Positions 1 to 64,000 of a stretch of 64,000 bases of DNA are shown piece after piece. The stretch is from Elusimicrobia bacterium GWC2_64_44 (lineage in GTDB: Bacteria; Elusimicrobiota; Elusimicrobia; Elusimicrobiales; UBA9959). Numbering within the stretch: the first letter of the stretch is position 1; each line of letters begins with the position of its first letter. Under the pieces are notes generated by a model. That model had not been told where the DNA came from and did no database searches. It worked only from the letters and a program-made list of their open reading frames with translations. Location of the stretch: the NCBI GenBank assembly GCA_001799845.1, contig MGUG01000048.1, forward strand, positions 1 through 64,000. The letters are read 5' to 3'. A program made the translations under genes and the position numbers.

Positions 1-1
1 C

Positions 2-981
<980 letters not shown>

Positions 982-982
<1 letters not shown>

Positions 983-1908
983 TGACCAAAGGGCGCTGGA
1001 AAGCGGCTGTCGGACTGGGAGTGCTGCTGGCGACGGCCGCGCTCTCTTCCGCCGTGCTGCCGCCCGTGTCGCCCTTCTACTACGCCCGCTTCTCCGTGCT
1101 GGTCCCGCCGGGGCCTGTGGAGCCGCCGCCCGAGGCCTTCCGGCTGATCCCGCGGCTTATCCACGCCCCGCACAAGGTGGTGAAGGGCGACAACGTGCGC
1201 AAGCTGGCCGCGGACTACGGCACCGACGTGCGCTCGCTGCAGAGCACCAACGGCAACGAGTTCATCTTCATGTCGCGCGGCGGCAAGATAAGGGTGCACA
1301 ACGGCCGTGGGCTGCTCTACGAGGTGACCGCCAACGGCGAGACCCTCGGCGGCATCGCCTCCCGCTACTGCTCCAAGGGCCGCGACCTGAAGGACTTCAA
1401 GTCGGAGATAGTGGCCGAGAACGGCCTGCCGCCCTCGGCGCTGCTCGCCAATTACAAATTCAGCAAGGGCGACCGGGTCTACCTGCCGGCCGTCTACCTG
1501 AACCTGGACGCCTACCAGATGCCCCTGCGCAGCTTCGGGCGCATCAGCTCCAGCTTCGGCCGGCGCTACCACCCGGTGCTCAAGCGTCGCATCGTGCACA
1601 AGGGCGCGGACATCCCGATGCCGCTGGGCACGCCGGTCTACCCCTCGCGCTCCGGCATAGTGACCTTTGCCGGTTGGAAGGGCGGCTACGGCAATTTGGT
1701 GGAAGTGCGCCACAAGGACGGCTCCATGTGCCGCTACGGGCACCTGTCGGTGCTCTCGGTGCAGCCCGGCGCCGAAGTGGCGAAATCCAGGACGCTGCTC
1801 GGCAAGGTGGGGTCCACGGGGATGAGCACCGGCCCGCACCTGCATTTCGAGATAGTCACGCCTTCCGGCAAGCAGATCAACCCCATGTCCAAGATAGGCC
1901 GCAAATAG
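982..1908 (+). CDS. M23-family metalloendopeptidase with LysM-like N-terminal region
   Basis: A 308-residue probable peptidoglycan peptidase acting in the periplasm. ATG at 982 was chosen over an in-frame ATG at 856 because it overlaps the rho stop by one base and gives a basic start plus a hydrophobic segment at residues 8-27 (signal peptide or anchor). Residues about 62-165 hold two LysM-like stretches ([17 protein letters not shown] and [17 protein letters not shown]). The C-terminal third is a LytM/M23 fold with the zinc ligands in place: His206 and Asp210 in HKGAD, and His286/His288 in GPHLHFE. Because the metal site is intact, this is more likely an active hydrolase than an EnvC-like activator. 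The substrate cross-link cannot be read from sequence. Confidence 0.92.
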
Positions 1909-1909
1909 C

Positions 1910-1926
1910 GGCCTGCCCATCAGGCC
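1910..1926 (+). terminator. Short GC hairpin after the M23 gene
   Basis: A perfect 6-bp stem (GGCCTG / CAGGCC) with a five-base loop starts two bases after the stop codon. No T-run follows, so it may be a weak or Rho-assisted terminator, or only a 3' stabilising hairpin. Confidence 0.3.
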
Positions 1927-1938
1927 CCGGAATTATGC

Positions 1939-1944
1939 TATAAT
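1939..1944 (+). promoter_or_regulatory. -10 box of the rpmE promoter
   Basis: A perfect TATAAT lies 34 bases upstream of the rpmE ATG, with a purine-rich ribosome site (TTAGAGG) at about 1964-1970. No good -35 hexamer is visible 16-18 bases upstream. Confidence 0.55.
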
Positions 1945-1978
1945 TAAGTTTCGCACCACTAATTTAGAGGACAAGACT

Positions 1979-2347
1979 ATGAAAAACGACATACACCCCA
2001 AGTACAATCTCTGTGAAGTTTCCTGCGTCTGCGGGAACGCCTTCCAGACCCGCTCCGTGAAGCCCGCCATAAAAGTCGAAATGTGTTCCGCCTGCCACCC
2101 CTTCTACACCGGCAAGCAGAAGATGCTCGACACCGCCGGCCGCGTGGAGCGCTTCAACAAGAAGTTCGCCGCCACCGAGGGCAAGATGGTGGAGCGCAAG
2201 GTGAAGGTCACTGCCGTGAAGGCCGTGACGCCGCGCCACACCGCCAAGCGCAAGCTGAGCTCCGCCGCCGTTACGGCCAAGAAGGACGAGAAAGCGGCCC
2301 CTAAAGCCGCCGCCCCCAAGGCCGCGCCGAAAACCGAGACGAAGTAG
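1979..2347 (+). CDS. rpmE: 50S ribosomal protein L31 with long basic C-terminal tail
   Basis: A protein of the large ribosomal subunit. The first ~70 of 122 residues match the L31 family: the start MKNDIHPKY, two cysteine pairs typical of the zinc-binding (C+) form (CVC near residue 20 and CSAC near residue 37), and the HPFYTGKQK signature. L31 is normally about 65-85 residues. Here a lysine- and alanine-rich extension follows, with repeated KAAPKAA-type units. Such tails are found on several ribosomal proteins of high-GC bacteria and are probably disordered and RNA-contacting. The gene has its own promoter and a strong terminator, so it is probably monocistronic. Confidence 0.95.
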
Positions 2348-2360
2348 CGCCGCGCGAAGA

Positions 2361-2393
2361 ACGGGCGTTCCGTGACCGGGACGCCCGTTTTTT
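2361..2393 (+). terminator. Rho-independent terminator of rpmE
   Basis: An 8-bp perfect stem (ACGGGCGT / ACGCCCGT) extended by three further pairs, with a six-base loop, is followed at once by five T. It starts 13 bases after the rpmE stop. Confidence 0.9.
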
Positions 2394-2400
2394 CATGTAT

Positions 2401-2491
2401 GGGGACGTTGTTGAGTTGTTGACTTGTTATCGTTAGCGCAGAGCTATCTCTTTAGACTTTTTGAACAAGTCAACAACTCAACAACGTCCCC
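2401..2491. repeat. 28-bp perfect inverted repeat (REP-like palindrome) just before prfA
   Basis: Bases 2401-2428 and 2464-2491 are exact reverse complements, separated by a 35-base loop. The outer ends read GGGGACGTTG and CAACGTCCCC. The right arm ends six bases before the prfA start codon and fills the place where a ribosome site should be. The GGGGAC termini are shared with the palindrome at 13749-13800. The form resembles REP elements mobilised by single-strand Y1 transposases, but no such transposase is in the window. Confidence 0.85.
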
Positions 2492-2497
2492 TTCTTT

Positions 2498-3545
<1,048 letters not shown>

Positions 3546-3571
<26 letters not shown>

Positions 3572-4388
3572 CTCGGAGAAGCGCCTTAACGAAGCCGGGG
3601 TGGAAGAGCCGGGGCTGAACGCCCAGTGGCTGCTGGCCGACGCCATGGGCGTGGAGCGCCTGCGCCTGCTGGCCGAGCCGGACCTGCCGGTGCCTGCCGC
3701 CGCGCTGAAAAAATTCAAGGCCGGCCTGCTGCGCAAGGAGCAGGGCCTGCCGCTGGCCTATATCCTGGGCTGGCAGGACTTCCGCGGCCTGCGCATCAGC
3801 GTAGACGAGCGCGTGCTGGTGCCGCGCCCCGAGACCGAGGAGCTGGCCGGCCACGCCGCCGATTTCCTGATGGGCAGGAAGGGGGGGCTGACCGCCCTGG
3901 ACTACGGCGCCGGCTCCGGTGCCATAGGCCTCTGGCTAGCCTACCGCTTCCCCGAGCTGCGCGTGACCGCGGCCGAGATCTCGGCCAGGGCCCTGGCCTG
4001 TTCGCGCGAGAACGCCGGCGAGCTGGGCCTGGAAGCGCGCATGAAGTTCGTCAAAGCCGCCACCCTCGGGCCGCTGCGCGGCCCGTTCGACGTGATAGTC
4101 TCCAACCCGCCCTATATTCCCACCCGCGTGATCCCAGGGCTCGCGCCGGAAGTGCTCAGCGAGCCCAAGGTGGCGCTGGACGGCGGCAGCGACGGGCTGG
4201 ACATAGCCCGCATGCTGACGCGGCTGGCGCCGGCGCGGCTGAAAGATGGCGGCGCGCTGATCCTGGAGCTGGGCGGCGGGCAGCCGAAGACGCTGCTGGA
4301 AGAGATGCCGGACAAGCTCTGGAAAGAAAAGAAAATGTTCAGGGACATCTGCGGTATAGAGCGGTTCCTGTTCGCGAGGAAAAACTAA
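3546..4388 (+). CDS. prmC: Release factor glutamine methyltransferase PrmC
   Basis: An S-adenosylmethionine-dependent methyltransferase that modifies the Gln of the GGQ motif of RF1/RF2. The protein has 280 residues. The N-terminal helical part contains the [13 protein letters not shown] segment typical of PrmC, the SAM-binding loop is [12 protein letters not shown], and the catalytic NPPY motif is at residues 187-190. It overlaps prfA by 26 bases and its stop overlaps the murA start (TAATG), so prfA-prmC-murA are probably translationally coupled. Confidence 0.96.
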
Positions 4389-5644
4389 TGGATAATTTCG
4401 TGATACGCGGCGGCAAGCAGCTATTCGGCCAGGCTACCATCAGCGGCTCCAAGAACGCGGCCCTGCCCATCCTGGCGGCCACGCTGCTGACGCGCGAGAA
4501 GTCCGAGATCAAGAACGTGCCGGAGCTGATGGACATAAAGTCCACCTTCGAGCTGTTGAACTACCTCGGCAAGAACTGCTTTTACGGCTACGGCAACTTC
4601 GTCGTGGAGGAGCGCGCTGGCCTGAAGCACCACGCCCCTTACGACCTGGTGCGCAAGATGCGCGCCTCGGTGCTGGTGGCCGGGCCGCTGCTGGCGCGCT
4701 TCAAGAAGGTGCGCTTCTCGCTGCCGGGCGGCTGCTCCATCGGCATGCGGCCGATAGACATACACCTGGAAGGCTTTAAAAAGCTCGGCGCCGCGGTCTC
4801 TTACGAGAAGGGCGACGTGATCCTGACCGCCAAAAAGCTGAAGGCCGGGAAGGTGAAGTTCCGCTTCCCCAGCGTCGGGGCCACCGAGAACCTGATGATG
4901 TGCGCCGCGCTGATAGAGGGCACTACCGTACTGGAGAACTGCGCGCGGGAGCCCGAGATAGAGGACCTGGCCGCCGCGCTGGTAAAGATGGGCGCCAAGG
5001 TAGAGGGCGCGGGTTCGGCTACCATAAAGGTGACCGGGGCCGCCAAACTGAAGGGCCTGAAGCACACCGTGATGCCCGACCGCATCGAGACCGGCACCTT
5101 CATGCTGCTGTGCGCCGCCGCCGGCGGCCGCGTGCGCCTGCTCAACACCGCGCCGAAGACGCTGACCGCCCTGATCAAGGCCATGCAGAAGGCCGGCGTG
5201 AAGATAAACTGCTTTAAGGATTCCATGGAGGTAATAGCCCCGCAGGGCCGGCCGAAGCCGGTCAGCGTGGACACCAAGCCGCACCCCGGCTTCCCGACGG
5301 ACCTGCAGGCGCCGTGGATGGTCTTCATGGCGCGGGCCAACGGCGTGAGCGAGGTGCACGAGCATATTTTCGAGAACCGCTTCATGCACGCGCCGGAGCT
5401 GGTGCGCATGGGCGCCGATATCACGGTGCTGGACCGCAAGGCCGTGGTGCGCGGCGTGCCGCAGCTGCTGGGCGCGCCGGTGATGTGCTCGGACATCCGC
5501 GCCGGCGCCGCGATGGTGGTGGCCGCCGCCGCCGCTAAAGGCAAGACGCTGATCCGCCGCATCTACCACATAGACCGCGGCTATGAAAAACTGGAACACA
5601 AGCTCAAGGACCTCGGCGTGGACGCGTCGAGGGTGAAGGCCTGA
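4388..5644 (+). CDS. murA: UDP-N-acetylglucosamine 1-carboxyvinyltransferase
   Basis: MurA transfers enolpyruvate from PEP to UDP-GlcNAc, the first committed step of peptidoglycan synthesis in the cytoplasm. The protein has 418 residues, the usual length. It starts with the family signature IRGGKQLFGQATISGSKNAA. The PEP-binding cysteine is Cys116 in PGGCSIGMRP, the residue alkylated by fosfomycin; the Asp substitution known in resistant MurAs is absent. The start at 4388 was chosen because it overlaps the prmC stop and places the signature at residues 5-24. Confidence 0.97.
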   Translation: MDNFVIRGGKQLFGQATISGSKNAALPILAATLLTREKSEIKNVPELMDIKSTFELLNYLGKNCFYGYGNFVVEERAGLKHHAPYDLVRKMRASVLVAGPLLARFKKVRFSLPGGCSIGMRPIDIHLEGFKKLGAAVSYEKGDVILTAKKLKAGKVKFRFPSVGATENLMMCAALIEGTTVLENCAREPEIEDLAAALVKMGAKVEGAGSATIKVTGAAKLKGLKHTVMPDRIETGTFMLLCAAAGGRVRLLNTAPKTLTALIKAMQKAGVKINCFKDSMEVIAPQGRPKPVSVDTKPHPGFPTDLQAPWMVFMARANGVSEVHEHIFENRFMHAPELVRMGADITVLDRKAVVRGVPQLLGAPVMCSDIRAGAAMVVAAAAAKGKTLIRRIYHIDRGYEKLEHKLKDLGVDASRVKA

Positions 5645-5660
5645 CCACAGGCCGCGCGCC

Positions 5661-6935
5661 ATGACTTTCGAGGAAGCCAAAAAGATACTGATCTCGCGGC
5701 AGGACTTCGTCAAGAAGGACGGGTTCGGCCGCGTCTACGCCTGCCTGGGTAAGCTCGGCAACCCGCAGCAGCGGCTGAAGACGGTGCACGTCACCGGCAC
5801 CAACGGCAAGGGCTCAGCCTGCGCCCTGCTCGAGGCCGCCGCGCGCGCGGCGGGCCTGAAGACCGGGCTGTTCATCTCGCCCCACCTGGTCACCATGACC
5901 GAGCGCATCCGGGTCTCAGGCGTCAATATCAGCGAGGCAGGCTTCGCCGCGCTCTTCGCCGAGGTTTACGCCGCCGGACCCGACTTGAGCTTCTTCGAGC
6001 TGCTCACCTGCATGGCCTTCGTGCATTTCGACCGCGTTAAGACGGACCTGGCGGTGATAGAGGTGGGCATAGGCGGCCGCTTCGACACCACGAACGTGCT
6101 GGCGAAGCCGGAACTGAGCATCATCACGTCCGTGGATTTCGATCATAAGAAATACCTGGGCTGCACCCTGGGCGAGATAGCGGCGCAGAAAGCCGGCATC
6201 ATAAAGCCCGGCGGCATCTGTGTGGCGCCTATCCTGCCGGCCGAGGCGCGCGTGGAGATCTCCCGGGAGGCGGCGGAGCGCGGCGCGCAATGCCATTTCT
6301 TCGCCCCCGGCTTCGAGATAGCGGACCGCGACTGGGAAAAGAGCCGCCTGCTGCTGCGGCATAAGAAGACCGGCGAACTCTACCCCTTCGGCATCATGGG
6401 CGAAGGGCAGGTCTCCAACGCCACCGTGGTGTGGGAGGGCCTGGAAATTCTGCGCGGCCTGGGCTGGCCCATCAGCCGCGCGCACGCCGCCGCCGGCTTC
6501 GCTTCGGTGAGCTGGCCTGCCCGCTTTCAGGCGCTGCGCGCCGGGGCCGGCTTCGGGGGCGCGCTGTTCGTGGTGGACGGGGCCCATAACGAGGAGGCCG
6601 CGCGCGCTTTCGCCGCCACCTGGAAACGCTCGCCCTTCGCCGCCAGGAAGCCCGCTTTCGTGATGGGCATGCTGCAGGACAAGGAACGCCGCGGGATACT
6701 GGAGCTGCTGGCGCCGCTGGCGGATAAATTCGTTTTCACGCAGCCGGACTCGCCCCGCGCCGCGGACCCGTGCGCGCTGGCCGACGAGCTGACGGCCCTG
6801 CGGCCCGGTGCCGAGGCCGAAGTGCAGGAGGACATCCGCGCCGCGCTGCAGGCGGCGTCGCGCTCCGGCACGGCGGCCGTGGTGGGCTCGTTCTACCTGG
6901 CGGGGTCGGCGCTGGAAATACTCGGGGAGAAATAG
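5661..6935 (+). CDS. folC: Folylpolyglutamate synthase / dihydrofolate synthase
   Basis: A Mur-ligase-family enzyme that adds glutamate to dihydropteroate and/or folates. The protein has 424 residues. The P-loop is at residues 46-52 (GTNGKGS). The folate-binding region LFISPHLVTMTERIRVSG follows, then VIEVGIGGRFDTTNV and the DFDHKKYLGCTLGEIAAQKAGIIKPG segment typical of FolC. The C-terminal domain holds VVDGAHNEEAARAF. A 16-base gap separates it from murA. Sequence alone does not tell whether it does one or both reactions; no separate dihydrofolate synthase is seen here. Confidence 0.95.
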   Translation: MTFEEAKKILISRQDFVKKDGFGRVYACLGKLGNPQQRLKTVHVTGTNGKGSACALLEAAARAAGLKTGLFISPHLVTMTERIRVSGVNISEAGFAALFAEVYAAGPDLSFFELLTCMAFVHFDRVKTDLAVIEVGIGGRFDTTNVLAKPELSIITSVDFDHKKYLGCTLGEIAAQKAGIIKPGGICVAPILPAEARVEISREAAERGAQCHFFAPGFEIADRDWEKSRLLLRHKKTGELYPFGIMGEGQVSNATVVWEGLEILRGLGWPISRAHAAAGFASVSWPARFQALRAGAGFGGALFVVDGAHNEEAARAFAATWKRSPFAARKPAFVMGMLQDKERRGILELLAPLADKFVFTQPDSPRAADPCALADELTALRPGAEAEVQEDIRAALQAASRSGTAAVVGSFYLAGSALEILGEK

Positions 6936-6943
6936 GAGAGCAC

Positions 6944-7888
6944 ATGCTGGGCATAGGCATAGACATAGGCGGCACCAACACCAAGCTGGTGGTGGTCAAC
7001 CGGGCCGGCAAGGCGCTGGCGCACGAGAGATTCAAGACGGAGGCCTGCAATGGCCCCGCCTCCTTCCTGAAGCGGCTGGGCGCCGCGGTCGGCGAGCTGC
7101 GGCGCGATTACGGCCGGCAGCTGGTCTCCATCGGCATGGGCGCGGCGGGCGACGTGGACCCGGAGCGCGGCGTGCTGCGCTTCGCCCCCAACCTGGGCTG
7201 GCGCAACGTCAAGCTTACCGCCCCGCTGGAGAAGCTGACCGGCCTGCCCTGCGCCATGGAGAACGACGCCAACATGGCCGCCTGGGGCGCTTACGAGATA
7301 GAGCTGGGCCGTAAGTTCGGCGACGTGCTGACGCTGACCCTGGGCACCGGCATAGGCTCGGGCATGATACTCGGCGGCAAGCTTTACCACGGCGCCAGCG
7401 GCACCGCCGGCGAGGCCGGCCACATGAAGATAGTGCCCGACGGCCGCCTGTGCGGCTGCGGCGGCAAGGGCTGCCTTGAGGCCTACTGCGGCAGCCGCTC
7501 CATCCTGGCGCGCGCCCGCGAGCTGATAAAGAACGAGGCTGCCTTCGTCCGCAAATACGCCGACCCGGCGCGCCCCAAGTTCAACACGATCTGCCTGACC
7601 CGCGCGGCCGCGGCCGGCCACCCCGCCGCCCGCCGCGTCTGGGCCGAGACCGGTCATTATCTCGGCTGCGGCCTCGCCTCGCTGATACTGGTGCTCAACC
7701 CCGGCTGCGTGGTGCTGACCGGCGGCGTGTCGCGCGCGCTGAAATGGTTTATGCCGTCGCTGCGCAAGGCGCTGTGCGGCCAGCAGATCAAGACCCCGTT
7801 CGCGCGGGTGAAGATAAAGATCTCCGACGACGCCGACCTGGGCTCGCACGGCGCGGCGCTGTTCGGCCTGGAGCGCGCGCTGAAATAA
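6944..7888 (+). CDS. ROK-family sugar kinase (glucokinase-like)
   Basis: A 314-residue ROK kinase, probably phosphorylating glucose or an amino sugar such as N-acetylmannosamine with ATP. The start at 6944 follows an AGGAGAG ribosome site and puts the phosphate motif DIGGTNTK at residues 5-12. The sugar-binding segment GEAGHMKI and the ROK zinc site are intact (Cys170, Cys172, Cys177 in CGCGGKGC, then AYC). An in-frame ATG at 6770 would overlap folC by 166 bases and is rejected. It lies 8 bases after folC. The exact sugar cannot be assigned. Confidence 0.9.
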   Translation: MLGIGIDIGGTNTKLVVVNRAGKALAHERFKTEACNGPASFLKRLGAAVGELRRDYGRQLVSIGMGAAGDVDPERGVLRFAPNLGWRNVKLTAPLEKLTGLPCAMENDANMAAWGAYEIELGRKFGDVLTLTLGTGIGSGMILGGKLYHGASGTAGEAGHMKIVPDGRLCGCGGKGCLEAYCGSRSILARARELIKNEAAFVRKYADPARPKFNTICLTRAAAAGHPAARRVWAETGHYLGCGLASLILVLNPGCVVLTGGVSRALKWFMPSLRKALCGQQIKTPFARVKIKISDDADLGSHGAALFGLERALK

Positions 7889-7896
7889 AGGAAGCT

Positions 7897-9978
7897 CTGA
7901 AACACCTTCTCGCCGCCGTCCTGCTGTCCGCGGCCGCCGCTAACGCGGCGGCCTACGACCTGCCGTCGGCCACCGGCACGCACCGCGTGCGCTTCGAGGC
8001 GGACGCCGCCGGCTTCAACGAGTACACCCGCGTCATAGACCTGGAGGGCAACGTCCGCCTGGAGGAGCTCTCGCCAGAGGGCAAGCAGCTCAAGCTGGTG
8101 AGGGCCCGCAACCTGACGGTGAACATGGCCAGCCGCACGGTGATAGCGCCGGCGGACTTCGTGATGGACGACGACACAGGCACCGTCTACGGCCGCAGCG
8201 GCTTCTACGACTACGGCAACAGCGCCGGCGTCATCAACGACGGGCGCTTCCTGATAAAGAATTTCGTCTTCCGCGGCCGCTCGGTCAGCTTCGACCGGGA
8301 CAGCTACACCTACAAGCGGGCCAGCCTGACCAGCTGCGACGAGGACCCGCCCCATTACCGGCTGCGCGCCTCGCGCATCTACCTCTACCCGGACCGCTAC
8401 TTCCTGGCATACAATACCGTTTTCTTCCTCGGCAAGATCCCGGTCTTCTATTTCCCGGTGATCTACAAACCGATGGGCCGCGGCACGCCCTTCGTCAGCA
8501 GCTTCTTCCCCGGCTACGACGAGCGCAACGGCTTCTTCATCAAGTCCAACTATCTCTACCGCGTCAACCCGAACATCCGGGTCAAGGCCTACCTCGACTA
8601 TTTCGCGCGGCGCGGCGTGGGCATGGGCGGCGAGTTCGACTACCGGCAGGCGGAGAAGAACATCTCCAATATCTCTGCCTACCGCATCAGGGAATACGGC
8701 CGCGAGACCGACCGCTGGGGCCTCAACGGCGGCTACTGGCACTCTTTCAGCAAGTTCAACGAGTCGGACCCGGCGCAGTATTACAGCCAGGCCTTCTTCC
8801 GCCTGATCTCCGACCCGGCGTTCAATAACGATTTTTTCCGCACCAACCCGTTCGCGGTCAGCCCCGACAAGCAGGCCAGCGTGGCCTTCACCCGCAAGAC
8901 CAACTACACGGTGACGCGCCTGAGCGCCTACGGCCGCGACGAGCGCGACCCCGCGGGCACGGAGAAGTTCCACAAGGCCTACGAGTCGGCCCCGCGGCTG
9001 GACTTCAACACGGTGCCGTTCAGGGTGCTCAAGCTGCCGGTGCTGAACTCTTTCTCCGGTTATTTCGAGAACGCCAAGGACGTCGGGGTGCCGTATTACC
9101 AGAAGAAAGGGCGCGGCGCCTGGACCGTCTCCAAAACGCTGCCGCTCAGCCGCCGGGTGACGGCGTCCCCCTCGGTATTCTACGACCAGGCGGTCTTCCT
9201 TTCTACCGCTTCGGCTACGGAGAACGCGTGGGTGGGCCGCTACGGCGGCGCGCTGAACCTGCGCTACGACCGGATGTGGGGTTCGCTGGACTTGCGCTAC
9301 GCCTACACACGCCGGCTGCGCCCCAATAAGCTTTCCGACGACCTGTCCGCCGCCGACAAGGGCCAGGAGGCGGATTCCCTGGCCGGTGACCTGTTCCTGA
9401 TGCCGCGCAGCAACGCCTATTTCCGGGCGCGCACCTCGTACGACCTGCGCAACTATTACGCGGCGTCCTTCTCCAGCCGCTTGTCGCCGCTGATAACCGA
9501 GGTCTATTACGCGCCCCGCGCCACCCTGGACCTGTACGCCCAGAACTCCTTCAACTTCGCCTCGGGCAACCAGGCCTTCGTGGCGCAGGCCACCGCCGGC
9601 GGCAAGGAGACCTATTTCGGGGCGGGCCTGGCCAACTATAACACCGATTCCGAGGCCTGGATAGTGAGCAATACCTTCGGCTTCCGGCCCTGGCGGACCT
9701 CCAAATGGCGCGCCGAGGCGGTGCTGCGCTACCGCGCCGTGCCTGACCACCTGCCGCAGTTCAAGACCTTCAAGTTCTTCGAGAAGGCCGTGACGCTTTA
9801 CCGCGATTTTCACGATTTTCGCACCCGCTGGGATTTCCGCGTGCGCTCCGGCGGGGTCAACGAGTTCTTCTTCTTCGTCAACCTGAAGATGAACGACCCG
9901 GTGCGCTACGACAGCCTGGAAGAGAAGTCGCGCCAGTTCTGGCGCCCGTGGCGCCAGGAAGGCGCCGTAAGGGATTAG
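7897..9978 (+). CDS. lptD: LPS-assembly protein LptD-like outer-membrane barrel, apparent CTG start
   Basis: LptD is the outer-membrane barrel that inserts lipopolysaccharide at the cell surface. The mature part starts with an OstA/LptA-like jelly-roll region (LEGNVRLEELSPEGKQL, then DDDTGTVYGRSGFYDY). A family-typical segment with the barrel entry FLGKIPVFYFPVIYKP follows, then a long C-terminal barrel. No ATG, GTG or TTG lies at a sensible place. The signal peptide (KHLLAAVLLSAAAANAAA) begins right after a CTG at 7897, which has AAGGA four bases upstream, so CTG is the best start, giving 693 residues. In-frame ATGs upstream lie inside the ROK gene. Either a rare CTG start or a sequence error is possible. 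It is 8 bases downstream of the ROK gene. Confidence 0.85.
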   Translation: MKHLLAAVLLSAAAANAAAYDLPSATGTHRVRFEADAAGFNEYTRVIDLEGNVRLEELSPEGKQLKLVRARNLTVNMASRTVIAPADFVMDDDTGTVYGRSGFYDYGNSAGVINDGRFLIKNFVFRGRSVSFDRDSYTYKRASLTSCDEDPPHYRLRASRIYLYPDRYFLAYNTVFFLGKIPVFYFPVIYKPMGRGTPFVSSFFPGYDERNGFFIKSNYLYRVNPNIRVKAYLDYFARRGVGMGGEFDYRQAEKNISNISAYRIREYGRETDRWGLNGGYWHSFSKFNESDPAQYYSQAFFRLISDPAFNNDFFRTNPFAVSPDKQASVAFTRKTNYTVTRLSAYGRDERDPAGTEKFHKAYESAPRLDFNTVPFRVLKLPVLNSFSGYFENAKDVGVPYYQKKGRGAWTVSKTLPLSRRVTASPSVFYDQAVFLSTASATENAWVGRYGGALNLRYDRMWGSLDLRYAYTRRLRPNKLSDDLSAADKGQEADSLAGDLFLMPRSNAYFRARTSYDLRNYYAASFSSRLSPLITEVYYAPRATLDLYAQNSFNFASGNQAFVAQATAGGKETYFGAGLANYNTDSEAWIVSNTFGFRPWRTSKWRAEAVLRYRAVPDHLPQFKTFKFFEKAVTLYRDFHDFRTRWDFRVRSGGVNEFFFFVNLKMNDPVRYDSLEEKSRQFWRPWRQEGAVRD

Positions 9979-10000
9979 CCGCCTTCGTCCTGAAGGCGGC
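9978..10000 (+). terminator. Hairpin between the convergent lptD and nitronate monooxygenase genes
   Basis: A perfect 9-bp stem (GCCGCCTTC / GAAGGCGGC) with a five-base loop begins at the last base of the lptD stop codon. Only GGTTTA follows, so it would be a weak intrinsic terminator. It is placed to serve the plus strand. Confidence 0.5.
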
Positions 10001-10045
10001 GGTTTACCGAATAATTCTGGTTTTTAAGCGGGGCCGCGTTCGCGG

Positions 10046-11560
10046 TCAGGCCGCGTCGCGGAGGAATTTAAGGGCTTTGCCGATGGTGTAGGTCTCGTGC
10101 CCCGGCGGCAGCGCGCAGGTAAGTTCCCGGGCCGACTCCAGGTCCTCGCCCAGCGTCACGATGGCGGGCTCCACGTAGCCGTTCTGCTGCACCTGCGGCA
10201 CTCCGGCCGCGGCCAGCAGGGCGTTGCATAGGCAGACGCGGCCCTCGGCGTTCTTTGCCCGTCCGCCTTTGGCGATGAAAGCGTCCAGCGGTTCGGCGGG
10301 GCAGCGGTAGCCCAGCGAACCGTCCGGCTTGAGATAGGCGGTCTGCAGCAGGCCGATGTCGCAGCGGCGGTGCCTGGCCTGGTAGACTTCCGGCTCCGAA
10401 ACGGTGCCGGGCACCCGCGCCACTTTGAAAGGAAAGCCGGTAGGGGAGACCATCGCGTTGGTCACCTTCAGCTCTCCGGCCCGCAGCAATTTCAGCACCC
10501 GCGACCGGAGAACCGGCTCCATCCCGGACTGGGAGGAGAGGGCGGCCAGCGTGCCGAACTGTATGCCGACCGCGCCCAGGTCCCGCGCCGTCTTCAGGCG
10601 GGCGTGGCTGGCGTAGGCCCCGGCCAGCCAGAAAGGCAGGCCCAGCCCGGCGATGGCGCCGATGTCCGCGCGGTCTTTGTCGGTGTAGATCAGCAGCGGT
10701 TTGCCTTCGGCGTCGAAGCACATCTTGGAGGGGGCCGCGCTGTGGCCGCCGGCCTCCGAGCCCTCTATCACGAAGCCGTACGGCCTGGTGGCGGGGTTGG
10801 CGGCCAGCTCTTTGGCCAGGCCGAAGGAGGAAACTATGGCCAGGAACTTGGGGGGCGGGAGTTTCTCGCCGCCGGTCTTCAGCAGTTCCGGCCGCACCGT
10901 GGCGTAGAAGCCGCCGGAATCGGAGCGCGCGCCGTAGACCTTGAACGACATCGAGGCGGGCTCGTGCCGGGACAGCTTGTCTATCATGCCCGGCAGCTCG
11001 TCCGGGCTGCCGGCGCCCACTATCACGTACGCGGCGCCGGCCAGCAGCGCGCCGTACAGCGCCCAGGGGAGGGGGCGCTCCACCTTGCGCAGGAAATTTA
11101 TGCCCACCGGCCGGTCATGGCCTTCCCGCGCCAGCCAGACCTCCGAGAAGTTGGCCGCCAGCACCAGCACCTGCATCTCGCTGGGCAATTCCCAGAAGGA
11201 ATCGGGGCCGGGGCGGAAATTCTCTATGCGCGTCAGCCGGCAGGACGGCACGGTCTTATAAGGGGAGCCGGCGGGTCTGCCGCCCTCTATGTAATATTTG
11301 TCGAACAGTTCCCACACCGGGCCGGCCAGGGCCGGCTGGCGGCGCACCAGTTCCGTGAAGGCGCGGCGCACGTGGCCGCCGGGGTCCCCGTCCTGCAGCA
11401 GGCGCGGATAGACTATCTCCAGGCCCGTGCCGGAAACCACGCCGAGGCCGCCCATCATGGAGACGATCCTGGACATGACCCAGTAGGAAATGCGCACGCC
11501 CATGCCGCCGGAAATGATGGCGGGATCTATGGCGTTCTGTTGCTGGTGTTCTTTTGTCAC
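10046..11560 (-). CDS. Nitronate monooxygenase / 2-nitropropane dioxygenase-family flavoprotein
   Basis: A TIM-barrel FMN enzyme family that oxidises nitronates; many members have unknown substrates. The protein has 504 residues, longer than the ~320-360 of classic members, with an insert around residues 60-130 and a cysteine-containing C-terminal extension (CLCNALL). The family flavin-phosphate segment GFVIEGSEAGGHS is near residue 265 and GAVGIQFGTLAALSSQSG follows. The start is GTG at 11560; the next ATG candidate would remove about 19 residues. It stands alone on the minus strand, divergent from the epimerase and convergent with lptD. A related enoyl-reductase FabK-like role is possible, but the insert and extension fit FabK poorly. 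Confidence 0.8.
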   Translation of the reverse strand: MTKEHQQQNAIDPAIISGGMGVRISYWVMSRIVSMMGGLGVVSGTGLEIVYPRLLQDGDPGGHVRRAFTELVRRQPALAGPVWELFDKYYIEGGRPAGSPYKTVPSCRLTRIENFRPGPDSFWELPSEMQVLVLAANFSEVWLAREGHDRPVGINFLRKVERPLPWALYGALLAGAAYVIVGAGSPDELPGMIDKLSRHEPASMSFKVYGARSDSGGFYATVRPELLKTGGEKLPPPKFLAIVSSFGLAKELAANPATRPYGFVIEGSEAGGHSAAPSKMCFDAEGKPLLIYTDKDRADIGAIAGLGLPFWLAGAYASHARLKTARDLGAVGIQFGTLAALSSQSGMEPVLRSRVLKLLRAGELKVTNAMVSPTGFPFKVARVPGTVSEPEVYQARHRRCDIGLLQTAYLKPDGSLGYRCPAEPLDAFIAKGGRAKNAEGRVCLCNALLAAAGVPQVQQNGYVEPAIVTLGEDLESARELTCALPPGHETYTIGKALKFLRDAA

Positions 11561-11720
11561 TTTTTCTCGCTGTAGCTCAAAGCTAACGCTGGCCCGGGGG
11601 CTTACGATATTCTACCTTTTCCGTGGCCTCCCGCGCCTCTCTCCCGCGCCGCCGGCGCTCCCGGCTGTTTTAAACTTAAATTTGAAAATGATAAACTATA
11701 GGCGGGAGTATAAAGAAAAT

Positions 11721-12674
11721 ATGAAAAAACCTCTTTGGCTCGTTACCGGCGGCGCCGGGTTCATCGGCTCCAATATCGTCGAGGAACTGCTGCGGCGCGG
11801 CCACCGCGTGCGCGTGTTCGACAATTTCTCTACGGGCAGGAAAGAGAACCTGGAGCCCTTCAAGGGCAAATTCGAACTGGTAAAGGGCGATCTGCGCGCT
11901 CCCCGGGACCTGGCGAAGGCGATGAAGGGCGTAACCTACGTACTGCACCAGGCCGCTTTCCGCTCCGTGCCCAAGTCCGTGGATAACCCGCTGGCCGCCC
12001 ACGACAACAACGCCACCGGCACGCTCAACGCGCTGATGGCCGCGCGCGACGCGGGCGTCAAGCGCTTCGTCTACGCCGGCACCAGCTCCGCCTACGGCGA
12101 GTGCAAGGTGTTCCCGCAGACCGAGGGCCTGCCCACCCTGCCCGTCTCTCCCTACGCCGTCAGCAAGCTGGCCGCCGAGAACTACTGCCGCGTCTTCTCC
12201 CGCACCTACGGCCTGGAATGCGTGACGGTGCGCTACTTCAACGTTTTCGGCCCGCGCCAGAACCCCGAGTCCATGTATTCAGCGGTCATCCCGCGCTTCA
12301 TGGAACTGTTCCTGCAGGGTAAGCCGCTCGAGATCCACTGGGACGGCAGGCAGTCCCGCGACTTCACCTACGTGGCCAACGTCGTGGACGGCAATATCCG
12401 CGCCGCGCTTGCGCCGGCGCGCGTCTCCGGGCTGACGATCAACGTGGCCACCGGCACCAACATCTCGCTGCTCGACATCGCCCGCGAGCTGGAGCGGATC
12501 ACCGGCAGGAAGGCGGAGAAGGTCTTTTCCCCGAAGCGCAAAGGCGACATCCGCAAGACCTATTCTGATATCTCTCTGGCCCGCCGCGAGCTGGGCTACA
12601 AGCCCCTGGTCAAGTTTCCCGAGGGCCTGCGGCTGACCTGGGAGTACTTCTCGGCCAAGTGGGGGGGTAAATGA
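11721..12674 (+). CDS. NAD-dependent nucleotide-sugar epimerase (SDR family)
   Basis: A 317-residue extended short-chain dehydrogenase, probably a C4-epimerase of UDP-GlcNAc/UDP-GlcNAcA or UDP-glucose for surface polysaccharide. The N-terminal NAD motif is TGGAGFIGSN (residues 9-18), the catalytic pair is in SPYAVSK, and YAGTSSAYGE carries the catalytic Ser. The stretch HQAAFRSVPKS and RYFNVFGPRQNPESMYSAVIP resemble WbpP/Gne-type enzymes. The start at 11721 matches the Rossmann fold; an in-frame ATG at 11490 would overlap the divergent gene. Its 3' end overlaps tdk by four bases (ATGA). The upstream AT-rich patch (11671-11720) probably holds its promoter, but no clean hexamers are seen. Confidence 0.9.
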   Translation: MKKPLWLVTGGAGFIGSNIVEELLRRGHRVRVFDNFSTGRKENLEPFKGKFELVKGDLRAPRDLAKAMKGVTYVLHQAAFRSVPKSVDNPLAAHDNNATGTLNALMAARDAGVKRFVYAGTSSAYGECKVFPQTEGLPTLPVSPYAVSKLAAENYCRVFSRTYGLECVTVRYFNVFGPRQNPESMYSAVIPRFMELFLQGKPLEIHWDGRQSRDFTYVANVVDGNIRAALAPARVSGLTINVATGTNISLLDIARELERITGRKAEKVFSPKRKGDIRKTYSDISLARRELGYKPLVKFPEGLRLTWEYFSAKWGGK

Positions 12675-13234
12675 TCTTCAACGTATCCTCGGCGTCGGGC
12701 TGGATAGAGGTGGTCTGCGGCAGCATGTTCTCGGGCAAGACCCAGGAACTGATACGCCGCCTGAAGCTGGCGAACATCGCCAAGCAGAAGGTGCAGGTCT
12801 TCAACTCGCACCTCGACGTGCGCTACGCCAAGGAGCACTTGGTCTCGCACGACAAGTCCACGCTGGCCGCACATCCCGTGAAGTCCGCGAAGGAGATCCT
12901 GAAGGCGGTGGACAAGGATACCCAGGTCGTGGGCATAGATGAGGCTCATTTCTTCGGCCCCGAGATAGTGGACGTGGCCCAGAAACTGGCCAATTCCGGC
13001 CGGCGCGTGATAGTGGCGGGGCTCGACCAGGATTACCGCGGCGAGCCGTTCGACAATATGGCCAAACTGATGGCCGTGGGCGAGTTCGTGACCAAGAACC
13101 TGGCCATCTGCATGGTCTGCGGCAACCCGGCGCATTTCAGCCAGCGCCTGACCGATTCCGGCAAACGCATAGTGGTGGGCGCCGGCGACAAATACGAGGC
13201 CCGCTGCCGCAAGTGCTTCCAGCCGGAAAAATAA
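12671..13234 (+). CDS. tdk: Thymidine kinase (type II)
   Basis: Phosphorylates thymidine with ATP in the salvage pathway. The protein has 187 residues. The P-loop is at residues 17-24 (GSMFSGKT). The DEAHFF segment carries the Walker B carboxylates, GLDQDYRGEPF is the lid region, and a zinc site is formed by CMVCG and CRKC near the C-terminus. Translation is coupled to the epimerase by an ATGA overlap, and the following gene starts one base after the stop. Confidence 0.96.
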   Translation: MIFNVSSASGWIEVVCGSMFSGKTQELIRRLKLANIAKQKVQVFNSHLDVRYAKEHLVSHDKSTLAAHPVKSAKEILKAVDKDTQVVGIDEAHFFGPEIVDVAQKLANSGRRVIVAGLDQDYRGEPFDNMAKLMAVGEFVTKNLAICMVCGNPAHFSQRLTDSGKRIVVGAGDKYEARCRKCFQPEK

Positions 13235-13235
13235 A

Positions 13236-13733
13236 ATGTACCGCTCCGAAAAATTCAACCCTACCCTCTTCGGCAAGCTCTTCCACCTGGGGGCCAAGCT
13301 GGCCGAATCCAACCGCTGGCTGAAGCTGGCCGAGCTGCTGCCCTGGGAAAAGCTCGACGCCGAGTACGGACGCTATTTCTCCTCCGGCGCGGGCCGCCCC
13401 GCCAAGGACGCCCGCCTGGTCTGCGGCCTGCTGGTGGTAAAACAGCTCAAGGCGCTCTCCGACGAGGACGCCGTGGCCGAATTCATGGAGAGCCCGTACA
13501 TCCAGGCCTTCTGCGGCCTGGAGTATTTCGCTCTGGAGGACGTCATCAACCCCGGTATCCTCTCCGAGCGCCGCAAGCGCCTGGGCCCGGACTTCCTCGC
13601 CCTGCTGGACTCCGAGCTGGCCGCGGCCCTGAAGGCGGCCAAGGACCTCAAGTTCCGGTCGGCGCGGCCGGCCGCGTCCGGCGAAGGTTTCTGGGCGGAC
13701 CTGCTGGGCAGGCTCCGCTCCTTCCTCCCGTAG
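13236..13733 (+). CDS. Stand-alone DUF772-like transposase N-terminal domain protein
   Basis: 165 residues that match the N-terminal domain of IS5/IS1182-type transposases and nothing else. Residues about 30-110 read LAELLPWEKL, GRPAKDARLVCGLLVVKQLKALSDEDAV, SPYIQAFCG and ILSERRKRLG, the usual order in that domain. The DDE catalytic domain is absent; about 40 unrelated residues (GEGFWADLLGRLRSFLP) close the frame. There is no frameshift inside the domain and no terminal repeat of an insertion sequence nearby. The gene starts one base after tdk, so it is read with it. It is either a truncated transposase remnant or a domesticated DNA-binding protein. Confidence 0.7.
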   Translation: MYRSEKFNPTLFGKLFHLGAKLAESNRWLKLAELLPWEKLDAEYGRYFSSGAGRPAKDARLVCGLLVVKQLKALSDEDAVAEFMESPYIQAFCGLEYFALEDVINPGILSERRKRLGPDFLALLDSELAAALKAAKDLKFRSARPAASGEGFWADLLGRLRSFLP

Positions 13734-13748
13734 CTAAAACAAGAGCGT

Positions 13749-13800
13749 AAAAAAGGGGACAGGCTACTTTTCCGTATGAAAAGTAGCCTGTCCCCTTTTT
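13749..13800. repeat. 22-bp palindrome with GGGGAC ends, also a bidirectional terminator
   Basis: GGGGACAGGCTACTTTT (13755-13771) pairs perfectly with 13779-13795 across a seven-base loop. Flanking A5 and T5 tracts extend the stem to 22 bp. The T-run makes it a good intrinsic terminator in both directions, and it lies between the convergent orphan transposase-domain gene and tolB. The sequence type resembles REP palindromes found with Y1 (RAYT-like) transposases. Its GGGGAC end matches the one at 2401-2491. Confidence 0.85.
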
Positions 13801-13820
13801 GCGTTTTACGCCGGCCGCGC

Positions 13821-15107
13821 CTAGGGGGACCAGGCAGGGGTGAAGGAATTCCCTTTCATGTCGGTCAGGGGGTTCGGGGCGCTGCCGTCGGCGTCCATCA
13901 GGAAGATCTCCCGCTTGCCGCGCCGGGTGGAGGTGAAGGCTATGAACCGGCCGTCGGGCGACCACGAGGGGTCCTCGTTGTCTCCGGCGGCGTTGGTCAG
14001 GCGGCGGATCTGGCTGCCGGTCAGGTCCGTAATGAAAATATTCAGCTTCTCTTTCGTGGTCTCCCTGCCGGCGAAAACTATCCAGTCCCCGGCCGGCGAC
14101 CAGGAGGGGGAGTCGCACCAGTTCATGCGCGTGAGTTTGCGCGTCTTGCCGCTGGCCACGTCGAGCACGAAGATCTGCGGGTTGCCGGAGCGGTCCGAGA
14201 CGAAGGCCACCTCCTTGCCGTCGGGCGACCAGGTGGGCGAGGAGCTGACGCCGAAGCCCTTCAGCAGTTTCTTGGCCTGCTTGGTCACCACGTTGAGCGT
14301 GTAGATGCCCGGGTCCTCGCCGCGAGAGAGGGTCATCACCATGGTCATGCCGTCAGGCGAGAAGCCGCCGGGGATGTTGAGGCCCTGAAAGGTGGTGAAC
14401 GGCTTGATCTTGCCGGCCTTCATGTCTATCTCGAACATGTCCGGGTTGCCGTAGCGGTAGGTGGTGTAGTAGATGCGCGTGGCGTCGGTGGACCATCGCG
14501 GCAGCAGGTTGATGCTGTTGTCCGAGGTGAGCTTGGTCAGGTTCTCCCCGTCGTAATCCGCGATCCAGATCTCCTTGCGGCCGGTGGCGTTGTTGGCGAA
14601 GGCGAGCTTGGAATGCGCTATGCCGGGCTTGCCGGTGAGGCGGCGCACTACGTCGTCGGCGAACAGATGGGCCGCGCGGCGCAGCGCGCGCTTCTCGCCC
14701 TGGTAGAACTTCTCTATAACTTTTTTGCCGGTGGACAGGTCGTAGAGGCTGGCGGTGAAGGTCCAGACGCCGCCTGCATCCTGGGCGCGCCCGGTGATCA
14801 GGTGGCCGGCCAGGCTCTTCCACCAGGCCAGAGAAGCCTTGCCGGTGTCCAGGTTGGCCGGGGCCAGCGGGTCTTCCTTTATCTCGAAGTAGCGGGAGTA
14901 GTACAGGTCGGCGCGGACTATCTCGCGGAAGGTCTCGGCGAGGGCCAGGTCGGCGGGGTTCTGCGGCCGGGCGGGGTGGAAGCTGGCCAGCGCCAGGGCG
15001 TTGCGTTTGGCCTCGAGCGCCGGCGAAACTCCGATATAGACCTCGGTGCCGGCAAAGGCGCCGGGCGCCAGCGCGAAGATCGCGGCTGCCAGGACCGTCT
15101 TTAGCAT
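13821..15107 (-). CDS. tolB: Tol-Pal system protein TolB
   Basis: Periplasmic beta-propeller protein that links Pal to the Tol motor during envelope constriction. The protein has 428 residues with a signal peptide (residues 1-19, ending AFA). An N-terminal alpha/beta domain (to about 160) follows, with the GHLITGRAQ and RAAHLFADDVVRRLTG segments typical of TolB. Six propeller blades follow, marked by SPTWSPDGKEVAFVSDRSG, SPSWSPAGDWIVFAG and DPSWSPDGRFIAFTS. It is the last gene of pal-cpoB-tolB. The order is the reverse of the enterobacterial tolB-pal-cpoB, and tolQRA are not in the window. Confidence 0.95.
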   Translation of the reverse strand: MLKTVLAAAIFALAPGAFAGTEVYIGVSPALEAKRNALALASFHPARPQNPADLALAETFREIVRADLYYSRYFEIKEDPLAPANLDTGKASLAWWKSLAGHLITGRAQDAGGVWTFTASLYDLSTGKKVIEKFYQGEKRALRRAAHLFADDVVRRLTGKPGIAHSKLAFANNATGRKEIWIADYDGENLTKLTSDNSINLLPRWSTDATRIYYTTYRYGNPDMFEIDMKAGKIKPFTTFQGLNIPGGFSPDGMTMVMTLSRGEDPGIYTLNVVTKQAKKLLKGFGVSSSPTWSPDGKEVAFVSDRSGNPQIFVLDVASGKTRKLTRMNWCDSPSWSPAGDWIVFAGRETTKEKLNIFITDLTGSQIRRLTNAAGDNEDPSWSPDGRFIAFTSTRRGKREIFLMDADGSAPNPLTDMKGNSFTPAWSP

Positions 15108-15110
15108 CGT

Positions 15111-15884
15111 TTAGCCTTTCTTGGGCGGAGCCTTCTTGGCCGGGGTCTTAACGGGGGCGGCCGGTTTGGCGGGCGCCGGGGTAAGCTTGGTTATGTAGTC
15201 CTTGGCGGTCTTGGCTTCCTGGGACTGCGGGAAATCCTTGATTACGGACTGCAGGTACTTCAGGGCCTCGCCCTTCTTGTCCTCGGGCAGCTTCAGCAGC
15301 GCCATGGCGTACTTGAGCCGCGCGGCCGGCACCCTGGCGCTCCTGGGGAACTTCTCCAGCACGTTGGCGTAGGCCAGCGCGGCGTCCTGCCAGCGCTCCT
15401 TGAGGTAGAGCGACTCGCCCAGGTAGAAATAGGCGCCCTCGGCGGTCTCTCCGGCGGGGAACTTGGAGAGATAGGTCTTGAAGCCGGTGGCGGCGCCGTC
15501 GAAGTTGTTGTTGAGGAAGGCGTTGTAGGCGTCGTTGTAGATCTTGGCGGGGAGCAGCGAGGCCTCCACGTCCTCCTGCTGCTTGCGGATGGTCTGGCCA
15601 ATGGCGTTGACGCGCTTGTTCATGGAGACGTCTATTTCATCCAGGCGCGTCGTGAGGCGGTCCATCTGGGTGGAGATGTCCTTCATGCTCTCCGAAGAAG
15701 CGTTGAGGTTCTTGGTGAGGTCCTCCATCTTGACGGCGAGCTCGGCCTGGTTCTTCTGCATGTTGGTCAGGCTGGTGTTGAGGTCGTCCATCTGGCTCTG
15801 CATCTGCAGCATATCCTGCTGCGTCGCCACGCAGCCGGCGGCCAGCAGGCAGGCCGGCAGGAGCAGCAAGTATTTCTTGGACAT
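15111..15884 (-). CDS. cpoB: CpoB/YbgF-like coiled-coil and TPR lipoprotein
   Basis: 257 residues. In Proteobacteria CpoB couples Tol with peptidoglycan synthesis. A lipobox (LLAAGC) makes Cys18 the lipidated residue, unlike the soluble E. coli protein. Residues about 22-110 form a coiled coil (heptads through MQSQMDDLNTSLTNMQ and STQMDRLTTRLDEI). Residues about 120-230 hold three TPR-like units starting YNDAYNAFLNNNFDGAATGF. The C-terminus is Pro/Ala/Lys-rich (PAKKAPPKKG). It lies directly between pal and tolB, with no spacer after pal and three bases before tolB. Confidence 0.88.
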   Translation of the reverse strand: MSKKYLLLLPACLLAAGCVATQQDMLQMQSQMDDLNTSLTNMQKNQAELAVKMEDLTKNLNASSESMKDISTQMDRLTTRLDEIDVSMNKRVNAIGQTIRKQQEDVEASLLPAKIYNDAYNAFLNNNFDGAATGFKTYLSKFPAGETAEGAYFYLGESLYLKERWQDAALAYANVLEKFPRSARVPAARLKYAMALLKLPEDKKGEALKYLQSVIKDFPQSQEAKTAKDYITKLTPAPAKPAAPVKTPAKKAPPKKG

Positions 15885-16424
15885 TTATTTACCTTTGACC
15901 TTGGTCTCGGCCCGGCGGTTGCTCAGCCAACAGTCGTCGGTCTGCTCGGAGCAGAGGGGCTTCTCTTCGCCGTAGGAGATGGTGCCCATCACGCCTTCCG
16001 GCACGCCCAGGCGCACGTAGTAGTCGCGCACTGACTTGGCGCGTTTCTGGCCCAGGGCCAGGTTGTACTCTATGGTGCCGCGGTCGTCGCAGTGGCCTTC
16101 CACCAGCACGGTCCAGTCCTTGCGGGCCTTCAGCAGCACGGCGTTGGCCTGCAGCGTGGCGCGGGACTCTTCGGAAAGTTCGTAGCGGTCGTAGTCGAAG
16201 GTGACGGTCTTGATGGTCTCGAAGGACTGGAAGTCCCCGCCGCGGATGTCGCCCTCGGAAGAGGCGGTGTCGGTGCTCTCGGAGATGTCGAGGCCCGGGA
16301 TAGTGGTGGTGTCGGTGATCATTTCGGTGCCGTCGGCTCCCTTCTTGACGTTCTTCTTGTTGCAGGCGGACAGGGCGAGGGTGAGCGGCAGGACGAAAGC
16401 GAGGAGCAGAATCAGTTTCTTCAT
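15885..16424 (-). CDS. pal: Peptidoglycan-associated lipoprotein Pal
   Basis: An outer-membrane lipoprotein that binds peptidoglycan through an OmpA-like domain and TolB on the Tol side. The 179-residue protein has a lipobox LALSAC, lipidated at Cys21. A short linker is followed by the OmpA domain from about residue 70 (VTFDYDRYELSEESR). The core VLVEGHCDDRGTIEYNLALGQKRA is nearly the Pal consensus and holds the Asp and Arg that grip diaminopimelate. The domain ends with a two-cysteine stretch (PLCSEQTDDCW). First gene of the operon, behind a GGAGG ribosome site. Confidence 0.95.
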   Translation of the reverse strand: MKKLILLLAFVLPLTLALSACNKKNVKKGADGTEMITDTTTIPGLDISESTDTASSEGDIRGGDFQSFETIKTVTFDYDRYELSEESRATLQANAVLLKARKDWTVLVEGHCDDRGTIEYNLALGQKRAKSVRDYYVRLGVPEGVMGTISYGEEKPLCSEQTDDCWLSNRRAETKVKGK

Positions 16425-16462
16425 TATATCTAAAACCTCCGTAAACTTGATACAACGTATAC

Positions 16463-16493
16463 TTTATAAAAATCCCCGCGTCTTTACAATCAA
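16463..16493 (-). promoter_or_regulatory. Probable promoter of pal-cpoB-tolB
   Basis: On the minus strand TTGATT (16493-16488) and TATAAA (16468-16463) are 19 bases apart, giving a leader of about 30 bases before pal. The leader contains GGAGG 11 bases before the ATG. Confidence 0.5.
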
Positions 16494-16534
16494 AAAATAT
16501 ATAAGAGGAGCCCCGTTGGCGTGAAGCGTGAAGT

Positions 16535-16671
16535 CTGGCGGCCTACCGCAGGGGCAGGACCGCAAAACGCGTTCGCGCACACCGTGCGCTCACTCGGCAC
16601 TCGGCCTCGGCGCTACGCAAGCCTCGGCCTCGCGACGGTTTTGCTTGTCCTACCCCTGCGGTCTCCGCCGG
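16535..16671 (+). repeat. Structured inverted-repeat element, copy A
   Basis: The ends pair imperfectly: ACCGCAGGGGCAGGAC (16545-16560) with 16647-16662, 15 of 16 pairs plus one wobble, extended outward by CTGGCGG/CCGCCGG. Inside is a perfect 6-bp hairpin GCGCAC-acc-GTGCGC at 16575-16589 followed by TCACTC. A second small hairpin with loop CTA (GCG-cta-CGC) lies about 20 bases further on. Copies B and C share these inner parts. It could be a mobile non-autonomous element, a structured RNA or a DNA hairpin target. Confidence 0.75.
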
Positions 16672-16708
16672 TTTCTCCGCTGATACAACATTGCCGCGAA
16701 CAGACGTA

Positions 16709-16837
16709 GGGCTGGGGAGGGTGTGCCTTCGCAGGGGCCTCGCGAGCCCCGAGCTTGCGTAAGCGCGAGGGGCGAGTGACAGAGTGAGGCCACGGTGTGG
16801 CCGAACGTACCCGGAGAAGGCATACCCTCCCCGGCCC
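16709..16837 (-). repeat. Structured inverted-repeat element, copy B (inverted relative to A)
   Basis: GGGGAGGGTGTGCCTTC (16714-16730) pairs with 16816-16832 with one G-T wobble, and GGGC/GCCC extends the stem. Read on the minus strand the core is GTTC-GGCCAC-acc-GTGGCC-TCACTC (hairpin 16788-16802). This is the same as copy A except for two stem base pairs that have both flipped. The following GCTTACGCAAG also matches A (GCTACGCAAG). The outer arms differ in sequence from those of A. Confidence 0.75.
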
Positions 16838-16897
16838 TGCACGCTGGCGTTTAATGAAACAGCGCTAGGCCCCGAATTGATCTGTAGGGAGGGGGTA

Positions 16898-17752
16898 TTA
16901 AGCGGAGAAGTAGAGGCCGGCGGAGAGGAGGAGGCCGAAGATGGCCACCAGTTTGGCGGTCTCGGGGACCAGGGCGGAAAAGTCGCCCTTGGAGGCCATC
17001 TTGCAGAGCTTTACCGCCTGCGGGGCGGAGAGAGCGCACAGGATGACCGGCCAGATGCTGCCGAAGGTTAAAGCGAAAAGATACGGGGTAAGTATCAGAA
17101 AGAAATAGAGCCTCTTGGCCCCGCCGGCGCCCAAGATAGAGGCCAGGGTGGAGAATTTGGCTTCCGTATCGCCGCGCACGTCGCGCATGTTATTGGCGTG
17201 CAGGATGCCCACTATCAGCAGCCCCACCGGGATAGAGGCCCACAGGGCTTCGGGCAGGAACTGCCTGGCCTGGATCAGGGCCGTGCCGGACACTATGAAA
17301 GGCCCGAAAGCGAAAAAAATGCCTATGTCGCCCAGCGCGCGGTACTTGTAGGCGAAACCGGTGGCCGTATAGAACCAGGCCAGCGCGAAGCCGGTCGCGC
17401 CCAGCCAGAGCAGGGCCGGCACGTGGTTCTTGTAGACCAGCAGCAGCCCTATGGCCGCCCCGCCGGCGAACAGCCCCAGGGCCGTCTGCAGCATGGCCCG
17501 GGGCGTTATCAGCCCGTCCACCAGGCCGCGGTCGTCGGCGGTCTCCTTGCGGTCCACGCCGTTCCTGAAATCGTAGTAGGTATTGGCCAGGTTGGCTGCC
17601 GAATGCACGGCCAGCGCGGCTATGAAAGTAAGGCAGAAGTCCAGCCAGGAGAAAGCGCCCTGGCGCGAGGCCACCACGGAGCCGAGCACCACCGGCACCA
17701 GGGAGGCCGGCCAGGAGTAGGCGCGCAGAATGATCATCCATTTCTTCATCAT
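16898..17752 (-). CDS. UbiA-family prenyltransferase, probably MenA type
   Basis: A 284-residue integral membrane enzyme that attaches a polyprenyl chain to an aromatic acid, probably 1,4-dihydroxy-2-naphthoate in menaquinone synthesis. Eight or nine hydrophobic segments are visible. The first Asp-rich motif is NLANTYYDFRNGVD (near residue 55), and the second region is around NNMRDVRGD (near residue 185), both needed for magnesium-diphosphate binding. YKYRALGDIGIFFAFGP lies between them, as in MenA. It is 17 bases downstream of a polyprenyl diphosphate synthase, which would supply the chain. UbiA or another branch cannot be excluded because no other quinone genes are near. Confidence 0.8.
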   Translation of the reverse strand: MMKKWMIILRAYSWPASLVPVVLGSVVASRQGAFSWLDFCLTFIAALAVHSAANLANTYYDFRNGVDRKETADDRGLVDGLITPRAMLQTALGLFAGGAAIGLLLVYKNHVPALLWLGATGFALAWFYTATGFAYKYRALGDIGIFFAFGPFIVSGTALIQARQFLPEALWASIPVGLLIVGILHANNMRDVRGDTEAKFSTLASILGAGGAKRLYFFLILTPYLFALTFGSIWPVILCALSAPQAVKLCKMASKGDFSALVPETAKLVAIFGLLLSAGLYFSA

Positions 17753-17769
17753 AGGGGTATCTTGATGGG

Positions 17770-18735
17770 TCAGGCCCGGCGTTCGCCGAGCGCCAGCAGG
17801 AAGTCTTTGAGGGCGGCAGCCCCGGCTTTGTCGGGGAAAGCGTCTATAGCGGGGGAAAGTCCTCTAAGCTTGTCGGCGGCGGCCTTGCGGGCGGCGCCGG
17901 AGAAGCCGCCTTTGCGCACCAGGTCCGCCAGCTCCAGCGCCGGCGCCAGGTCGGCGGCCGGGCCGGCCTTGATGGCGGCCAGCAGTTTTTCGGCCTTGGG
18001 CCCGGCCTTCGGGTCGGCCAGGGCCAGGATCAGCGGCAGGGTGAACTTGCCTTCCAGCACGTCCTTCAAAGTCTCTTTGCCGCAGGCCTCGGCGTCGCCC
18101 TCGAAATCCAGCACGTCGTCCACCAGCTGGAAAGCCACGCCGGCTTCTTCGCCCAGTTTTGCGCAGGAGGCCAGCAGCTCGGGCCTGCCCGCCAGCCGGC
18201 AGGCGGCCAGCGCGCACCAGCGGAACAGCGCCCCGGTCTTGAACGCCACTATCTTCTCCGCCTGGGCGGCGGTAAGCGGCTTGCCTTTGGAATTTTCCTC
18301 TATCAGAGCGCCCTCGGTCATGCGGCGCACGGCCTGTACCAGGCTTTCCGGCAGGTCGGGCGCGGCGCGGCCGGCCCAGTCGAAAGCCATGGCTATCAGC
18401 AGGTCTCCCACCAAAATGGCGGAATTTACCCCGAGCTGGTCGTAGAGAGTAGGCAGGCCGCGGCGGTAGCGGGCCTCGTCCAGGCAATCGTCGTGCAGCA
18501 GCGAGGCCGTATGGGTCAGTTCCGCCGCAGCTGCCGCTTTCTCGGCGCGCGCGCGGTCCACGCCCAGGGCGTCGGCGACCAGCAGTGTGAAGCGGGCGCG
18601 CGCTGCCTTGCCCAGGAAGCTGAAAGGGTGGCGGCCGAAATCGAAAACGCCGCGGTCGATGGCGTCCAGCTCTGCGGAGATGTACCCGCCCACGGCGCGC
18701 AGCGAATCTTCAATGGTCGGGGCGGTCTTTTGCAT
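17770..18735 (-). CDS. Polyprenyl diphosphate synthase
   Basis: A 321-residue all-alpha trans-prenyltransferase that extends allylic diphosphates with isopentenyl diphosphate. The first Asp-rich motif is DDCLD at residues 82-86, followed by RYRRGLPTLY. The second is DDVLD in FQLVDDVLDFEGD. Small residues occupy the positions four and five before the first motif (Ala77, Ser78), which in this family goes with longer chain products. The start at 18735 was chosen because upstream in-frame starts would run into the divergent metal-exporter gene. Together with the downstream UbiA-type gene it looks like a side-chain and attachment pair for quinone synthesis. Confidence 0.88.
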   Translation of the reverse strand: MQKTAPTIEDSLRAVGGYISAELDAIDRGVFDFGRHPFSFLGKAARARFTLLVADALGVDRARAEKAAAAAELTHTASLLHDDCLDEARYRRGLPTLYDQLGVNSAILVGDLLIAMAFDWAGRAAPDLPESLVQAVRRMTEGALIEENSKGKPLTAAQAEKIVAFKTGALFRWCALAACRLAGRPELLASCAKLGEEAGVAFQLVDDVLDFEGDAEACGKETLKDVLEGKFTLPLILALADPKAGPKAEKLLAAIKAGPAADLAPALELADLVRKGGFSGAARKAAADKLRGLSPAIDAFPDKAGAAALKDFLLALGERRA

Positions 18736-18768
18736 GATATGACGAAATATTTTAGCATTTAAAAATAA

Positions 18769-18774
18769 TATAAT
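18769..18774 (+). promoter_or_regulatory. -10 box close to the start of the CDF gene (leaderless mRNA likely)
   Basis: TATAAT ends 9 bases before the ATG at 18784, so transcription should begin at or just before the start codon. There is no Shine-Dalgarno sequence. No clear -35 hexamer is seen. Confidence 0.5.
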
Positions 18775-18783
18775 TCCCATATA

Positions 18784-19773
18784 ATGGGACATAGCCACGA
18801 CCACGCGCACGAACATCACGACCATCACGCCCACGACGAGCATGCCGGCCACGGCCACGCCGGCGGCGCCCATTCCTGCTCGCACGGCCACGGTCACGCG
18901 CACAGCGGCCAGTCCCAGCGCGGCGCCATAACCGCCGCTTTCTTTATCACCGCAGGCTTCATGGTGGTGGAGGCGGCCGGCGGCCTGCTGACAGGCAGCA
19001 TGGCGCTGCTGAGCGACTCCATGCACATGCTCACCGACGCCGCCGCGCTGGGGATGAGCTTTTTCGCCTCGCGGCTGGCCGCGCTGAAGCCGGATTCCTC
19101 ACGCACCTATGGCTACCGCCGCGCGGAAGTGGTGGCGGCGCTTGGCAACGCCATGCTGCTGTGGCTGCTCTCCGGCTACATGTTGCGCGAGGTCTACGAG
19201 CGGTTCCACAACCCCGTGCCCGTGCTGTCGGGCCCCATGCTCGCCGTGGCGGTGCTGGGCCTGCTGGCCAACCTGGCCAGCGCGTGGATCCTGCACGGCC
19301 ACAGCGAGGACAACATCAACATCCGCGGGGCTTTCCTGCACGTGGTCAGCGACCTGGCCGGCTCGGTGGCGGCCATCATAGCCGGCGTGATCATCTATAT
19401 CACCGGCTGGTATCCCGCCGATACCATCGTCTCTCTGCTCATTATCGGGCTCATCCTTTTCAGCTCCACCCGCCTGCTGCTGGAGGCCTTTCATATACTT
19501 ATGGAAGGGGCGCCGAAGGGCCTTTCGCTGAAGGCCCTGGAGCGGGAGCTGTTGGCCATGGACGGCGTTTCCGGGGTGCACGAACTGCACGCCTGGAGCC
19601 TCTCTTCCGGTTACAACGCCCTCAGCGCCCACCTGGTGGTGAAGGACCCCGCCAAGCAGCAGGCCGCCCTCCGGTCCGCCTGCCGCGTCGCCCAGGCTTT
19701 CGGCCTTAAGCACACGGTTTTCCAGGTCGAGGCCGAGCCGCTGCACAACGCCTCCTGCGATATCTGCGCCTGA
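18784..19773 (+). CDS. CDF-family zinc/divalent-metal exporter with His-rich N-terminus
   Basis: A proton-coupled cation diffusion facilitator (CzcD/ZitB type) in the inner membrane that expels zinc or related metals. The first ~41 of 329 residues contain 17 His in HDH-type runs and probably bind metal in the cytoplasm. The transmembrane part shows six segments. Metal-site pairs are visible in SDSMHMLTDA (HxxxD) and in HVVSDLAGS (HxxxD), the pattern expected for zinc. A C-terminal cytoplasmic domain follows (DGVSGVHELHAWSL), and the protein ends CDICA. It is divergent from the polyprenyl synthase across 48 bases and appears to be a single-gene unit. Confidence 0.93.
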   Translation: MGHSHDHAHEHHDHHAHDEHAGHGHAGGAHSCSHGHGHAHSGQSQRGAITAAFFITAGFMVVEAAGGLLTGSMALLSDSMHMLTDAAALGMSFFASRLAALKPDSSRTYGYRRAEVVAALGNAMLLWLLSGYMLREVYERFHNPVPVLSGPMLAVAVLGLLANLASAWILHGHSEDNINIRGAFLHVVSDLAGSVAAIIAGVIIYITGWYPADTIVSLLIIGLILFSSTRLLLEAFHILMEGAPKGLSLKALERELLAMDGVSGVHELHAWSLSSGYNALSAHLVVKDPAKQQAALRSACRVAQAFGLKHTVFQVEAEPLHNASCDICA

Positions 19774-19867
19774 CCAGTCAAAATATTTGAGCTTTTTCTG
19801 ACCTTTCCCGGATATTTACCGGAGCCGCCGGGGCTAAGATGAATACAGGAGGAGATTTGTCCGGCAT

Positions 19868-19890
19868 GTAACCAAAGTTACAAAAGTTAC
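19868..19890 (+). promoter_or_regulatory. GTAAC/GTTAC repeat cluster upstream of the cargo1 promoter
   Basis: GTAAC (19868), GTTAC (19877) and GTTAC (19886) are each spaced by four bases. The first two form an inverted repeat and the last two a direct repeat with nine-base period, ending two bases before the -35 box. The same GTTAC-N4-GTTAC direct repeat occurs at 28730-28743 upstream of the second cassette. An activator site is plausible. Confidence 0.4.
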
Positions 19891-19892
19891 GG

Positions 19893-19922
19893 TTGACAAT
19901 TCTCAATCTGATTTTATATTCT
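19893..19922 (+). promoter_or_regulatory. Probable promoter of the exported-protein cluster
   Basis: A perfect TTGACA at 19893-19898 is followed by TATATT (19915, spacer 16) or TATTCT (19917, spacer 18). The leader to the cargo1 ATG is about 100 bases and ends with a GGAGG ribosome site. This is the best sigma-70-type promoter in the window and stands before the 26-kb run of same-strand genes. Confidence 0.65.
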
Positions 19923-20025
19923 TGCGAGGTATTGCTTTTTCAGGCATCTTGAGGGGACTACTTAAATTTTCGTGTTCTGTATCTGCGGACGGCCGTTTTG
20001 CAACGGACCGTTATACGGAGGAACT

Positions 20026-23000
20026 ATGCGTTCATTCACAAAACTGGCGTTAGCTGCGGTTCTGGCTGTTTTCTCGGCGGGTGCCGCCATCGCGGCAACC
20101 ACCGCGCTCACAGTCCACGTGGAGGACCCCTCCGGAGTTGGCCTGCCAGGCGTAAAAGTCGCCGCCATACAGTGGGGCATGAACGGACCTTCCACCTACA
20201 CCCTTCTCGGCCTGACCGACGCCTCCGGAGACAAAGTCTTCAACCTTGAACAGCAGATGGGCTACAGCATCTACGTGACCTCCCACGGTTACTCGCCCAC
20301 CATCGCCGAGCAGTTCAACGACCCGGAATACAACCCCAATCGGAATTTCTGGCCCTGGGACGCTACTCCGCTTTCCTCCACTTTTACGCTGACCCCCGGG
20401 CTGACCGGGATCGGCAAGATAACCCAGGCTTTCACCAACGCCACCCCCAGCAAGGTGCTGATGGGCGGCATACATAACATGCTAGCGCAGATGCCCGGCC
20501 CTTCTGGCATGGTCTTCACCAGCATTGGCGGCGCCGGCGTCCTGGAAATAGAGAACGTTCCCTTCTCCGCGGCCAATACCTATAATATAGGCCTCTACGA
20601 TCCCACCCTGAACCGCGGCATCGGCCGCAACGTGATGAGCGACCTGGGAGACGGCAGCGCCGAATATCCCGGCGTGCCGTTGCTTAACTATCCCGCCCTC
20701 GATTTCAACCAGTCTATCCCGCCCTCGCGCGTGGAGACCAATACCCAGCCCGGAGGCTCCGGCGGCGGTTCCGCGGCCGGAGTCAGCGTGGAAGGCGTAG
20801 TTCACGAGTTGAACTATACCACCGCCACGGTTAGCCACACCGGCATCGGCATCAAGGCCTGCGTTTCCGGCAACAACTGGAACAGCTGGGCCAACACCGA
20901 CGAGAACGGCCGCTTCCAGCTCTACGGCCTCAACCCCGGCACCACCTATTATTTCAACGTCATGGGCGGCTGCTCCTGGAGCCAGAATGGCCAAAGCGCG
21001 TGTTATGGCCCTTACAGCAGCGCGCAATACAACGCGCAGGATATCTGCCTGCAGAACCCCGGTTCCATAAACACCAACGACCTGCTGTACGTCAGCTCGG
21101 ACGTGGCTTACCACAGCGTTAAACTGGCCCGCATGCCGCGCAGCAACGGCCAGATGCGCGTCTACGTGCGTTCTTCTTCCGGGTACCCTATTCCCAACGC
21201 GAACGTAAACGTAAGCCCCGATGGTTCGCCCTGGCCGCTGGCCGGGGACAGCTGCGCTAACCAGAACAACTACATGATGTTCTCGTCCACCAACTTCGCC
21301 TCGTCGCCCGGCTTCTCCAATGCCGGAGCCAATACCTCGGCCACCGGCTACGCCCTGCTCGACGGCCTGCCGAGCGGTACCTATAACGTTAACATCTGGA
21401 CGCCTTTCTCCAGCGGCAGCTCCAACGGCCCCACCGGTTTCAACGGCGGTCCCGACGGCACCTTCGGCAACTGGAACGCCATACCATGGCAGGCGATCCA
21501 CTGCACCGGTACCGGCGCTGACGACTACCGCGTAATGATAGACACCACTGCCGTCCCGACGATGAAGATCTTCGACAGCAGCGGTACGCTGCTGAACCTG
21601 TCTTCCATTACCTATATAGTGGACGCCGGGGGAGCTAACACCTCCGGAGAGATCCGCGGCACGGTCCGGTTCCCGGTAGAGGCCGACCTGATCGGCTCTC
21701 CCATAATGATAACCCTGTACCCGCAGTGCATGGAAGGTCCCTGCGGCTCAGGCAACTTCTCGGTCATAGCGGGCTCGGGCGCCGCCAGCTACGCGTATAC
21801 CATAAATGTAGCGAGCGGCACCGACTACTGGATGAACATCAACTCGCCCGGCTGGGGCCGCCTGCAGAACAACGGCAATAATATGATCAGCCTGCAGTCT
21901 ACCGGCACCGTTGTCCTGAACATGGACTTCGCCCCGGCGGGTACCGTCAGCGGCACGCTCTACAAGCCTGACGGCACCATCTTCACCCCCGCTGCCAACC
22001 AGTATGTCCACGTCGGCATGAACAGCGACCGCGGCGGCAGCGGCACCCAGCTGCAGAGCGACGGTTCTTTTGAACTGAAAGACGTGCTCTCCGGCGAGGC
22101 CCGCGCCTATATCAGCGCCGGCGGCATGGGAGAGTTCAATTACGCGCTGCCCACCCCGGTACCCACCGTCACGGTCACGGCCGGCAGCACTACCACGCTG
22201 AACATCAACCTGGTCAACGCGGTCTACGTGGGCGTGCAGCTTAGCACGGCCATGGTGCCCGACGCCTCAATTATCTCAAGCGACTATGACGCCATCATAG
22301 GCTTCCGGGCTATCCCCGTGCCCGCCGGCACGGTCCTGAAGGGCGAGACGCTCAAAGACATGCTCTTCGGCAAGGGCGATAACGATAACCGCCTCACCTT
22401 CGCCAACCCAACCGGCATGATGGACGGCGGCCCCTGCGGCAACAACTGGCCGGGCGGTTTCTGCGCCAAGAGCGTGCCGTCGCCCTCGGTCTACGACTTC
22501 TACCTGATGCGCTCCGGCGACTTCGGGAATATGTCTTCGTCCACGGCGGCCGCCGTGGCCGCCTACCCGCACTTCACGCTGCTGACCTCCAGCAAGAACG
22601 TGATAGTGGACAGCGACCACATAGTGGCCAGTTCCGTCCGGCCCGGCATGAACGGCGGCACGCTCGCCGACGGCATACCGGTGAACCTGACGCCCGCCAC
22701 GAACCTGTCCGGCCGCGGCAACTCCGTGCTGGCCGGCGACGTGAGCGCCGACAACTTCTTCCGCGAGGCGGACTATATCGCCCTCAACGGCGACCTGGAC
22801 GACTTCATGACGTACCTGCCTCTCGTGACCCTCTACGGTGCCGACGGCAGTTTCAAGGCCGCCGGCATGGTAGTGCCGCCGCCCGCGTTCATCCAGCAGT
22901 ACGACCAGCAGTTCAACATCGCCTATGCCCAGGGCTACCCGGCCTTCAAGGCGCTGCTGGACCTGTCACCCTCGTTCGGCTTCGAGATCCGCGGCCTGGC

Positions 23001-24912
23001 GCCCTCCACCTGCTTCACCGCGGTGGTGACCACGCCCAACTACCCGCCCTACCAGACCAGGGCCTGCACCGGAGTTAACAATTCCACTACCACCATCACG
23101 GTGGACCTTGACTCCGCCGTGGGCGCGGGCGCCACCGTGCAGGGCGTGGTGACCAGCACCGCCACCGGGCTCGTCCTGCCCAACGCTTCGGTGGAACTGC
23201 TCAGCGAATCCGACACCCGCTCGGCGGTGACCGACTCTTCCGGCGCCTACTCGTTCCCCGGTCTTGCGCCGGGCACGGTGAAGGTGCGCGCTTCCATAGA
23301 CGGCTACGCCTACGGCGAAGCCGATCAGGACCTGGTGGGGAGCAACTCCTACACCCGGAACTTCGCGCTGTTCCCGGCCGGCGGCTCCATCACCGGCACG
23401 GTCTACTCGCAGAAACTGCCTTACTCCAAGGTGCAGGCTGGAGCGCAGATCGTCGCCTACAACGACACCTACAACGGCACGCATCCCGACTCGCCCCTGC
23501 CGCTGATCAGGACCAAGACCGGTTCCGACGGCACCTACCGCATCAACGGGCTCATCCCCGGGGACGTCTATAAAGTGTTCCTCAAGGTGCAGGGCAAGTA
23601 CACGCTGACCGTCTCTACCCCGGCGACTTCCGGGATCGTGGCGGACGTGGACTTTACCATGCTGCCCAAGCCCCTCGACATCGAGGTCTTCGCCAAGAAG
23701 ACGGAGACCGACTTCGAGTTCACTATACTGAACCCGCAGGACTTCAAGAGCGGCTGGGTCGGCTGGAGCGCCTCGCCGTTCAACGGGGCCTCCGCCTCCA
23801 CCGTCACCCTGACCAACCTCTCAAGCGGCGAGATGATAGGCAAGATACCGCTGGGCTCGCTGACTTCCGGCGTGACTTACGTGCTGTATGGCGCGGCCAA
23901 GTCCTACTCCGGCAGGCAGGTCGTCAAGGAACTGCTGTTCGGCAGCGACTACAAGGGCAACGCCAAGCAGCAGATCGACGAGGCCATCCTGGGCGACGAC
24001 TCCGACGACGGCTTTGGCCGCAAGAACAACGAGGTCCCGCTGGACCGCAGCGGCGACGACCCGTCTGGCATAGTGTTCCCGCCCGGCGCCGTACTCGCCT
24101 CCACGGGATCCGTTCCCACCTGCTCGTTCAAGGGCGAGGACAAGGACTCCGCGTCGGCGGCCGCCAAGGTGGCCGCTCTCGGAGCGGACTCCTTCGCCGG
24201 CGACCTGTATACCATAGAGCTGGCGAGCGTTACCCACAACGACAACAAGTCCATAGAGATCACCCTGGCTTACGACAAGAGCACGGCCGACCTCGACGAC
24301 CTCTCGGTGGCGCGCTACAACGACAGCACCGGGAAATGGGAGCAGCTGTCCGGCGTGGCCACGGTCAACCCGCTGAAGGGCACCGTCAAGGTCAAGCTGC
24401 GCTCGCTGGCTTCGGTCCTGTCGGTCAGGCCCGGCGCCTCCAGGTTCTCCGCTAACCGCTTCGACGGCAAGCAGTACCGCGTGTCCGCGGCCGGGTCCAG
24501 CAGCACCTCCGGCACCTTCGCCGTGGTGCGGCCTTCGATCGCCGGCAACGCCTACGCGGGGACCAAGCTGAAGGTGTTCAATTACCCGAACCCCTTCAAC
24601 CTCAAGACCAAGACGGTCAATAACAGCCAGGGCGCGGCCCTCAGCGGCAACACCGAGGGCACCGTGATCCACGTGGAAGTGCCCGCCGGCAACGGCGGCG
24701 ACGGCCACGTGCGCATCTACACGCTCGCCGGCGAGCTGGTCAACGACCTGAGGACCAACTTCACCGCCGGCGCGCATAACTACGTGCTCTGGGGCGGCAA
24801 CAACAAGGCCGGCCAGCCCGTGGCCAACGGCGTCTATTACGGCGTGGTAGAACTGGCGGGCAAGGCGCCCGACCGCGAGGACGCGACCTTCAAGATGGTC
24901 GTGATAAAATAG
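20026..24912 (+). CDS. Cargo1: 1628-aa secreted multi-domain protein with sorting-type C-terminal domain
   Basis: A large exported surface protein of unknown function. The start at 20026 follows GGAGG and gives a signal peptide (residues 1-23, ending AIAA); an ATG at 19972 would disrupt it. Carboxypeptidase-regulatory-like beta-sandwich repeats are seen at about 25-95, 257-320, 1039-1110 and beyond (pattern VTDSSGAYSFPGLAPGTVKVRA). The middle is Gly/Ser/Asn-rich. From about residue 746 to the end it is homologous to the last ~870 residues of the 4568-aa protein at 31618. The last ~115 residues hold NYPNPFN, then VRIYTLAGELV, GGNNKAGQPVANGVYY and FKMVVIK. This pattern resembles FlgD-Ig or type IX secretion sorting domains. 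PorV1 follows after 26 bases. Confidence 0.85.
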   Translation: MRSFTKLALAAVLAVFSAGAAIAATTALTVHVEDPSGVGLPGVKVAAIQWGMNGPSTYTLLGLTDASGDKVFNLEQQMGYSIYVTSHGYSPTIAEQFNDPEYNPNRNFWPWDATPLSSTFTLTPGLTGIGKITQAFTNATPSKVLMGGIHNMLAQMPGPSGMVFTSIGGAGVLEIENVPFSAANTYNIGLYDPTLNRGIGRNVMSDLGDGSAEYPGVPLLNYPALDFNQSIPPSRVETNTQPGGSGGGSAAGVSVEGVVHELNYTTATVSHTGIGIKACVSGNNWNSWANTDENGRFQLYGLNPGTTYYFNVMGGCSWSQNGQSACYGPYSSAQYNAQDICLQNPGSINTNDLLYVSSDVAYHSVKLARMPRSNGQMRVYVRSSSGYPIPNANVNVSPDGSPWPLAGDSCANQNNYMMFSSTNFASSPGFSNAGANTSATGYALLDGLPSGTYNVNIWTPFSSGSSNGPTGFNGGPDGTFGNWNAIPWQAIHCTGTGADDYRVMIDTTAVPTMKIFDSSGTLLNLSSITYIVDAGGANTSGEIRGTVRFPVEADLIGSPIMITLYPQCMEGPCGSGNFSVIAGSGAASYAYTINVASGTDYWMNINSPGWGRLQNNGNNMISLQSTGTVVLNMDFAPAGTVSGTLYKPDGTIFTPAANQYVHVGMNSDRGGSGTQLQSDGSFELKDVLSGEARAYISAGGMGEFNYALPTPVPTVTVTAGSTTTLNINLVNAVYVGVQLSTAMVPDASIISSDYDAIIGFRAIPVPAGTVLKGETLKDMLFGKGDNDNRLTFANPTGMMDGGPCGNNWPGGFCAKSVPSPSVYDFYLMRSGDFGNMSSSTAAAVAAYPHFTLLTSSKNVIVDSDHIVASSVRPGMNGGTLADGIPVNLTPATNLSGRGNSVLAGDVSADNFFREADYIALNGDLDDFMTYLPLVTLYGADGSFKAAGMVVPPPAFIQQYDQQFNIAYAQGYPAFKALLDLSPSFGFEIRGLAPSTCFTAVVTTPNYPPYQTRACTGVNNSTTTITVDLDSAVGAGATVQGVVTSTATGLVLPNASVELLSESDTRSAVTDSSGAYSFPGLAPGTVKVRASIDGYAYGEADQDLVGSNSYTRNFALFPAGGSITGTVYSQKLPYSKVQAGAQIVAYNDTYNGTHPDSPLPLIRTKTGSDGTYRINGLIPGDVYKVFLKVQGKYTLTVSTPATSGIVADVDFTMLPKPLDIEVFAKKTETDFEFTILNPQDFKSGWVGWSASPFNGASASTVTLTNLSSGEMIGKIPLGSLTSGVTYVLYGAAKSYSGRQVVKELLFGSDYKGNAKQQIDEAILGDDSDDGFGRKNNEVPLDRSGDDPSGIVFPPGAVLASTGSVPTCSFKGEDKDSASAAAKVAALGADSFAGDLYTIELASVTHNDNKSIEITLAYDKSTADLDDLSVARYNDSTGKWEQLSGVATVNPLKGTVKVKLRSLASVLSVRPGASRFSANRFDGKQYRVSAAGSSSTSGTFAVVRPSIAGNAYAGTKLKVFNYPNPFNLKTKTVNNSQGAALSGNTEGTVIHVEVPAGNGGDGHVRIYTLAGELVNDLRTNFTAGAHNYVLWGGNNKAGQPVANGVYYGVVELAGKAPDREDATFKMVVIK

Positions 24913-24938
24913 GCCCGGGTTAAGACTGAGGAGAGACT

Positions 24939-25844
24939 ATGAAACATAAAATATTCCTTTCAGCGGTTTTAATGCTGGCGGCGGCCTCCGCTTACGCCGC
25001 CGGCCCCGGCACCACGGGCGCCAGCTTCCTTAAGGTGGGAGTCGGCGCCAGGGAGCTCGCCATGGGTTCGGCCGCCAGCGTCCTCACCGAGGGCGCCGGC
25101 GCGGCCAACTGGAACCCGGCCAAACTCGCCGGGCTCAAGGGCAAGCACCTGAGCGCCAGCTACAACATGCTGTTCATCGACGAGTCCCAGGGCTACCTGG
25201 GCTTCGCCACGCAGCTTAAGGACGACATGGGCGTGCTGGGCGGCGGCATGAACTACCTGACCGTCGGCGACATCGAGCGGCGCGCCGGGGACACCGAGAA
25301 CCCGGATTCCCTGTTCGACAGCAATAACATGGCGCTGGCTTTCTCCTACGCGCGGGCCGAGGTGCGGCCCGGGCTCGCGCTGGGCGCCAGCCTTAAGTAC
25401 ATCAGCCAGGACCTGGACACCCAGACCGACAAGGCCGTGGCGGTGGACCTGGGTTCGACTTACCAGCTTAACGACACCTACACCGCGGCCTTCGTGGTGC
25501 AGAACCTGGGCGGCAAGGTGGGCCCTGACAACCTGCCGCTGCTCATCAAGGGCGGCGTGGCCCGCAGTTTCCTGGACGGCAAGCTGGCCGCCGCGGCGGA
25601 CGTGGACTGGCTGGCCTACGACGAGCGCTTCTACCTGGACCTGGGCGCGGAATACCTGCTCGGCAAGGGCCTCGCCTTCAGGGCCGGCTACCAGCTGGGC
25701 CGCTCGCAGGACGAGCTCGGCGGCCTGACCGGCCTCGGGGCCGGCCTGGGGCTCAAGTTCGACCGCTTCACCCTGGACTACGCCTATGTGCCCTTCGGCG
25801 ACCTGGGCGACACTCACCGTATGACTTTGGGGTTCACCTTCTGA
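24939..25844 (+). CDS. PorV1: PorV/PorQ-family (UPF0164-like) outer-membrane protein
   Basis: 301 residues with a signal peptide (residues 1-20, ending AYA), then the family start GPGTTGASFLKVGVGARELAMGSA and NWNPAKLAGL. The rest is a FadL-like beta barrel ending in Phe. The C-terminal DYAYVPFGDLGDTHRMTLGF is the family hallmark. In type IX secretion PorV carries folded cargo with C-terminal sorting domains from the translocon to the surface. Placement directly behind cargo1 suggests it serves that protein. The paralogue at 45414 sits in the same position behind the second giant protein. Confidence 0.88.
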   Translation: MKHKIFLSAVLMLAAASAYAAGPGTTGASFLKVGVGARELAMGSAASVLTEGAGAANWNPAKLAGLKGKHLSASYNMLFIDESQGYLGFATQLKDDMGVLGGGMNYLTVGDIERRAGDTENPDSLFDSNNMALAFSYARAEVRPGLALGASLKYISQDLDTQTDKAVAVDLGSTYQLNDTYTAAFVVQNLGGKVGPDNLPLLIKGGVARSFLDGKLAAAADVDWLAYDERFYLDLGAEYLLGKGLAFRAGYQLGRSQDELGGLTGLGAGLGLKFDRFTLDYAYVPFGDLGDTHRMTLGFTF

Positions 25845-25863
25845 CGCTGCACTGGAGAACATC

Positions 25864-27087
25864 TTGAAAAAACTTATACTAGCAGCAGTGCTTTTAGCGC
25901 CGGCCCACGCCGGCGCTAAAGGTTTCGAGCTAATGGGAAAGCTGGACGTATTCGGCGGCCAGTACTTCTTTGAGGACCAGTCGGGGGCCTTTAACGGCTA
26001 CGGCGTCCTGGACGCCCAGCTGGCCAAAAGCCTGTCCTCCAGCAAGGGCTATTTCATCAGCCTGCGTTCCGTGTATACCGGCTTCAAGCAGGTCAACGAG
26101 CTCTCCGGCGGCGGCACGCTGTTCCAGCAGAGCATGGACCACTCGCTCGGCTACAAGTACATAAAGCGGTACGAGGGCGGCTGGTCGTTAAAGCCCCGGG
26201 CCGGAGTAAAGACGCAGTTCTTCCGGGAGACTAAAGACGAGAAATGGGGCGAGGGTCTCTACGACTTCACCCGCTACGAGGCGGGCCTGACGCTGGAGCG
26301 CAAAACGCGCTGGAGCCTCTCCTCCCCGTGGACCTGGCAGCTCTCCTGGGACGCCTATTACACGCGCTATACGCGTTTCAAGACCCTGGCCAGCAAGTAT
26401 GGCGCGGAGCTGGCCTCCCCGAACCCGGGCACCCGCACGCTCGACACGCTGACCAACCAGCTCTCCTATTCCAGCGAACTGGACCTGCCTAACTTCGTCC
26501 GGGCGGACTTTTTCGCCTCCCTGTCCATGATCGGTTACTCGGACCAGAAGGTCATCAACTCGGAAGGCCGCTACCTGCCAGATATGCGCTCGGACTACTA
26601 CCAGTCAGTGCACGCCGGCCTGTCCAAGCGCTATAACGACTTCGGCTTGCTGGGCGGCGTCCGGCCGGTGCTCGGCATGGGCCTGGGCCTGGGCAATACG
26701 TTCTCCAACCAGAACCACCTGGACACCGACCCGGCCAGGCTGAAGTATATCCGCGGCTTCTACGACTATGTAGAGGGCCGCGTAACGCCCAGCGCGCAGT
26801 TCACCTTTATAGAGTCGGGCCTGGTGGCCCGCCTGTCCTATGAGTACGCTGCGCGCAATTACTCGCAGCGCCTGGCCCAGAGGGCGGACGGTACCTATAC
26901 CTCCAGAAAACTGACGCAGCGCTCCGGCAGCTTTACGGCCGAACTCAGCTATCCCCTGTTCAGGTCCGTGGATATCAAGGCGCAGGGCAACTGGGCCGAT
27001 TCCGGCTCCAATAACGACTACGAGCAGGTTTACCGCTACACCTATAAGAGCTCCATGTATTTTGTGGGCGCGGAGTGGAGGTTCTAG
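25864..27087 (+). CDS. Barrel1: putative outer-membrane beta-barrel protein
   Basis: 407 residues starting with TTG, about seven bases after GGAGA. The signal peptide is MKKLILAAVLLAPAHAGA. The mature part has alternating aromatic strands and ends VGAEWRF, with the terminal Phe typical of BAM substrates. I do not recognise a named family. It is a paralogue of the protein at 30328: both have a GG-Y start strand, an LxGGG turn, DE(K/D)WG(E/D)GL(Y/F)D, and the same last strand (YRYTYKSSMYFVGAEW against FRYNYRASTYLLGLEW). It lies 19 bases after PorV1 and 2 bases before FecR1. A role as pore, anchor or assembly partner is inference. Confidence 0.75.
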   Translation: MKKLILAAVLLAPAHAGAKGFELMGKLDVFGGQYFFEDQSGAFNGYGVLDAQLAKSLSSSKGYFISLRSVYTGFKQVNELSGGGTLFQQSMDHSLGYKYIKRYEGGWSLKPRAGVKTQFFRETKDEKWGEGLYDFTRYEAGLTLERKTRWSLSSPWTWQLSWDAYYTRYTRFKTLASKYGAELASPNPGTRTLDTLTNQLSYSSELDLPNFVRADFFASLSMIGYSDQKVINSEGRYLPDMRSDYYQSVHAGLSKRYNDFGLLGGVRPVLGMGLGLGNTFSNQNHLDTDPARLKYIRGFYDYVEGRVTPSAQFTFIESGLVARLSYEYAARNYSQRLAQRADGTYTSRKLTQRSGSFTAELSYPLFRSVDIKAQGNWADSGSNNDYEQVYRYTYKSSMYFVGAEWRF

Positions 27088-27089
27088 CC

Positions 27090-28712
27090 ATGAAAACATT
27101 ATACCTAGCTGCTATCCTGTTAACGGCCGCCAGCCCCGGCGGCGCGGCGCCGACCAGGGAAGTTATGCTGCTGCCGCAGGGCGCCGGCGTGGAGGCCCGC
27201 AAGGACCCCTCCTCCGCCTGGGAGAAGGTGGCAGGGAAGGTCAGGCTGGAAACCGGCGCCGAGGTGCGTACCGACGGCCAGTCCAAGGCCGGGGTTTTCT
27301 TTCCCGACGGCTCGGTTTTCATGCTCGACAAGGGCAGCGTTTTCGGCGTTGAGGATACCAGCAAAAAGAAGGCCGGCTTCAGCCTGAAACTGGGCCGCCT
27401 CAAGGCCAGGGTGTCTGGCTATTTCGCCAGCAAGTTCGCTGTGCGCACGCCTACGGCCGTCTGCGCCGTGCGCGGCACCGAGTTCGATATCGAGGTGGGC
27501 CAGGAAGGCAATACCGAGATGAACGTTTCCGAAGGCCTGGTGGAGGTCAACGACTCCAAGGGCCGGATGGCCGTGGTCTCCTCGGAGGAGAAGATCAAGG
27601 TGGGCGCGGACGGCATGTCCATGCCCGAGACCGTTTCCCTGAAGGACGAGCGCGCCGGCGAGGCCGCGCGGCCCATGGCCGTGCGCCAGGAGACCGCCCG
27701 CGAACGCACCCGCACCATGCTCGAAGAGCTGCGCAACCGCGAGCTCAAGGCCAACGAGGCCCAGCTGGGCAAGGACGCCATTGACGCCTTCGGCCGCCGC
27801 GTGCGCCTGGAGGAATACCTGCTGCGCCCGAGCAGCAAGGAGTTTAAGGTGCTGTTCCTCAGTCAGAGGGCCGAAGAGGACCGCCTGGACTGGGGCCACC
27901 TGATAGAGCGCTTCAACGCCGATATCCCGGACGATATCAGCCAGGTGGCCGGTATCATAGACGGGATGTACTTCTCGGCCACGGCCCCGGCCAACTGGCT
28001 GAAGTATTTCGAGGTCTACCTGACCAACACCGTGGACAGCATTAAGGAAACCATAGACTTCACAGCCCCCGTGGCCATTAACTTCTCCGGCTACGGCGCC
28101 GGGACCAGGTATTACCCGGGTTCCATAGACTACAGGCAGATCCTCTCCGGCCCAGGCGTGGCGGCCGCGGCTGGCGCGGGTTCGCTGGTCGGCACTGGCC
28201 TGACCTCGCTGGCGGCGGACGAGCGGATGCAGTTCCGCCAGACGCAGGACTGGAACACCAGCAACGCCGGCAAGTTCACCTGGATGCAGAAGGTGGTGAA
28301 CGGCTCTGGCGTGCTGGCCAACATGTGGGGGGTCACGCTGGACCCGACCAGCGCGGTGGACATAGGCAACCTGGGCACCCAGACCTTCTACGACCCCGCC
28401 ATAGACCCGGGCGACGCCACGGTAACCTATCCCAGCGGGCCGGGCATGGCTGATTTCAGGGCGTTCTCCACCTACGCGGACGGCTCCACCGTGGGGTCCC
28501 GCAAGCTGCTGGTCTCCAACGAAGGCGAAATCCTGAAGATAGGCGGCAGCGCCAATTCCGACACCTTCCTGGCGGACGGCAGCTATAACCTGGAGATGAT
28601 CATAGACTCCAGCCTGTTCCAGGGCCGCAACATAGACGTGCTGTTCGCGCCGGAGATCCTGACCCAGAAGAAAGAGGCGGTGCTGCCGCCTGGCACCTCG
28701 AACGTGGATTAA
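27090..28712 (+). CDS. FecR1: exported FecR-domain protein with novel C-terminal region
   Basis: 540 residues. The start at 27090 gives a signal peptide ending GGAA; an in-frame ATG at 27075 would precede it by five residues. The FecR-like domain spans about residues 20-170, with LETGAEVRTDGQSKAGVFFPDGS, then FAVRTPTAVCAVRGTEF, the diagnostic core. There is no cytoplasmic anti-sigma segment and no membrane anchor, so it is not a classical sigma regulator. Residues about 220-540 form a region I do not recognise, shared with FecR2 (DAFGRRVRLEEYLLRP, FNADIP, SLFQGRNIDVLF). It probably acts in the periplasm or outside. Confidence 0.82.
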   Translation: MKTLYLAAILLTAASPGGAAPTREVMLLPQGAGVEARKDPSSAWEKVAGKVRLETGAEVRTDGQSKAGVFFPDGSVFMLDKGSVFGVEDTSKKKAGFSLKLGRLKARVSGYFASKFAVRTPTAVCAVRGTEFDIEVGQEGNTEMNVSEGLVEVNDSKGRMAVVSSEEKIKVGADGMSMPETVSLKDERAGEAARPMAVRQETARERTRTMLEELRNRELKANEAQLGKDAIDAFGRRVRLEEYLLRPSSKEFKVLFLSQRAEEDRLDWGHLIERFNADIPDDISQVAGIIDGMYFSATAPANWLKYFEVYLTNTVDSIKETIDFTAPVAINFSGYGAGTRYYPGSIDYRQILSGPGVAAAAGAGSLVGTGLTSLAADERMQFRQTQDWNTSNAGKFTWMQKVVNGSGVLANMWGVTLDPTSAVDIGNLGTQTFYDPAIDPGDATVTYPSGPGMADFRAFSTYADGSTVGSRKLLVSNEGEILKIGGSANSDTFLADGSYNLEMIIDSSLFQGRNIDVLFAPEILTQKKEAVLPPGTSNVD

Positions 28713-28729
28713 AAGCGGCTAAACTAAAC

Positions 28730-28743
28730 GTTACCTCTGTTAC
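28730..28743 (+). promoter_or_regulatory. GTTAC-N4-GTTAC direct repeat before the FecR2 gene
   Basis: GTTAC at 28730 and 28739, the same spacing as at 19877-19890 ahead of cargo1. A further GTTAC lies at 28766 in the terminator arm. No good promoter pair is obvious, although a perfect TATAAT occurs at 28783. Confidence 0.35.
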
Positions 28744-28766
28744 AATTGTCCTAAGTCAACTGGCCG

Positions 28767-28808
28767 TTACCCTCCAATGTATTATAATTGGAGGGTAATG
28801 CTTTTTTT
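28767..28808 (+). terminator. Intrinsic terminator after FecR1, with TATAAT in its loop
   Basis: A perfect 12-bp stem (TTACCCTCCAAT / ATTGGAGGGTAA) with an eight-base loop is followed by TG, C and seven T (28802-28808). It separates the two halves of the exported-protein cluster. TATAAT at 28783-28788 spans the loop and the start of the right arm, so a promoter could start inside the terminator. Confidence 0.85.
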
Positions 28809-28864
28809 GGGGTAAGCATTCGTCAATTAATCGGGTAGTTCTATCGGTTTCTCAAGGAGTTCGT

Positions 28865-30310
28865 ATGAAACTTGTCATCGTTTCAGCGGCGTTGCTTTTT
28901 TGTCTCTCGACCTGCGACGCAGCGTATGTCTCCTCGCTGCGCGGCGTGGTGGAGATAAAAAGGACCGGGACCGCGGACTGGGTTAAACTTGCCGGCGACG
29001 AGCAACACAAGCTGCAGCCCGGAGACGAACTGCGCACTTCCCGGGCCTCCACCGTGGATGTCATGATGGACGACGGCTCCAGGGTGAAGGTGGCCCCGCT
29101 CTCCGCCTTCAAGATGTCGGAAGAGAGCGACAGCGCGGTCTCGATCGGCCTTTACTTCGGCCGCGTGCGCTCGTGGGTCAAGAAATTTTCCAAGAAGTTC
29201 GAAGTTCGCACCCCGTCGGCGGTCTGCGCCGTGCGCGGCACCGACTTCATGGTCTCTGCCGACGCCGAGGGCAACAGCCGCGTCGAGGTTTACGAGGGCA
29301 GCGTGCTCGCCGGCGATTCCCAGGGCAATTCCTCGCTGGTCCGCGAAGGGCAGTTCTCCGACATCCCCGCCGGCGGCAGGATGAAGGACCCGGGCAATAA
29401 TCCCGACGGGCCCGGCGACATGAATTCCGCGGCGGGCGGCCTCCGCGAACTGGCCCGCGCCGAGATCTACGGCGAGCTCTCCAAAGAGGACGTGCTCTCG
29501 CGGGCGCAGGAGGAGATGAAAGCCTCCGAGTACCAGAGCCGCAAGGTGGCCGTGGACGCCTACGGCAACCGGGTGCGCATGGAGGAATACACCATCCGTC
29601 CCGCCGCCAACCAGTTCAAGTACGTGGTGCTCAACACCCGCGACAACCGCTTCGACTTCGGCAAGATCCTGTTCACTTTCAACGCGGCCCTGCCCGCGAA
29701 CCTGTCCGACGCCACGGCCAACATGATCACCGCGCCCGGCTCCGAAGCGCCCGCCTGGTACCTGACCGACATGAATAGCGTGATGAGCAACACCGTAGAC
29801 AAGGTCACCGAGGACGCCAGCGGCGGCGCGATGGTGTTCAACAACAGTCTCTCGGACCCGCGCTATAACCTGATCTTCGGCAACTACGCCTTCTACGCCG
29901 CCGGCCCCGCGCAGGCCGGGCTCAACGGCGGCCTGGGCCTGCAGCTCTGGGCCAAGACCAACTACAACGTGCCCAACAACACGCACTCCTCCATCTCGTA
30001 TTACGGCGGGGCCGCCCCCACGATAGTGACCGCGCAGCCCGGCGGGCCCGACGTGTTCCATACCTACACCGGGAACATCTACAGCGACAACACCTGGATA
30101 GCCGCCGAAGACTACGTGCTGTTCAATGACGGCGACGTGCTCTCCACCGGCGACTTCAACAGCGGCCTCGGCCAGGGCAACACGGTGGACGCCGTGACGG
30201 ACAAGCTGAATTTCCAGCGCGTCTATACCAGCTCGCTCTTCGGCGGCCGCACCATAGACGTGATGTATTCCGCCAAGCTGCTGAAGGAGGCAGGCCTGCT
30301 CCGCTTCTGA
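28865..30310 (+). CDS. FecR2: exported FecR-domain protein, paralogue of FecR1
   Basis: 481 residues behind an AAGGAG ribosome site. The N-terminus is hydrophobic (signal peptide, residues 1-20). The FecR-like domain (about 20-165) contains LQPGDELRTSRASTVDVMMDDGS and FEVRTPSAVCAVRGTDF. The C-terminal 300 residues match FecR1 in AVDAYGNRVRMEEYTIRP, FKYVVLNTRDNRFDFG, FNAALP and SLFGGRTIDVMYSAKLL. No TM segment or cytoplasmic domain follows the signal peptide. It begins the second half-cluster and lies 17 bases before barrel2. Confidence 0.82.
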   Translation: MKLVIVSAALLFCLSTCDAAYVSSLRGVVEIKRTGTADWVKLAGDEQHKLQPGDELRTSRASTVDVMMDDGSRVKVAPLSAFKMSEESDSAVSIGLYFGRVRSWVKKFSKKFEVRTPSAVCAVRGTDFMVSADAEGNSRVEVYEGSVLAGDSQGNSSLVREGQFSDIPAGGRMKDPGNNPDGPGDMNSAAGGLRELARAEIYGELSKEDVLSRAQEEMKASEYQSRKVAVDAYGNRVRMEEYTIRPAANQFKYVVLNTRDNRFDFGKILFTFNAALPANLSDATANMITAPGSEAPAWYLTDMNSVMSNTVDKVTEDASGGAMVFNNSLSDPRYNLIFGNYAFYAAGPAQAGLNGGLGLQLWAKTNYNVPNNTHSSISYYGGAAPTIVTAQPGGPDVFHTYTGNIYSDNTWIAAEDYVLFNDGDVLSTGDFNSGLGQGNTVDAVTDKLNFQRVYTSSLFGGRTIDVMYSAKLLKEAGLLRF

Positions 30311-30327
30311 CCGGACCCACTTGAACT

Positions 30328-31548
30328 ATGATAAAAATTTCCAAGACACTGCCCGCAGCCGCCCTCCTCTTCTGTGTTTCAGCCCTGCACGCCGGGGTCA
30401 AGGTCACCCCGGTGGCCGACGTCTCCCTGCTGGGGGGCAAGTATTACCTGGATTCAGACGCCGCCTCTTTCCAGGGCCGCCTCGACGCCTTCGTTTCCCC
30501 GGCGCTGGCGCTGGCCGAGGGCCACGACCTGATACCGGTGTATTCCGGCAACTACTCCGGCACGCAGGACGTGCAGGAACTCGCCGGCGGCGGCGTGCTG
30601 ACCCGCAAGCGCCAGACCCATACCTTTTCCCTGAAGTACGTCTACACCCGCGAGTTCGACAAGTATAAGCCCCGCCTGTCCTACTCCAAGGCCTCCATCA
30701 AGGAGACCAACGACGAGGATTGGGGGGACGGCCTCTTCGACTACACGACGCTCTCCCTGGGCTTCGAGGCCGAGCAGGAGCGCCCGCACGGCACCTTCAG
30801 CGAATCCTACGACTTCTACCAGGTCAGCTACCCCAACTACAGCACGCTGCTGTCCCAGTCCGCGTCGGTCATCAACGACACTACCACCTTCAACCAGCTC
30901 TCCACCAACGCCGGCGAGAACCCCATGGACAACGCGGCGCACCGGGTGGCCCTGGCCTATACCTGGTTCCCGGACCCGATGACCATGAAGGCCGGCTACG
31001 ACTTCACTTACCGGGCCTACCCCGACCAGGCCGTGGCGGCCAGGCCCTCCACCGGCTCCTCGCCGTTCCAGAGCGACAAGCGCTGGGACGTGATGCAGAA
31101 CTTCAGCCTCAAGGCCAGCCGCGCGCTGAAGCCGCTGTTCTTCAGCGCCGGGGCGCGCCTGGGCTGGATGAGCTCCAACCAGGGCTCCTACGACTCCTCC
31201 CGCAACAAATACATGGAGGATTACTACAGCTACGTCGACTTCTCGCTCAGCCCCGCGGTGGGCATAGCGCTGAAGAACGGCATGCAGTTCAATTTCAACC
31301 TGGACTGGCGCCGCGTCTTCTACGTCGGCCGCCTCAAGCAGGGCGCCAGCGGGGAATACGGCTCGGACAAGATAGACCAGACCTACTGGCTCACCTCCAT
31401 CTCGGGCCGCTACCCGATAGCCGGCCGCTTCTTCGCCAGGGCCGCCTATAATTACCAGCTTTCCAACTCCAACATGCGGTACGAGGACAGTTTCCGCTAC
31501 AACTACAGGGCCAGCACCTACCTGCTGGGCCTGGAGTGGGAGTTTTAA
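30328..31548 (+). CDS. Barrel2: putative outer-membrane beta-barrel protein, paralogue of barrel1
   Basis: 406 residues, signal peptide ending LHAG, then amphipathic strands and a terminal Phe (LGLEWEF). It aligns with barrel1 along its whole length, for example VQELAGGGV against VNELSGGGT and DEDWGDGLFDY against DEKWGEGLYDF. Family unknown. It lies 69 bases before the giant cargo2 gene. In the first cassette the matching gene follows PorV1 instead, so the two cassettes keep the same members in a different order. Confidence 0.75.
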   Translation: MIKISKTLPAAALLFCVSALHAGVKVTPVADVSLLGGKYYLDSDAASFQGRLDAFVSPALALAEGHDLIPVYSGNYSGTQDVQELAGGGVLTRKRQTHTFSLKYVYTREFDKYKPRLSYSKASIKETNDEDWGDGLFDYTTLSLGFEAEQERPHGTFSESYDFYQVSYPNYSTLLSQSASVINDTTTFNQLSTNAGENPMDNAAHRVALAYTWFPDPMTMKAGYDFTYRAYPDQAVAARPSTGSSPFQSDKRWDVMQNFSLKASRALKPLFFSAGARLGWMSSNQGSYDSSRNKYMEDYYSYVDFSLSPAVGIALKNGMQFNFNLDWRRVFYVGRLKQGASGEYGSDKIDQTYWLTSISGRYPIAGRFFARAAYNYQLSNSNMRYEDSFRYNYRASTYLLGLEWEF

Positions 31549-31617
31549 AGACAGCGCGGTCCGTGTAATAGTCAGAGAAACTAATTTTAGCGTCGGTATT
31601 TCAGCCGGAGATAACTT

Positions 31618-34600
31618 ATGCGCAAGATCAAAAACATTTTCATTAACCTGCTGGGGGCGGCCGTCCTGACGGCCTTCGCGGCCCAGGCGGGGGCGGTCGG
31701 GTTCACCGGGGATTTCTTGCTTCCCGAAGGCGCCAATTACGACGGCGGCAATATGGACGGCGGCTGGGCCACGGCGTACTACGCCAACAGCGTCTATGTG
31801 GTCGGCGTCTCGTCCCCTACAGGCGGTTTCCTGGTGCGCTACAGCACGGCCGGCGTAATGCAGGCCTCCGGCGCCCTGCCCGGCGTGGAGCTTACCGGCG
31901 TGGCCGTGAACGCGGCCGGCGTATACGCGGTGGGCACCAGCTACAGCCCCGTCAGGATGGTCATCGCCAAGTTCAACAACAGCACGCTGGCCCTCGTCTC
32001 CTCCAAGACCTGGGATACCGGCCTGACTCCCGCTTCCGGGGCCGATGTAGCCCTCTGCGCCGCCGGCAACGCCTATGTCATAGGCACGAATCTGAGCCTG
32101 AAAGGCGTAGCCTTTGGTATGTACGACCCTAACCTCGCTACTCTCAGCGAGAGCGGTTTCGAGACCGCCGGGGACGACGCGGGTACCGGCATTGCCGTGG
32201 ACGGCACCGATGTCTACATGGCCGGCCATAGCCTGATAGCCAGTACCACCTATTTCCTGGGCCTGAAATACAGCCTGAGCGATTACCTTTCCGTCATGTA
32301 CGCCTCCACCAGTTTGACGGGCATTTACCTGGACGAACTGCACGAGCTGGGCGGCAAGATAGCCGTCAATCCCGTCACGCACCAGGTTTACGCCGCCCTC
32401 AACCAGTCCCATAACGACATGCGGCTGGCCAGGTTCAACCCGACCTGGAATTACGTGGATGCGCAGGTCTTCAACGGCTCCGCCTACGCCGCCGCCTCCG
32501 ACGTGGTGATAGACAGCACCGGCAACGTGCTGGTGACCGGCTCGTATAATACCGGCGCCGGCAACGATTACCCCGTGCTGCTCAAATACAGCCCGTCGAT
32601 GGTGTTCATTTCCAGCGCCGCCAGACCGCAGACCTACGGCTACGAGTCCGCTTCCGTGTCGCTGAACCCGGTCAGCGGAGACGCCTTCGGCACCGGCGTC
32701 TACTTCTCCGACGGCACCGGCAACGAGCCCGGGTGGGACATGCGCACCGTGAGATTCTCCGCCAGCGCTGCCCCCGCCCTGCGCCAGATCTCCGGTACGG
32801 TCACCTATGCCGGCACTTACGATCCCGCCGCCGTCCTGACGGTCCGGGTCAGCACTTCGGCCGATTTCCGGGGCACTCCGTTCTTCACCAGCATTCCTTC
32901 TCCGCTGGCGTCGCAACCCTATACTATTTCCAACGTGCCCGCCGGTACCTACTACATGGCGCTGACCGCCTCCATCAATTGGGTGGTGGCGGACTCCACC
33001 GATCCCTGGGGCGTGCACGGGCAGCTCGGCACTCCCACGCCCATCGACGTCACCGCCGGCGACGCCGCCGGCGTAGACGTGGCTATGATCGACGGCAACT
33101 CTATTCCCAACCCCTGGTCCATGGAGCCGCTCCCGCCCGCGACGGTGGACTGCCTGGGCACCTTCGGCCTGGGCGGCGAGTGCCGCATCAACGGCGGCGC
33201 CACCTTCGCTACCGGCATCGCCACTGACATCTTCGACAGCAGGTACCTGCTGCTCACCAACCTGACCGATTCCGCCATAGTCAAGTTCGACTATCTGGGG
33301 GACATCGTGTCCTCCGTGACCGTCAAGTACTCGGTCTTCAACGATATCAAGCTCAACGCATTCAATGATGACTTTTACGTCGCCGCGCAGGGCCCGGTCT
33401 CCGGCGTGCGCGTTTACCGTTACAACTCTTCCCTGGCCCTGGTCTCTTCCGTCACCGTGGCCGGCTACCAGGGCGCCCGCCAGCTGGACTTCGACGCGCA
33501 GGGCGCCGTTTACACGGTCTCCACCAAGGACAACGGGGGGGATTACGACATCCGCGTCGTGAAATTCTCGGAAGCCCTCGTCCCGCAGGACGACTGGAGC
33601 GACGTCTCGCCCGGCGCCGACCAGGGCTACGGCATCGCAGTGGACGGCACGGACGTTTTCGTGACCGGCATACAGCGCCCGGACGCCTTCCCCCAGGTGG
33701 CCGTGATAAAGCTGGACGGCACCTCGGTGCTGAGCAAGACCGGTTCCGCCTGGGCCGACTCCGCGCCGTTCACTTTCCCGGAGGGCGTGGGCTTCAATAA
33801 TATCCGCGTCGCGGCCGACTCCACGGGAGTCTACGCCGCTTTCAACGCCGATCTGCTGGCCAGCACCGCCACCGCCGTCTACCGCTTCACCAGGGCCGAC
33901 ATGGCCCTCGGCTACTCGTCCGCCACCATGGCCGGTGCCGGGAATTTCGGCGACATGAAGATCAAGGAAGGTTACCTTTACCTGGCCGCCGAGGCCGTGA
34001 ACCAGGCGCGCGTGACCAAGTATTCAGCCGCCTCTTTCTCTCCCGTGGCTTCCAAGACCACCAACCTGCTGCCCTACGGCCTGGCGCCCGGCGCCCTGGC
34101 TTTCGGCGTAGTCGGCACCGCCTCCGAGGTGTTCCTCGGCGGCGTGATCCCCTACGGCATGGGCGACATCGCCGCCGGCGCGGCCGAGCTGGCCTTGATC
34201 GACGGCCCAGTGCCGGTCATAGAGCAGCCGCAGGACTACACGGAGGGCACCAACAACCTGCTGATGGCCCCCGACGGTTCCGGCGGCGCTTACATGGTAT
34301 TCGACAGCACAGTGGGCCCCAACGAACTGCGCATGGTCTATGTCAGGCGCGTGGACGCCTCCAACCATACGCTCTGGGCCTACGACGTTACCCAGACCGC
34401 CGTTACCGGTATAAATGAACTCTACGCCCTGCCCGACGGTTCCGGCGGCCTCTACGCCGGCTGGTTCACCGGCGGCCACGCCTACGCGCAGCATTACGAC
34501 GCCAACGGCACCGTCCTGTGGGACGTCAACGGCGTGCGCGTCTCCAGCGGTCCCGTGGACGGCGGAGAATTCGTCGCCAACCCGCAAGGCGGCTTCTTCG

Positions 34601-37600
34601 CGGTCTTCGGCTATATCCAGACCGACGTCAACACTTCCCTGACGGCCCAGAGCGTGCGCTCCGACGGCAATTGCAACTGGCCGGCCTACGGTCCTTGCTC
34701 CGCGGCCGCCGGCACGCCGATCCCCGCCGTGGACTTCGCCGGCGAAGGCGCGGGTGCGGCCGGCACTGACGGCTCCTTCATGTTCTTCTGGGGCGGCGAC
34801 ACCGACGAGAACGGCTACCTCCAGATTGCCGGCTCCAAGCTCGATGCCTCCGGCGCCCTGGTCTGGACACCCACGGTTAAGTCCCTCTACGCCTCCGGCA
34901 CGGCGCAATTGGGCTACGACCTTGAGGCCGCGGCAGACGGCGCCGGCGGCGCCTACGTGGTCTGGTCCAGCTCCGAGTCCGGGGCCCGCGCCCTGTACGC
35001 CCAGCGCTATAACTCCTCCGGCGTCGCGGAATCCCCCTGGATGTCGCCCCTGCAGCTCACCGGCGCGGTCCTGCCCGCGGATTACTACCTCAAGCTGTCG
35101 CTCACCTCCGACGACGAGGGCTTCTCGGTGCTTTATTCCAGCAACACGATGACCGGCGCCAGCGAGGTGCGCGTGGTGCGCGGCCAGTCCGGGCTCAGCC
35201 AGCTGGCCGCCGGCTTCAGCCTCAACGGCAAACTGCTGGGCTCCACTTCGGACAGCGAGCAAAGCCTGGTCTACGACGGCACGGCTTACCACATAGCCTG
35301 GAACCAGTGGGAGACGGGCCTGCCGGCGGGGAACTACCACCGCGTCGCCTATCAGAAGATGGCCAAGGACGGCACCTTTACCCACGACCCGTATTACAGC
35401 GTGGGCCTCGCCTCCGACTGCGTAAAGATAGACGTTTCCACCGACGGCGCCGACGGCGCTCTGGTCGGCTGGATGGAAAAAACCGGCGGCGGCATCGAGA
35501 CCGTCACTCCGCGCCTCCTGGATATCCCTCTCGCCGTCGGGCCGGTTTCGGTTTACCTCTCCACCCGCAGCGCCGCTCCCGCCGTGTATCTGACCGGCCA
35601 GCCGGGCCCCGCGCTGCTGCTCGACGTACGCACCGTAGCAGGCCAGGCGACCGTGACCAATCTGCGCGTACACGTTAACCCCGCCGGCGCCTACACGGAC
35701 GTCGCCGCCGTCAGCCTTTACGCCGATAACGGCGAGGACGGCATCTGGAGCGCGGGCCATGACCTGATCTCCAGCGCCGCCGTCTCCGGGGCCTATGTGG
35801 ACCTGGCGTTCCCCGCTGGCACTATGGTCAATACCACGCCAGGACCGGTGTTCCTGGCGCTTACCCCGGCCCTGGCCGCGGCCGGCAACAGCGTTAACCT
35901 TGCGTTGGACGACGCCTCGGCGCTGACGACCACCGGCGAAATGCAGTCGCAGGGTTTCTACCCGGTCGTCTCCCCGCTGGTGTCCGTCACCTCCCAGTCG
36001 GGCGTCACCGATCTGGCCGTCAGCCCCGGCCAGAACCTGGCCTCCGTGCCCCTGTCCTGGACCTATCCTCAGGCCATTCCCTCCGGCCAATACATGATCA
36101 AGTACAGCACGGACCCGGCCGACCTGGCCGGTCCGGAAGCGCCCGCTATCGTTACGCCGCTGACTTCCGTTACCGCCGGCTCGGGTGATTCCATCCTGGT
36201 CAGCGATCTGCCGGAAGTAGCGGCTACGGTGGGCGGCGTTACCCGCGTCTTCCCGTATCACTTCGCGCTCTGGCTCTACAACGGAACCAGCACTTCGCCT
36301 GTTTCCAACCTGGTGCAGAACCAGTACTTCCCGCTCTCCTCCTCGCAGGCCGGCGAAGCTGTGCTTGCTTACTCCGACCAGCTGCAGATCGATCCCGCCG
36401 ACAACGTGCGCTCGGCGCATCTTGGTATGGACCGCTACACGGCGTTCACCTTCTACGGAACCCCGGATAACCTGCTGACCCTGCGCACACCGGCCGGCGC
36501 TTTTTATTACAAGCCCGCCGTCGGTGCGTTGGAGTTCAAGGACCTGGCCGTTGACCCCAGCGGCTTCTCTTACCTGCTGGCCATGCTGGACACCAACGCT
36601 CTGGTGCTCAAGATCGCGCCCGACGGCGAAGTGCTGTGGGTCCGCGACCTGGGCGCCGAAAGCGCCAAGGCAATAACCTTCGGCGGCGGCGCGCCTTACG
36701 TGGCCACCGAGGTCACTGGCGCGGGCGGCGATCTCGACGTGAAACTGCGCAAGCTGTACGTGGGGTCCGGCGGAGCGGACAACGGCAACCCCTACATCTA
36801 CGACACCTCCGAGGAGTACGGCTGCCCCTCCAACGACCGCGTCAACAGCCTTGAATTCACCTCCGACCCGCAGCGTGCCTACCTTTACCTCGGCGGCGCG
36901 GTCGGCGAGGCTTACTGCTTGGGCAACTACTTCCCGAGGCAGGGCCGCGTGGCCAAGATCGCCGATACCGGCGTGGAACGCTCCACCTCCACCGCCTATG
37001 TCGCGGGCGCCTGGCCCCTCCGGCATAATGTCCAGCCCTACAACCCCTCTGAAGTAACGCGCGTCCGCGTTATCGGAGACGGCGACCTGCTGGTAGCCGG
37101 CTACGAGCGGCCTCAGTATTACGGCCGCTACGGCGCCGACGTCTGGCTGAACAAGTACAGCGCCTCAGCCTCGCAGCTTTTTCCCGCTACGGTCTATTAT
37201 TCCGAAACCCAGTACGACGTGGACGAAGTGCCCACCGGCCTGGACTACGACGGCTTCGGCAATATCTACGTGTCCGGCTACGCCGACAAATCGTACCTGT
37301 CCCAGGGCTACGACCTGCTGCTGCTGAAGTTCGGCCCCGGCGGCCAGCTTTCGCAGAACCGCGTCTACGACTCGGGCTCTCCGCAGGACGGCTGGGGCTC
37401 CGACGTCTTCGTCTCCAGCGATAATTATGCCAACGTCTACGGCCCGTTCACCAGCCAGAACTACTACGGCGTGTATTCCCTGCCGCCCGGCGGCGGCGGA
37501 ACGGCCCCGAACGCCCAGTTCTTCGCGGCGATGGAGGGCCCTTACACCGGCTCCGCGGACCTGATGTGGAACTACACTTCCGCCCTGCCCGAGGGCGCCA

Positions 37601-40600
37601 CCTTCTACGTCCAGTACAGCGCCGACCCGGCGCCCCTCTGGGACCGCGCCGGCGCGCAGCTCTCCTTTAACCCGGGAGCCAAGCTGCCGGGCGAGATACA
37701 GAGTTTCCGCGTCGGCGGCCTGACCACGCTGCGCTACCCCGACCAGGCGGTGGGGGAGAACCGCGGCCTGCTGTACCAGTTCAAGGTCTGGATAGCCAGC
37801 GCCGGCCTCACCACCGAGCTGCCCCCGGCGCAGAGCTACGCCCGTACGCCGCAGGCTTACGACAATACCCGCTATTTCGGCCGCGAGCGCCTCTCCTACA
37901 TGAGCGGCGTCAGCATGCCGCAGAACGCGCTGACGGTAGACGGCTCCTACGTTTACCACGCCTTCTCCGGCCGCGCTGACGGCTCCGCCAACCTGGGCTT
38001 CGGCCTGCGCAAGTATAACGCCGACCAGTACCTGGAGTGGACCAAGTTCTTCAACCACCGCCTCAACAGGTCCTACCAGGTCTCCGGAGTTACCCGGGAC
38101 GATTCCGGCAACTTCTACCTCTTCGGCTCCCAGTACCCCGTGGCCGAGGTCATCACCGGGCCCGAAGACTATATCCCCGGCAAGGACGCCTGGCTGGCCA
38201 AGCTGGACCCGAACGGGGACCTGCTCTGGTCCTACGCGGCCGACATCTCTGGCCTGGGCCTGATGGATTCGTTCAGCGACGCCGTCCTGGAGGGCGGCTA
38301 CCTCTACGCGGTGGGCGTGGCTTCCACCTCCTCCACCGGCCTCGACGCCTTCATGCGCAAGTTCGACCTCAGCCCCGCCAATGGCCCGGCCGTGGTCTGG
38401 ACCTCGGCTCTGCTCAACGGCAGCGCTTCCGAAGACGACTACGCTTACGGCGTCGCCGTAGGCACCGGCGCGGTCTACATGGCCGGCACGCTGAAGAACT
38501 CCACCAAAGACATGTTCATCCGCGCCCTCGGCAAAGCCGGCGGCGCCCCCGTAGGAGAGCTCATAACCAACGACTCCGCCTACCCCGATGAAGGCTACGA
38601 CCTTGCTATCACCACCACCACCCCGCCCTACCTGTACCTGGGCGGCGCGTTGGGCAAGCTGGAGATAGAGGGCAGCGCCTACGAGAAGAGCGACGCCGCG
38701 CTGCTGCAGTTCACGCTCGACGGCGGGCTGGCGCGCACCATTACCTATGACGGCAAGGACGTCATGGACCACGACGCCGTCTACGCCGTAAAGGCGGACG
38801 CCTCCGGCGTCATTGTCGCCGGCTACGAAGCCAACACCCTCGAGGGCAGGAACACTATCGTCGCCAAGTACGACCACGACCCGGCGGGCAGCGTGCCCGT
38901 CTGGAGCCGCAGCCTGAACCTGGTGGACGACGGCGACCCGTATACCGCCAACTACGGAGACGACGAGGCCTACGGCCTGGCCCAGGGGCCCGACGGCAGG
39001 ATCTACATGCCCGTCTCGCTGTGGGTCAACCACCCCGGCTTCTATTACTTCCCCGAGCCCAACTTCAACCTGGCGGCCTATTCCGGCCATGTGCCCGGCT
39101 CGGTCCGGCTCGAGTGGATGAACAGGGAATACCTGCCGACGGGGTCTTTCTTCCGGGTTCAGTATTCCACCTTCTCGGACGCGGCCTGGAGCCCCGATTC
39201 CGCGCAGCTCACCCTCCCCGTGGATTACGACATCTACGAGGGCATGAGCGTGGACCGCCCGGTCTTCGGCCTGGATACCGGCCGCGACCAGTACGGCAAT
39301 TCCATTGGCCCGGTGTATTACTTCAAGGTCTGGGCCGTGCCGGGCGAGGGCGGACAGCTTATTGCCGCCTCACCGCGCCCCAGGGCCGGCGCCCCCGGAG
39401 TGCCTGTGCTGGTTTCCGCCGTTCCCGCTTCGGCCCGCGCCGGAGAAGGGTGGGTCTTCGAGAACGTGGCCATGTACCCCAACGACGCCAGGCTGTTCTC
39501 CATGGGCGCCCCCGTGTATAGCTACGGCGACTACGAGAAGGAGTTCCCGGGCGTGGCCCGCGACTCCTCCGGCAACCTCTACACGCTGGCCAACATGAAC
39601 TGGAACGGCAGCGACGGGTTCGCGGTGAAGAAATTCAATTCCGCCATGCAGCCGCTCTGGACCCGGTTCTACGCGCCCGGCGAGTGGCACCAGGCCAAGG
39701 CCAACAGGATGGCCGCCGACTCCGAGGGCAATCTCTATATAACCGGCTACGAGCGCGCTATGGCCTCCGAGACCGGCCGGGATATCTTCGTGCTGAAGCT
39801 GGGCGCTTCCGGCGCCGCTTGGAAGACCCTCCTGGACTTCGAGGGTTCGGACGACACCGGCTATGGCGTGGCGCTGGACGCGTCCGGCAATGTCTTCGTG
39901 GCCGGCACCGTCTACACCTCCGCCCAGTACAAGAACGCATACGTGGCCAAACTGGGTCCCGCCGGCGTACTGCTGACGACCGCCGCCTATAACGGCAGCG
40001 CCGGCGGCGACGACGAGGCCTACGGCGTGGCCGTGCGCGACGGCGAGGTGTTCCTGGCGGGCTCTTCCAATGAGACCGGCCAGGGTTTCCAGTTCCTGAT
40101 GGCCCGCTTCGCCGCCGGGGACCTGGCCGCACGCGGCGCGGCCGCCATCGGCGACGACCCCTCCGTGGCCTACGAAGAAGCGGCCTTCGACGTGGCCGTC
40201 GGCAGCGCCGGCGTGGTCTACTTTGCCGGGCAGATCTACGAGGAAGGCAGTTATTCCCTGGACGCGGCCGTGGTAAAGAGCTCCGCGGACCTCACCGCCC
40301 TCGATTGGGCGGAGCCGATGCGCTTCAACAGCCAGGCCAACGGCGCCGACTCGGCCCGCGCGATAGCGCTGGACGCCGGCGGCGCGGTCTACGCGGCCGG
40401 CTACACCGAACGCTACGACATCAACCAGGACCGTAACCTGTGGCTGCGCAAGTACGCCCCCGACGGCGCGGAGCTGTGGACGCAGGAGTTCCACGCCAAC
40501 GCCGTGCAGGGCGGCGACCCCTACGCCATGGGCCCCAGTTCTGACGAGGGCTTCAGCCTCGCGGTGGGCACCATGGGCTTCGTCTCGGTGGGCGGCAAGT

Positions 40601-43600
40601 ACGGCGGCTACTACGGCATGTACCGCTACCGCCAGACCAACCTGCTGGCAGTCAACCCGACGCTTACGGTCAACGTGGCCAGCGGTACCGCCTCCGTGCC
40701 CTTCGCGGACGTGCGGGTGGCGCTGATCCCGTTCTCCGCCACCGGCGGCATCGACGTCTCCGGCTCCACGATAGCGGTGACCGGCGCCTCCGGCGCGGTC
40801 TCCTTCCAGGTGCCGGCCGGCAAGCAGTACTTCATCGCGCTGGACAGGCAGGGCTTCAGCCCCGCCATGAGGGACCAGCTGATGGACCCGTACGGCAGCT
40901 ACTTCGTGCAGCTCAACGCCGACATGACGAAGAGCTACATCCTGTCGCCGCGCGCCGCGGCCGACGCCTATTATCCCCTGACGGTCAGAATCTCTTCCGC
41001 CGCCGCCCGGGACTTCGTGATGGCCGAGGTGTTCTTTACGGCCACCGGCGAAAAGGCGGCCTACGGCATAGCGCAGGTGCCCGCCGGGGTGACGGCCACC
41101 ACCATTACCGTGACCAACCTGCCGCCGGTCTCGGCGGCCGGGGCCTACACGCTGGGCGTGACCATACCCGGGCGCAGCCTGGCGCGCAGCATAGTGATGA
41201 ACGCCCTGTTCCCGCAGACCAGCTCCTACCTGGTCAGCATGTCCACCATGGCCGGCGCGGTGGCCACCACCGGCGGTTTCGAGGTGGGGGCTTCCACCAC
41301 GCCGCCCGTAGTAGAGGGCGTGGTGCGCAACTTCCGCACCTGGGCCCCCATAGAGCAGGTGCGCGTGCGCCTCTATAACCGCACCGAGCCTTGCAGCAGC
41401 GGCAACTGCGAGCACAATAACTACGAAACGCTGACCGACGTGAACGGCAAGTTCTCGTTCTACAACGTCGTCAGCACCGCCGGCGCGTACAACATCATGG
41501 GCCAGAAGGCCGGCTACAAGCGCGGCGGGGCGCCGCAGTTCAGCGTTATAGCCGGGAACCAGAACACCAGCTACCGCGAGTTCCAGCTGGAGGAAGCCAC
41601 GTACACGCTGCGCGGCTACCTGCGCTACCGCGACGTGCCGGTGCCCAACGCCGACGTGATGGTCTACGGAGATTACAACCCGTACGGCGGCGGTTCCGAC
41701 AGCTACCGCGGCGGCCGCGGTATGGACACCGACGCCAGGACCAAGACGGGCGCGGACGGCTCGTTCGTGTTCAGCACGGCCACGGCCAACGGCCTGCCGG
41801 ACGGCCAGCTTCGCATGCAGGCGGCCTTCTTCGGCAACTGGATGGACCTCAACGAAGGCAACACCCAGAACTTCTCCAGCGTGGACGCCGACGACGTACG
41901 CATAGTCATCTCCAGCCAGGGGGCTACCGGCGTCGCCAACTCGAACTGCACTAAGGGCCGCGTCTGGAAGCTGCGCGCCGACAACGGCGCCTGCCAGAGC
42001 CTGGCCACCGGGGACGTTAACTTCAACATCATGCCCCCGTCGCAGAACGACTACGCTACGCTCTCGGGCTCCATCACCTTCGTGACCTCGTACACGGTCA
42101 CGGCGGCCAACCCGCTGGTCATCAGCACGGCGCTGCCGATCACGGTGATGGCCATGGAGGAGTGCACCGACTGCAAGACCCGCTCGATGGGCTTCGCGGT
42201 GATCAGCGGCACCTATACGGTGAACCGCGCCACGTACAGCATCACGCTGTCCACCGGCCTGGCCTACTATACGCGCGTCACCTCCAACGAGTGGGGCGAG
42301 GTCAGCTCTTTCGACGACCGCGCCGACTTCCGCTCCACCATGACGACCTCCGTCCGGATGAACTTCACCGTGACCAGGGCCGGCAAGCTGACGGGCGTGG
42401 TCAAGATGCCCGATGGTTCCAACTACAAGCCGACCTTCAACGTCAGCAGCGACGACCCCGGGTACCACAGGATAGACATCAACGTGGCCGGGCAGAACGT
42501 CAGCGTCAACGAGGGCTGGAACGTGGACGAGTACGGCGCGTTCGAATTCCCGAACCTGGCGCCGGGTCTCTACTCCATCAATATCCGGCCCGAGGGCCTG
42601 GGTTTCCGCTGGGCGGCCCCTGCTCTGACCGACGTGTCGGTGGTGGCGGGCAAGACCACTCAGGTGACCCTGAAGCTGGAGGACGGCCTCTACGTGCAGC
42701 CGCAGATCATCGGCCTGCCCGAGATCTCCACTCCCACCTGGGCTTACATGATGGTCCCGGTCCCTTCCGGCACCGAGATGAACCAGAAGAAGATAACCGA
42801 GATGTTCTTCGGCAAGGACGTCTTCTCGTTCGAATACAGCACTGGCACCCAGGTCTGGCAGAAGCGCGTCATGCAGGTGGGGCAGTACGACTTCTACCTG
42901 GTGCTCGGCTCCCGCTATAACCCGGGCGGGGGGTCAGAAGATATAGAGAGCTACGACCACTTCGGCAACTTCATCGGCAAGGTGAAGGGCTTCAACGTGC
43001 AGCGCAACGACGCCACTCCGAACCTGGGCACTGAGTCCCAGCCCATCCCGGTCAATGTGCTCGGTTCGCTCGGGCAGGAAACGTTCGAGGGCGTCATAGA
43101 CGGCGACCGCCTTTACACCGACTCCGACCTGCGGCGCATCTTCTCCAACATAGAGGAGTTGTTCGAGTCTATCCCGGCCGTAATGGTCTACGACGCGGCC
43201 GGCGACCTGCGCGGCTATACCGCCGGCATGCCGCGCCAGGCGGACTTCCCGCTGTTCTGGAGCAATATCGGCGCCCAGGACCTGCCGGGGACCCGCGCCT
43301 ACCTGGGTTCGCACGACAACCGGTTCATGGTCGCCGGGCTGCCGCCGGGGCGCTACACCGTGGTGTTCAACAACCCCAACTACCCGCCCGTCGCCAAGGA
43401 GGTGGACGTCCCGCTGGCCTCGTCGTATAACGGCAGCTACGCGTTCGACTTCGACGAGCAGCGCGTCCGCGTGGGCACGATCTACGGCACGGTGCGCAGC
43501 ACCGCCACCGGCGACGCGCTCGGCAGCGCTACGGTCTACCTGAAGCACAAGACCGTGGAGAAGTTCGCGGAGACGGCCGCCGACGGCTCGTTCACGTTCG

Positions 43601-45324
43601 ACAATATGCCGGCCGGCATCTACCGGCTGGAGGTGGCGCGCGAAGGGTTCGTGAAGGCCGGCGAGAAGACCTCGCTGGCGGGCAACGACTCCGTGCGGCT
43701 GGACCTCTACCTGACGCCTTCGCATACCAATATGACCGGCAAGGTGTTCATGAGCAAGTTCCCGTCGCCGGTCACCCGGTCGGGCGTCAAGATCGTGGCG
43801 TACGACGAGACCTTCAACGTCGAGCACCCGACAGAGTACCTGCCCAAGATAGAGGCTACCACCAACGACGCCGGCGAATACGAGCTGGCGGGCGTGGTGC
43901 CGGGGCATAACTACAAAGTCACCGCCTTCCACGGCGGCAAGCAGACCTACACGCTGGACGTGGGGAGCGAGACCGTTACGGAGGGCGTGACCTACCTGCC
44001 CGACATCGTGATGCGCGACGTGCCGCCGCAGATAGTGGTGAAGGTGCGCCGCTCGGCCGACACGCTGAACAAGGCCGACGTGACCATCAAGTCACCCAAG
44101 GCGCTGGTCACGACCCCGGTCTGCAAGGTGAACCCCGGCGACGTCTACGTGGCGACCTCGGCGGTCAGCCTCGCGCTGGTGCCCGGCACCAATAATACGT
44201 ACGCCGGGCAGTTCACCATCTCGCAGCACCAGCCCTTATACAACGTCTACGTCGCGGCCGGAGACGGCTCGAGCAGGATGGAGAAATCCGTCACGTTCAG
44301 CCCGAACAACTCGGCCAAGACGGAACAGTACATCCAGGACGAAGCCATCCAGGGCGGCGAGATACAGATGGACAAGGAGTCCGAGGAGTATTCCGGCATC
44401 GAACTCGATACCGGCGGCCTCTCCTACGACCAGAGCGGCGGCGCGAGCGCCTCCTCCTTCAGGCCTTCGGCCGACGGCGGCAGCCTCGTGGGCGGCTTCT
44501 TTAGCTCGCTCCCGTCGGTGCGCACGGTAAAGACGGCCAAGGGCAACCTGAGCCTCACGCAGGCCATCACCGACCTGATGGCGTCCGAGATCTACAACAT
44601 GAGCCTCGATAACGCCTCGGCCAACAAGCCCTTCACGCTGACCCTGAAGTACGACAAGGACAAGGCGGCGGACGGCGCCAACCTGCGCATCTACCAGTAC
44701 AACGAGACTACCGGCGTCTGGGAAGAGGTCCCCGGCAACTACACCACCGACCCGATGCTGGGAGTGCTCTCCGTAGGAGTGGCCAGCCTGAGCGACGCCA
44801 GCGCGGGCGCCAGCGCGGCGGCCACGCCTTACGGCCGCAAGCGCCTGGGCATGAGCGCCGTGGTCAACGGCCGCTACGTGCCCTCGGCGGCGGGTTCGTC
44901 GCAGAGCGGGCGCTTCGCGGTGTTCACCGCGCGGCCTTCGCCGAGCGTCGCCTACGCGGGCGCGGACTACGAGGTAGCCAACCTGCCTAACCCCTTCAGC
45001 CTGAAGGACAAGACGGTGACCAACCTCGAGGGCACGGCGGCCTTCGGCGGCGCGACCACCTATGTGACGCGCGGCACGCTGCTTAAGTACCACCTGCCCC
45101 CGGGCAAGTCCGGGAGCGTCAAGTTCGTGGTCTACAACCTGGCCGGCGAGAAGGTGCGCACCGTCAGCGACGGCGTGCGCGCCGGCGGCGGCATGTATTA
45201 CTCCGAGTGGGACGGCAAGAACGACAACAACCAGGACGTGGCGTCCGGAGTCTACTTCCTGCTGACCTACGTGGACGGCGAGAAGCTGGGCGCCAAGGCC
45301 CATAAACTGGCGGTAATAAAGTAA
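31618..45324 (+). CDS. Cargo2: 4568-aa giant secreted beta-propeller protein with sorting-type C-terminal domain
   Basis: One uninterrupted frame of 13.7 kb. The signal peptide is at residues 1-26 (AAQAGA). Residues about 30-390 and 505-860 are propeller-like, with SBBP-type blades (GIAVDGTDVYMAG). Residues 862-1260 have APDGSGGAYMVF-type repeats. Then come fibronectin-III-like segments at about 1465-1570, 1975-2080 and 2480-2590 (SWTYPQAIPSGQYMIKYSTDP pattern), each followed by another propeller of ~380 residues, giving a ~500-residue period. Residues 3010-4150 are carboxypeptidase-regulatory-like sandwiches. The last ~870 residues match cargo1, ending with LPNPFSLK and DVASGVYFLL. Function unknown; surface adhesion or polymer binding is a guess. 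PorV2 follows. Confidence 0.88.
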   Translation: MRKIKNIFINLLGAAVLTAFAAQAGAVGFTGDFLLPEGANYDGGNMDGGWATAYYANSVYVVGVSSPTGGFLVRYSTAGVMQASGALPGVELTGVAVNAAGVYAVGTSYSPVRMVIAKFNNSTLALVSSKTWDTGLTPASGADVALCAAGNAYVIGTNLSLKGVAFGMYDPNLATLSESGFETAGDDAGTGIAVDGTDVYMAGHSLIASTTYFLGLKYSLSDYLSVMYASTSLTGIYLDELHELGGKIAVNPVTHQVYAALNQSHNDMRLARFNPTWNYVDAQVFNGSAYAAASDVVIDSTGNVLVTGSYNTGAGNDYPVLLKYSPSMVFISSAARPQTYGYESASVSLNPVSGDAFGTGVYFSDGTGNEPGWDMRTVRFSASAAPALRQISGTVTYAGTYDPAAVLTVRVSTSADFRGTPFFTSIPSPLASQPYTISNVPAGTYYMALTASINWVVADSTDPWGVHGQLGTPTPIDVTAGDAAGVDVAMIDGNSIPNPWSMEPLPPATVDCLGTFGLGGECRINGGATFATGIATDIFDSRYLLLTNLTDSAIVKFDYLGDIVSSVTVKYSVFNDIKLNAFNDDFYVAAQGPVSGVRVYRYNSSLALVSSVTVAGYQGARQLDFDAQGAVYTVSTKDNGGDYDIRVVKFSEALVPQDDWSDVSPGADQGYGIAVDGTDVFVTGIQRPDAFPQVAVIKLDGTSVLSKTGSAWADSAPFTFPEGVGFNNIRVAADSTGVYAAFNADLLASTATAVYRFTRADMALGYSSATMAGAGNFGDMKIKEGYLYLAAEAVNQARVTKYSAASFSPVASKTTNLLPYGLAPGALAFGVVGTASEVFLGGVIPYGMGDIAAGAAELALIDGPVPVIEQPQDYTEGTNNLLMAPDGSGGAYMVFDSTVGPNELRMVYVRRVDASNHTLWAYDVTQTAVTGINELYALPDGSGGLYAGWFTGGHAYAQHYDANGTVLWDVNGVRVSSGPVDGGEFVANPQGGFFAVFGYIQTDVNTSLTAQSVRSDGNCNWPAYGPCSAAAGTPIPAVDFAGEGAGAAGTDGSFMFFWGGDTDENGYLQIAGSKLDASGALVWTPTVKSLYASGTAQLGYDLEAAADGAGGAYVVWSSSESGARALYAQRYNSSGVAESPWMSPLQLTGAVLPADYYLKLSLTSDDEGFSVLYSSNTMTGASEVRVVRGQSGLSQLAAGFSLNGKLLGSTSDSEQSLVYDGTAYHIAWNQWETGLPAGNYHRVAYQKMAKDGTFTHDPYYSVGLASDCVKIDVSTDGADGALVGWMEKTGGGIETVTPRLLDIPLAVGPVSVYLSTRSAAPAVYLTGQPGPALLLDVRTVAGQATVTNLRVHVNPAGAYTDVAAVSLYADNGEDGIWSAGHDLISSAAVSGAYVDLAFPAGTMVNTTPGPVFLALTPALAAAGNSVNLALDDASALTTTGEMQSQGFYPVVSPLVSVTSQSGVTDLAVSPGQNLASVPLSWTYPQAIPSGQYMIKYSTDPADLAGPEAPAIVTPLTSVTAGSGDSILVSDLPEVAATVGGVTRVFPYHFALWLYNGTSTSPVSNLVQNQYFPLSSSQAGEAVLAYSDQLQIDPADNVRSAHLGMDRYTAFTFYGTPDNLLTLRTPAGAFYYKPAVGALEFKDLAVDPSGFSYLLAMLDTNALVLKIAPDGEVLWVRDLGAESAKAITFGGGAPYVATEVTGAGGDLDVKLRKLYVGSGGADNGNPYIYDTSEEYGCPSNDRVNSLEFTSDPQRAYLYLGGAVGEAYCLGNYFPRQGRVAKIADTGVERSTSTAYVAGAWPLRHNVQPYNPSEVTRVRVIGDGDLLVAGYERPQYYGRYGADVWLNKYSASASQLFPATVYYSETQYDVDEVPTGLDYDGFGNIYVSGYADKSYLSQGYDLLLLKFGPGGQLSQNRVYDSGSPQDGWGSDVFVSSDNYANVYGPFTSQNYYGVYSLPPGGGGTAPNAQFFAAMEGPYTGSADLMWNYTSALPEGATFYVQYSADPAPLWDRAGAQLSFNPGAKLPGEIQSFRVGGLTTLRYPDQAVGENRGLLYQFKVWIASAGLTTELPPAQSYARTPQAYDNTRYFGRERLSYMSGVSMPQNALTVDGSYVYHAFSGRADGSANLGFGLRKYNADQYLEWTKFFNHRLNRSYQVSGVTRDDSGNFYLFGSQYPVAEVITGPEDYIPGKDAWLAKLDPNGDLLWSYAADISGLGLMDSFSDAVLEGGYLYAVGVASTSSTGLDAFMRKFDLSPANGPAVVWTSALLNGSASEDDYAYGVAVGTGAVYMAGTLKNSTKDMFIRALGKAGGAPVGELITNDSAYPDEGYDLAITTTTPPYLYLGGALGKLEIEGSAYEKSDAALLQFTLDGGLARTITYDGKDVMDHDAVYAVKADASGVIVAGYEANTLEGRNTIVAKYDHDPAGSVPVWSRSLNLVDDGDPYTANYGDDEAYGLAQGPDGRIYMPVSLWVNHPGFYYFPEPNFNLAAYSGHVPGSVRLEWMNREYLPTGSFFRVQYSTFSDAAWSPDSAQLTLPVDYDIYEGMSVDRPVFGLDTGRDQYGNSIGPVYYFKVWAVPGEGGQLIAASPRPRAGAPGVPVLVSAVPASARAGEGWVFENVAMYPNDARLFSMGAPVYSYGDYEKEFPGVARDSSGNLYTLANMNWNGSDGFAVKKFNSAMQPLWTRFYAPGEWHQAKANRMAADSEGNLYITGYERAMASETGRDIFVLKLGASGAAWKTLLDFEGSDDTGYGVALDASGNVFVAGTVYTSAQYKNAYVAKLGPAGVLLTTAAYNGSAGGDDEAYGVAVRDGEVFLAGSSNETGQGFQFLMARFAAGDLAARGAAAIGDDPSVAYEEAAFDVAVGSAGVVYFAGQIYEEGSYSLDAAVVKSSADLTALDWAEPMRFNSQANGADSARAIALDAGGAVYAAGYTERYDINQDRNLWLRKYAPDGAELWTQEFHANAVQGGDPYAMGPSSDEGFSLAVGTMGFVSVGGKYGGYYGMYRYRQTNLLAVNPTLTVNVASGTASVPFADVRVALIPFSATGGIDVSGSTIAVTGASGAVSFQVPAGKQYFIALDRQGFSPAMRDQLMDPYGSYFVQLNADMTKSYILSPRAAADAYYPLTVRISSAAARDFVMAEVFFTATGEKAAYGIAQVPAGVTATTITVTNLPPVSAAGAYTLGVTIPGRSLARSIVMNALFPQTSSYLVSMSTMAGAVATTGGFEVGASTTPPVVEGVVRNFRTWAPIEQVRVRLYNRTEPCSSGNCEHNNYETLTDVNGKFSFYNVVSTAGAYNIMGQKAGYKRGGAPQFSVIAGNQNTSYREFQLEEATYTLRGYLRYRDVPVPNADVMVYGDYNPYGGGSDSYRGGRGMDTDARTKTGADGSFVFSTATANGLPDGQLRMQAAFFGNWMDLNEGNTQNFSSVDADDVRIVISSQGATGVANSNCTKGRVWKLRADNGACQSLATGDVNFNIMPPSQNDYATLSGSITFVTSYTVTAANPLVISTALPITVMAMEECTDCKTRSMGFAVISGTYTVNRATYSITLSTGLAYYTRVTSNEWGEVSSFDDRADFRSTMTTSVRMNFTVTRAGKLTGVVKMPDGSNYKPTFNVSSDDPGYHRIDINVAGQNVSVNEGWNVDEYGAFEFPNLAPGLYSINIRPEGLGFRWAAPALTDVSVVAGKTTQVTLKLEDGLYVQPQIIGLPEISTPTWAYMMVPVPSGTEMNQKKITEMFFGKDVFSFEYSTGTQVWQKRVMQVGQYDFYLVLGSRYNPGGGSEDIESYDHFGNFIGKVKGFNVQRNDATPNLGTESQPIPVNVLGSLGQETFEGVIDGDRLYTDSDLRRIFSNIEELFESIPAVMVYDAAGDLRGYTAGMPRQADFPLFWSNIGAQDLPGTRAYLGSHDNRFMVAGLPPGRYTVVFNNPNYPPVAKEVDVPLASSYNGSYAFDFDEQRVRVGTIYGTVRSTATGDALGSATVYLKHKTVEKFAETAADGSFTFDNMPAGIYRLEVAREGFVKAGEKTSLAGNDSVRLDLYLTPSHTNMTGKVFMSKFPSPVTRSGVKIVAYDETFNVEHPTEYLPKIEATTNDAGEYELAGVVPGHNYKVTAFHGGKQTYTLDVGSETVTEGVTYLPDIVMRDVPPQIVVKVRRSADTLNKADVTIKSPKALVTTPVCKVNPGDVYVATSAVSLALVPGTNNTYAGQFTISQHQPLYNVYVAAGDGSSRMEKSVTFSPNNSAKTEQYIQDEAIQGGEIQMDKESEEYSGIELDTGGLSYDQSGGASASSFRPSADGGSLVGGFFSSLPSVRTVKTAKGNLSLTQAITDLMASEIYNMSLDNASANKPFTLTLKYDKDKAADGANLRIYQYNETTGVWEEVPGNYTTDPMLGVLSVGVASLSDASAGASAAATPYGRKRLGMSAVVNGRYVPSAAGSSQSGRFAVFTARPSPSVAYAGADYEVANLPNPFSLKDKTVTNLEGTAAFGGATTYVTRGTLLKYHLPPGKSGSVKFVVYNLAGEKVRTVSDGVRAGGGMYYSEWDGKNDNNQDVASGVYFLLTYVDGEKLGAKAHKLAVIK

Positions 45325-45332
45325 AGGACGGA

Positions 45333-45361
45333 CCGGGCCATGGCCGCGCGCCATGGCCCGG
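45333..45361 (+). other. Strong hairpin between cargo2 and PorV2 genes
   Basis: A perfect 12-bp stem (CCGGGCCATGGC / GCCATGGCCCGG) with a five-base loop, nine bases after the cargo2 stop. No T-run follows directly, so it is more likely an mRNA-processing or stabilising hairpin, or a partial attenuator, than a full terminator. Confidence 0.6.
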
Positions 45362-45413
45362 GTAAACCCGGCGATTTAAGTCTTTTGCGGTCTGCGGTTA
45401 CAGAGGTATTCTT

Positions 45414-46343
45414 ATGAGAAAAGCCATTTTAACACTGCTGCTGTCGGCGCTCCCCGCGGCCGCCTTCGCCTCCGGCGCCGGCACCACGGCGGCGCCTTTC
45501 CTGAAGGCGGCCATGAGCCCGCGCGCGGTGGCGGTGGGCGGGGCGTTCAGCGCCCTGGCCGACGACTCCGGCGCGGTCTTCGTGAACCCGGCCGGCCTGG
45601 TGCAGTTCGACGAGCGGGAGGCGGCGCTGGACTTCAGCACCTACCTGCAGGACGCCAGGATGGGCAACCTCTCCTACGCGGGCAACGTCAGGGACAACCG
45701 TTTTGGGCTGGGCTTGACCTTCATGACCGTGGGGGGGATAGAGCGGCGCGGCCTGGCCGATACCGCCGGCCTGGTTCCGGAGGCCGGCACCTTCGGCGCC
45801 AGCGACATGGCCGTCACCCTGGCCTACGCCAAAAAAGACTTTTCCCCGGAGCTGCTCAGCGGCCTCGACGGCGGTTTCTCTGCCAAATTCATCCGCTCTT
45901 CCATCGACGACGAGAGCGCCCTCGCGCTGGCGGTGGACGCCGGCGCCATCTACCGCGCCACTCCCAAGATCAGGTTCTCGCTGGTGCTGCAGAACCTGGG
46001 CACCAAAATGAAGTTCGTGGAAGAGTCCGACCCGCTGCCCCTGGTGATCCGCACCGGCGGCTATTATGCGGTCTCGGAGCGCTTCAAGGTGGCCGGCGAA
46101 CTGGCCGGCTGGCTGCAGGACGAGAAATTCTATCCGTCCATCGGGGCCGAATACTGGTTCCGCGACGCGCTGGCGCTGCGCGGCGGCTACAAGTTCGGCT
46201 ACGACACCGCCAACCTGGGCGCCGAGGTGGGCCTCAGCCTCGGCTTCGGCGTGAAGGTGCAGGGCCTAGGCGTGGATTATGCCTTCCTGCCCTTCGGCGA
46301 CCTGGGCAGCATTCACCGCTTCGGGGTCTGGATGCAGTTCTGA
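45414..46343 (+). CDS. PorV2: PorV/PorQ-family (UPF0164-like) outer-membrane protein
   Basis: 309 residues, signal peptide ending AFAS, then GAGTTAAPFLKAAMSPRAVAVGGAFSAL and VNPAGLVQF, as in PorV1. The barrel ends with DYAFLPFGDLGSIHRFGVWMQF, which parallels the PorV1 C-terminus. It is the last gene of the exported cluster, 89 bases behind cargo2 with a hairpin between, and is followed by a strong terminator. By analogy with type IX secretion it would pair with cargo2. Confidence 0.88.
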   Translation: MRKAILTLLLSALPAAAFASGAGTTAAPFLKAAMSPRAVAVGGAFSALADDSGAVFVNPAGLVQFDEREAALDFSTYLQDARMGNLSYAGNVRDNRFGLGLTFMTVGGIERRGLADTAGLVPEAGTFGASDMAVTLAYAKKDFSPELLSGLDGGFSAKFIRSSIDDESALALAVDAGAIYRATPKIRFSLVLQNLGTKMKFVEESDPLPLVIRTGGYYAVSERFKVAGELAGWLQDEKFYPSIGAEYWFRDALALRGGYKFGYDTANLGAEVGLSLGFGVKVQGLGVDYAFLPFGDLGSIHRFGVWMQF

Positions 46344-46361
46344 GCGTAAGCCCGGAGCCAA

Positions 46362-46397
46362 AAAGAAGAAGGGCCGCGAGTGCGGCCCTTCTTCTTT
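46362..46397. terminator. Bidirectional terminator closing the exported-protein cluster
   Basis: A perfect 16-bp stem (AAAGAAGAAGGGCCGC and its complement) with a four-base loop. The pyrimidine-rich 3' arm CTTCTTCTTT serves the plus strand, and the complementary arm serves the convergent minus-strand gene ending at 46413. Confidence 0.8.
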
Positions 46398-46412
46398 GGC
46401 GGGGAACTTGCC

Positions 46413-47036
46413 TTACCGGATGAAGTCCTCTCCGGGCCAGTCGCCGGGCGCGCCTTCCACCGACGACAGGCGCGGGTCCTCCTGGGAAGTGGCGCTCATC
46501 TTCTTGAAGGATTCCTTAAGTTCCGAGAGCGAGATGTCGGAACGCTTTATGCGCATCAGGACGACATAGCCGATGAGGGCGGTGACGACGGAGGCTGGCA
46601 AAACCGCCGCCCAGAGGGCGGCGTTCAGCTGGAAGAGCAGCACGGCGCACAGGAGGGTCCAGAAGGAGACGGCGGCGCTCATGCCCATCAGGATATAGGA
46701 GACGATGACGGAATACTCGTTGATCTTGGGGATGGAGACGATCATCACCAGCAGCGCGATGTTTATCAGCGTCAGGTACAGCGCCCGGGTGCCCCAGTTC
46801 TTCCAGCGCGACTTGGAGATGACGATAGTACCGTAGATGGGGTGGTTAACGATCTCGGCGTCCTCGTAGGTGGTTTCGGCGGCGGGCTTCACCACCTTGG
46901 CCGCCTGCTCTTCGCCGGGGTCGTAGTCGAAGGACTGCTCCTCGGGGCGCGAGCCCAGCTGGGCCGCCGCCGGAGCGGGGGCCAGGGCCGGCACCAGGGC
47001 CAGCGCGGCGGCGAGCAGCAGTTTATTGGCCGTCAT
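46413..47036 (-). CDS. Membrane protein of unknown function (207 aa)
   Basis: Not recognised. The start at 47036 gives a signal-like N-terminus (KLLLAAALALVPALAPAPAAAQ). A periplasmic stretch of ~65 residues follows, acidic in its first part. Then come three or four hydrophobic segments (ALYLTLINIALLVMIVSI, VSYILMGMSAAVSFW, and a longer one to VVLMRI), and last a charged tail with SELKESFKKM. The frame runs further upstream, but that part overlaps the 97-aa gene fully and looks like shadow sequence. The gene overlaps its upstream neighbour by 14 bases, so the two are probably made together. Confidence 0.65.
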   Translation of the reverse strand: MTANKLLLAAALALVPALAPAPAAAQLGSRPEEQSFDYDPGEEQAAKVVKPAAETTYEDAEIVNHPIYGTIVISKSRWKNWGTRALYLTLINIALLVMIVSIPKINEYSVIVSYILMGMSAAVSFWTLLCAVLLFQLNAALWAAVLPASVVTALIGYVVLMRIKRSDISLSELKESFKKMSATSQEDPRLSSVEGAPGDWPGEDFIR

Positions 47037-47316
47037 CTTCCAGCTTTGGCATCGCGGGGATGGTGTCGTCGTCCATGCGGTAATATTGAGTGGAGCCGAC
47101 GCGCAGTTTGGAGGGAGTGAACTGCACGTCGCGCAGTTTGCGCTGCTGAGGTTCCTTGATCTCCGTGGCCTTGATCTTGATGTTCTGCCGCACGGTGATG
47201 CGGTCGGAGAAATGCCAGTAGGACGAGACAAAGCCGCCTATCGTGCAGGCAATGACCACTCCGCCCAGGAAATAGTCTTCCCTGTCCTTGCGTATCCAGA
47301 ACCTGCGCTCTCCCAT
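47023..47316 (-). CDS. Small single-span membrane protein (97 aa)
   Basis: Not recognised. A basic cytoplasmic start (GERRFWIRKDRED) is followed by one membrane segment (about residues 15-32) and a ~65-residue likely periplasmic tail rich in charged residues. The start at 47316 avoids overlap with hemW; the frame is open to 47361, but those 15 residues overlap the hemW end. It lies 13 bases after hemW and overlaps the next gene. A partner role for the 207-aa protein is inferred only from the overlap. Confidence 0.6.
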   Translation of the reverse strand: MGERRFWIRKDREDYFLGGVVIACTIGGFVSSYWHFSDRITVRQNIKIKATEIKEPQQRKLRDVQFTPSKLRVGSTQYYRMDDDTIPAMPKLEDDGQ

Positions 47317-47329
47317 TTCGCTCCTTAGG

Positions 47330-48421
47330 TCAGACGAATTCTCGGAAAACGGCGTTGGCAACGTAGAGCCGGTCTTCCCTGATGCGGACCTGACGGCCCT
47401 GCGCTACTATAAGGCCCGCCTCGAGCAGGCGGTCCAGCTCAGGCTTAAATTCTATAAATATATCCTCTGGCAGTTCAATTCCGGCGGTTTTGCGCAGGCC
47501 CAGCATGACCAGCTCGGCCCTTTTGGCCCTGCCCTCCAGCTTTTCCCGGTACTCTTGCGGCGGGGGGAGGCCGCCGGCGGCCGCCGCCAGGTAGCCGCTC
47601 AGGGACGGGGCGTTGGCCCGCCGTTCGCCGTCCAGGTAGGAAGCCGCGCCGGGGCCGAGGCCCAGGTACTCGCCCTGCTCCCAGTAGTTCAGGTTATGCA
47701 GGGACTCCCGGCCGGGCCGGGAGAAATTGGAGATCTCATAGCGCTCGAGGCCCCCGGCCTTCAGCCGGGTAGCCGCCGCCTCGTACATGGCCGCCGCCGC
47801 GTCCGGAGCTTCGGCTACGCCCTCGGCGTGGAAGGGGGTGCCCTCGTGCACTTCCAGCGCGTAGAGGGAGACGTGCTCCGGCGCCAGGGCCAGCAGCCAG
47901 TCCAGCGACTCCGAGAAATCGGCCTCCGACTGACCGGGCAGGCCGCACATCAGGTCGGCGCTGATATTGCCGTAGCCGGCGGCCCGCAGGGCCTGGTAGG
48001 CCCGCAGGAAATCTTTTTGCAGGCCCGGCCGGCCGAGCCGCTTTAGCAGGCGGTCCTGCGCGGCCTGCAGGCCCAGGCTGACCCGGCTAACGCCGGCTTT
48101 CTTTAGCAGTGAGGCCTTTTCCGCGTCCAGGCTTTCGGGGTTGGCTTCAAAGGTGCTCTCCCGCAGCCCGGCCAGCGGGCCGGTAAGGCTTTCCAGGATG
48201 CCCAGCAGCCTGCCGAGCTGCTCCGGTGAGAGCAGGCTGGGCGTGCCGCCGCCGACGTAAAGCGTGGAGAAAGACCCGGCCAGGCCGTCGTAGCGGGCGG
48301 CCTCGGCCGTCAGCGCGTCCAGGTACGGGCCTATCTGGGCCTCTCGGCCTGCCTCGGAGGCAAAGTCGCAGTAGCCGCATTTGGAGCGGCAGAAGGGGAT
48401 ATGGATGTAGAGTCCGAGCAT
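47330..48421 (-). CDS. hemW: HemW-like radical SAM protein (heme chaperone family)
   Basis: HemW binds heme and helps load it into respiratory enzymes; the family was long misnamed coproporphyrinogen oxidase. The protein has 363 residues from ATG 48421, with GGAAG just upstream; a TTG at 48430 is an alternative. The radical-SAM cluster motif is CRSKCGYCDF near residue 13, in the HemW form CxxxCxYC. YVGGGTPSLL, FEANPESL and SLGLQAAQDRLLKRLGR follow. The C-terminal domain has YEISNFSRPGRESLHNLNYW, present in HemW but not in true oxygen-independent HemN. Confidence 0.9.
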   Translation of the reverse strand: MLGLYIHIPFCRSKCGYCDFASEAGREAQIGPYLDALTAEAARYDGLAGSFSTLYVGGGTPSLLSPEQLGRLLGILESLTGPLAGLRESTFEANPESLDAEKASLLKKAGVSRVSLGLQAAQDRLLKRLGRPGLQKDFLRAYQALRAAGYGNISADLMCGLPGQSEADFSESLDWLLALAPEHVSLYALEVHEGTPFHAEGVAEAPDAAAAMYEAAATRLKAGGLERYEISNFSRPGRESLHNLNYWEQGEYLGLGPGAASYLDGERRANAPSLSGYLAAAAGGLPPPQEYREKLEGRAKRAELVMLGLRKTAGIELPEDIFIEFKPELDRLLEAGLIVAQGRQVRIREDRLYVANAVFREFV

Positions 48422-48436
48422 AGCTTCCAAACAGAA

Positions 48437-48462
48437 CCGGTCCGGGTTTAATCCCAGACCGG
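48437..48462 (-). terminator. Hairpin between the slipin gene and hemW
   Basis: CCGGTC pairs with GACCGG and an inner GGG with CCC, with loop TTTAAT. On the minus strand it follows the slipin gene (stop at 48485) and is trailed by a T-containing stretch. A weak terminator or processing hairpin. Confidence 0.4.
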
Positions 48463-48484
48463 CGCCGTCTCCTGTCAGCCTGTT

Positions 48485-49234
48485 TTAGGCTTGGGGCTTG
48501 CGGGTTTCCATGAACATCTTCACAAGGTCCATGGGCACCGGGAAGATTATGGTCGAGTTCTTGTCCACCGAGATCTCAGTGAGCGTCTGCAGATAGCGCA
48601 GCTGTATGGCGGCGGGATTCACGGCCATGATGGAGGCCGCGTCCGAAAGCTTCTGGGCGGCCTGGAATTCGCCTTCGGCATGGATGACCTTGGCGCGGCG
48701 CTCGCGCTCGGCTTCGGCCTGGCGGGCGATGGCGCGCTGCATCTCCTGCGGCAGGTCCACGTTCTTCACCTCGACGCTGGAGATCTTTATGCCCCAGGGC
48801 TCGGTGTGCAGGTCCAGGATCTCCTGGAGGTTCTTGTTGATCTTGTCGCGCTGGGCGAGGAGGTCGTCGAGCTCCTGCTGGCCGAGCACGCTGCGCAGCG
48901 TGGTCTGGGCGAGCTGGGAGGTGGCGTACATGAAGTTCTCCACGTTAAGGACCGCGGCCTGCGGGTTGACCACCCGGAAGTAGACCACCGCGTTGACCTT
49001 CACGGAGATGTTGTCGCGGGTGATGATGTCCTGCGGCGGCACGTCGAGCACTACCACGCGGGTGCTCATGCGGAACATCTGCTGCACTCCGGGGATCAGG
49101 AAGATAAGGCCGGGGCCCTTCACGCCGGTGAAGCGGCCGAACGTCAGCGTGACGCCGCGCTCGTATTCGTTGAGCACCTTGATGCTGGCGAACAGGATCA
49201 CCACGAGTATGATGATTAAAGGAGCTAATGCCAT
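48485..49234 (-). CDS. Slipin / stomatin-like SPFH-domain membrane protein
   Basis: 249 residues: one N-terminal membrane segment ([17 protein letters not shown]), then an SPFH domain ([75 protein letters not shown]). A short Ala/Glu-rich coiled coil ([19 protein letters not shown]) and a C-terminal hydrophobic stretch follow. Slipins form ring-like oligomers in bacterial inner membranes and are often next to an NfeD gene; none is adjacent here. It is divergent from nusB. Confidence 0.92.
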
Positions 49235-49335
49235 TTTCCCTCCGAACCGCTTTTTTTGACCGCCTCCAAAGTCTACAAAAGAAAACGCGCGGGGGCAACG
49301 GCCCCTCCGGCGGCGCTATCCGTCGTAAAATTTAG

Positions 49336-49341
49336 TATCAT
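49336..49341 (+). promoter_or_regulatory. -10-like box close to the nusB start (leaderless mRNA possible)
   Basis: TATCAT ends eight bases before the nusB ATG. No ribosome site is seen between them. It belongs to the same pattern as the CDF and glnS genes. Confidence 0.4.
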
Positions 49342-49349
49342 ATAGGTCA

Positions 49350-51766
<2,417 letters not shown>

Positions 51767-51772
51767 TCCCCG

Positions 51773-53272
51773 ATGGATAAGACAGCCTATATCAGCGTTT
51801 ACGACAAGACCGGCGTGGAGGAATTCGCGCGCGGCCTGGAGGCGCTGGGCTTCGGTATCTATTCGTCCGGCTCCACTTATAAACTGCTGAAGGAAGCCGG
51901 GATCGACGCCGAAGAGGTGCGCTACTCGCCGCCGGTGCCGTACGCCCTGCTGAAGGCCCTTTCGGGCCGCTTCCCGGCCGTCTCCGAGAACGGCGTGGAG
52001 CTGCCGCGCTTCTACGTGGTGGCGGCCAACCTTTACCCCATAGCCAGCATCGTCGGGCAGGAGGAGTTCGCGGCCGAAGAACTGACGAACTACCTGGACC
52101 AGGCCAATTCCTCCGTGCTGCGCGCCGCGGCGCGGGATTTCGCCAATGTCGTCACCGTCTCCAGCCCGGTGGATTACGGACCCGTGCTGCGGGCCTTCAA
52201 AGAGGCCGGCGGCCTGGAGCCGGAGATCAAGAAACAGCTGGCCGCGCGCGCCTGGCAGGCCCTGGCCGCCTACGACGCCACCGTGGCGCAGTACCTGTCC
52301 GAGACCGGCAGCCTGCTGGGCGACGAGGTGGTGCTGAGCCTGCGCAAGGTGGCGGACCTGGAGTACGGCGAGAACCGCCACCAGCGGGCCGCTTTTTACG
52401 CGCTGAGCGGCGCGCGCCCCCGCGGCCTGAACGCGGCCCGGCTGCTGTCGGGGCCCGGCTTCAACTTTAACCACTACCTGGACCTGGACACGGCTTTCGA
52501 GCTGGCGCTGGAATTCCCAGACCCCGTCTGCGTCATCGCCAAGCACGACAGGCCGGCCGGCGTCTGCGCCGGCACTACCCAGGCCGAGGGCCTGCGCGGG
52601 GCCCTGCGCTGCGACCCTGCCGGCGCCGTGGGCGGCACTGCGGCTTTCAACCGGCAGGTGGACTCCGAAACGGCGGTGGTCCTCGCCGGCACCTTCATCG
52701 AGAGCGTCATCGCCACGGATTATACGCCTGAGGCCCTGAAAGTTTTGCGGGAGAAGGAAGGTCTCCGGGTGCTCGCGCTGGCGCCGCCGGTGCTGTCTCC
52801 CCACGAGGTGAACATCCGCTCGGTTTCGGGCGGCGTGCTGATAGAGGCCAAGGACAACCGCCTCTTCTCCGCCGAGCCGGCCTGCGTGACCAGGCGCAAG
52901 CCGGGCGAGGGGGAGCTGTTCTCGCTTTCGCTGGCGTGGCGCACGGTGAAGTACGCCAAGACCTACTCGGTGGCACTGGCGGAGGGCCGCTATGTGGCGG
53001 CCATCAGCGCGGCCGAAAGCTCCACTTACGACGCGGTGCGCGGCGCGGCTTGGAAGATGCGCGACAAGCGCCATATCCTGCCGGGCGCGGGCCCGCTGGT
53101 GCTGGCCGCCGACGCGGCCCTGCCGCTCAAGACTTTGCAGGCGGCGCTCGCCGCCGGCGTGACGGCCGTGATCCAGCCCGGCGGCTGGCAGGACGACGAG
53201 GACTGCATCCGCCTCTGCGACGAGAAAGGCGCCGCCATGCTCTTCGCCGGCATCCGCCACTTCAGACACTAA
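51773..53272 (+). CDS. Divergent PurH-like protein (AICAR transformylase / IMP cyclohydrolase family)
   Basis: PurH does the last two steps of purine synthesis. This 499-residue protein aligns with PurH end to end: ISVYDKTGVEEFARGLEALGF at the start, AANLYPI, YGENRHQ, KHDRPAG (Lys257/His258), FNRQVDSET, VIQPGGWQDDE and the final GIRHFRH. But several motifs are lost. The RVKTLHP-HGG segment of the cyclohydrolase site is missing, the usual IGGPxMxRAAAKN is QANSSVLRAAARD, KxxQSNxxxxA is KYAKTYSVALA, and the GIGAGQxSR loop is AISAAESST. The frame is intact, so it is not a pseudogene. It may have lost one or both activities or taken a new role. It follows ligA by six bases. Confidence 0.75.
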   Translation: MDKTAYISVYDKTGVEEFARGLEALGFGIYSSGSTYKLLKEAGIDAEEVRYSPPVPYALLKALSGRFPAVSENGVELPRFYVVAANLYPIASIVGQEEFAAEELTNYLDQANSSVLRAAARDFANVVTVSSPVDYGPVLRAFKEAGGLEPEIKKQLAARAWQALAAYDATVAQYLSETGSLLGDEVVLSLRKVADLEYGENRHQRAAFYALSGARPRGLNAARLLSGPGFNFNHYLDLDTAFELALEFPDPVCVIAKHDRPAGVCAGTTQAEGLRGALRCDPAGAVGGTAAFNRQVDSETAVVLAGTFIESVIATDYTPEALKVLREKEGLRVLALAPPVLSPHEVNIRSVSGGVLIEAKDNRLFSAEPACVTRRKPGEGELFSLSLAWRTVKYAKTYSVALAEGRYVAAISAAESSTYDAVRGAAWKMRDKRHILPGAGPLVLAADAALPLKTLQAALAAGVTAVIQPGGWQDDEDCIRLCDEKGAAMLFAGIRHFRH

Positions 53273-53285
53273 GATTCTATCTCCA

Positions 53286-53484
53286 ACTGTCCCGGTCCGG
53301 CTTGCCGCTCGCTCATAAGCGGCCGCGGCGGAAGAGGGCCTGCGGTCCTCCGCCGGCGGAGAACTCGTCGCGCACACAGTGCGCTCCTCAGACAATCTCC
53401 GCCGCCGCCCTAATGATAGGCGGTCCGCTACGGACCTTGGCCCTGCGGCCTAAAATCGCTCGCAGCAAGCCGGACCGGGACAGT
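53286..53484 (+). repeat. Structured inverted-repeat element, copy C
   Basis: The ends are a perfect 20-bp inverted repeat (53286-53305 with 53465-53484). Inside, GGCGGAGA (53355-53362) pairs with 53396-53403 and encloses the hairpin GCGCAC-aca-GTGCGC (53370-53384) followed by TCCTC. A further hairpin GGTCCG-cta-CGGACC is at 53422-53436. The order and loop sequences (ACA/ACC, then CTA) match copies A and B at 16.5-16.8 kb although the arms differ. It fills most of the 247-bp gap before glnS. Confidence 0.75.
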
Positions 53485-53506
53485 CCCCCGGGGGCGTCTA
53501 AAGTGT

Positions 53507-53512
53507 TATAAT
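53507..53512 (+). promoter_or_regulatory. -10 box of glnS (leaderless mRNA likely)
   Basis: A perfect TATAAT ends seven bases before the glnS ATG, and no ribosome site is present. The 3' end of structured element C lies 22 bases upstream and covers the expected -35 area. Confidence 0.5.
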
Positions 53513-53519
53513 TTTAGCT

Positions 53520-55217
53520 ATGGAAACCACCGCGAAGACCAACTTCATCTACGAGCTGATTGACAAGGATAACGCGTCGGGCAGGTTCGAGGGCCGGGTG
53601 CATACCCGCTTTCCCCCGGAGCCCAACGGCTACCTGCATATCGGCCACGCCACCTCCATCATCCTGAACTCCGGCATCGCCCGGGCCTACAAGGGCAAGT
53701 TCAACCTGCGCTTCGACGACACCAACCCCTCCAAGGAAGAGCAGGAATACGTGGATTCCATCGTAGAGGACGTTAAGTGGCTGGGCGGCGACTTCGAGGA
53801 CCGGCTGTTCTTCGCCTCAGACTATTTCCCGCAGATGTACGACTGGGCCATGCAGCTGGTGAAGGCCGGCAAGGCCTATGTCTGCGACCTCACCGCCGAC
53901 GAGGTGCGCGCGCACCGCGGCGCCCCCGGCGAGCCCGGCAAGGATTCCCCGTTCCGCGGCCGCTCCGTAGAGGAGAACGCGGACCTGTTCGAGCGCATGC
54001 GGAAGGGGGAATTCCCCGACGGCAGCCGCACCCTGCGCGCCAAGATAGACATGGCGCACCCCAACCTGAACATGCGCGACCCCGTGATGTACCGCATCCT
54101 GCACGCCGAGCACCACCGCCAGGGCGATAAGTGGTGCATCTACCCCATGTACGACTGGGCCCACGGCCTGGAAGATTCCATAGAGAAGATCACCCATTCC
54201 ATCTGCACCCTGGAGTTCGAGGACCACCGCCCGCTTTACGACTGGTTCCTCGACCAGCTGGGCATCTACCACCCCCAGCAGATAGAGTTCGCCCGCCGCA
54301 CGCTGGGCAACACCATCACCAGCAAGCGCAAGCTGCTGGAACTGGTCAAGGACGGGCACGTCGAGGGCTGGGACGACCCCCGCATGCCCACGGTCTCCGG
54401 CTACCGCCGCCGCGGCTACACCGCCGCTTCGCTGCGCGCCTTCTGCGACGAGGTGGGCATTTCCAGGGTGCCGGGCGTCTCCGACATCTGGGTGCTGGAG
54501 AACTCGCTGCGCAACGAGCTGAACAAGACCTCGCCGCGCCGGCTGGCCGTCCTGAAGCCGGTGAAAGTGGTGCTGACCAATTATCCCGAGGGGCAGACCG
54601 AGGAGATGGACCTCCTCAATAACCCCGAGGACGAGGCCGCCGGCACCCGCAAGGTGCCGTTCTGCCGCGAACTCTACATAGAGGCCGACGATTTCAAGGA
54701 AGTGCCGCCCAAGAAGTTCTTCCGCATGACCCCGGGCCAGGAAGTGCGCCTGCGCGCCGCCTACATAGTGAAGTGCGAGAGCGTGGTGAAGGACGCCGCC
54801 GGCAACGTGACCGAGGTGCGCTGCACCTACGACCCCGCCACCCGCGGCGGCGACGCCCCCGACGGCCGCAAGATAAAAGGCACGATCCACTGGGTTTCCG
54901 CCAAGCACGCCGTGCCCGCCAAAGTGCGCCTCTACGACGCGCTGTTCACTGCGCGCAGCCCCGAGGCCGTGCCGGAGGGGCATGATTACAAGGAAAACCT
55001 GAACCAGGCCTCGCTGGAAGTGCTGGAGCGGGCCATGCTGGAGCCTTCGCTCGCCGCCGCGGCGCCGGGCTCGCGCTACCAGTTCGAGCGGCTCGGTTAT
55101 TTCTTCGCCGATCCCAAGGATTCCAAACCCGGCGCGCCGGTGTTCAACCGCACCGTCACGCTGAAGGATACCTGGGCCAAGATCGAGCAGAAAGGAGCGC
55201 CCGGACAGCCGGCCTGA
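53520..55217 (+). CDS. glnS: Glutaminyl-tRNA synthetase
   Basis: Charges tRNA-Gln directly. The protein has 565 residues, class I. HIGH is exact at residues 40-43 in [10 protein letters not shown], and the preceding RFPPEPNG is the GlnRS/GluRS signature. [16 protein letters not shown] and [17 protein letters not shown] are GlnRS-type, and the KMSKS-equivalent is around residue 267 (ITSKRKL). The C-terminal half has the two beta-barrel anticodon-binding domains. It likely starts a transcript with nadK one base downstream. Its presence suggests a GlnRS route rather than only the GatCAB route. Confidence 0.96.
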
Positions 55218-55218
55218 C

Positions 55219-56061
55219 ATGAAGCGCATCAAGAGCGTTATCCTGTTCTACAACTCCAAGCGGCGCAAGGCCATCGCCTACTCCGCCGCCATCGAGCGCC
55301 GCCTGCGCTCGGGCGGGGCCAGGGTGCAGAAGGTCTGCGTCAACGACCCCGCCCGCGAGCTGGGCCAGGCCGACGCGGCCGTGGCCGTGGGCGGCGACGG
55401 CACGGTGCTTTACGCCGCGCGCCACGTGATCTCCCGGGGGATCCCGGTGCTGGGCATCAACGCCGGCGGCCTGGGCTTCCTGAGCGGCCTGGAGCAGAAG
55501 GAGTTCCTCAAGAGCGCCGACGCCTTCCTGGCCGGCAAGTTCTCCAAGGCCAAGCGCTCGCTGCTGTCCGTCAGCGTCAAGCGCGGGACCAAGACCGTCT
55601 TTGGCCCGCAGCCAGCGCTCAACGATTGCGTGATGCGCAACCCGGAGGCCCGCGCCTTCCAGCTGCGCGCCTGCTTCGGCGGGCAGCTCCTGTCCGACTA
55701 TTTCGGCGACGGCCTGATAGTGTCCACACCCACCGGCTCCACCGCCTACAGCCTGGCCGCCTCCGGGCCTATCGTGATGCCCGACCTGGAGGTGTTCCTG
55801 CTGTCGCCCATCTGCCCGCACACGCTGACGCACCGGCCCATAGCCCTGTCCGCCGCCAAGGAGCTTGAGGTTACGGTGAGGCAGGGCTCGTACGCGCCGC
55901 AGGCGCTGTCGCTCGCCATCGACGGCCAGGAGAACTTCGGCCTGGAGCCCGGCGACACGGTGCTGGTCTCGCGCCATCCGCGCAGCTTCGAGCTGCTGGT
56001 CCCGGCGGGCTTCTCCTATTTCGATATCCTGAGGCGCAAGCTGAGCTGGGGCGAGAGATAG
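55219..56061 (+). CDS. nadK: NAD kinase
   Basis: Makes NADP from NAD with ATP or polyphosphate. The protein has 280 residues. GGDGT is at residues 58-62, followed by GINAGGLGFLSGL. The NAD-binding loop TPTGSTAYSLAASGPIV and the C-terminal AIDGQENFGLEPGD segment are present. One base after the glnS stop, so probably co-translated. Confidence 0.96.
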   Translation: MKRIKSVILFYNSKRRKAIAYSAAIERRLRSGGARVQKVCVNDPARELGQADAAVAVGGDGTVLYAARHVISRGIPVLGINAGGLGFLSGLEQKEFLKSADAFLAGKFSKAKRSLLSVSVKRGTKTVFGPQPALNDCVMRNPEARAFQLRACFGGQLLSDYFGDGLIVSTPTGSTAYSLAASGPIVMPDLEVFLLSPICPHTLTHRPIALSAAKELEVTVRQGSYAPQALSLAIDGQENFGLEPGDTVLVSRHPRSFELLVPAGFSYFDILRRKLSWGER

Positions 56062-56063
56062 TC

Positions 56064-56227
56064 GGGAGGGATATTGCTCCGACCGACCGGACTGCAGGGA
56101 ACCGTTGGCCGTCTGTTGAGCATAGCTCTTGATACGGCACGGGCATAGCCCAGCGCGGTTCCCCCCGCCAGGGGAAATTATGGCGGGGCCCCCTTCCCCA
56201 ACGGTCGTTCGGAACAATACCCCTCCC
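56064..56227. repeat. Structured inverted-repeat element D between nadK and recN
   Basis: Bases 56064-56088 pair with 56203-56227 in 22 of 25 positions. Inside are hairpins GAGC-ata-GCTC and GGGC-ata-GCCC and a perfect 8-bp stem CCCCGCCA / TGGCGGGG (56163-56188). The overall plan (long closing arms, several small hairpins, ~160 bp) is like elements A-C, but the inner loops differ, so it is a second family or a diverged member. Confidence 0.65.
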
Positions 56228-56259
56228 TCCTCGGGCATCGTAGTGGAGGGGAACTTTAG

Positions 56260-57909
56260 ATGCTGAAAAAACTTTCCATCAGGAACTTCGCCGTCATAGA
56301 CACCCTCGACCTGGAGCCGGGGCCGGGGCTCAACATCTTCACCGGCGAGACCGGCGCCGGCAAGTCCATCATCATCTCCGCGCTGGGCTTTTTGCTGGGC
56401 GAGCGCTCCGGATCGGACATCCTGCGCCCCGGCGCCGCTTCGGCCGAGGTGGAGGGGGAGTTCCTGGCGGAGAACCTGCCGCCGAAGCTGGCCGAGCGCT
56501 GGTCCGTCAAGGCCGGCGCGGTCAGGATCAAACGCCAGGCGGACCCGAAGGGCCGCACCCGAGCCGCCGTGAACGGCGCCCCCGCGGCGCTGGCCCAGCT
56601 GTCCGAGCTGGGCGGCTACCTGGTGGATTTCCACGGGCAGAACGAGCACCAGAGCCTGCTCAAGCCCGAGACGCAGCGCGGCCTGCTCGACCGCTACGGC
56701 AGGCTGGAGAAGGAAGCGAAGGCCGTGGAGGAAGCCTGGGCCGCGGCCCGCGCCCTCGAGGACGCGCTCAGCGCCGTCTCGATGTCTGAGGACGAGCGCG
56801 CCCGCCTGCTGGACCTCTACCGCTTCCAGCTCGCCGAGATAGAGTCGGCCAACCTGAAGGAAGGCGAGGAGGAGGAGCTGGAAACCCTCTGGCCGCGCCT
56901 GAAGAATTCCGAGAAGCTCTTCAACCTGTCCGGCGACGCCCATGCCCTGGTGGACGACGCCGCCGGCGGGGCGGAAAAGGCGCTGGAAAAACTGAAGGCC
57001 CTGGCCGCCATAGACCCCACGGCCGACGCCCTGGCCGCCCGCCTGGCCTCCGCCGCCATCGAACTGCGCGACCTGTCCGGCGAGCTGCGCTCGTACGGCA
57101 AGGGCGTGCATAGCGACCCCGGCGAGGTGGACAGAGTGCTGTCGCGCCTGGAAAAATTCAAGACCCTCAAAAAGAAATACGGCGCCGACATCCCGGCCGT
57201 GCTGGCCAAAGGGGCGGAGCTGCGCTCCAAGCTGGGCGGCCTGGAAGACCTTACGCTAGACCGCTCCGAGCTGGAGAAAAAACTGGCCGCCGCCCGCGCC
57301 AGGCTGGAGAAGCTCGCTTCCTCCCTGCACGACAAGCGCGTCTCCGCCGCCGCCAAGCTGTCGGCCGAGATCCTCAGGGAGGCCGGGGGGCTCGGCTTCA
57401 AGCAGGTCCGCTTCTCCGTGGACGCGGCCTACGACGAGGCGGCCATCACCTCTTCGGGCGGCGACTCGGTGGAATACCTTTTCACGGCCAACCCCGGCTA
57501 CCCGCTGCGGCCGCTGCGCTACACGGCCTCCGGCGGCGAGATGGCCCGCATCATGCTGGCGCTCAAGACCGCGCTGTCCAGGGCCGACCAGATCGGCGCG
57601 CAGGTCTTCGACGAGGTGGACGCCGGCGTGGGCGCCGTGACCGGCCGGCTGGTGGGGGAAAAGCTGGCCCGCCTGGCCGCCGATAAACAGATCTTCTGCA
57701 TCACCCACCTGCCGCAGGTGGCCGCCTTCGGCTCGGCGCATTATTTCGTGGAGAAGGACGTGAAGGCCGGCGTGGCCGCCGCCTCCGTGCGCCTCCTCGG
57801 CGCCGACGCCCGGGAGCGCGAGATCGCCCGCATGCTGGGCGGCAAGCGGCAATCCACCGACCTCGGCCTCAAGCACGCCCGGGAGCTCCTCTCGGAGTCC
57901 CGCAAGTAA
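56260..57909 (+). CDS. recN: DNA repair protein RecN
   Basis: An SMC-like ATPase that acts in double-strand-break repair. The protein has 549 residues. The Walker A motif is at residues 29-36 (GETGAGKS) in the typical RecN start LSIRNFAVIDTLDLE. YLVDFHGQNEHQSLL is a RecN segment. A two-part coiled coil fills the middle. The ABC signature TASGGEMARIMLALK and Walker B VFDEVDAGVGAVTG are near the C-terminus, with CITHLPQVAAF after. A GGAGGGG ribosome site precedes the ATG. A structured element separates it from nadK. Confidence 0.97.
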   Translation: MLKKLSIRNFAVIDTLDLEPGPGLNIFTGETGAGKSIIISALGFLLGERSGSDILRPGAASAEVEGEFLAENLPPKLAERWSVKAGAVRIKRQADPKGRTRAAVNGAPAALAQLSELGGYLVDFHGQNEHQSLLKPETQRGLLDRYGRLEKEAKAVEEAWAAARALEDALSAVSMSEDERARLLDLYRFQLAEIESANLKEGEEEELETLWPRLKNSEKLFNLSGDAHALVDDAAGGAEKALEKLKALAAIDPTADALAARLASAAIELRDLSGELRSYGKGVHSDPGEVDRVLSRLEKFKTLKKKYGADIPAVLAKGAELRSKLGGLEDLTLDRSELEKKLAAARARLEKLASSLHDKRVSAAAKLSAEILREAGGLGFKQVRFSVDAAYDEAAITSSGGDSVEYLFTANPGYPLRPLRYTASGGEMARIMLALKTALSRADQIGAQVFDEVDAGVGAVTGRLVGEKLARLAADKQIFCITHLPQVAAFGSAHYFVEKDVKAGVAAASVRLLGADAREREIARMLGGKRQSTDLGLKHARELLSESRK

Positions 57910-57972
57910 CCGCCCGCTTCGGCAGACATCGATCCGCAACAACGGCCTGCTATAACATCCCCGGGCGGTTTT
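57908..57972 (+). terminator. Possible terminator after recN
   Basis: AACCGCCCG (from 57908) pairs with CGGGCGGTT (57962-57970), with a 45-base loop and a final TTTT. The long loop makes it a weak candidate. Confidence 0.35.
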
Positions 57973-57996
57973 GGCGGGGGGCGGCGCGTAACAAAA

Positions 57997-58026
57997 TTGC
58001 CACAAGTTTGTATCAAATTCTAAATA
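57997..58026 (+). promoter_or_regulatory. Possible promoter of the GYF-domain gene
   Basis: TTGCCA (57997-58002) and TAAATA (58021-58026) are 18 bases apart, in the only AT-rich patch before the gene. The leader would be ~25 bases and has no clear ribosome site. Confidence 0.45.
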
Positions 58027-58057
58027 CATAGTTGGTAAACTTTTCATAGCAAGACCT

Positions 58058-60424
58058 ATGAAATACTGGTTCTACTCGGAAGGCAATATCCTCGGACCCT
58101 ACGAGCCGGCAGAAATGCTGGCCCTGCCCGCTTTCGCCGAGGAAAGCCTGGTCTGCCCCGAAAGCTGCACCGGCGACAACCCCGGCGACTGGCGCCCCGC
58201 CTCGCAGGTGGCCGAGATAGGCGCCGCTCTCAGCGTGGGCTCGGGCCGCATGGTGGCCGCCGGCCCACTGTCCGCCTCCTACGAGCTGGAGACCGGCTTC
58301 AGCTCCTCCGTAAGCTATTTCGAGAACAGGGAACCCTCCCCGACCGGCGGCTACGGCGAATTGCTGGGCGCGATAGACAATATCCTGGGCGCCTATAAAG
58401 AGACCGCAGCGCCCGAGGGCAAAGCCCCCGAGACCGATTACGATTTTGCGGAAAAGTTCGACATCCGCCTCTCCCGCATCCAGGAAGAGCTGGAAGCCGC
58501 CCGCTGGGAAAAGAACCTGCTCCTCGAGAAGATCCGCATGAAGGAGCAGGAGGACAAGAAGAACCGGGCCCGCATAGAGGAACTGGAAGCGCGCCTGAAG
58601 GGCGAGGCCGGCAAGCGGGGGGAGAACGCCAGGGAAATAGAGCAGGTCCGCCACCTTTCCGACCTCAAAGAGAAGGCTGACACCCTCCGCCAGATAGAGG
58701 AGATAAAGAAAGAAGAACTGGCCATGAAGGAAGAAGCGGCCAGGGACGCCGCCGCCGCCGCGCCGGCTCCCGCGCCCGCCGACGCGCCCGCTCAGCAGGC
58801 CCGCGGGTTCAAGCCCACCGAGCTGACCGCCCCCAGGATAGAGGCCGTAGAGCAGCAGGCCGCCCCCGACCTGCCGATCGAGGCCATAGAGGTAAAAGCT
58901 TTCAAGAGCATAAAGCGCGGGGCGGAAATAAAGCTGGAGAGCGCCATCGGCAAAGAGCTCAAGGAAGAGGCCGAGGACGATCCCGGCCTGACCAGCCGCA
59001 AGCTCAAGAGCCTGGGCCAGACCCAGGCGCCCGCCTACGTCTACGGCTCCCATTACGACAAGCCGCTGCCCGGCCCCGAAGCCGCGCCCGCCGGCGCCTT
59101 CAAGCCGGAGGCCCTCGACCCCCTGCCCCAGCAGGCCGGCGGCCTGGTTTACGATTTTACCGTGGTCACCTCCAGGCCCGACGTGCAGCAGTTCCAGATA
59201 GAGCCCCGCCAGGAGGCCGCGCCCGCAGAGCCCCGCCCCGTCAAGCCGCCCACTTACGATTTCGGCGTGCAGCAGCCTGCGCCCACTCCCGCGCCCGCTC
59301 CCGCCCCGGCGCCCCAGCAGGGGTACCAGTTCCCTCCGGTGCAGCACCAGGCGCCCGCTCCCGCCCCCGCGCCGGCCCTGCAGCCGCAGCACACTTTCCA
59401 GTTCGCCGGTTCTCAGCCCGCCCCGGCGGCGCAGCCGCAGCATACCTTCCAGTTCCCCGGAGCGCAGCCCGCCCCGGCGCCGCAGGCCCAGCCCGTGCCC
59501 GCTCCCGCCCCGGCCGCCGCCCCTCTCGAAAAAGCGGCCGTCGCGGCCCCCGACTCCCCTGACAAGACCCTCCGCATGCCGGTCTCCGCGGCCAAGGCCA
59601 AGGCAGACGCCAAAGCCTCGCCCGACAAGCCCAAAAGGAAGGGCGGCCGCACCGCCTTCGTGGCCGTGCTCGTGATCTTCGGTTCCATCGCCGCCGGCGG
59701 CCTGGGCTACTTCTTCATGGGCGAAGGCGGCGGCTTCCCCGGCCTTTCCAAGATGATCCCCACCGGCAAGGTGCCTTCCGGCATGACCTCGCAGACCGAG
59801 GCCCAGCCCGCCGGCGAGCCCGCCCCCGAGCAGGCGGCCCCCGAGCAGACGGCGCCCGAGCAGCCCGCGCCCGCGCAGCAGGCCGCCCCCAAGCCGGCCG
59901 CGCCCGGCCCGCAGCCCGCCAACGAAAATATCAAGAAGGCGCTGGATATCGTAAAGAACTACAAGCTCTCCGGCGGCCGCGGCACCATCGCCTCCTGGTT
60001 CGCCAACTCCTTCCTCAGCGGCAGCGGCGGCGACAACGAGGAGTGGACCGCCACCCCGCTGCACGGCGACAGCCTGGTGGTGCAGTACCGCCTGCTCCGC
60101 CCCAGGCAGGAACCCCTGATCTACCAGTTCGAAGTGGACGCCGCCAAGCTCGACATCGTGCGCGGCATCAACAACAACGCGATAGAGCTGCTGGACCTCT
60201 CCGGCAAGGACAAGACGGCCAGCGCCGCGCCGGCCAAGAAGCAGGCCAAACCCAAGGTCCGCAAGCCCGCGCGCTCCAAAGAACTCCCGATCCTGCCGCT
60301 GCCGGACGCGCCCGCGGGCCAGGCCGGCGACCAGGACCCGACCGGGTTCGAGAATCCGCAGGCCGAAGGCTCCGAGCAGGTGAAGTACCTCAAGGCGCAG
60401 GAATCCGACGAAGAGCTGTTCTGA
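58058..60424 (+). CDS. GYF-domain coiled-coil membrane protein next to pilus genes
   Basis: 788 residues, function unknown. The N-terminus (WFYSEGNILGPYEPAEM) is a bacterial GYF_2-type domain, a module that binds proline-rich peptides. Residues about 125-230 form a charged coiled coil (LSRIQEELEAARWEKNLLLEK). Residues ~360-500 are Pro/Ala/Gln-rich with repeats of HTFQF. One membrane segment is at about 531-553 (FVAVLVIFGSIAAGGLGYFF), so the large N-terminal part is probably cytoplasmic. A second Pro/Ala-rich linker (~570-620) and a small folded C-terminal domain follow. It stands 102 bases before pilB on the same strand, so a link to pilus or secretion assembly is possible but not shown. Confidence 0.7.
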   Translation: MKYWFYSEGNILGPYEPAEMLALPAFAEESLVCPESCTGDNPGDWRPASQVAEIGAALSVGSGRMVAAGPLSASYELETGFSSSVSYFENREPSPTGGYGELLGAIDNILGAYKETAAPEGKAPETDYDFAEKFDIRLSRIQEELEAARWEKNLLLEKIRMKEQEDKKNRARIEELEARLKGEAGKRGENAREIEQVRHLSDLKEKADTLRQIEEIKKEELAMKEEAARDAAAAAPAPAPADAPAQQARGFKPTELTAPRIEAVEQQAAPDLPIEAIEVKAFKSIKRGAEIKLESAIGKELKEEAEDDPGLTSRKLKSLGQTQAPAYVYGSHYDKPLPGPEAAPAGAFKPEALDPLPQQAGGLVYDFTVVTSRPDVQQFQIEPRQEAAPAEPRPVKPPTYDFGVQQPAPTPAPAPAPAPQQGYQFPPVQHQAPAPAPAPALQPQHTFQFAGSQPAPAAQPQHTFQFPGAQPAPAPQAQPVPAPAPAAAPLEKAAVAAPDSPDKTLRMPVSAAKAKADAKASPDKPKRKGGRTAFVAVLVIFGSIAAGGLGYFFMGEGGGFPGLSKMIPTGKVPSGMTSQTEAQPAGEPAPEQAAPEQTAPEQPAPAQQAAPKPAAPGPQPANENIKKALDIVKNYKLSGGRGTIASWFANSFLSGSGGDNEEWTATPLHGDSLVVQYRLLRPRQEPLIYQFEVDAAKLDIVRGINNNAIELLDLSGKDKTASAAPAKKQAKPKVRKPARSKELPILPLPDAPAGQAGDQDPTGFENPQAEGSEQVKYLKAQESDEELF

Positions 60425-60496
60425 CGGCGGCGGGGGGAAGATTGAGCCGAACTTGAGCCAACCCCGGCCGGAGATTTTGTAATATATAGATATCAA

Positions 60497-60518
60497 CGCG
60501 GCCCGCAGCAGGGCCGCG
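60497..60518 (+). other. GC-rich leader hairpin before pilB
   Basis: A perfect 8-bp stem (CGCGGCCC / GGGCCGCG) with a six-base loop ends eight bases before the pilB ATG, where a ribosome site would sit. No Shine-Dalgarno sequence is visible. It could dampen translation. Confidence 0.5.
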
Positions 60519-60526
60519 GCCAAAAC

Positions 60527-62296
60527 ATGTCCGAAAAAGGCATATCCGTTAACATTTCAAGGCGCCTCGGGGAGATGCTCGTGTCCTCGGGCCTCATCAC
60601 GTCCGCGCAGCTGACCGAAGTGCTGGACATGCAGCGCACCAGCGGGGGCAAGCTGGGCCAGCTGCTGGTGCATAAGAAATTTATCGACGAGCGCAAGCTC
60701 CTGGAGTTCCTCAGCAAACAGTTCGGCATCGAGTTCGTGGACCTGCAGGTCACGACTATACCGCCGGATGTCATCAAGATCATTCCCGAGAATATCGCCC
60801 GCCGCTACGGCCTGATCGCCGTGGCCAAGACCGAGAACAAGCTGAAGGTCGCGATGGAGGACCCCCTGAACATCGTGGTCCTCGACGACCTGAAGATGAT
60901 GACCGGCTACGACATCAAGCCGGTCTTTGGCGCGGAGTCGGATATCAGCGCGGCGATAGACAAGAACTACGGGGTCAAGACCGCCAAGGAAGCGCTCGAC
61001 GACATCCTCATGAAGACCACGCAGGGCACCACCGACGTGTCCCTGGTGGAGGAAGACGCCAACAAGGGCGGCGGCGACGACCTGATCTCGCTGGAGGCCA
61101 CCGGCGAGGCCGCGCCGATAGTGAAGATGGTGAACCTCATCATCTCCAGCGCCATTAAGGCCCACGCCTCCGACATCCACATCGAGCCGACCTACAAGGA
61201 GACCAAGGTCCGCTTCCGCATCGACGGCGTGCTGCACGCGCAGCCCTCGCCCCCCAAGAAATTCCACAACGCCATCATCAGCCGCCTCAAGATCATGTCC
61301 ACGCTGGACATCTCCGAGCGCCGCCTGCCGCAGGACGGCCGCACCAAGCTCAAGATAGAGGACCACGAGATCGACCTGCGCGTATCCATCCTGCCGTGCG
61401 GCCCCGGCGAGAAGGTGGTCATGCGTATCCTGGACTCCTCCGGCCTCAAGCTGCGGCTCGAGGACCTGGGCATGGAGCCCGAGAACCTTGCCATCTTCGC
61501 CAAGTGCCTCAAGGCCCCGCACGGCATCAACCTGGTGACGGGCCCGACGGGTTCCGGCAAGTCCACCACCCTTTACTCCGCCCTCGCCACGCTCAACGAC
61601 CCCGACGTCAACATCGTCACCATCGAGGACCCTATAGAATACCAGCTGGAGGGCATCAACCAGGTGATGGTCAACAACGACGTGGGCCTGACCTTCGCGG
61701 CCGGCCTGCGCTCCTTCCTGCGCCAGGACCCAGACGTCATCATGGTGGGCGAGATCCGCGATTTTGAGACCATGTCCACGGCCATCAATGCCGCCATGAC
61801 CGGCCACCTGGTCTTCTCCACGCTGCACACCAACGACGCCCCCGGCGCCATCGCCCGCATCGGCATGATGGGCATAGAGCCGTTTTTAACCTCGTCCACG
61901 CTGCTGATGGTGGTGGCGCAGCGCCTGGTGCGCGGCATCTGCAAGAACTGCAAGGAAACCTACGAGGTGGCCCCGGAACTGCTGGTCAGCCTGGGGGTGC
62001 CCAAGGCGCTCCTTGATAATAATATTAAAAATGGTAAAATTACGCTGTCGAGGGGCAGGGGCTGCGACATCTGCGCCAAGACCGGCTATAAAGGCCGCAT
62101 GGGCATCCATGAAATACTCGAAGTCAACGACGCGATCCGGGCGCTTATCATAGAGAAGGCTCATACCTCCAAGATCAAGGAGGCAGGGCGCAAGAACGGC
62201 ATGATAACGCTGCGGGAATCGGCGCTGCGCAAACTTTTTACGGGAGCGACCACGGTGGAGGAAGTCATCCGCGTCACCGGGTCCGACGTCGACTGA
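60527..62296 (+). CDS. pilB: Type IV pilus / type II secretion assembly ATPase PilB
   Basis: The hexameric motor that powers pilus extension or pseudopilus assembly at the inner membrane. The protein has 589 residues. The N-terminal MshEN/T2SSE-N domain (residues ~10-160) is followed by the ATPase. Walker A is at 339-346 (GPTGSGKS), then the Asp box (TIEDPIEYQLEG), Walker B (DVIMVGEIRDFET) and the His box (GHLVFSTLHTNDAPGA). The four-cysteine zinc motif CKNC and CDIC in the C-terminal part is characteristic of PilB/GspE. pilT follows after 31 bases. T2SS GspE is the alternative; pilT next door favours PilB. Confidence 0.95.
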   Translation: MSEKGISVNISRRLGEMLVSSGLITSAQLTEVLDMQRTSGGKLGQLLVHKKFIDERKLLEFLSKQFGIEFVDLQVTTIPPDVIKIIPENIARRYGLIAVAKTENKLKVAMEDPLNIVVLDDLKMMTGYDIKPVFGAESDISAAIDKNYGVKTAKEALDDILMKTTQGTTDVSLVEEDANKGGGDDLISLEATGEAAPIVKMVNLIISSAIKAHASDIHIEPTYKETKVRFRIDGVLHAQPSPPKKFHNAIISRLKIMSTLDISERRLPQDGRTKLKIEDHEIDLRVSILPCGPGEKVVMRILDSSGLKLRLEDLGMEPENLAIFAKCLKAPHGINLVTGPTGSGKSTTLYSALATLNDPDVNIVTIEDPIEYQLEGINQVMVNNDVGLTFAAGLRSFLRQDPDVIMVGEIRDFETMSTAINAAMTGHLVFSTLHTNDAPGAIARIGMMGIEPFLTSSTLLMVVAQRLVRGICKNCKETYEVAPELLVSLGVPKALLDNNIKNGKITLSRGRGCDICAKTGYKGRMGIHEILEVNDAIRALIIEKAHTSKIKEAGRKNGMITLRESALRKLFTGATTVEEVIRVTGSDVD

Positions 62297-62327
62297 ATTT
62301 CAGCCTTTCTACAGGAGCACAAAACCT

Positions 62328-63404
<1,077 letters not shown>

Positions 63405-63431
63405 TAACGCGGGGACGGGGGAAAAAGCCGA

Positions 63432-64000
63432 ATGCTATTCGCCTATAAAGCCAAGGACCCTTCCGGCAAAGCCGTCGAGGGCAACGTAGAAGCGGCCGAC
63501 GAAAAAGCGGCGATGGCGCGCCTGCGCTCGCAGCGGCTTTCCGTCACCGAGATGAAGGCCGGCAAGGGCCCCAAGCAGGGCAAGAAGGGCGGCAAGATAG
63601 ACAACAAGGACGTCGTCATCTTCTCGCGTCAGCTCTCCACCCTGGTCTCCTCCGGCGTGCCGATAGTTCAGGGCCTCACTATCCTCAGCGAGCAGGCCGA
63701 AGCCCCTAATTTCAAGCTGGTCCTCAACAACCTGCGCACCGACATCGAGGCTGGCCTCTCCATCGCCGACGGCATGAAGAAGCACCCCAACGCCTTCACC
63801 GAGCTGTACGTGGCCATGATCCGCGCCGGCGAGGTGGGCGGTATCCTGGACACCATCCTGGAGCGCCTGTCCGCCTACCTGGAGGCCAACGAGGCCCTCA
63901 AGGGCAAGGTCAAGAGCGCGCTGATGTACCCCATCGTCGTGTTCGGCGCCGCCGGCCTGATCACCATCTTCCTGATAGTCTTCGTGATCCCGATCTTCAA
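63432..64000 (+). CDS. pilC: Type IV pilus inner-membrane platform protein PilC (3' end cut by window)
   Basis: The membrane platform on which PilB and PilT act. The frame starts at ATG 63432 and stays open to the window end (189 codons visible, about half the family length). It begins FAYKAKDPSGKAVEGNVEA, the usual PilC/GspF start, and contains the T2SSF domain segment FSRQLSTLVSSGVPIVQGL, then MIRAGEVGGILDTILERLSAYLE. The first membrane segment starts at about residue 172 (YPIVVFGAAGLITIFLIVFVIPIF). The gene order pilB-pilT-pilC is common for type IV pili. Confidence 0.95.
   Translation, partial: MLFAYKAKDPSGKAVEGNVEAADEKAAMARLRSQRLSVTEMKAGKGPKQGKKGGKIDNKDVVIFSRQLSTLVSSGVPIVQGLTILSEQAEAPNFKLVLNNLRTDIEAGLSIADGMKKHPNAFTELYVAMIRAGEVGGILDTILERLSAYLEANEALKGKVKSALMYPIVVFGAAGLITIFLIVFVIPIF

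Follow-up and report, generated by a model that had tools for sequence, protein, structure and literature searches.

Integron attC sites are conserved more in structure than in sequence, fold from one strand, and often lie just behind genes, on the antisense strand. REPINs, as outlined in excerpts of PMC3116915, are doublets of REP sequences found beside RAYTs. The GTAG and CGTC REPs have stems of 5–13 bp, loops of 2–20 nt and a terminal tag, with alternative complementary residues (PMC3733652, in excerpt). Across 40 genomes, 92 stem-loop families have been catalogued in a survey (PMC2267715, in excerpt), and template switching at palindromes can yield compensatory changes (PMC8794818, in excerpt). 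As judged by titles and the beginnings of abstracts, none of the open-access papers listed for Elusimicrobia repeats and structured RNAs, or for the concerted evolution of palindromic repeats, describes the family presented here or its behaviour.

The window, a 64,000-nt stretch of DNA from Elusimicrobia bacterium GWC2_64_44 (contig MGUG01000048.1), contains two large hairpins, A and B, in the intergenic site between a Pal-like and a UbiA-like gene (Table 1). They represent a dispersed hairpin family and are inverted with respect to each other. Hairpin A matches covariance model R2 with 122.3 bits (E 5.2e-27), being 1 of the 97 training sequences of that model and 1 of the 14 of model R1. Hairpin B matches R1, which was built without any B-type sequence, with 73.7 bits (E 3.6e-14), and R2, which includes B, with 88.0 bits (E 8.4e-19). 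The fold z-scores of A and B are −4.5 and −5.6, and each hairpin beats 200 of 200 dinucleotide shuffles. The two hairpins are probably large palindromic repeats of an intergenic, lineage-specific family, similar to BIMEs and REPINs or to MITEs, in which the arms are bound to the site and the cores are exchanged; this reading is favoured here with reserve.

Table 1. Positions of the hairpins, their parts and the neighbouring genes in the window.
Feature	Position	Strand	Basis and remarks
Hairpin A	16537..16669	-	R1/R2 match 16546-16668; outer arm GGCGGCCTACCGCAGGGG / CCCCTGCGGTCTCCGCC; cross arms P2 and P3
P2 hairpin of A, GCGCAC-ACC-GTGCGC, flip-bearing stem	16575..16589		Sequence; covariation columns 126-133/147-152 of A4
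P3 hairpin of A, conserved tip GGCTTGCGTAGCGCC (reverse strand)	16598..16631		A4 alignment, mismatch tally
Spacer between hairpins A and B, ~40 nt	16670..16709		Sequence
Hairpin B, diverged type, inverted relative to A	16710..16836	+	Match 16707-16832
Pal/OmpA-like lipoprotein gene, neighbour	15885..16424	-	ORF; named by sequence character, no family search
UbiA-like prenyltransferase gene, neighbour	16898..17752	-	ORF; named by sequence character, no family search
C copy, between purH- and glnS-like genes (named by sequence character)	53285..53484	-	Inverted repeat I3; 23-nt arms, conserved core ~153 nt

The preliminary description of this DNA had drawn attention to a stem with two adjacent pairs flipped between A and B. 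The strings it gave are indeed present, GTTC-GCGCAC-ACC-GTGCGC-TCACTC at 16571-16595 of the forward strand in A and GTTC-GGCCAC-ACC-GTGGCC-TCACTC, ending at 16806, on the reverse strand in B, and both hairpins also have the CTA- or CTTA-looped hairpin followed by CGCAAG and the long enclosing arms. The flip is a genuine dimorphism of P2 in an alignment of 97 sequences, where columns 127/151 are G-C in 40 rows and C-G in 34, and columns 130/150 are G-C in 61 rows and C-G in 33. This alignment, A4, was made from sequences of the genus and is the basis of R2. R1 derives from alignment A2, in which 14 A-like and solo hairpins were aligned on the reverse strand and a structure was assigned; 12 named hairpins were excluded for insertions, Ns, truncation or false matches, removal of near-duplicates reduced 34 sequences to 25, and 11 B- or C-type or otherwise diverged sequences of the set A1 were omitted. 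The calibrations of both models are rough.

Covariation is evident in both alignments. In A2, double-sided changes occur at 21 of 47 pairs, compared with 14.0±1.7 after shuffling, and the covariation score is 0.353 against 0.105. In A4, which was fitted to the model and leans towards the assigned structure, double changes occur at 42 of 47 pairs (31.7±1.7 shuffled), 84.1% of the cells are paired (64.3% shuffled), and the covariation score is 0.445, compared with 0.113 for shuffled sequences and 0.037–0.075 when partners are slid. The covariation that had been proposed as a check is thus far above both kinds of control. A free RNAalifold prediction on A4 contains 35 pairs, 31 of which show double changes, and double changes were also counted for several pairs of orthologs. 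On the model strand the hairpin is composed of the arm, GCAAAAC/GTTTTGC, a P3 stem with the tip CTTGCGTA(A)GC, and a P2 stem with the loop GGT. It appears to be constrained by a T shape of outer stem, P2 and P3, such that the shape would be kept rather than the letters.

The stems are interrupted by tandem GA/GA, which can move by one base with compensation; in P3 of A these internal loops lie on the reverse strand, according to the A4 alignment and its mismatch tally. Such loops of tandem GA are called sheared pairs. Over the whole of A4, G.A or A.G accounts for 608 of 720 non-standard cells. The preliminary description was right about the fold but had assigned it to the strand as read, where these 2×2 loops appear as UC/UC; because they are GA/GA on the reverse strand, the functional folded strand is, as far as the sequences can tell, most plausibly the reverse. 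The regular mismatches also provide a built-in control against simple palindrome correction. Template switching during replication makes and maintains hairpins and produces multibase compensatory changes (PMC8794818, in excerpt), and could create and keep complementary arms such as those seen here. The earlier claim of a selected fold is therefore supported, although not by compensatory changes alone; the retention of the tandem G.A loops, or their one-base shift with compensation, in place of correction is the better argument. That the hairpins are neutral palindromes, with arm complementarity maintained and changes spread by such switching and with neither a selected fold nor active mobility, is decidedly improbable: palindromic arms can indeed invert, but mismatches should vanish under this process, and the tandem G.A loops persist throughout the family. 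Nor does the process itself provide spread or core exchange between loci, so that dozens of copies, a family-wide distribution and alike cores at unlinked sites would be unexplained.

A plain DNA search of the window's own genome (G000) with A yields 55 matches at E≤1, and a search with the whole element yields 69 at E≤0.01. R1 yields 74 matches at E≤0.1, with 150 of 2108 candidates scored, and recovers B-type copies although none is in the model; the genome search suggested at the outset thus reaches well beyond the first copies. The 74 matches fall into 63 intergenic sites, of which 39 lie between tandem genes, 19 between convergent and 4 between divergent genes, and 1 at a contig end. Genes were called with a simple hexamer scorer, all genomes being draft or metagenome assemblies, and no gene is called inside the sites except one low-scoring ORF at L060. 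A single R1 match is present at 52 of the 63 sites, while paired sites all have the '-+' arrangement (11/11 in G000 and 8/8 in its congener G015) and nested copies occur at L072 and L081. Several two-hairpin elements of type A terminate in GGCGGCCTACCGC and GCGGTAGGCCGCC, but not all do, and solo hairpins lack common termini. In L045-L050, hairpin A is part of an element of 330–410 bp, with a second hairpin domain (GGGGACGGCCGGGG.../GGAAACCGCGCAACGGTTTCC) behind it; L143 has a relative of this domain by itself, enclosed in long arms of its own.

R1 matches occur in all 25 of 25 genomes of the genus, own genome included, with at least 8 to at least 85 in each (counts limited by the candidates scored), and in 0 of 16 genomes of another family of the same order. 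With R2 at E≤0.001, 35 of 294 sampled genomes of the phylum have matches. Thirty-four of these belong to one family, 22 to the genus itself and 12 to four other genera; the remaining one, G290, belongs to another family of the class; across 9 genomes of this family its two copies are the only ones. The G290 copies (L300 and L305) have the same core and wholly different arms of 30–40 bp, long, near-perfect and unrelated, with one bulged G in each at about equal distance. Named loci include those of the Elusimicrobia MAGs GWB2_63_16, GWB2_63_22, GWD2_63_28 and STC_50. The exact pattern is absent from IMG/VR, where one narrow pattern was searched, and a viral origin was rejected on this result. 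Mobility, core exchange and the family-wide distribution had no place in the preliminary description.

A conventional structured RNA, in a 3′ UTR or as a small RNA, would explain the covariation by a cellular RNA function for which the copies are kept, with their dispersal being incidental. The position of the hairpins relative to genes is in part consistent with this. Of the 34 sites in G000 with one hairpin between tandem genes, 27 have the model strand antisense to these genes (p 0.0008); the median distance past the upstream stop codon is 31 nt, and divergent sites are few (4/63). In addition, among the clearest vertical pairs between G000 and G015 (L188/L233, L185/L252, L190/L239 and L200/L259), the hairpin is, by eye, better conserved than its flanks in the first two. 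The strand with the GA/GA loops would, however, be antisense to the mRNA, and the orientation bias, strong in G000, is only a trend in G015 (18 vs 9) and in the other best matches of the genus (12 vs 6) and is absent in other genera (4 vs 6). The 252 predicted flanking proteins reveal no fixed gene association, sites are gained or lost, and Rfam gives no gathering-level match in the window and a best E of 0.56 across nine related loci. An RNA function of this kind is therefore unlikely as the reason for the copies. Intrinsic terminators would likewise be expected mostly behind genes and rarely between divergent genes, as the hairpins are, but TTTT follows within 25 nt on the sense side at only 4 of 52 single-hairpin sites, compared with 5 of 52 on the other side, and in the lack of a T-run after the stem this explanation is hardly credible.

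The placement behind genes and on the antisense strand, the folding of one strand and the stronger conservation of structure than of sequence are shared with integron attC sites. In the hairpins, conservation is at the tip and variation in the outer stem, the reverse of attC, and the surrounding genes are housekeeping-like rather than cassettes. With the GTAG and CGTC REPs (PMC3733652, in excerpt) they have in common the intergenic position, alternative complementary stem residues, head-to-head dimers and modular loops. They differ in forming a three-helix hairpin, and only type A has a GTAG string, located in its outer arm.

The resemblance to REPINs and BIMEs, as these are described in excerpts of PMC3116915, comprises high copy number, extragenic position, inverted doublets at the paired sites, predicted to fold in single-stranded DNA or mRNA, and spread within genomes; the hairpins, however, are branched, ~125 nt long and carry tandem GA loops, whereas the REPs described there measure 20–40 bp. 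In REPINs proper, the doublets would be moved by a genome-encoded RAYT (Y1, HUH) transposase. The doublets found here, intergenic, palindromic and always in the same relative arrangement, would suit such a system, and Y1_Tnp occurs in 27 of the 31 congeneric genomes. Yet 0 of 30 Y1 loci, covering ~1.5 kb on each side and less at contig ends, has an R1 or R2 hairpin (one R2 match with E 1.8 was disregarded). Instead, another repeat, GGGGACAG, occurs 42 times at 15 of the 30 Y1 loci and only 3 times in the 42 hairpin loci L040-L081, which have a similar total length. Moreover, G003, G016 and G024 have at least 56, 43 and 23 hairpin matches, respectively, and no Y1 match. RAYT/Y1 was rejected as the mobiliser on these grounds, and, with single hairpins being common, no RAYT alongside and core and arms having separate histories, it is very improbable that the family consists of REPINs in the strict sense.

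A 23-bp perfect palindrome in the window (13750-13800), AAAAAGGGGACAGGCTACTTTTC, contains GGGGACAG and is probably a true RAYT-associated REP. At 2401-2491, two perfectly inverted 28-bp arms (GGGGACGTTGTTGAG...) flank 35 nt and are possibly another palindromic repeat.

MITE-like features are the ends GGCGGCCTACCGC...GCGGTAGGCCGCC of two-hairpin elements, the lack of coding capacity and the presence or absence of copies between species. No parent transposase, nor any recurring transposase-like family, is found among the 252 flanking proteins. An autonomous element between the distant inverted hairpins of G014, G017 and G022 was also considered and rejected, only ordinary genes lying between them.

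The elements look mobile or in turnover, as the same site can be empty, filled or oppositely filled across species. At the ubiA-pal site, an ortholog of the Pal-like gene is the neighbour in all 8 named loci (8/8), where the UbiA-like protein has relatives of 73–79% identity; the hairpin pair is present in L140 and L144 and gives no model match in the other six, one of which (L143) holds another palindrome. Relative to the window, L140 is reversed. The pair of G044 is flipped between its terminal repeats, with a pal-side flank that is 91% identical, and that of G009 is not flipped. At a uvrC-like/ogt-like site, a solo hairpin is present in G000, G016, G017, G005, G015, G014, G021 and G007 and absent in G044, G009, G003, G006, G041 and G013; L213, L214, L217 and L222 (reverse strand) and L218 and L220 (no left match) are outside this reading. 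Both flanks are common to 19 of the 63 G000 sites and one of 44 G015 hairpin loci. Twelve of these 19 have a single hairpin in both genomes, 7 in the same and 5 in the opposite orientation.

The arms and cores were compared in 31 ortholog pairs of single hairpins from three genomes, after 8 of 39 pairs were dropped in which one member had two hairpins. Arm identity is at least 0.75 in 9 of the 31 pairs (5 sites); for random site pairs (n = up to 400) the 95% level is 0.73 and the maximum 0.79, so that a single pair near 0.75–0.79 does not exceed all random pairs. Eight of the 9 arm-alike pairs include at least one core with a better match at another site of its own genome than in its ortholog, with one tie, and in 6 of the 9 this holds for both cores, in a comparison that weighs a single ortholog against the best among many paralogs and so favours paralogs. 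The strongest case is L233/L286, with arms at 0.96, cores at 0.81 and best own-genome cores at 0.96 and 0.93. L185 and L224 have homologous arms, different cores and opposite orientations. The latter two properties also apply to L184/L273, where arm homology is seen by eye at a measured identity of 0.56, not above random. At several sites, the arms thus appear, from these alignments, to be inherited with the site while the inner core is exchanged within the genome.

The cleanest case of a core that does not follow its site is a second hairpin family, C. Its copy in the window (Table 1), with a fold z-score of −8.05, is likely the third copy of the preliminary description; it scores weakly against the A/B model (15.1 bits, E 0.23) and belongs to a separate family. 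G000 has 18 matches at E≤1e-5, the window copy and 17 further ones. The 17 copies examined in G000 (16 loci and the window) each have their own arm pair of 14–23 nt with at most 2 mismatches, and for 13 copies, four being left out, the mean identity is 0.912 in the core and 0.561 in a 16-nt arm segment. L362 (G000) and L369 (G005), orthologous by their flanks as judged by eye, have 16 of 17 arm bases in common and cores that are 86.3% alike, whereas the core of L362 is 98.7% like that of L364 in G000 and the core of L369 is 98.1% like that of L368 in G005. In a tree of 32 cores, most branches of which are weakly supported, a branch with support 99/97 separates L362 from L369. These orthologous sites with shared arms hold cores of different subfamilies. 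The window C copy and its G044 ortholog share their arms, with mismatches, and 97.4% of the core; therefore arms are not quick to change by descent. In G005, C-family cores lie at contig ends in L382, L383 and L385-L389, as if near-identical cores had broken the assembly. The exchange of C cores could in part reflect misassembly of 150-nt repeats, which is less likely for the 124-nt R1 hairpins.

The unrelated arms of the G290 copies and of the C family had suggested that the arms are an inverted target duplication. This was rejected: the G000 C sites L354 and L359 are empty in both G005 and G015, with neither arm in the empty sites, and shared arms with different cores at orthologs fit site-bound arms better. 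The empty sites could be losses rather than ancestral states. Direct repeats of at least 4 nt flank 0 of 21 C copies, compared with a shuffled mean of 1.7.

On the reading with site-bound arms and exchanging cores, non-coding DNA constrained by the T-shaped hairpin would spread within genomes. While DNA is replicated or recombined, the hairpin may act in single-stranded form, with the GA/GA strand folded; its core could then be copied or exchanged between sites, by template switching or by an enzyme specific for the structure, and may be invertible between its palindromic arms. The default agent would be ectopic conversion or template switching, and a bolder candidate a putative structure-specific recombinase; the hairpins may in addition serve a secondary role at the 3′ ends of mRNAs. 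This explanation is weakened because neither a mobilising gene, among the 252 flanking proteins and the 30 Y1 loci, nor a target duplication at the 21 C copies was found. In addition, many type-A copies are alike in their arms as well as their cores, and therefore arms can also travel with the element. The decoupling of arms, which follow descent, from cores, which follow the genome, is not described for bacterial palindromic repeats in the portions of the literature covered. It makes the mechanism testable, with ectopic conversion, template switching and a shape-recognising enzyme as candidates, and the family provides, in a bacterial lineage of groundwater type, a large natural data set of turnover in sequence under retained pairing, with dozens of copies per genome in dozens of genomes.

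In a more speculative and rather doubtful extension, the tips would be mobile cassettes and palindromic arms of any sequence their fixed docking sites, with the tip being copied, replaced or inverted at many loci and the shape being what is recognised. A second level of the same process would then be represented by a short module, GGAGCGnAGCGACA, in the tips of both hairpin families. The module and its variants are found at several different tip positions, in L077, L081, L192, L198, L249, L276, L277, L363, L367, L372 and other loci; 32 distinct contexts were matched, at least one of which (L307) is likely unrelated.

What the first reader, a model, noticed from the sequence alone, without database searches (positions are those of the whole stretch)
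20026..46343. Two paralogous four-gene cassettes (cargo, PorV, barrel, FecR) side by side in permuted order
Sequence: the eight exported genes on the plus strand pair up as paralogues: cargo1/cargo2 (shared C-terminal ~870 aa), PorV1/PorV2, barrel1/barrel2 (whole length), FecR1/FecR2 (whole length). The order is cargo1-PorV1-barrel1-FecR1 | FecR2-barrel2-cargo2-PorV2. Inference: the four proteins form a functional unit, kept together through duplication and rearrangement, that puts very large proteins on the cell surface. I know of no described system with this four-part make-up.
Basis: partly seen in the sequence, partly recalled or inferred. Interest (0 to 1): 0.87.

Follow-up and report, generated by a model that had tools for sequence, protein, structure and literature searches.

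The report
Paired surface-protein export cassettes in Elusimicrobiota
Two neighbouring four-gene sets in an uncultured Elusimicrobiota bacterium are ancient duplicates of a unit found across the phylum; [quoted passage not shown]

Summary
Eight plus-strand genes (20026-46343) form two paralogous quartets, cargo1-PorV1-barrel1-FecR1 | FecR2-barrel2-cargo2-PorV2. All pairs are real homologues, and cargo1 matches cargo2's last ~1,540 aa, not only ~870. Barrel and FecR are adjacent in 59/59 family loci and in 32 of 35 assessable distant ones. The quartet recurs across Elusimicrobiota, usually as FecR-barrel-cargo-PorV. In all four gene trees cassette A is one clade and cassette B (apart from one probably mis-binned locus) is sister to the phylum-wide form. 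The cassette PorVs cluster together among the genome's ~22 PorV paralogues. The unit is really two gene pairs: cargo-PorV, which occurs alone elsewhere in the genome, and FecR-barrel, which is new. The genome, like 295 of 341 Elusimicrobiota, has a divergent SprA/Sov-like protein, so a type-IX-like route (Sec, SprA, PorV shuttle, surface) is the best explanation, with FecR-barrel as anchor or receiver (inferred). GldM, GldN and PorU were not found, but those searches lacked positive controls. By-product: cassette B's promoter is folded into cassette A's terminator in 8 of 9 tandem loci and 0 of 14 others.

The parts
20026..24912 (+). cargo1 (~1,628 aa): signal peptide, carboxypeptidase-regulatory-like Ig repeats, C-terminal FlgD-Ig-like sorting-type domain
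24939..25844 (+). PorV1, PorV/PorQ-family outer-membrane protein (301 aa)
   Evidence: NF033709, 160.8 bits, cut-off 90
25864..27087 (+). barrel1 (407 aa), new outer-membrane beta-barrel family, cassette-A clade; C-terminal Phe
27090..28712 (+). FecR1: exported FecR-domain protein with family-specific tail; likely start ATG 27090 (the listed ORF starts at GTG 27075)
28765..28800 (+). intrinsic-terminator hairpin followed by a T run; ends cassette A and overlaps the promoter position of cassette B
28865..30310 (+). FecR2 (481 aa), first gene of cassette B
30328..31548 (+). barrel2 (406 aa); AlphaFold2 model is a ~16-strand barrel
31618..45324 (+). cargo2 (4,568 aa): ~3,000-aa N-terminal extension with beta-propeller (SBBP) repeats, then a cargo1-like core (~3032-4568) with FlgD-Ig-like C-terminus
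45414..46343 (+). PorV2 (309 aa), PorV/PorQ family
   Evidence: 173 bits

Best explanation
Each cassette is a dedicated surface-display unit of a type-IX-like export pathway in Elusimicrobiota. The giant cargo leaves the cytoplasm by Sec (signal peptide: seen in the sequence). Its C-terminal FlgD-Ig-like domain then takes it through the SprA/Sov-like outer-membrane translocon encoded elsewhere in the genome (homologue shown; use by this cargo inferred). The co-encoded PorV paralogue collects it as a cognate shuttle (family shown; role by homology). The FecR-barrel pair then forms the outer-membrane and periplasmic anchor or receiver that holds this particular cargo, much as PorE-PorP does for type B cargo in Bacteroidota (inferred from strict linkage and predicted location only). 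The two cassettes are ancient duplicates that travelled as whole units. Cassette B keeps the arrangement commonest across the phylum; cassette A is a family-restricted, rearranged copy closed off by its own terminator.
For: Linkage: barrel-FecR adjacent in 59/59 family loci. PorV and cargo sit in the same order in every family A or B locus that was long enough to show them. The quartet occurs across the phylum. Four concordant trees, and cassette PorVs form one cluster among the genome's PorV paralogues. Translocon: SprA-like protein in 295/341 genomes, one match in most and in this one, TIGR04189 E 1.5e-37 in this genome, PDB 6h3i SprA E 7e-35. Cargo tails: FlgD_ig, with weak matches to the PorU C-terminus and TIGR04183. 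Several other PorV genes directly follow a gene with such a tail. Cognate shuttle logic is established in F. johnsoniae (PMC12618676), and PorE-PorP anchoring in P. gingivalis (PMC9143113).
Against: No GldM (0/31 with PF12081; 0/295 with TIGR03517), GldN (0/101) or C25 sortase (own genome) was found. These searches had no true positive control, and the SprA case shows such models can miss divergent homologues. The cargo C-termini score below the T9SS cut-off. The barrel has no detected homology to PorP/SprF. A few FecR-barrel pairs (the D type) stand next to giant proteins with no PorV seen nearby. No physical interaction is shown.
Confidence: 0.5

Rival explanations
1. FecR-barrel is a sensory pair: the barrel senses a surface ligand or the state of the cargo, and periplasmic FecR relays the signal inward, as FecR proteins do in cell-surface signalling and as FecR/CHASE2 operons suggest.
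For: The FecR domain models onto PupR and anti-sigma FecR domains. A CHASE2-type protein lies just upstream of FecR in L134, L136 and L138; the L138 protein is a CHASE2 cyclase. FecR/CHASE2 operons are known in Burkholderia (PMC5192318). NsrA in Sinorhizobium is an outer-membrane receptor acting with inner-membrane adenylate cyclases (PMC7529298).
Against: The FecR proteins here start with a signal peptide and no anti-sigma or transmembrane region was seen. No CHASE2-type gene was found by sequence search in the window family's loci. A receptor role does not by itself explain the strict linkage to cargo and PorV.
Confidence: 0.25
2. FecR-barrel is the export pore itself: the barrel exports the neighbouring giant protein, a two-partner-like route independent of SprA, and PorV is only a surface cofactor.
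For: FecR-barrel nearly always lies next to a giant exported protein, including loci where no PorV was seen. The barrel is large (~16 strands).
Against: The model resembles ordinary porins and receptors. The genome has an SprA-like translocon, and other cargo-PorV pairs in the genome lack the barrel.
Confidence: 0.15
3. The linkage is accidental: inherited neighbourhood with no shared function.
For: Closely related genomes share neighbourhoods anyway (general knowledge).
Against: The association spans classes of the phylum and survives changes of order (C-P-B-F, F-B-C-P, C-F-B-P) and an ancient whole-unit duplication.
Confidence: 0.04

Closest known systems
Type IX secretion system (SprA/Sov translocon, PorV shuttle, CTD cargo) of the Bacteroidetes-Chlorobi-Fibrobacteres group
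   Same: SprA/Sov homologue in this genome, PorV/PorQ-family proteins, Sec signal peptides, C-terminal FlgD-Ig-like domains
   Different: GldM, GldN and PorU not detected (no positive control); about 22 PorV paralogues for one SprA; C-terminal domains below the T9SS cut-off; phylum outside the published range (PMC12421860, PMC10202324)
PorP/SprF-type cognate shuttle-anchor next to type B cargo (SprB-SprF; PG1035-PorP-PorE)
   Same: Logic: an outer-membrane barrel encoded beside its own giant cargo, with a periplasmic partner
   Different: The barrel has no detected homology to PorP/SprF; the periplasmic partner is a FecR protein, not PorE; PorV is also present in the cassette
FecR-type cell-surface signalling and FecR/CHASE2 operons
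   Same: The FecR domain fold
   Different: Signal-peptide-exported, long family-specific tail, no sigma or anti-sigma partner seen, no CHASE2-type gene found in this family's loci

Membership tests
Type IX secretion system | SprA/Sov translocon | tested here: met
   G000:C44:97277-102481, TIGR04189 E 1.5e-37 (128.5 bits, below the 200-bit equivalog cut-off); PDB SprA 6h3i E 7e-35 with the family profile
Type IX secretion system | PorV/PorQ-family outer-membrane shuttle | tested here: met
   NF033709 160.8 and 173 bits against cut-off 90; about 22 family members in the genome
Type IX secretion system | C-terminal sorting domain on cargo | tested here: inconclusive
   FlgD_ig passes its cut-off in cargo2 only; TIGR04183 weak, 15-16 bits against 23
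Type IX secretion system | PorL/PorM (GldL/GldM) motor | tested here: inconclusive
   GldM: 0/31 with PF12081 and 0/295 with TIGR03517, no positive control; GldL not searched
Type IX secretion system | PorK/PorN ring | tested here: inconclusive
   GldN TIGR03523 0/101, no positive control; GldK not searched
Type IX secretion system | PorU C25 sortase | tested here: inconclusive
   PF01364 not found in own genome, no control rang
PorP/SprF shuttle-anchor barrels | Sequence homology of the barrel to PorP/SprF | tested here: not met
   No Pfam or NCBIfam hit at E 0.1; PDB fold matches are generic porins and receptors
FecR anti-sigma regulators | Cytoplasmic anti-sigma segment and transmembrane helix before the FecR domain | tested here: not met
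   N-terminal signal peptide directly followed by the FecR domain; only the FecR domain matches 4m0n and 6ovk

The most novel reading that the evidence does not exclude
Elusimicrobiota use a phylum-wide type-IX-like export route with one SprA serving a large set of dedicated PorV shuttles and no canonical PorLM motor, and FecR-barrel is a new outer-membrane module that receives and anchors particular giant surface proteins.
Probability: 0.35. Interest if true: 0.85.

Novelty: new variant of a known kind. Interest (0 to 1): 0.68.

Why it matters
The papers read here describe type IX secretion as confined to Bacteroidota or to the Bacteroidetes-Chlorobi-Fibrobacteres group (PMC10202324, PMC12421860). 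A near-universal SprA homologue in another phylum, with about 22 PorV paralogues in the window's genome, would change views of the system's origin and energy source. The FecR-barrel pair is a clear, testable candidate for a new cognate anchor. Having two cassettes side by side lets shuttle and anchor specificity be tested by swapping parts.

Tried and rejected
Cargo homology limited to the C-terminal ~870 aa: rejected. Accidental linkage: rejected. FecR as a classical anti-sigma factor: rejected on architecture. FecR-barrel fusions: long stop-to-stop frames (713-889 aa) looked like fusions, but in the ones inspected FecR is a separate upstream gene or the extra N-terminal sequence reads as out-of-frame DNA with no Pfam match. 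CHASE2 as a regular partner: only a few distant loci. PDB sequence searches with barrel and FecR profiles gave only chance-level matches. SprA first seemed absent from this genome with PF14349 and appeared only with a phylum-specific profile. One FecR-tail contig without a barrel (G052:C102) ends just after FecR, and another (G027:C69) stops about 0.5 kb past it.

Full report
What is there. The window is the first 64 kb of contig C48 (143.7 kb) of an Elusimicrobiota genome of 3.09 Mb in 60 contigs; the closest relatives among named records are Elusimicrobiales isolate STC_50 and Elusimicrobia GWD2_63_28. Between a cation-efflux gene (18784-19773) and 46343 lie eight plus-strand genes that form two paralogous quartets. 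Every pair is a genuine homologue. Cargo1 is homologous along nearly its whole mature length to the last ~1,540 residues of cargo2. Gaps within each quartet are short: 26, 19 and -13 bases in A, and 17, 69 and 89 in B, against 152 between the quartets (using the 27075 start for FecR1).

What the parts are. PorV1 and PorV2 pass the PorV/PorQ cut-off. The cargos have a signal-like N-terminus, carboxypeptidase-regulatory-like Ig repeats and a C-terminal FlgD-Ig-like domain; cargo2 adds beta-propeller repeats. The cargo tails also match, weakly, the C-terminus of the T9SS sortase PorU and TIGR04183. The barrels match no family; the model is a confident outer-membrane-type barrel of about 16 strands resembling generic porins and receptors. 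FecR2's model has a FecR domain matching solved FecR and anti-sigma regulator domains, and a folded tail with no PDB match at E<0.001.

Barrel and FecR-tail profiles were searched in 101 related genomes: 54 have the barrel and 51 the FecR tail. In the retrieved family loci all 59 barrels have FecR next door. Cassette A (cargo-PorV-barrel-FecR) appears in 17 loci, and cassette B (FecR-barrel-cargo-PorV) in 34, of which 25 show all four genes; the rest are cut by contig ends, lie beyond the stretch fetched, or had no PorV assigned. A and B stand side by side in nine genomes. Of 41 distant barrels, 32 have FecR adjacent, 6 lie at a contig edge and 3 lack it next door; in two of those three FecR lies about 5-6 kb upstream with a giant protein between. 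Orders differ (C-F-B-P in L140 and L163) but the membership stays. The barrel family occurs in 148 of 341 genomes and 74 of 100 genera of the phylum.

History. In the barrel, FecR, PorV and cargo trees, clade A is monophyletic with maximal support, and clade B is sister to the phylum-wide quartets; in the barrel and FecR trees one locus from a 'Clostridia' MAG (L129) falls inside B and is probably mis-binned. Within the genome's own PorV set (25 matches, about 22-23 genes) the cassette PorVs group together with their counterparts from other classes (support 89). So four genes share one history, which supports whole-unit duplication. Trees were quick searches, and the A clade sits on a long branch, so its exact attachment is unsure.

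Two pairs, not four independent parts. Elsewhere in this genome several PorV genes directly follow a gene with an FlgD-Ig-like tail and have no FecR or barrel. FecR-barrel was found at three loci: A, B and a divergent FecR-barrel-PorV locus on C57. The cassette is therefore a general cargo-PorV pair plus a specific FecR-barrel pair.

The translocon. PF14349 gave weak hits in 46 of 341 Elusimicrobiota. The ~1,800-aa proteins behind them match TIGR04189 (Sov/SprA) at E 5e-33 to 3e-51. A phylum profile finds it in 295 of 341 genomes, including this one, where it matches TIGR04189 at 1.5e-37 and, as a family profile, solved SprA at 7e-35. No paper in the library was found that describes this: the papers that hold both Elusimicrobi and T9SS or type IX secretion were few, and the two that were opened, plus the reviews read, do not report it. 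GldM, GldN and C25 sortase were not found, but no control genome gave a true hit, so absence is not shown.

Mechanism. Shown: homologies, linkage, shared history, signal-like N-termini, predicted barrel. Inferred from T9SS biology: cargo passes SprA and is collected by its own PorV, as specialised shuttles do in F. johnsoniae (PMC12618676). Inferred from linkage only: FecR-barrel anchors or receives the cargo, by analogy with PorE-PorP (PMC9143113). A sensory role for FecR-barrel is the main rival.

By-product. About 100 bases upstream of FecR2, many B cassettes carry a TTGAC-17/18-TATAAT-like promoter. In eight of nine genomes where A lies upstream, that promoter is embedded in a strong hairpin followed by a T run (-18 to -29 kcal/mol); in 14 B loci without A directly upstream it is not (best -11.6). 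In the window the hairpin is at 28765-28800, and the -35 element there is degenerate. The arms differ between genomes but still pair, which fits a terminator for A laid over the promoter of B. The loci are not independent, so the contrast is descriptive.

Noticed in passing
window 28700-28864 and the A|B junctions of L032/L033, L034/L035, L036, L038, L042, L044, L046: Cassette B's sigma-70-like promoter is folded into an intrinsic-terminator hairpin with T run in 8 of 9 genomes that have cassette A upstream, and in 0 of 14 B loci without A directly upstream. In the window itself the -35 element is degenerate.
   Followed up: partly
L188 (G000:C44:97277-102481, +): A SprA/Sov-like translocon protein (1,838-aa frame), present in 295 of 341 Elusimicrobiota genomes, mostly single-copy.
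   Followed up: partly
L031 (G000:C57:9850-17641, -): A third, divergent FecR-barrel-PorV locus; its PorV has a C-terminal extension and it is followed by a 621-aa protein with an 'NFQGRL' motif.
   Followed up: partly
L086, L087, L088, L089, L090: A separate clade of FecR-barrel pairs with long barrel frames, next to 'NFQGRL' proteins or giant proteins, with no PorV seen nearby.
   Followed up: partly
L129, L138, L163, L166: The family also appears in MAGs labelled Clostridia, Sumerlaeota and Caldiserica; L129 falls inside the Elusimicrobiota B clade and may be mis-binned.
   Followed up: no
L138:6381-8330, L136:6423-8381, L134:2812-4791: CHASE2-type proteins directly upstream of FecR in a few distant loci; the L138 one carries CHASE2 and a cyclase domain.
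   Followed up: partly
window 58058-60424: A 788-aa plus-strand protein without a Pfam match, next to a type II/IV secretion ATPase gene (60527-62296).
   Followed up: no
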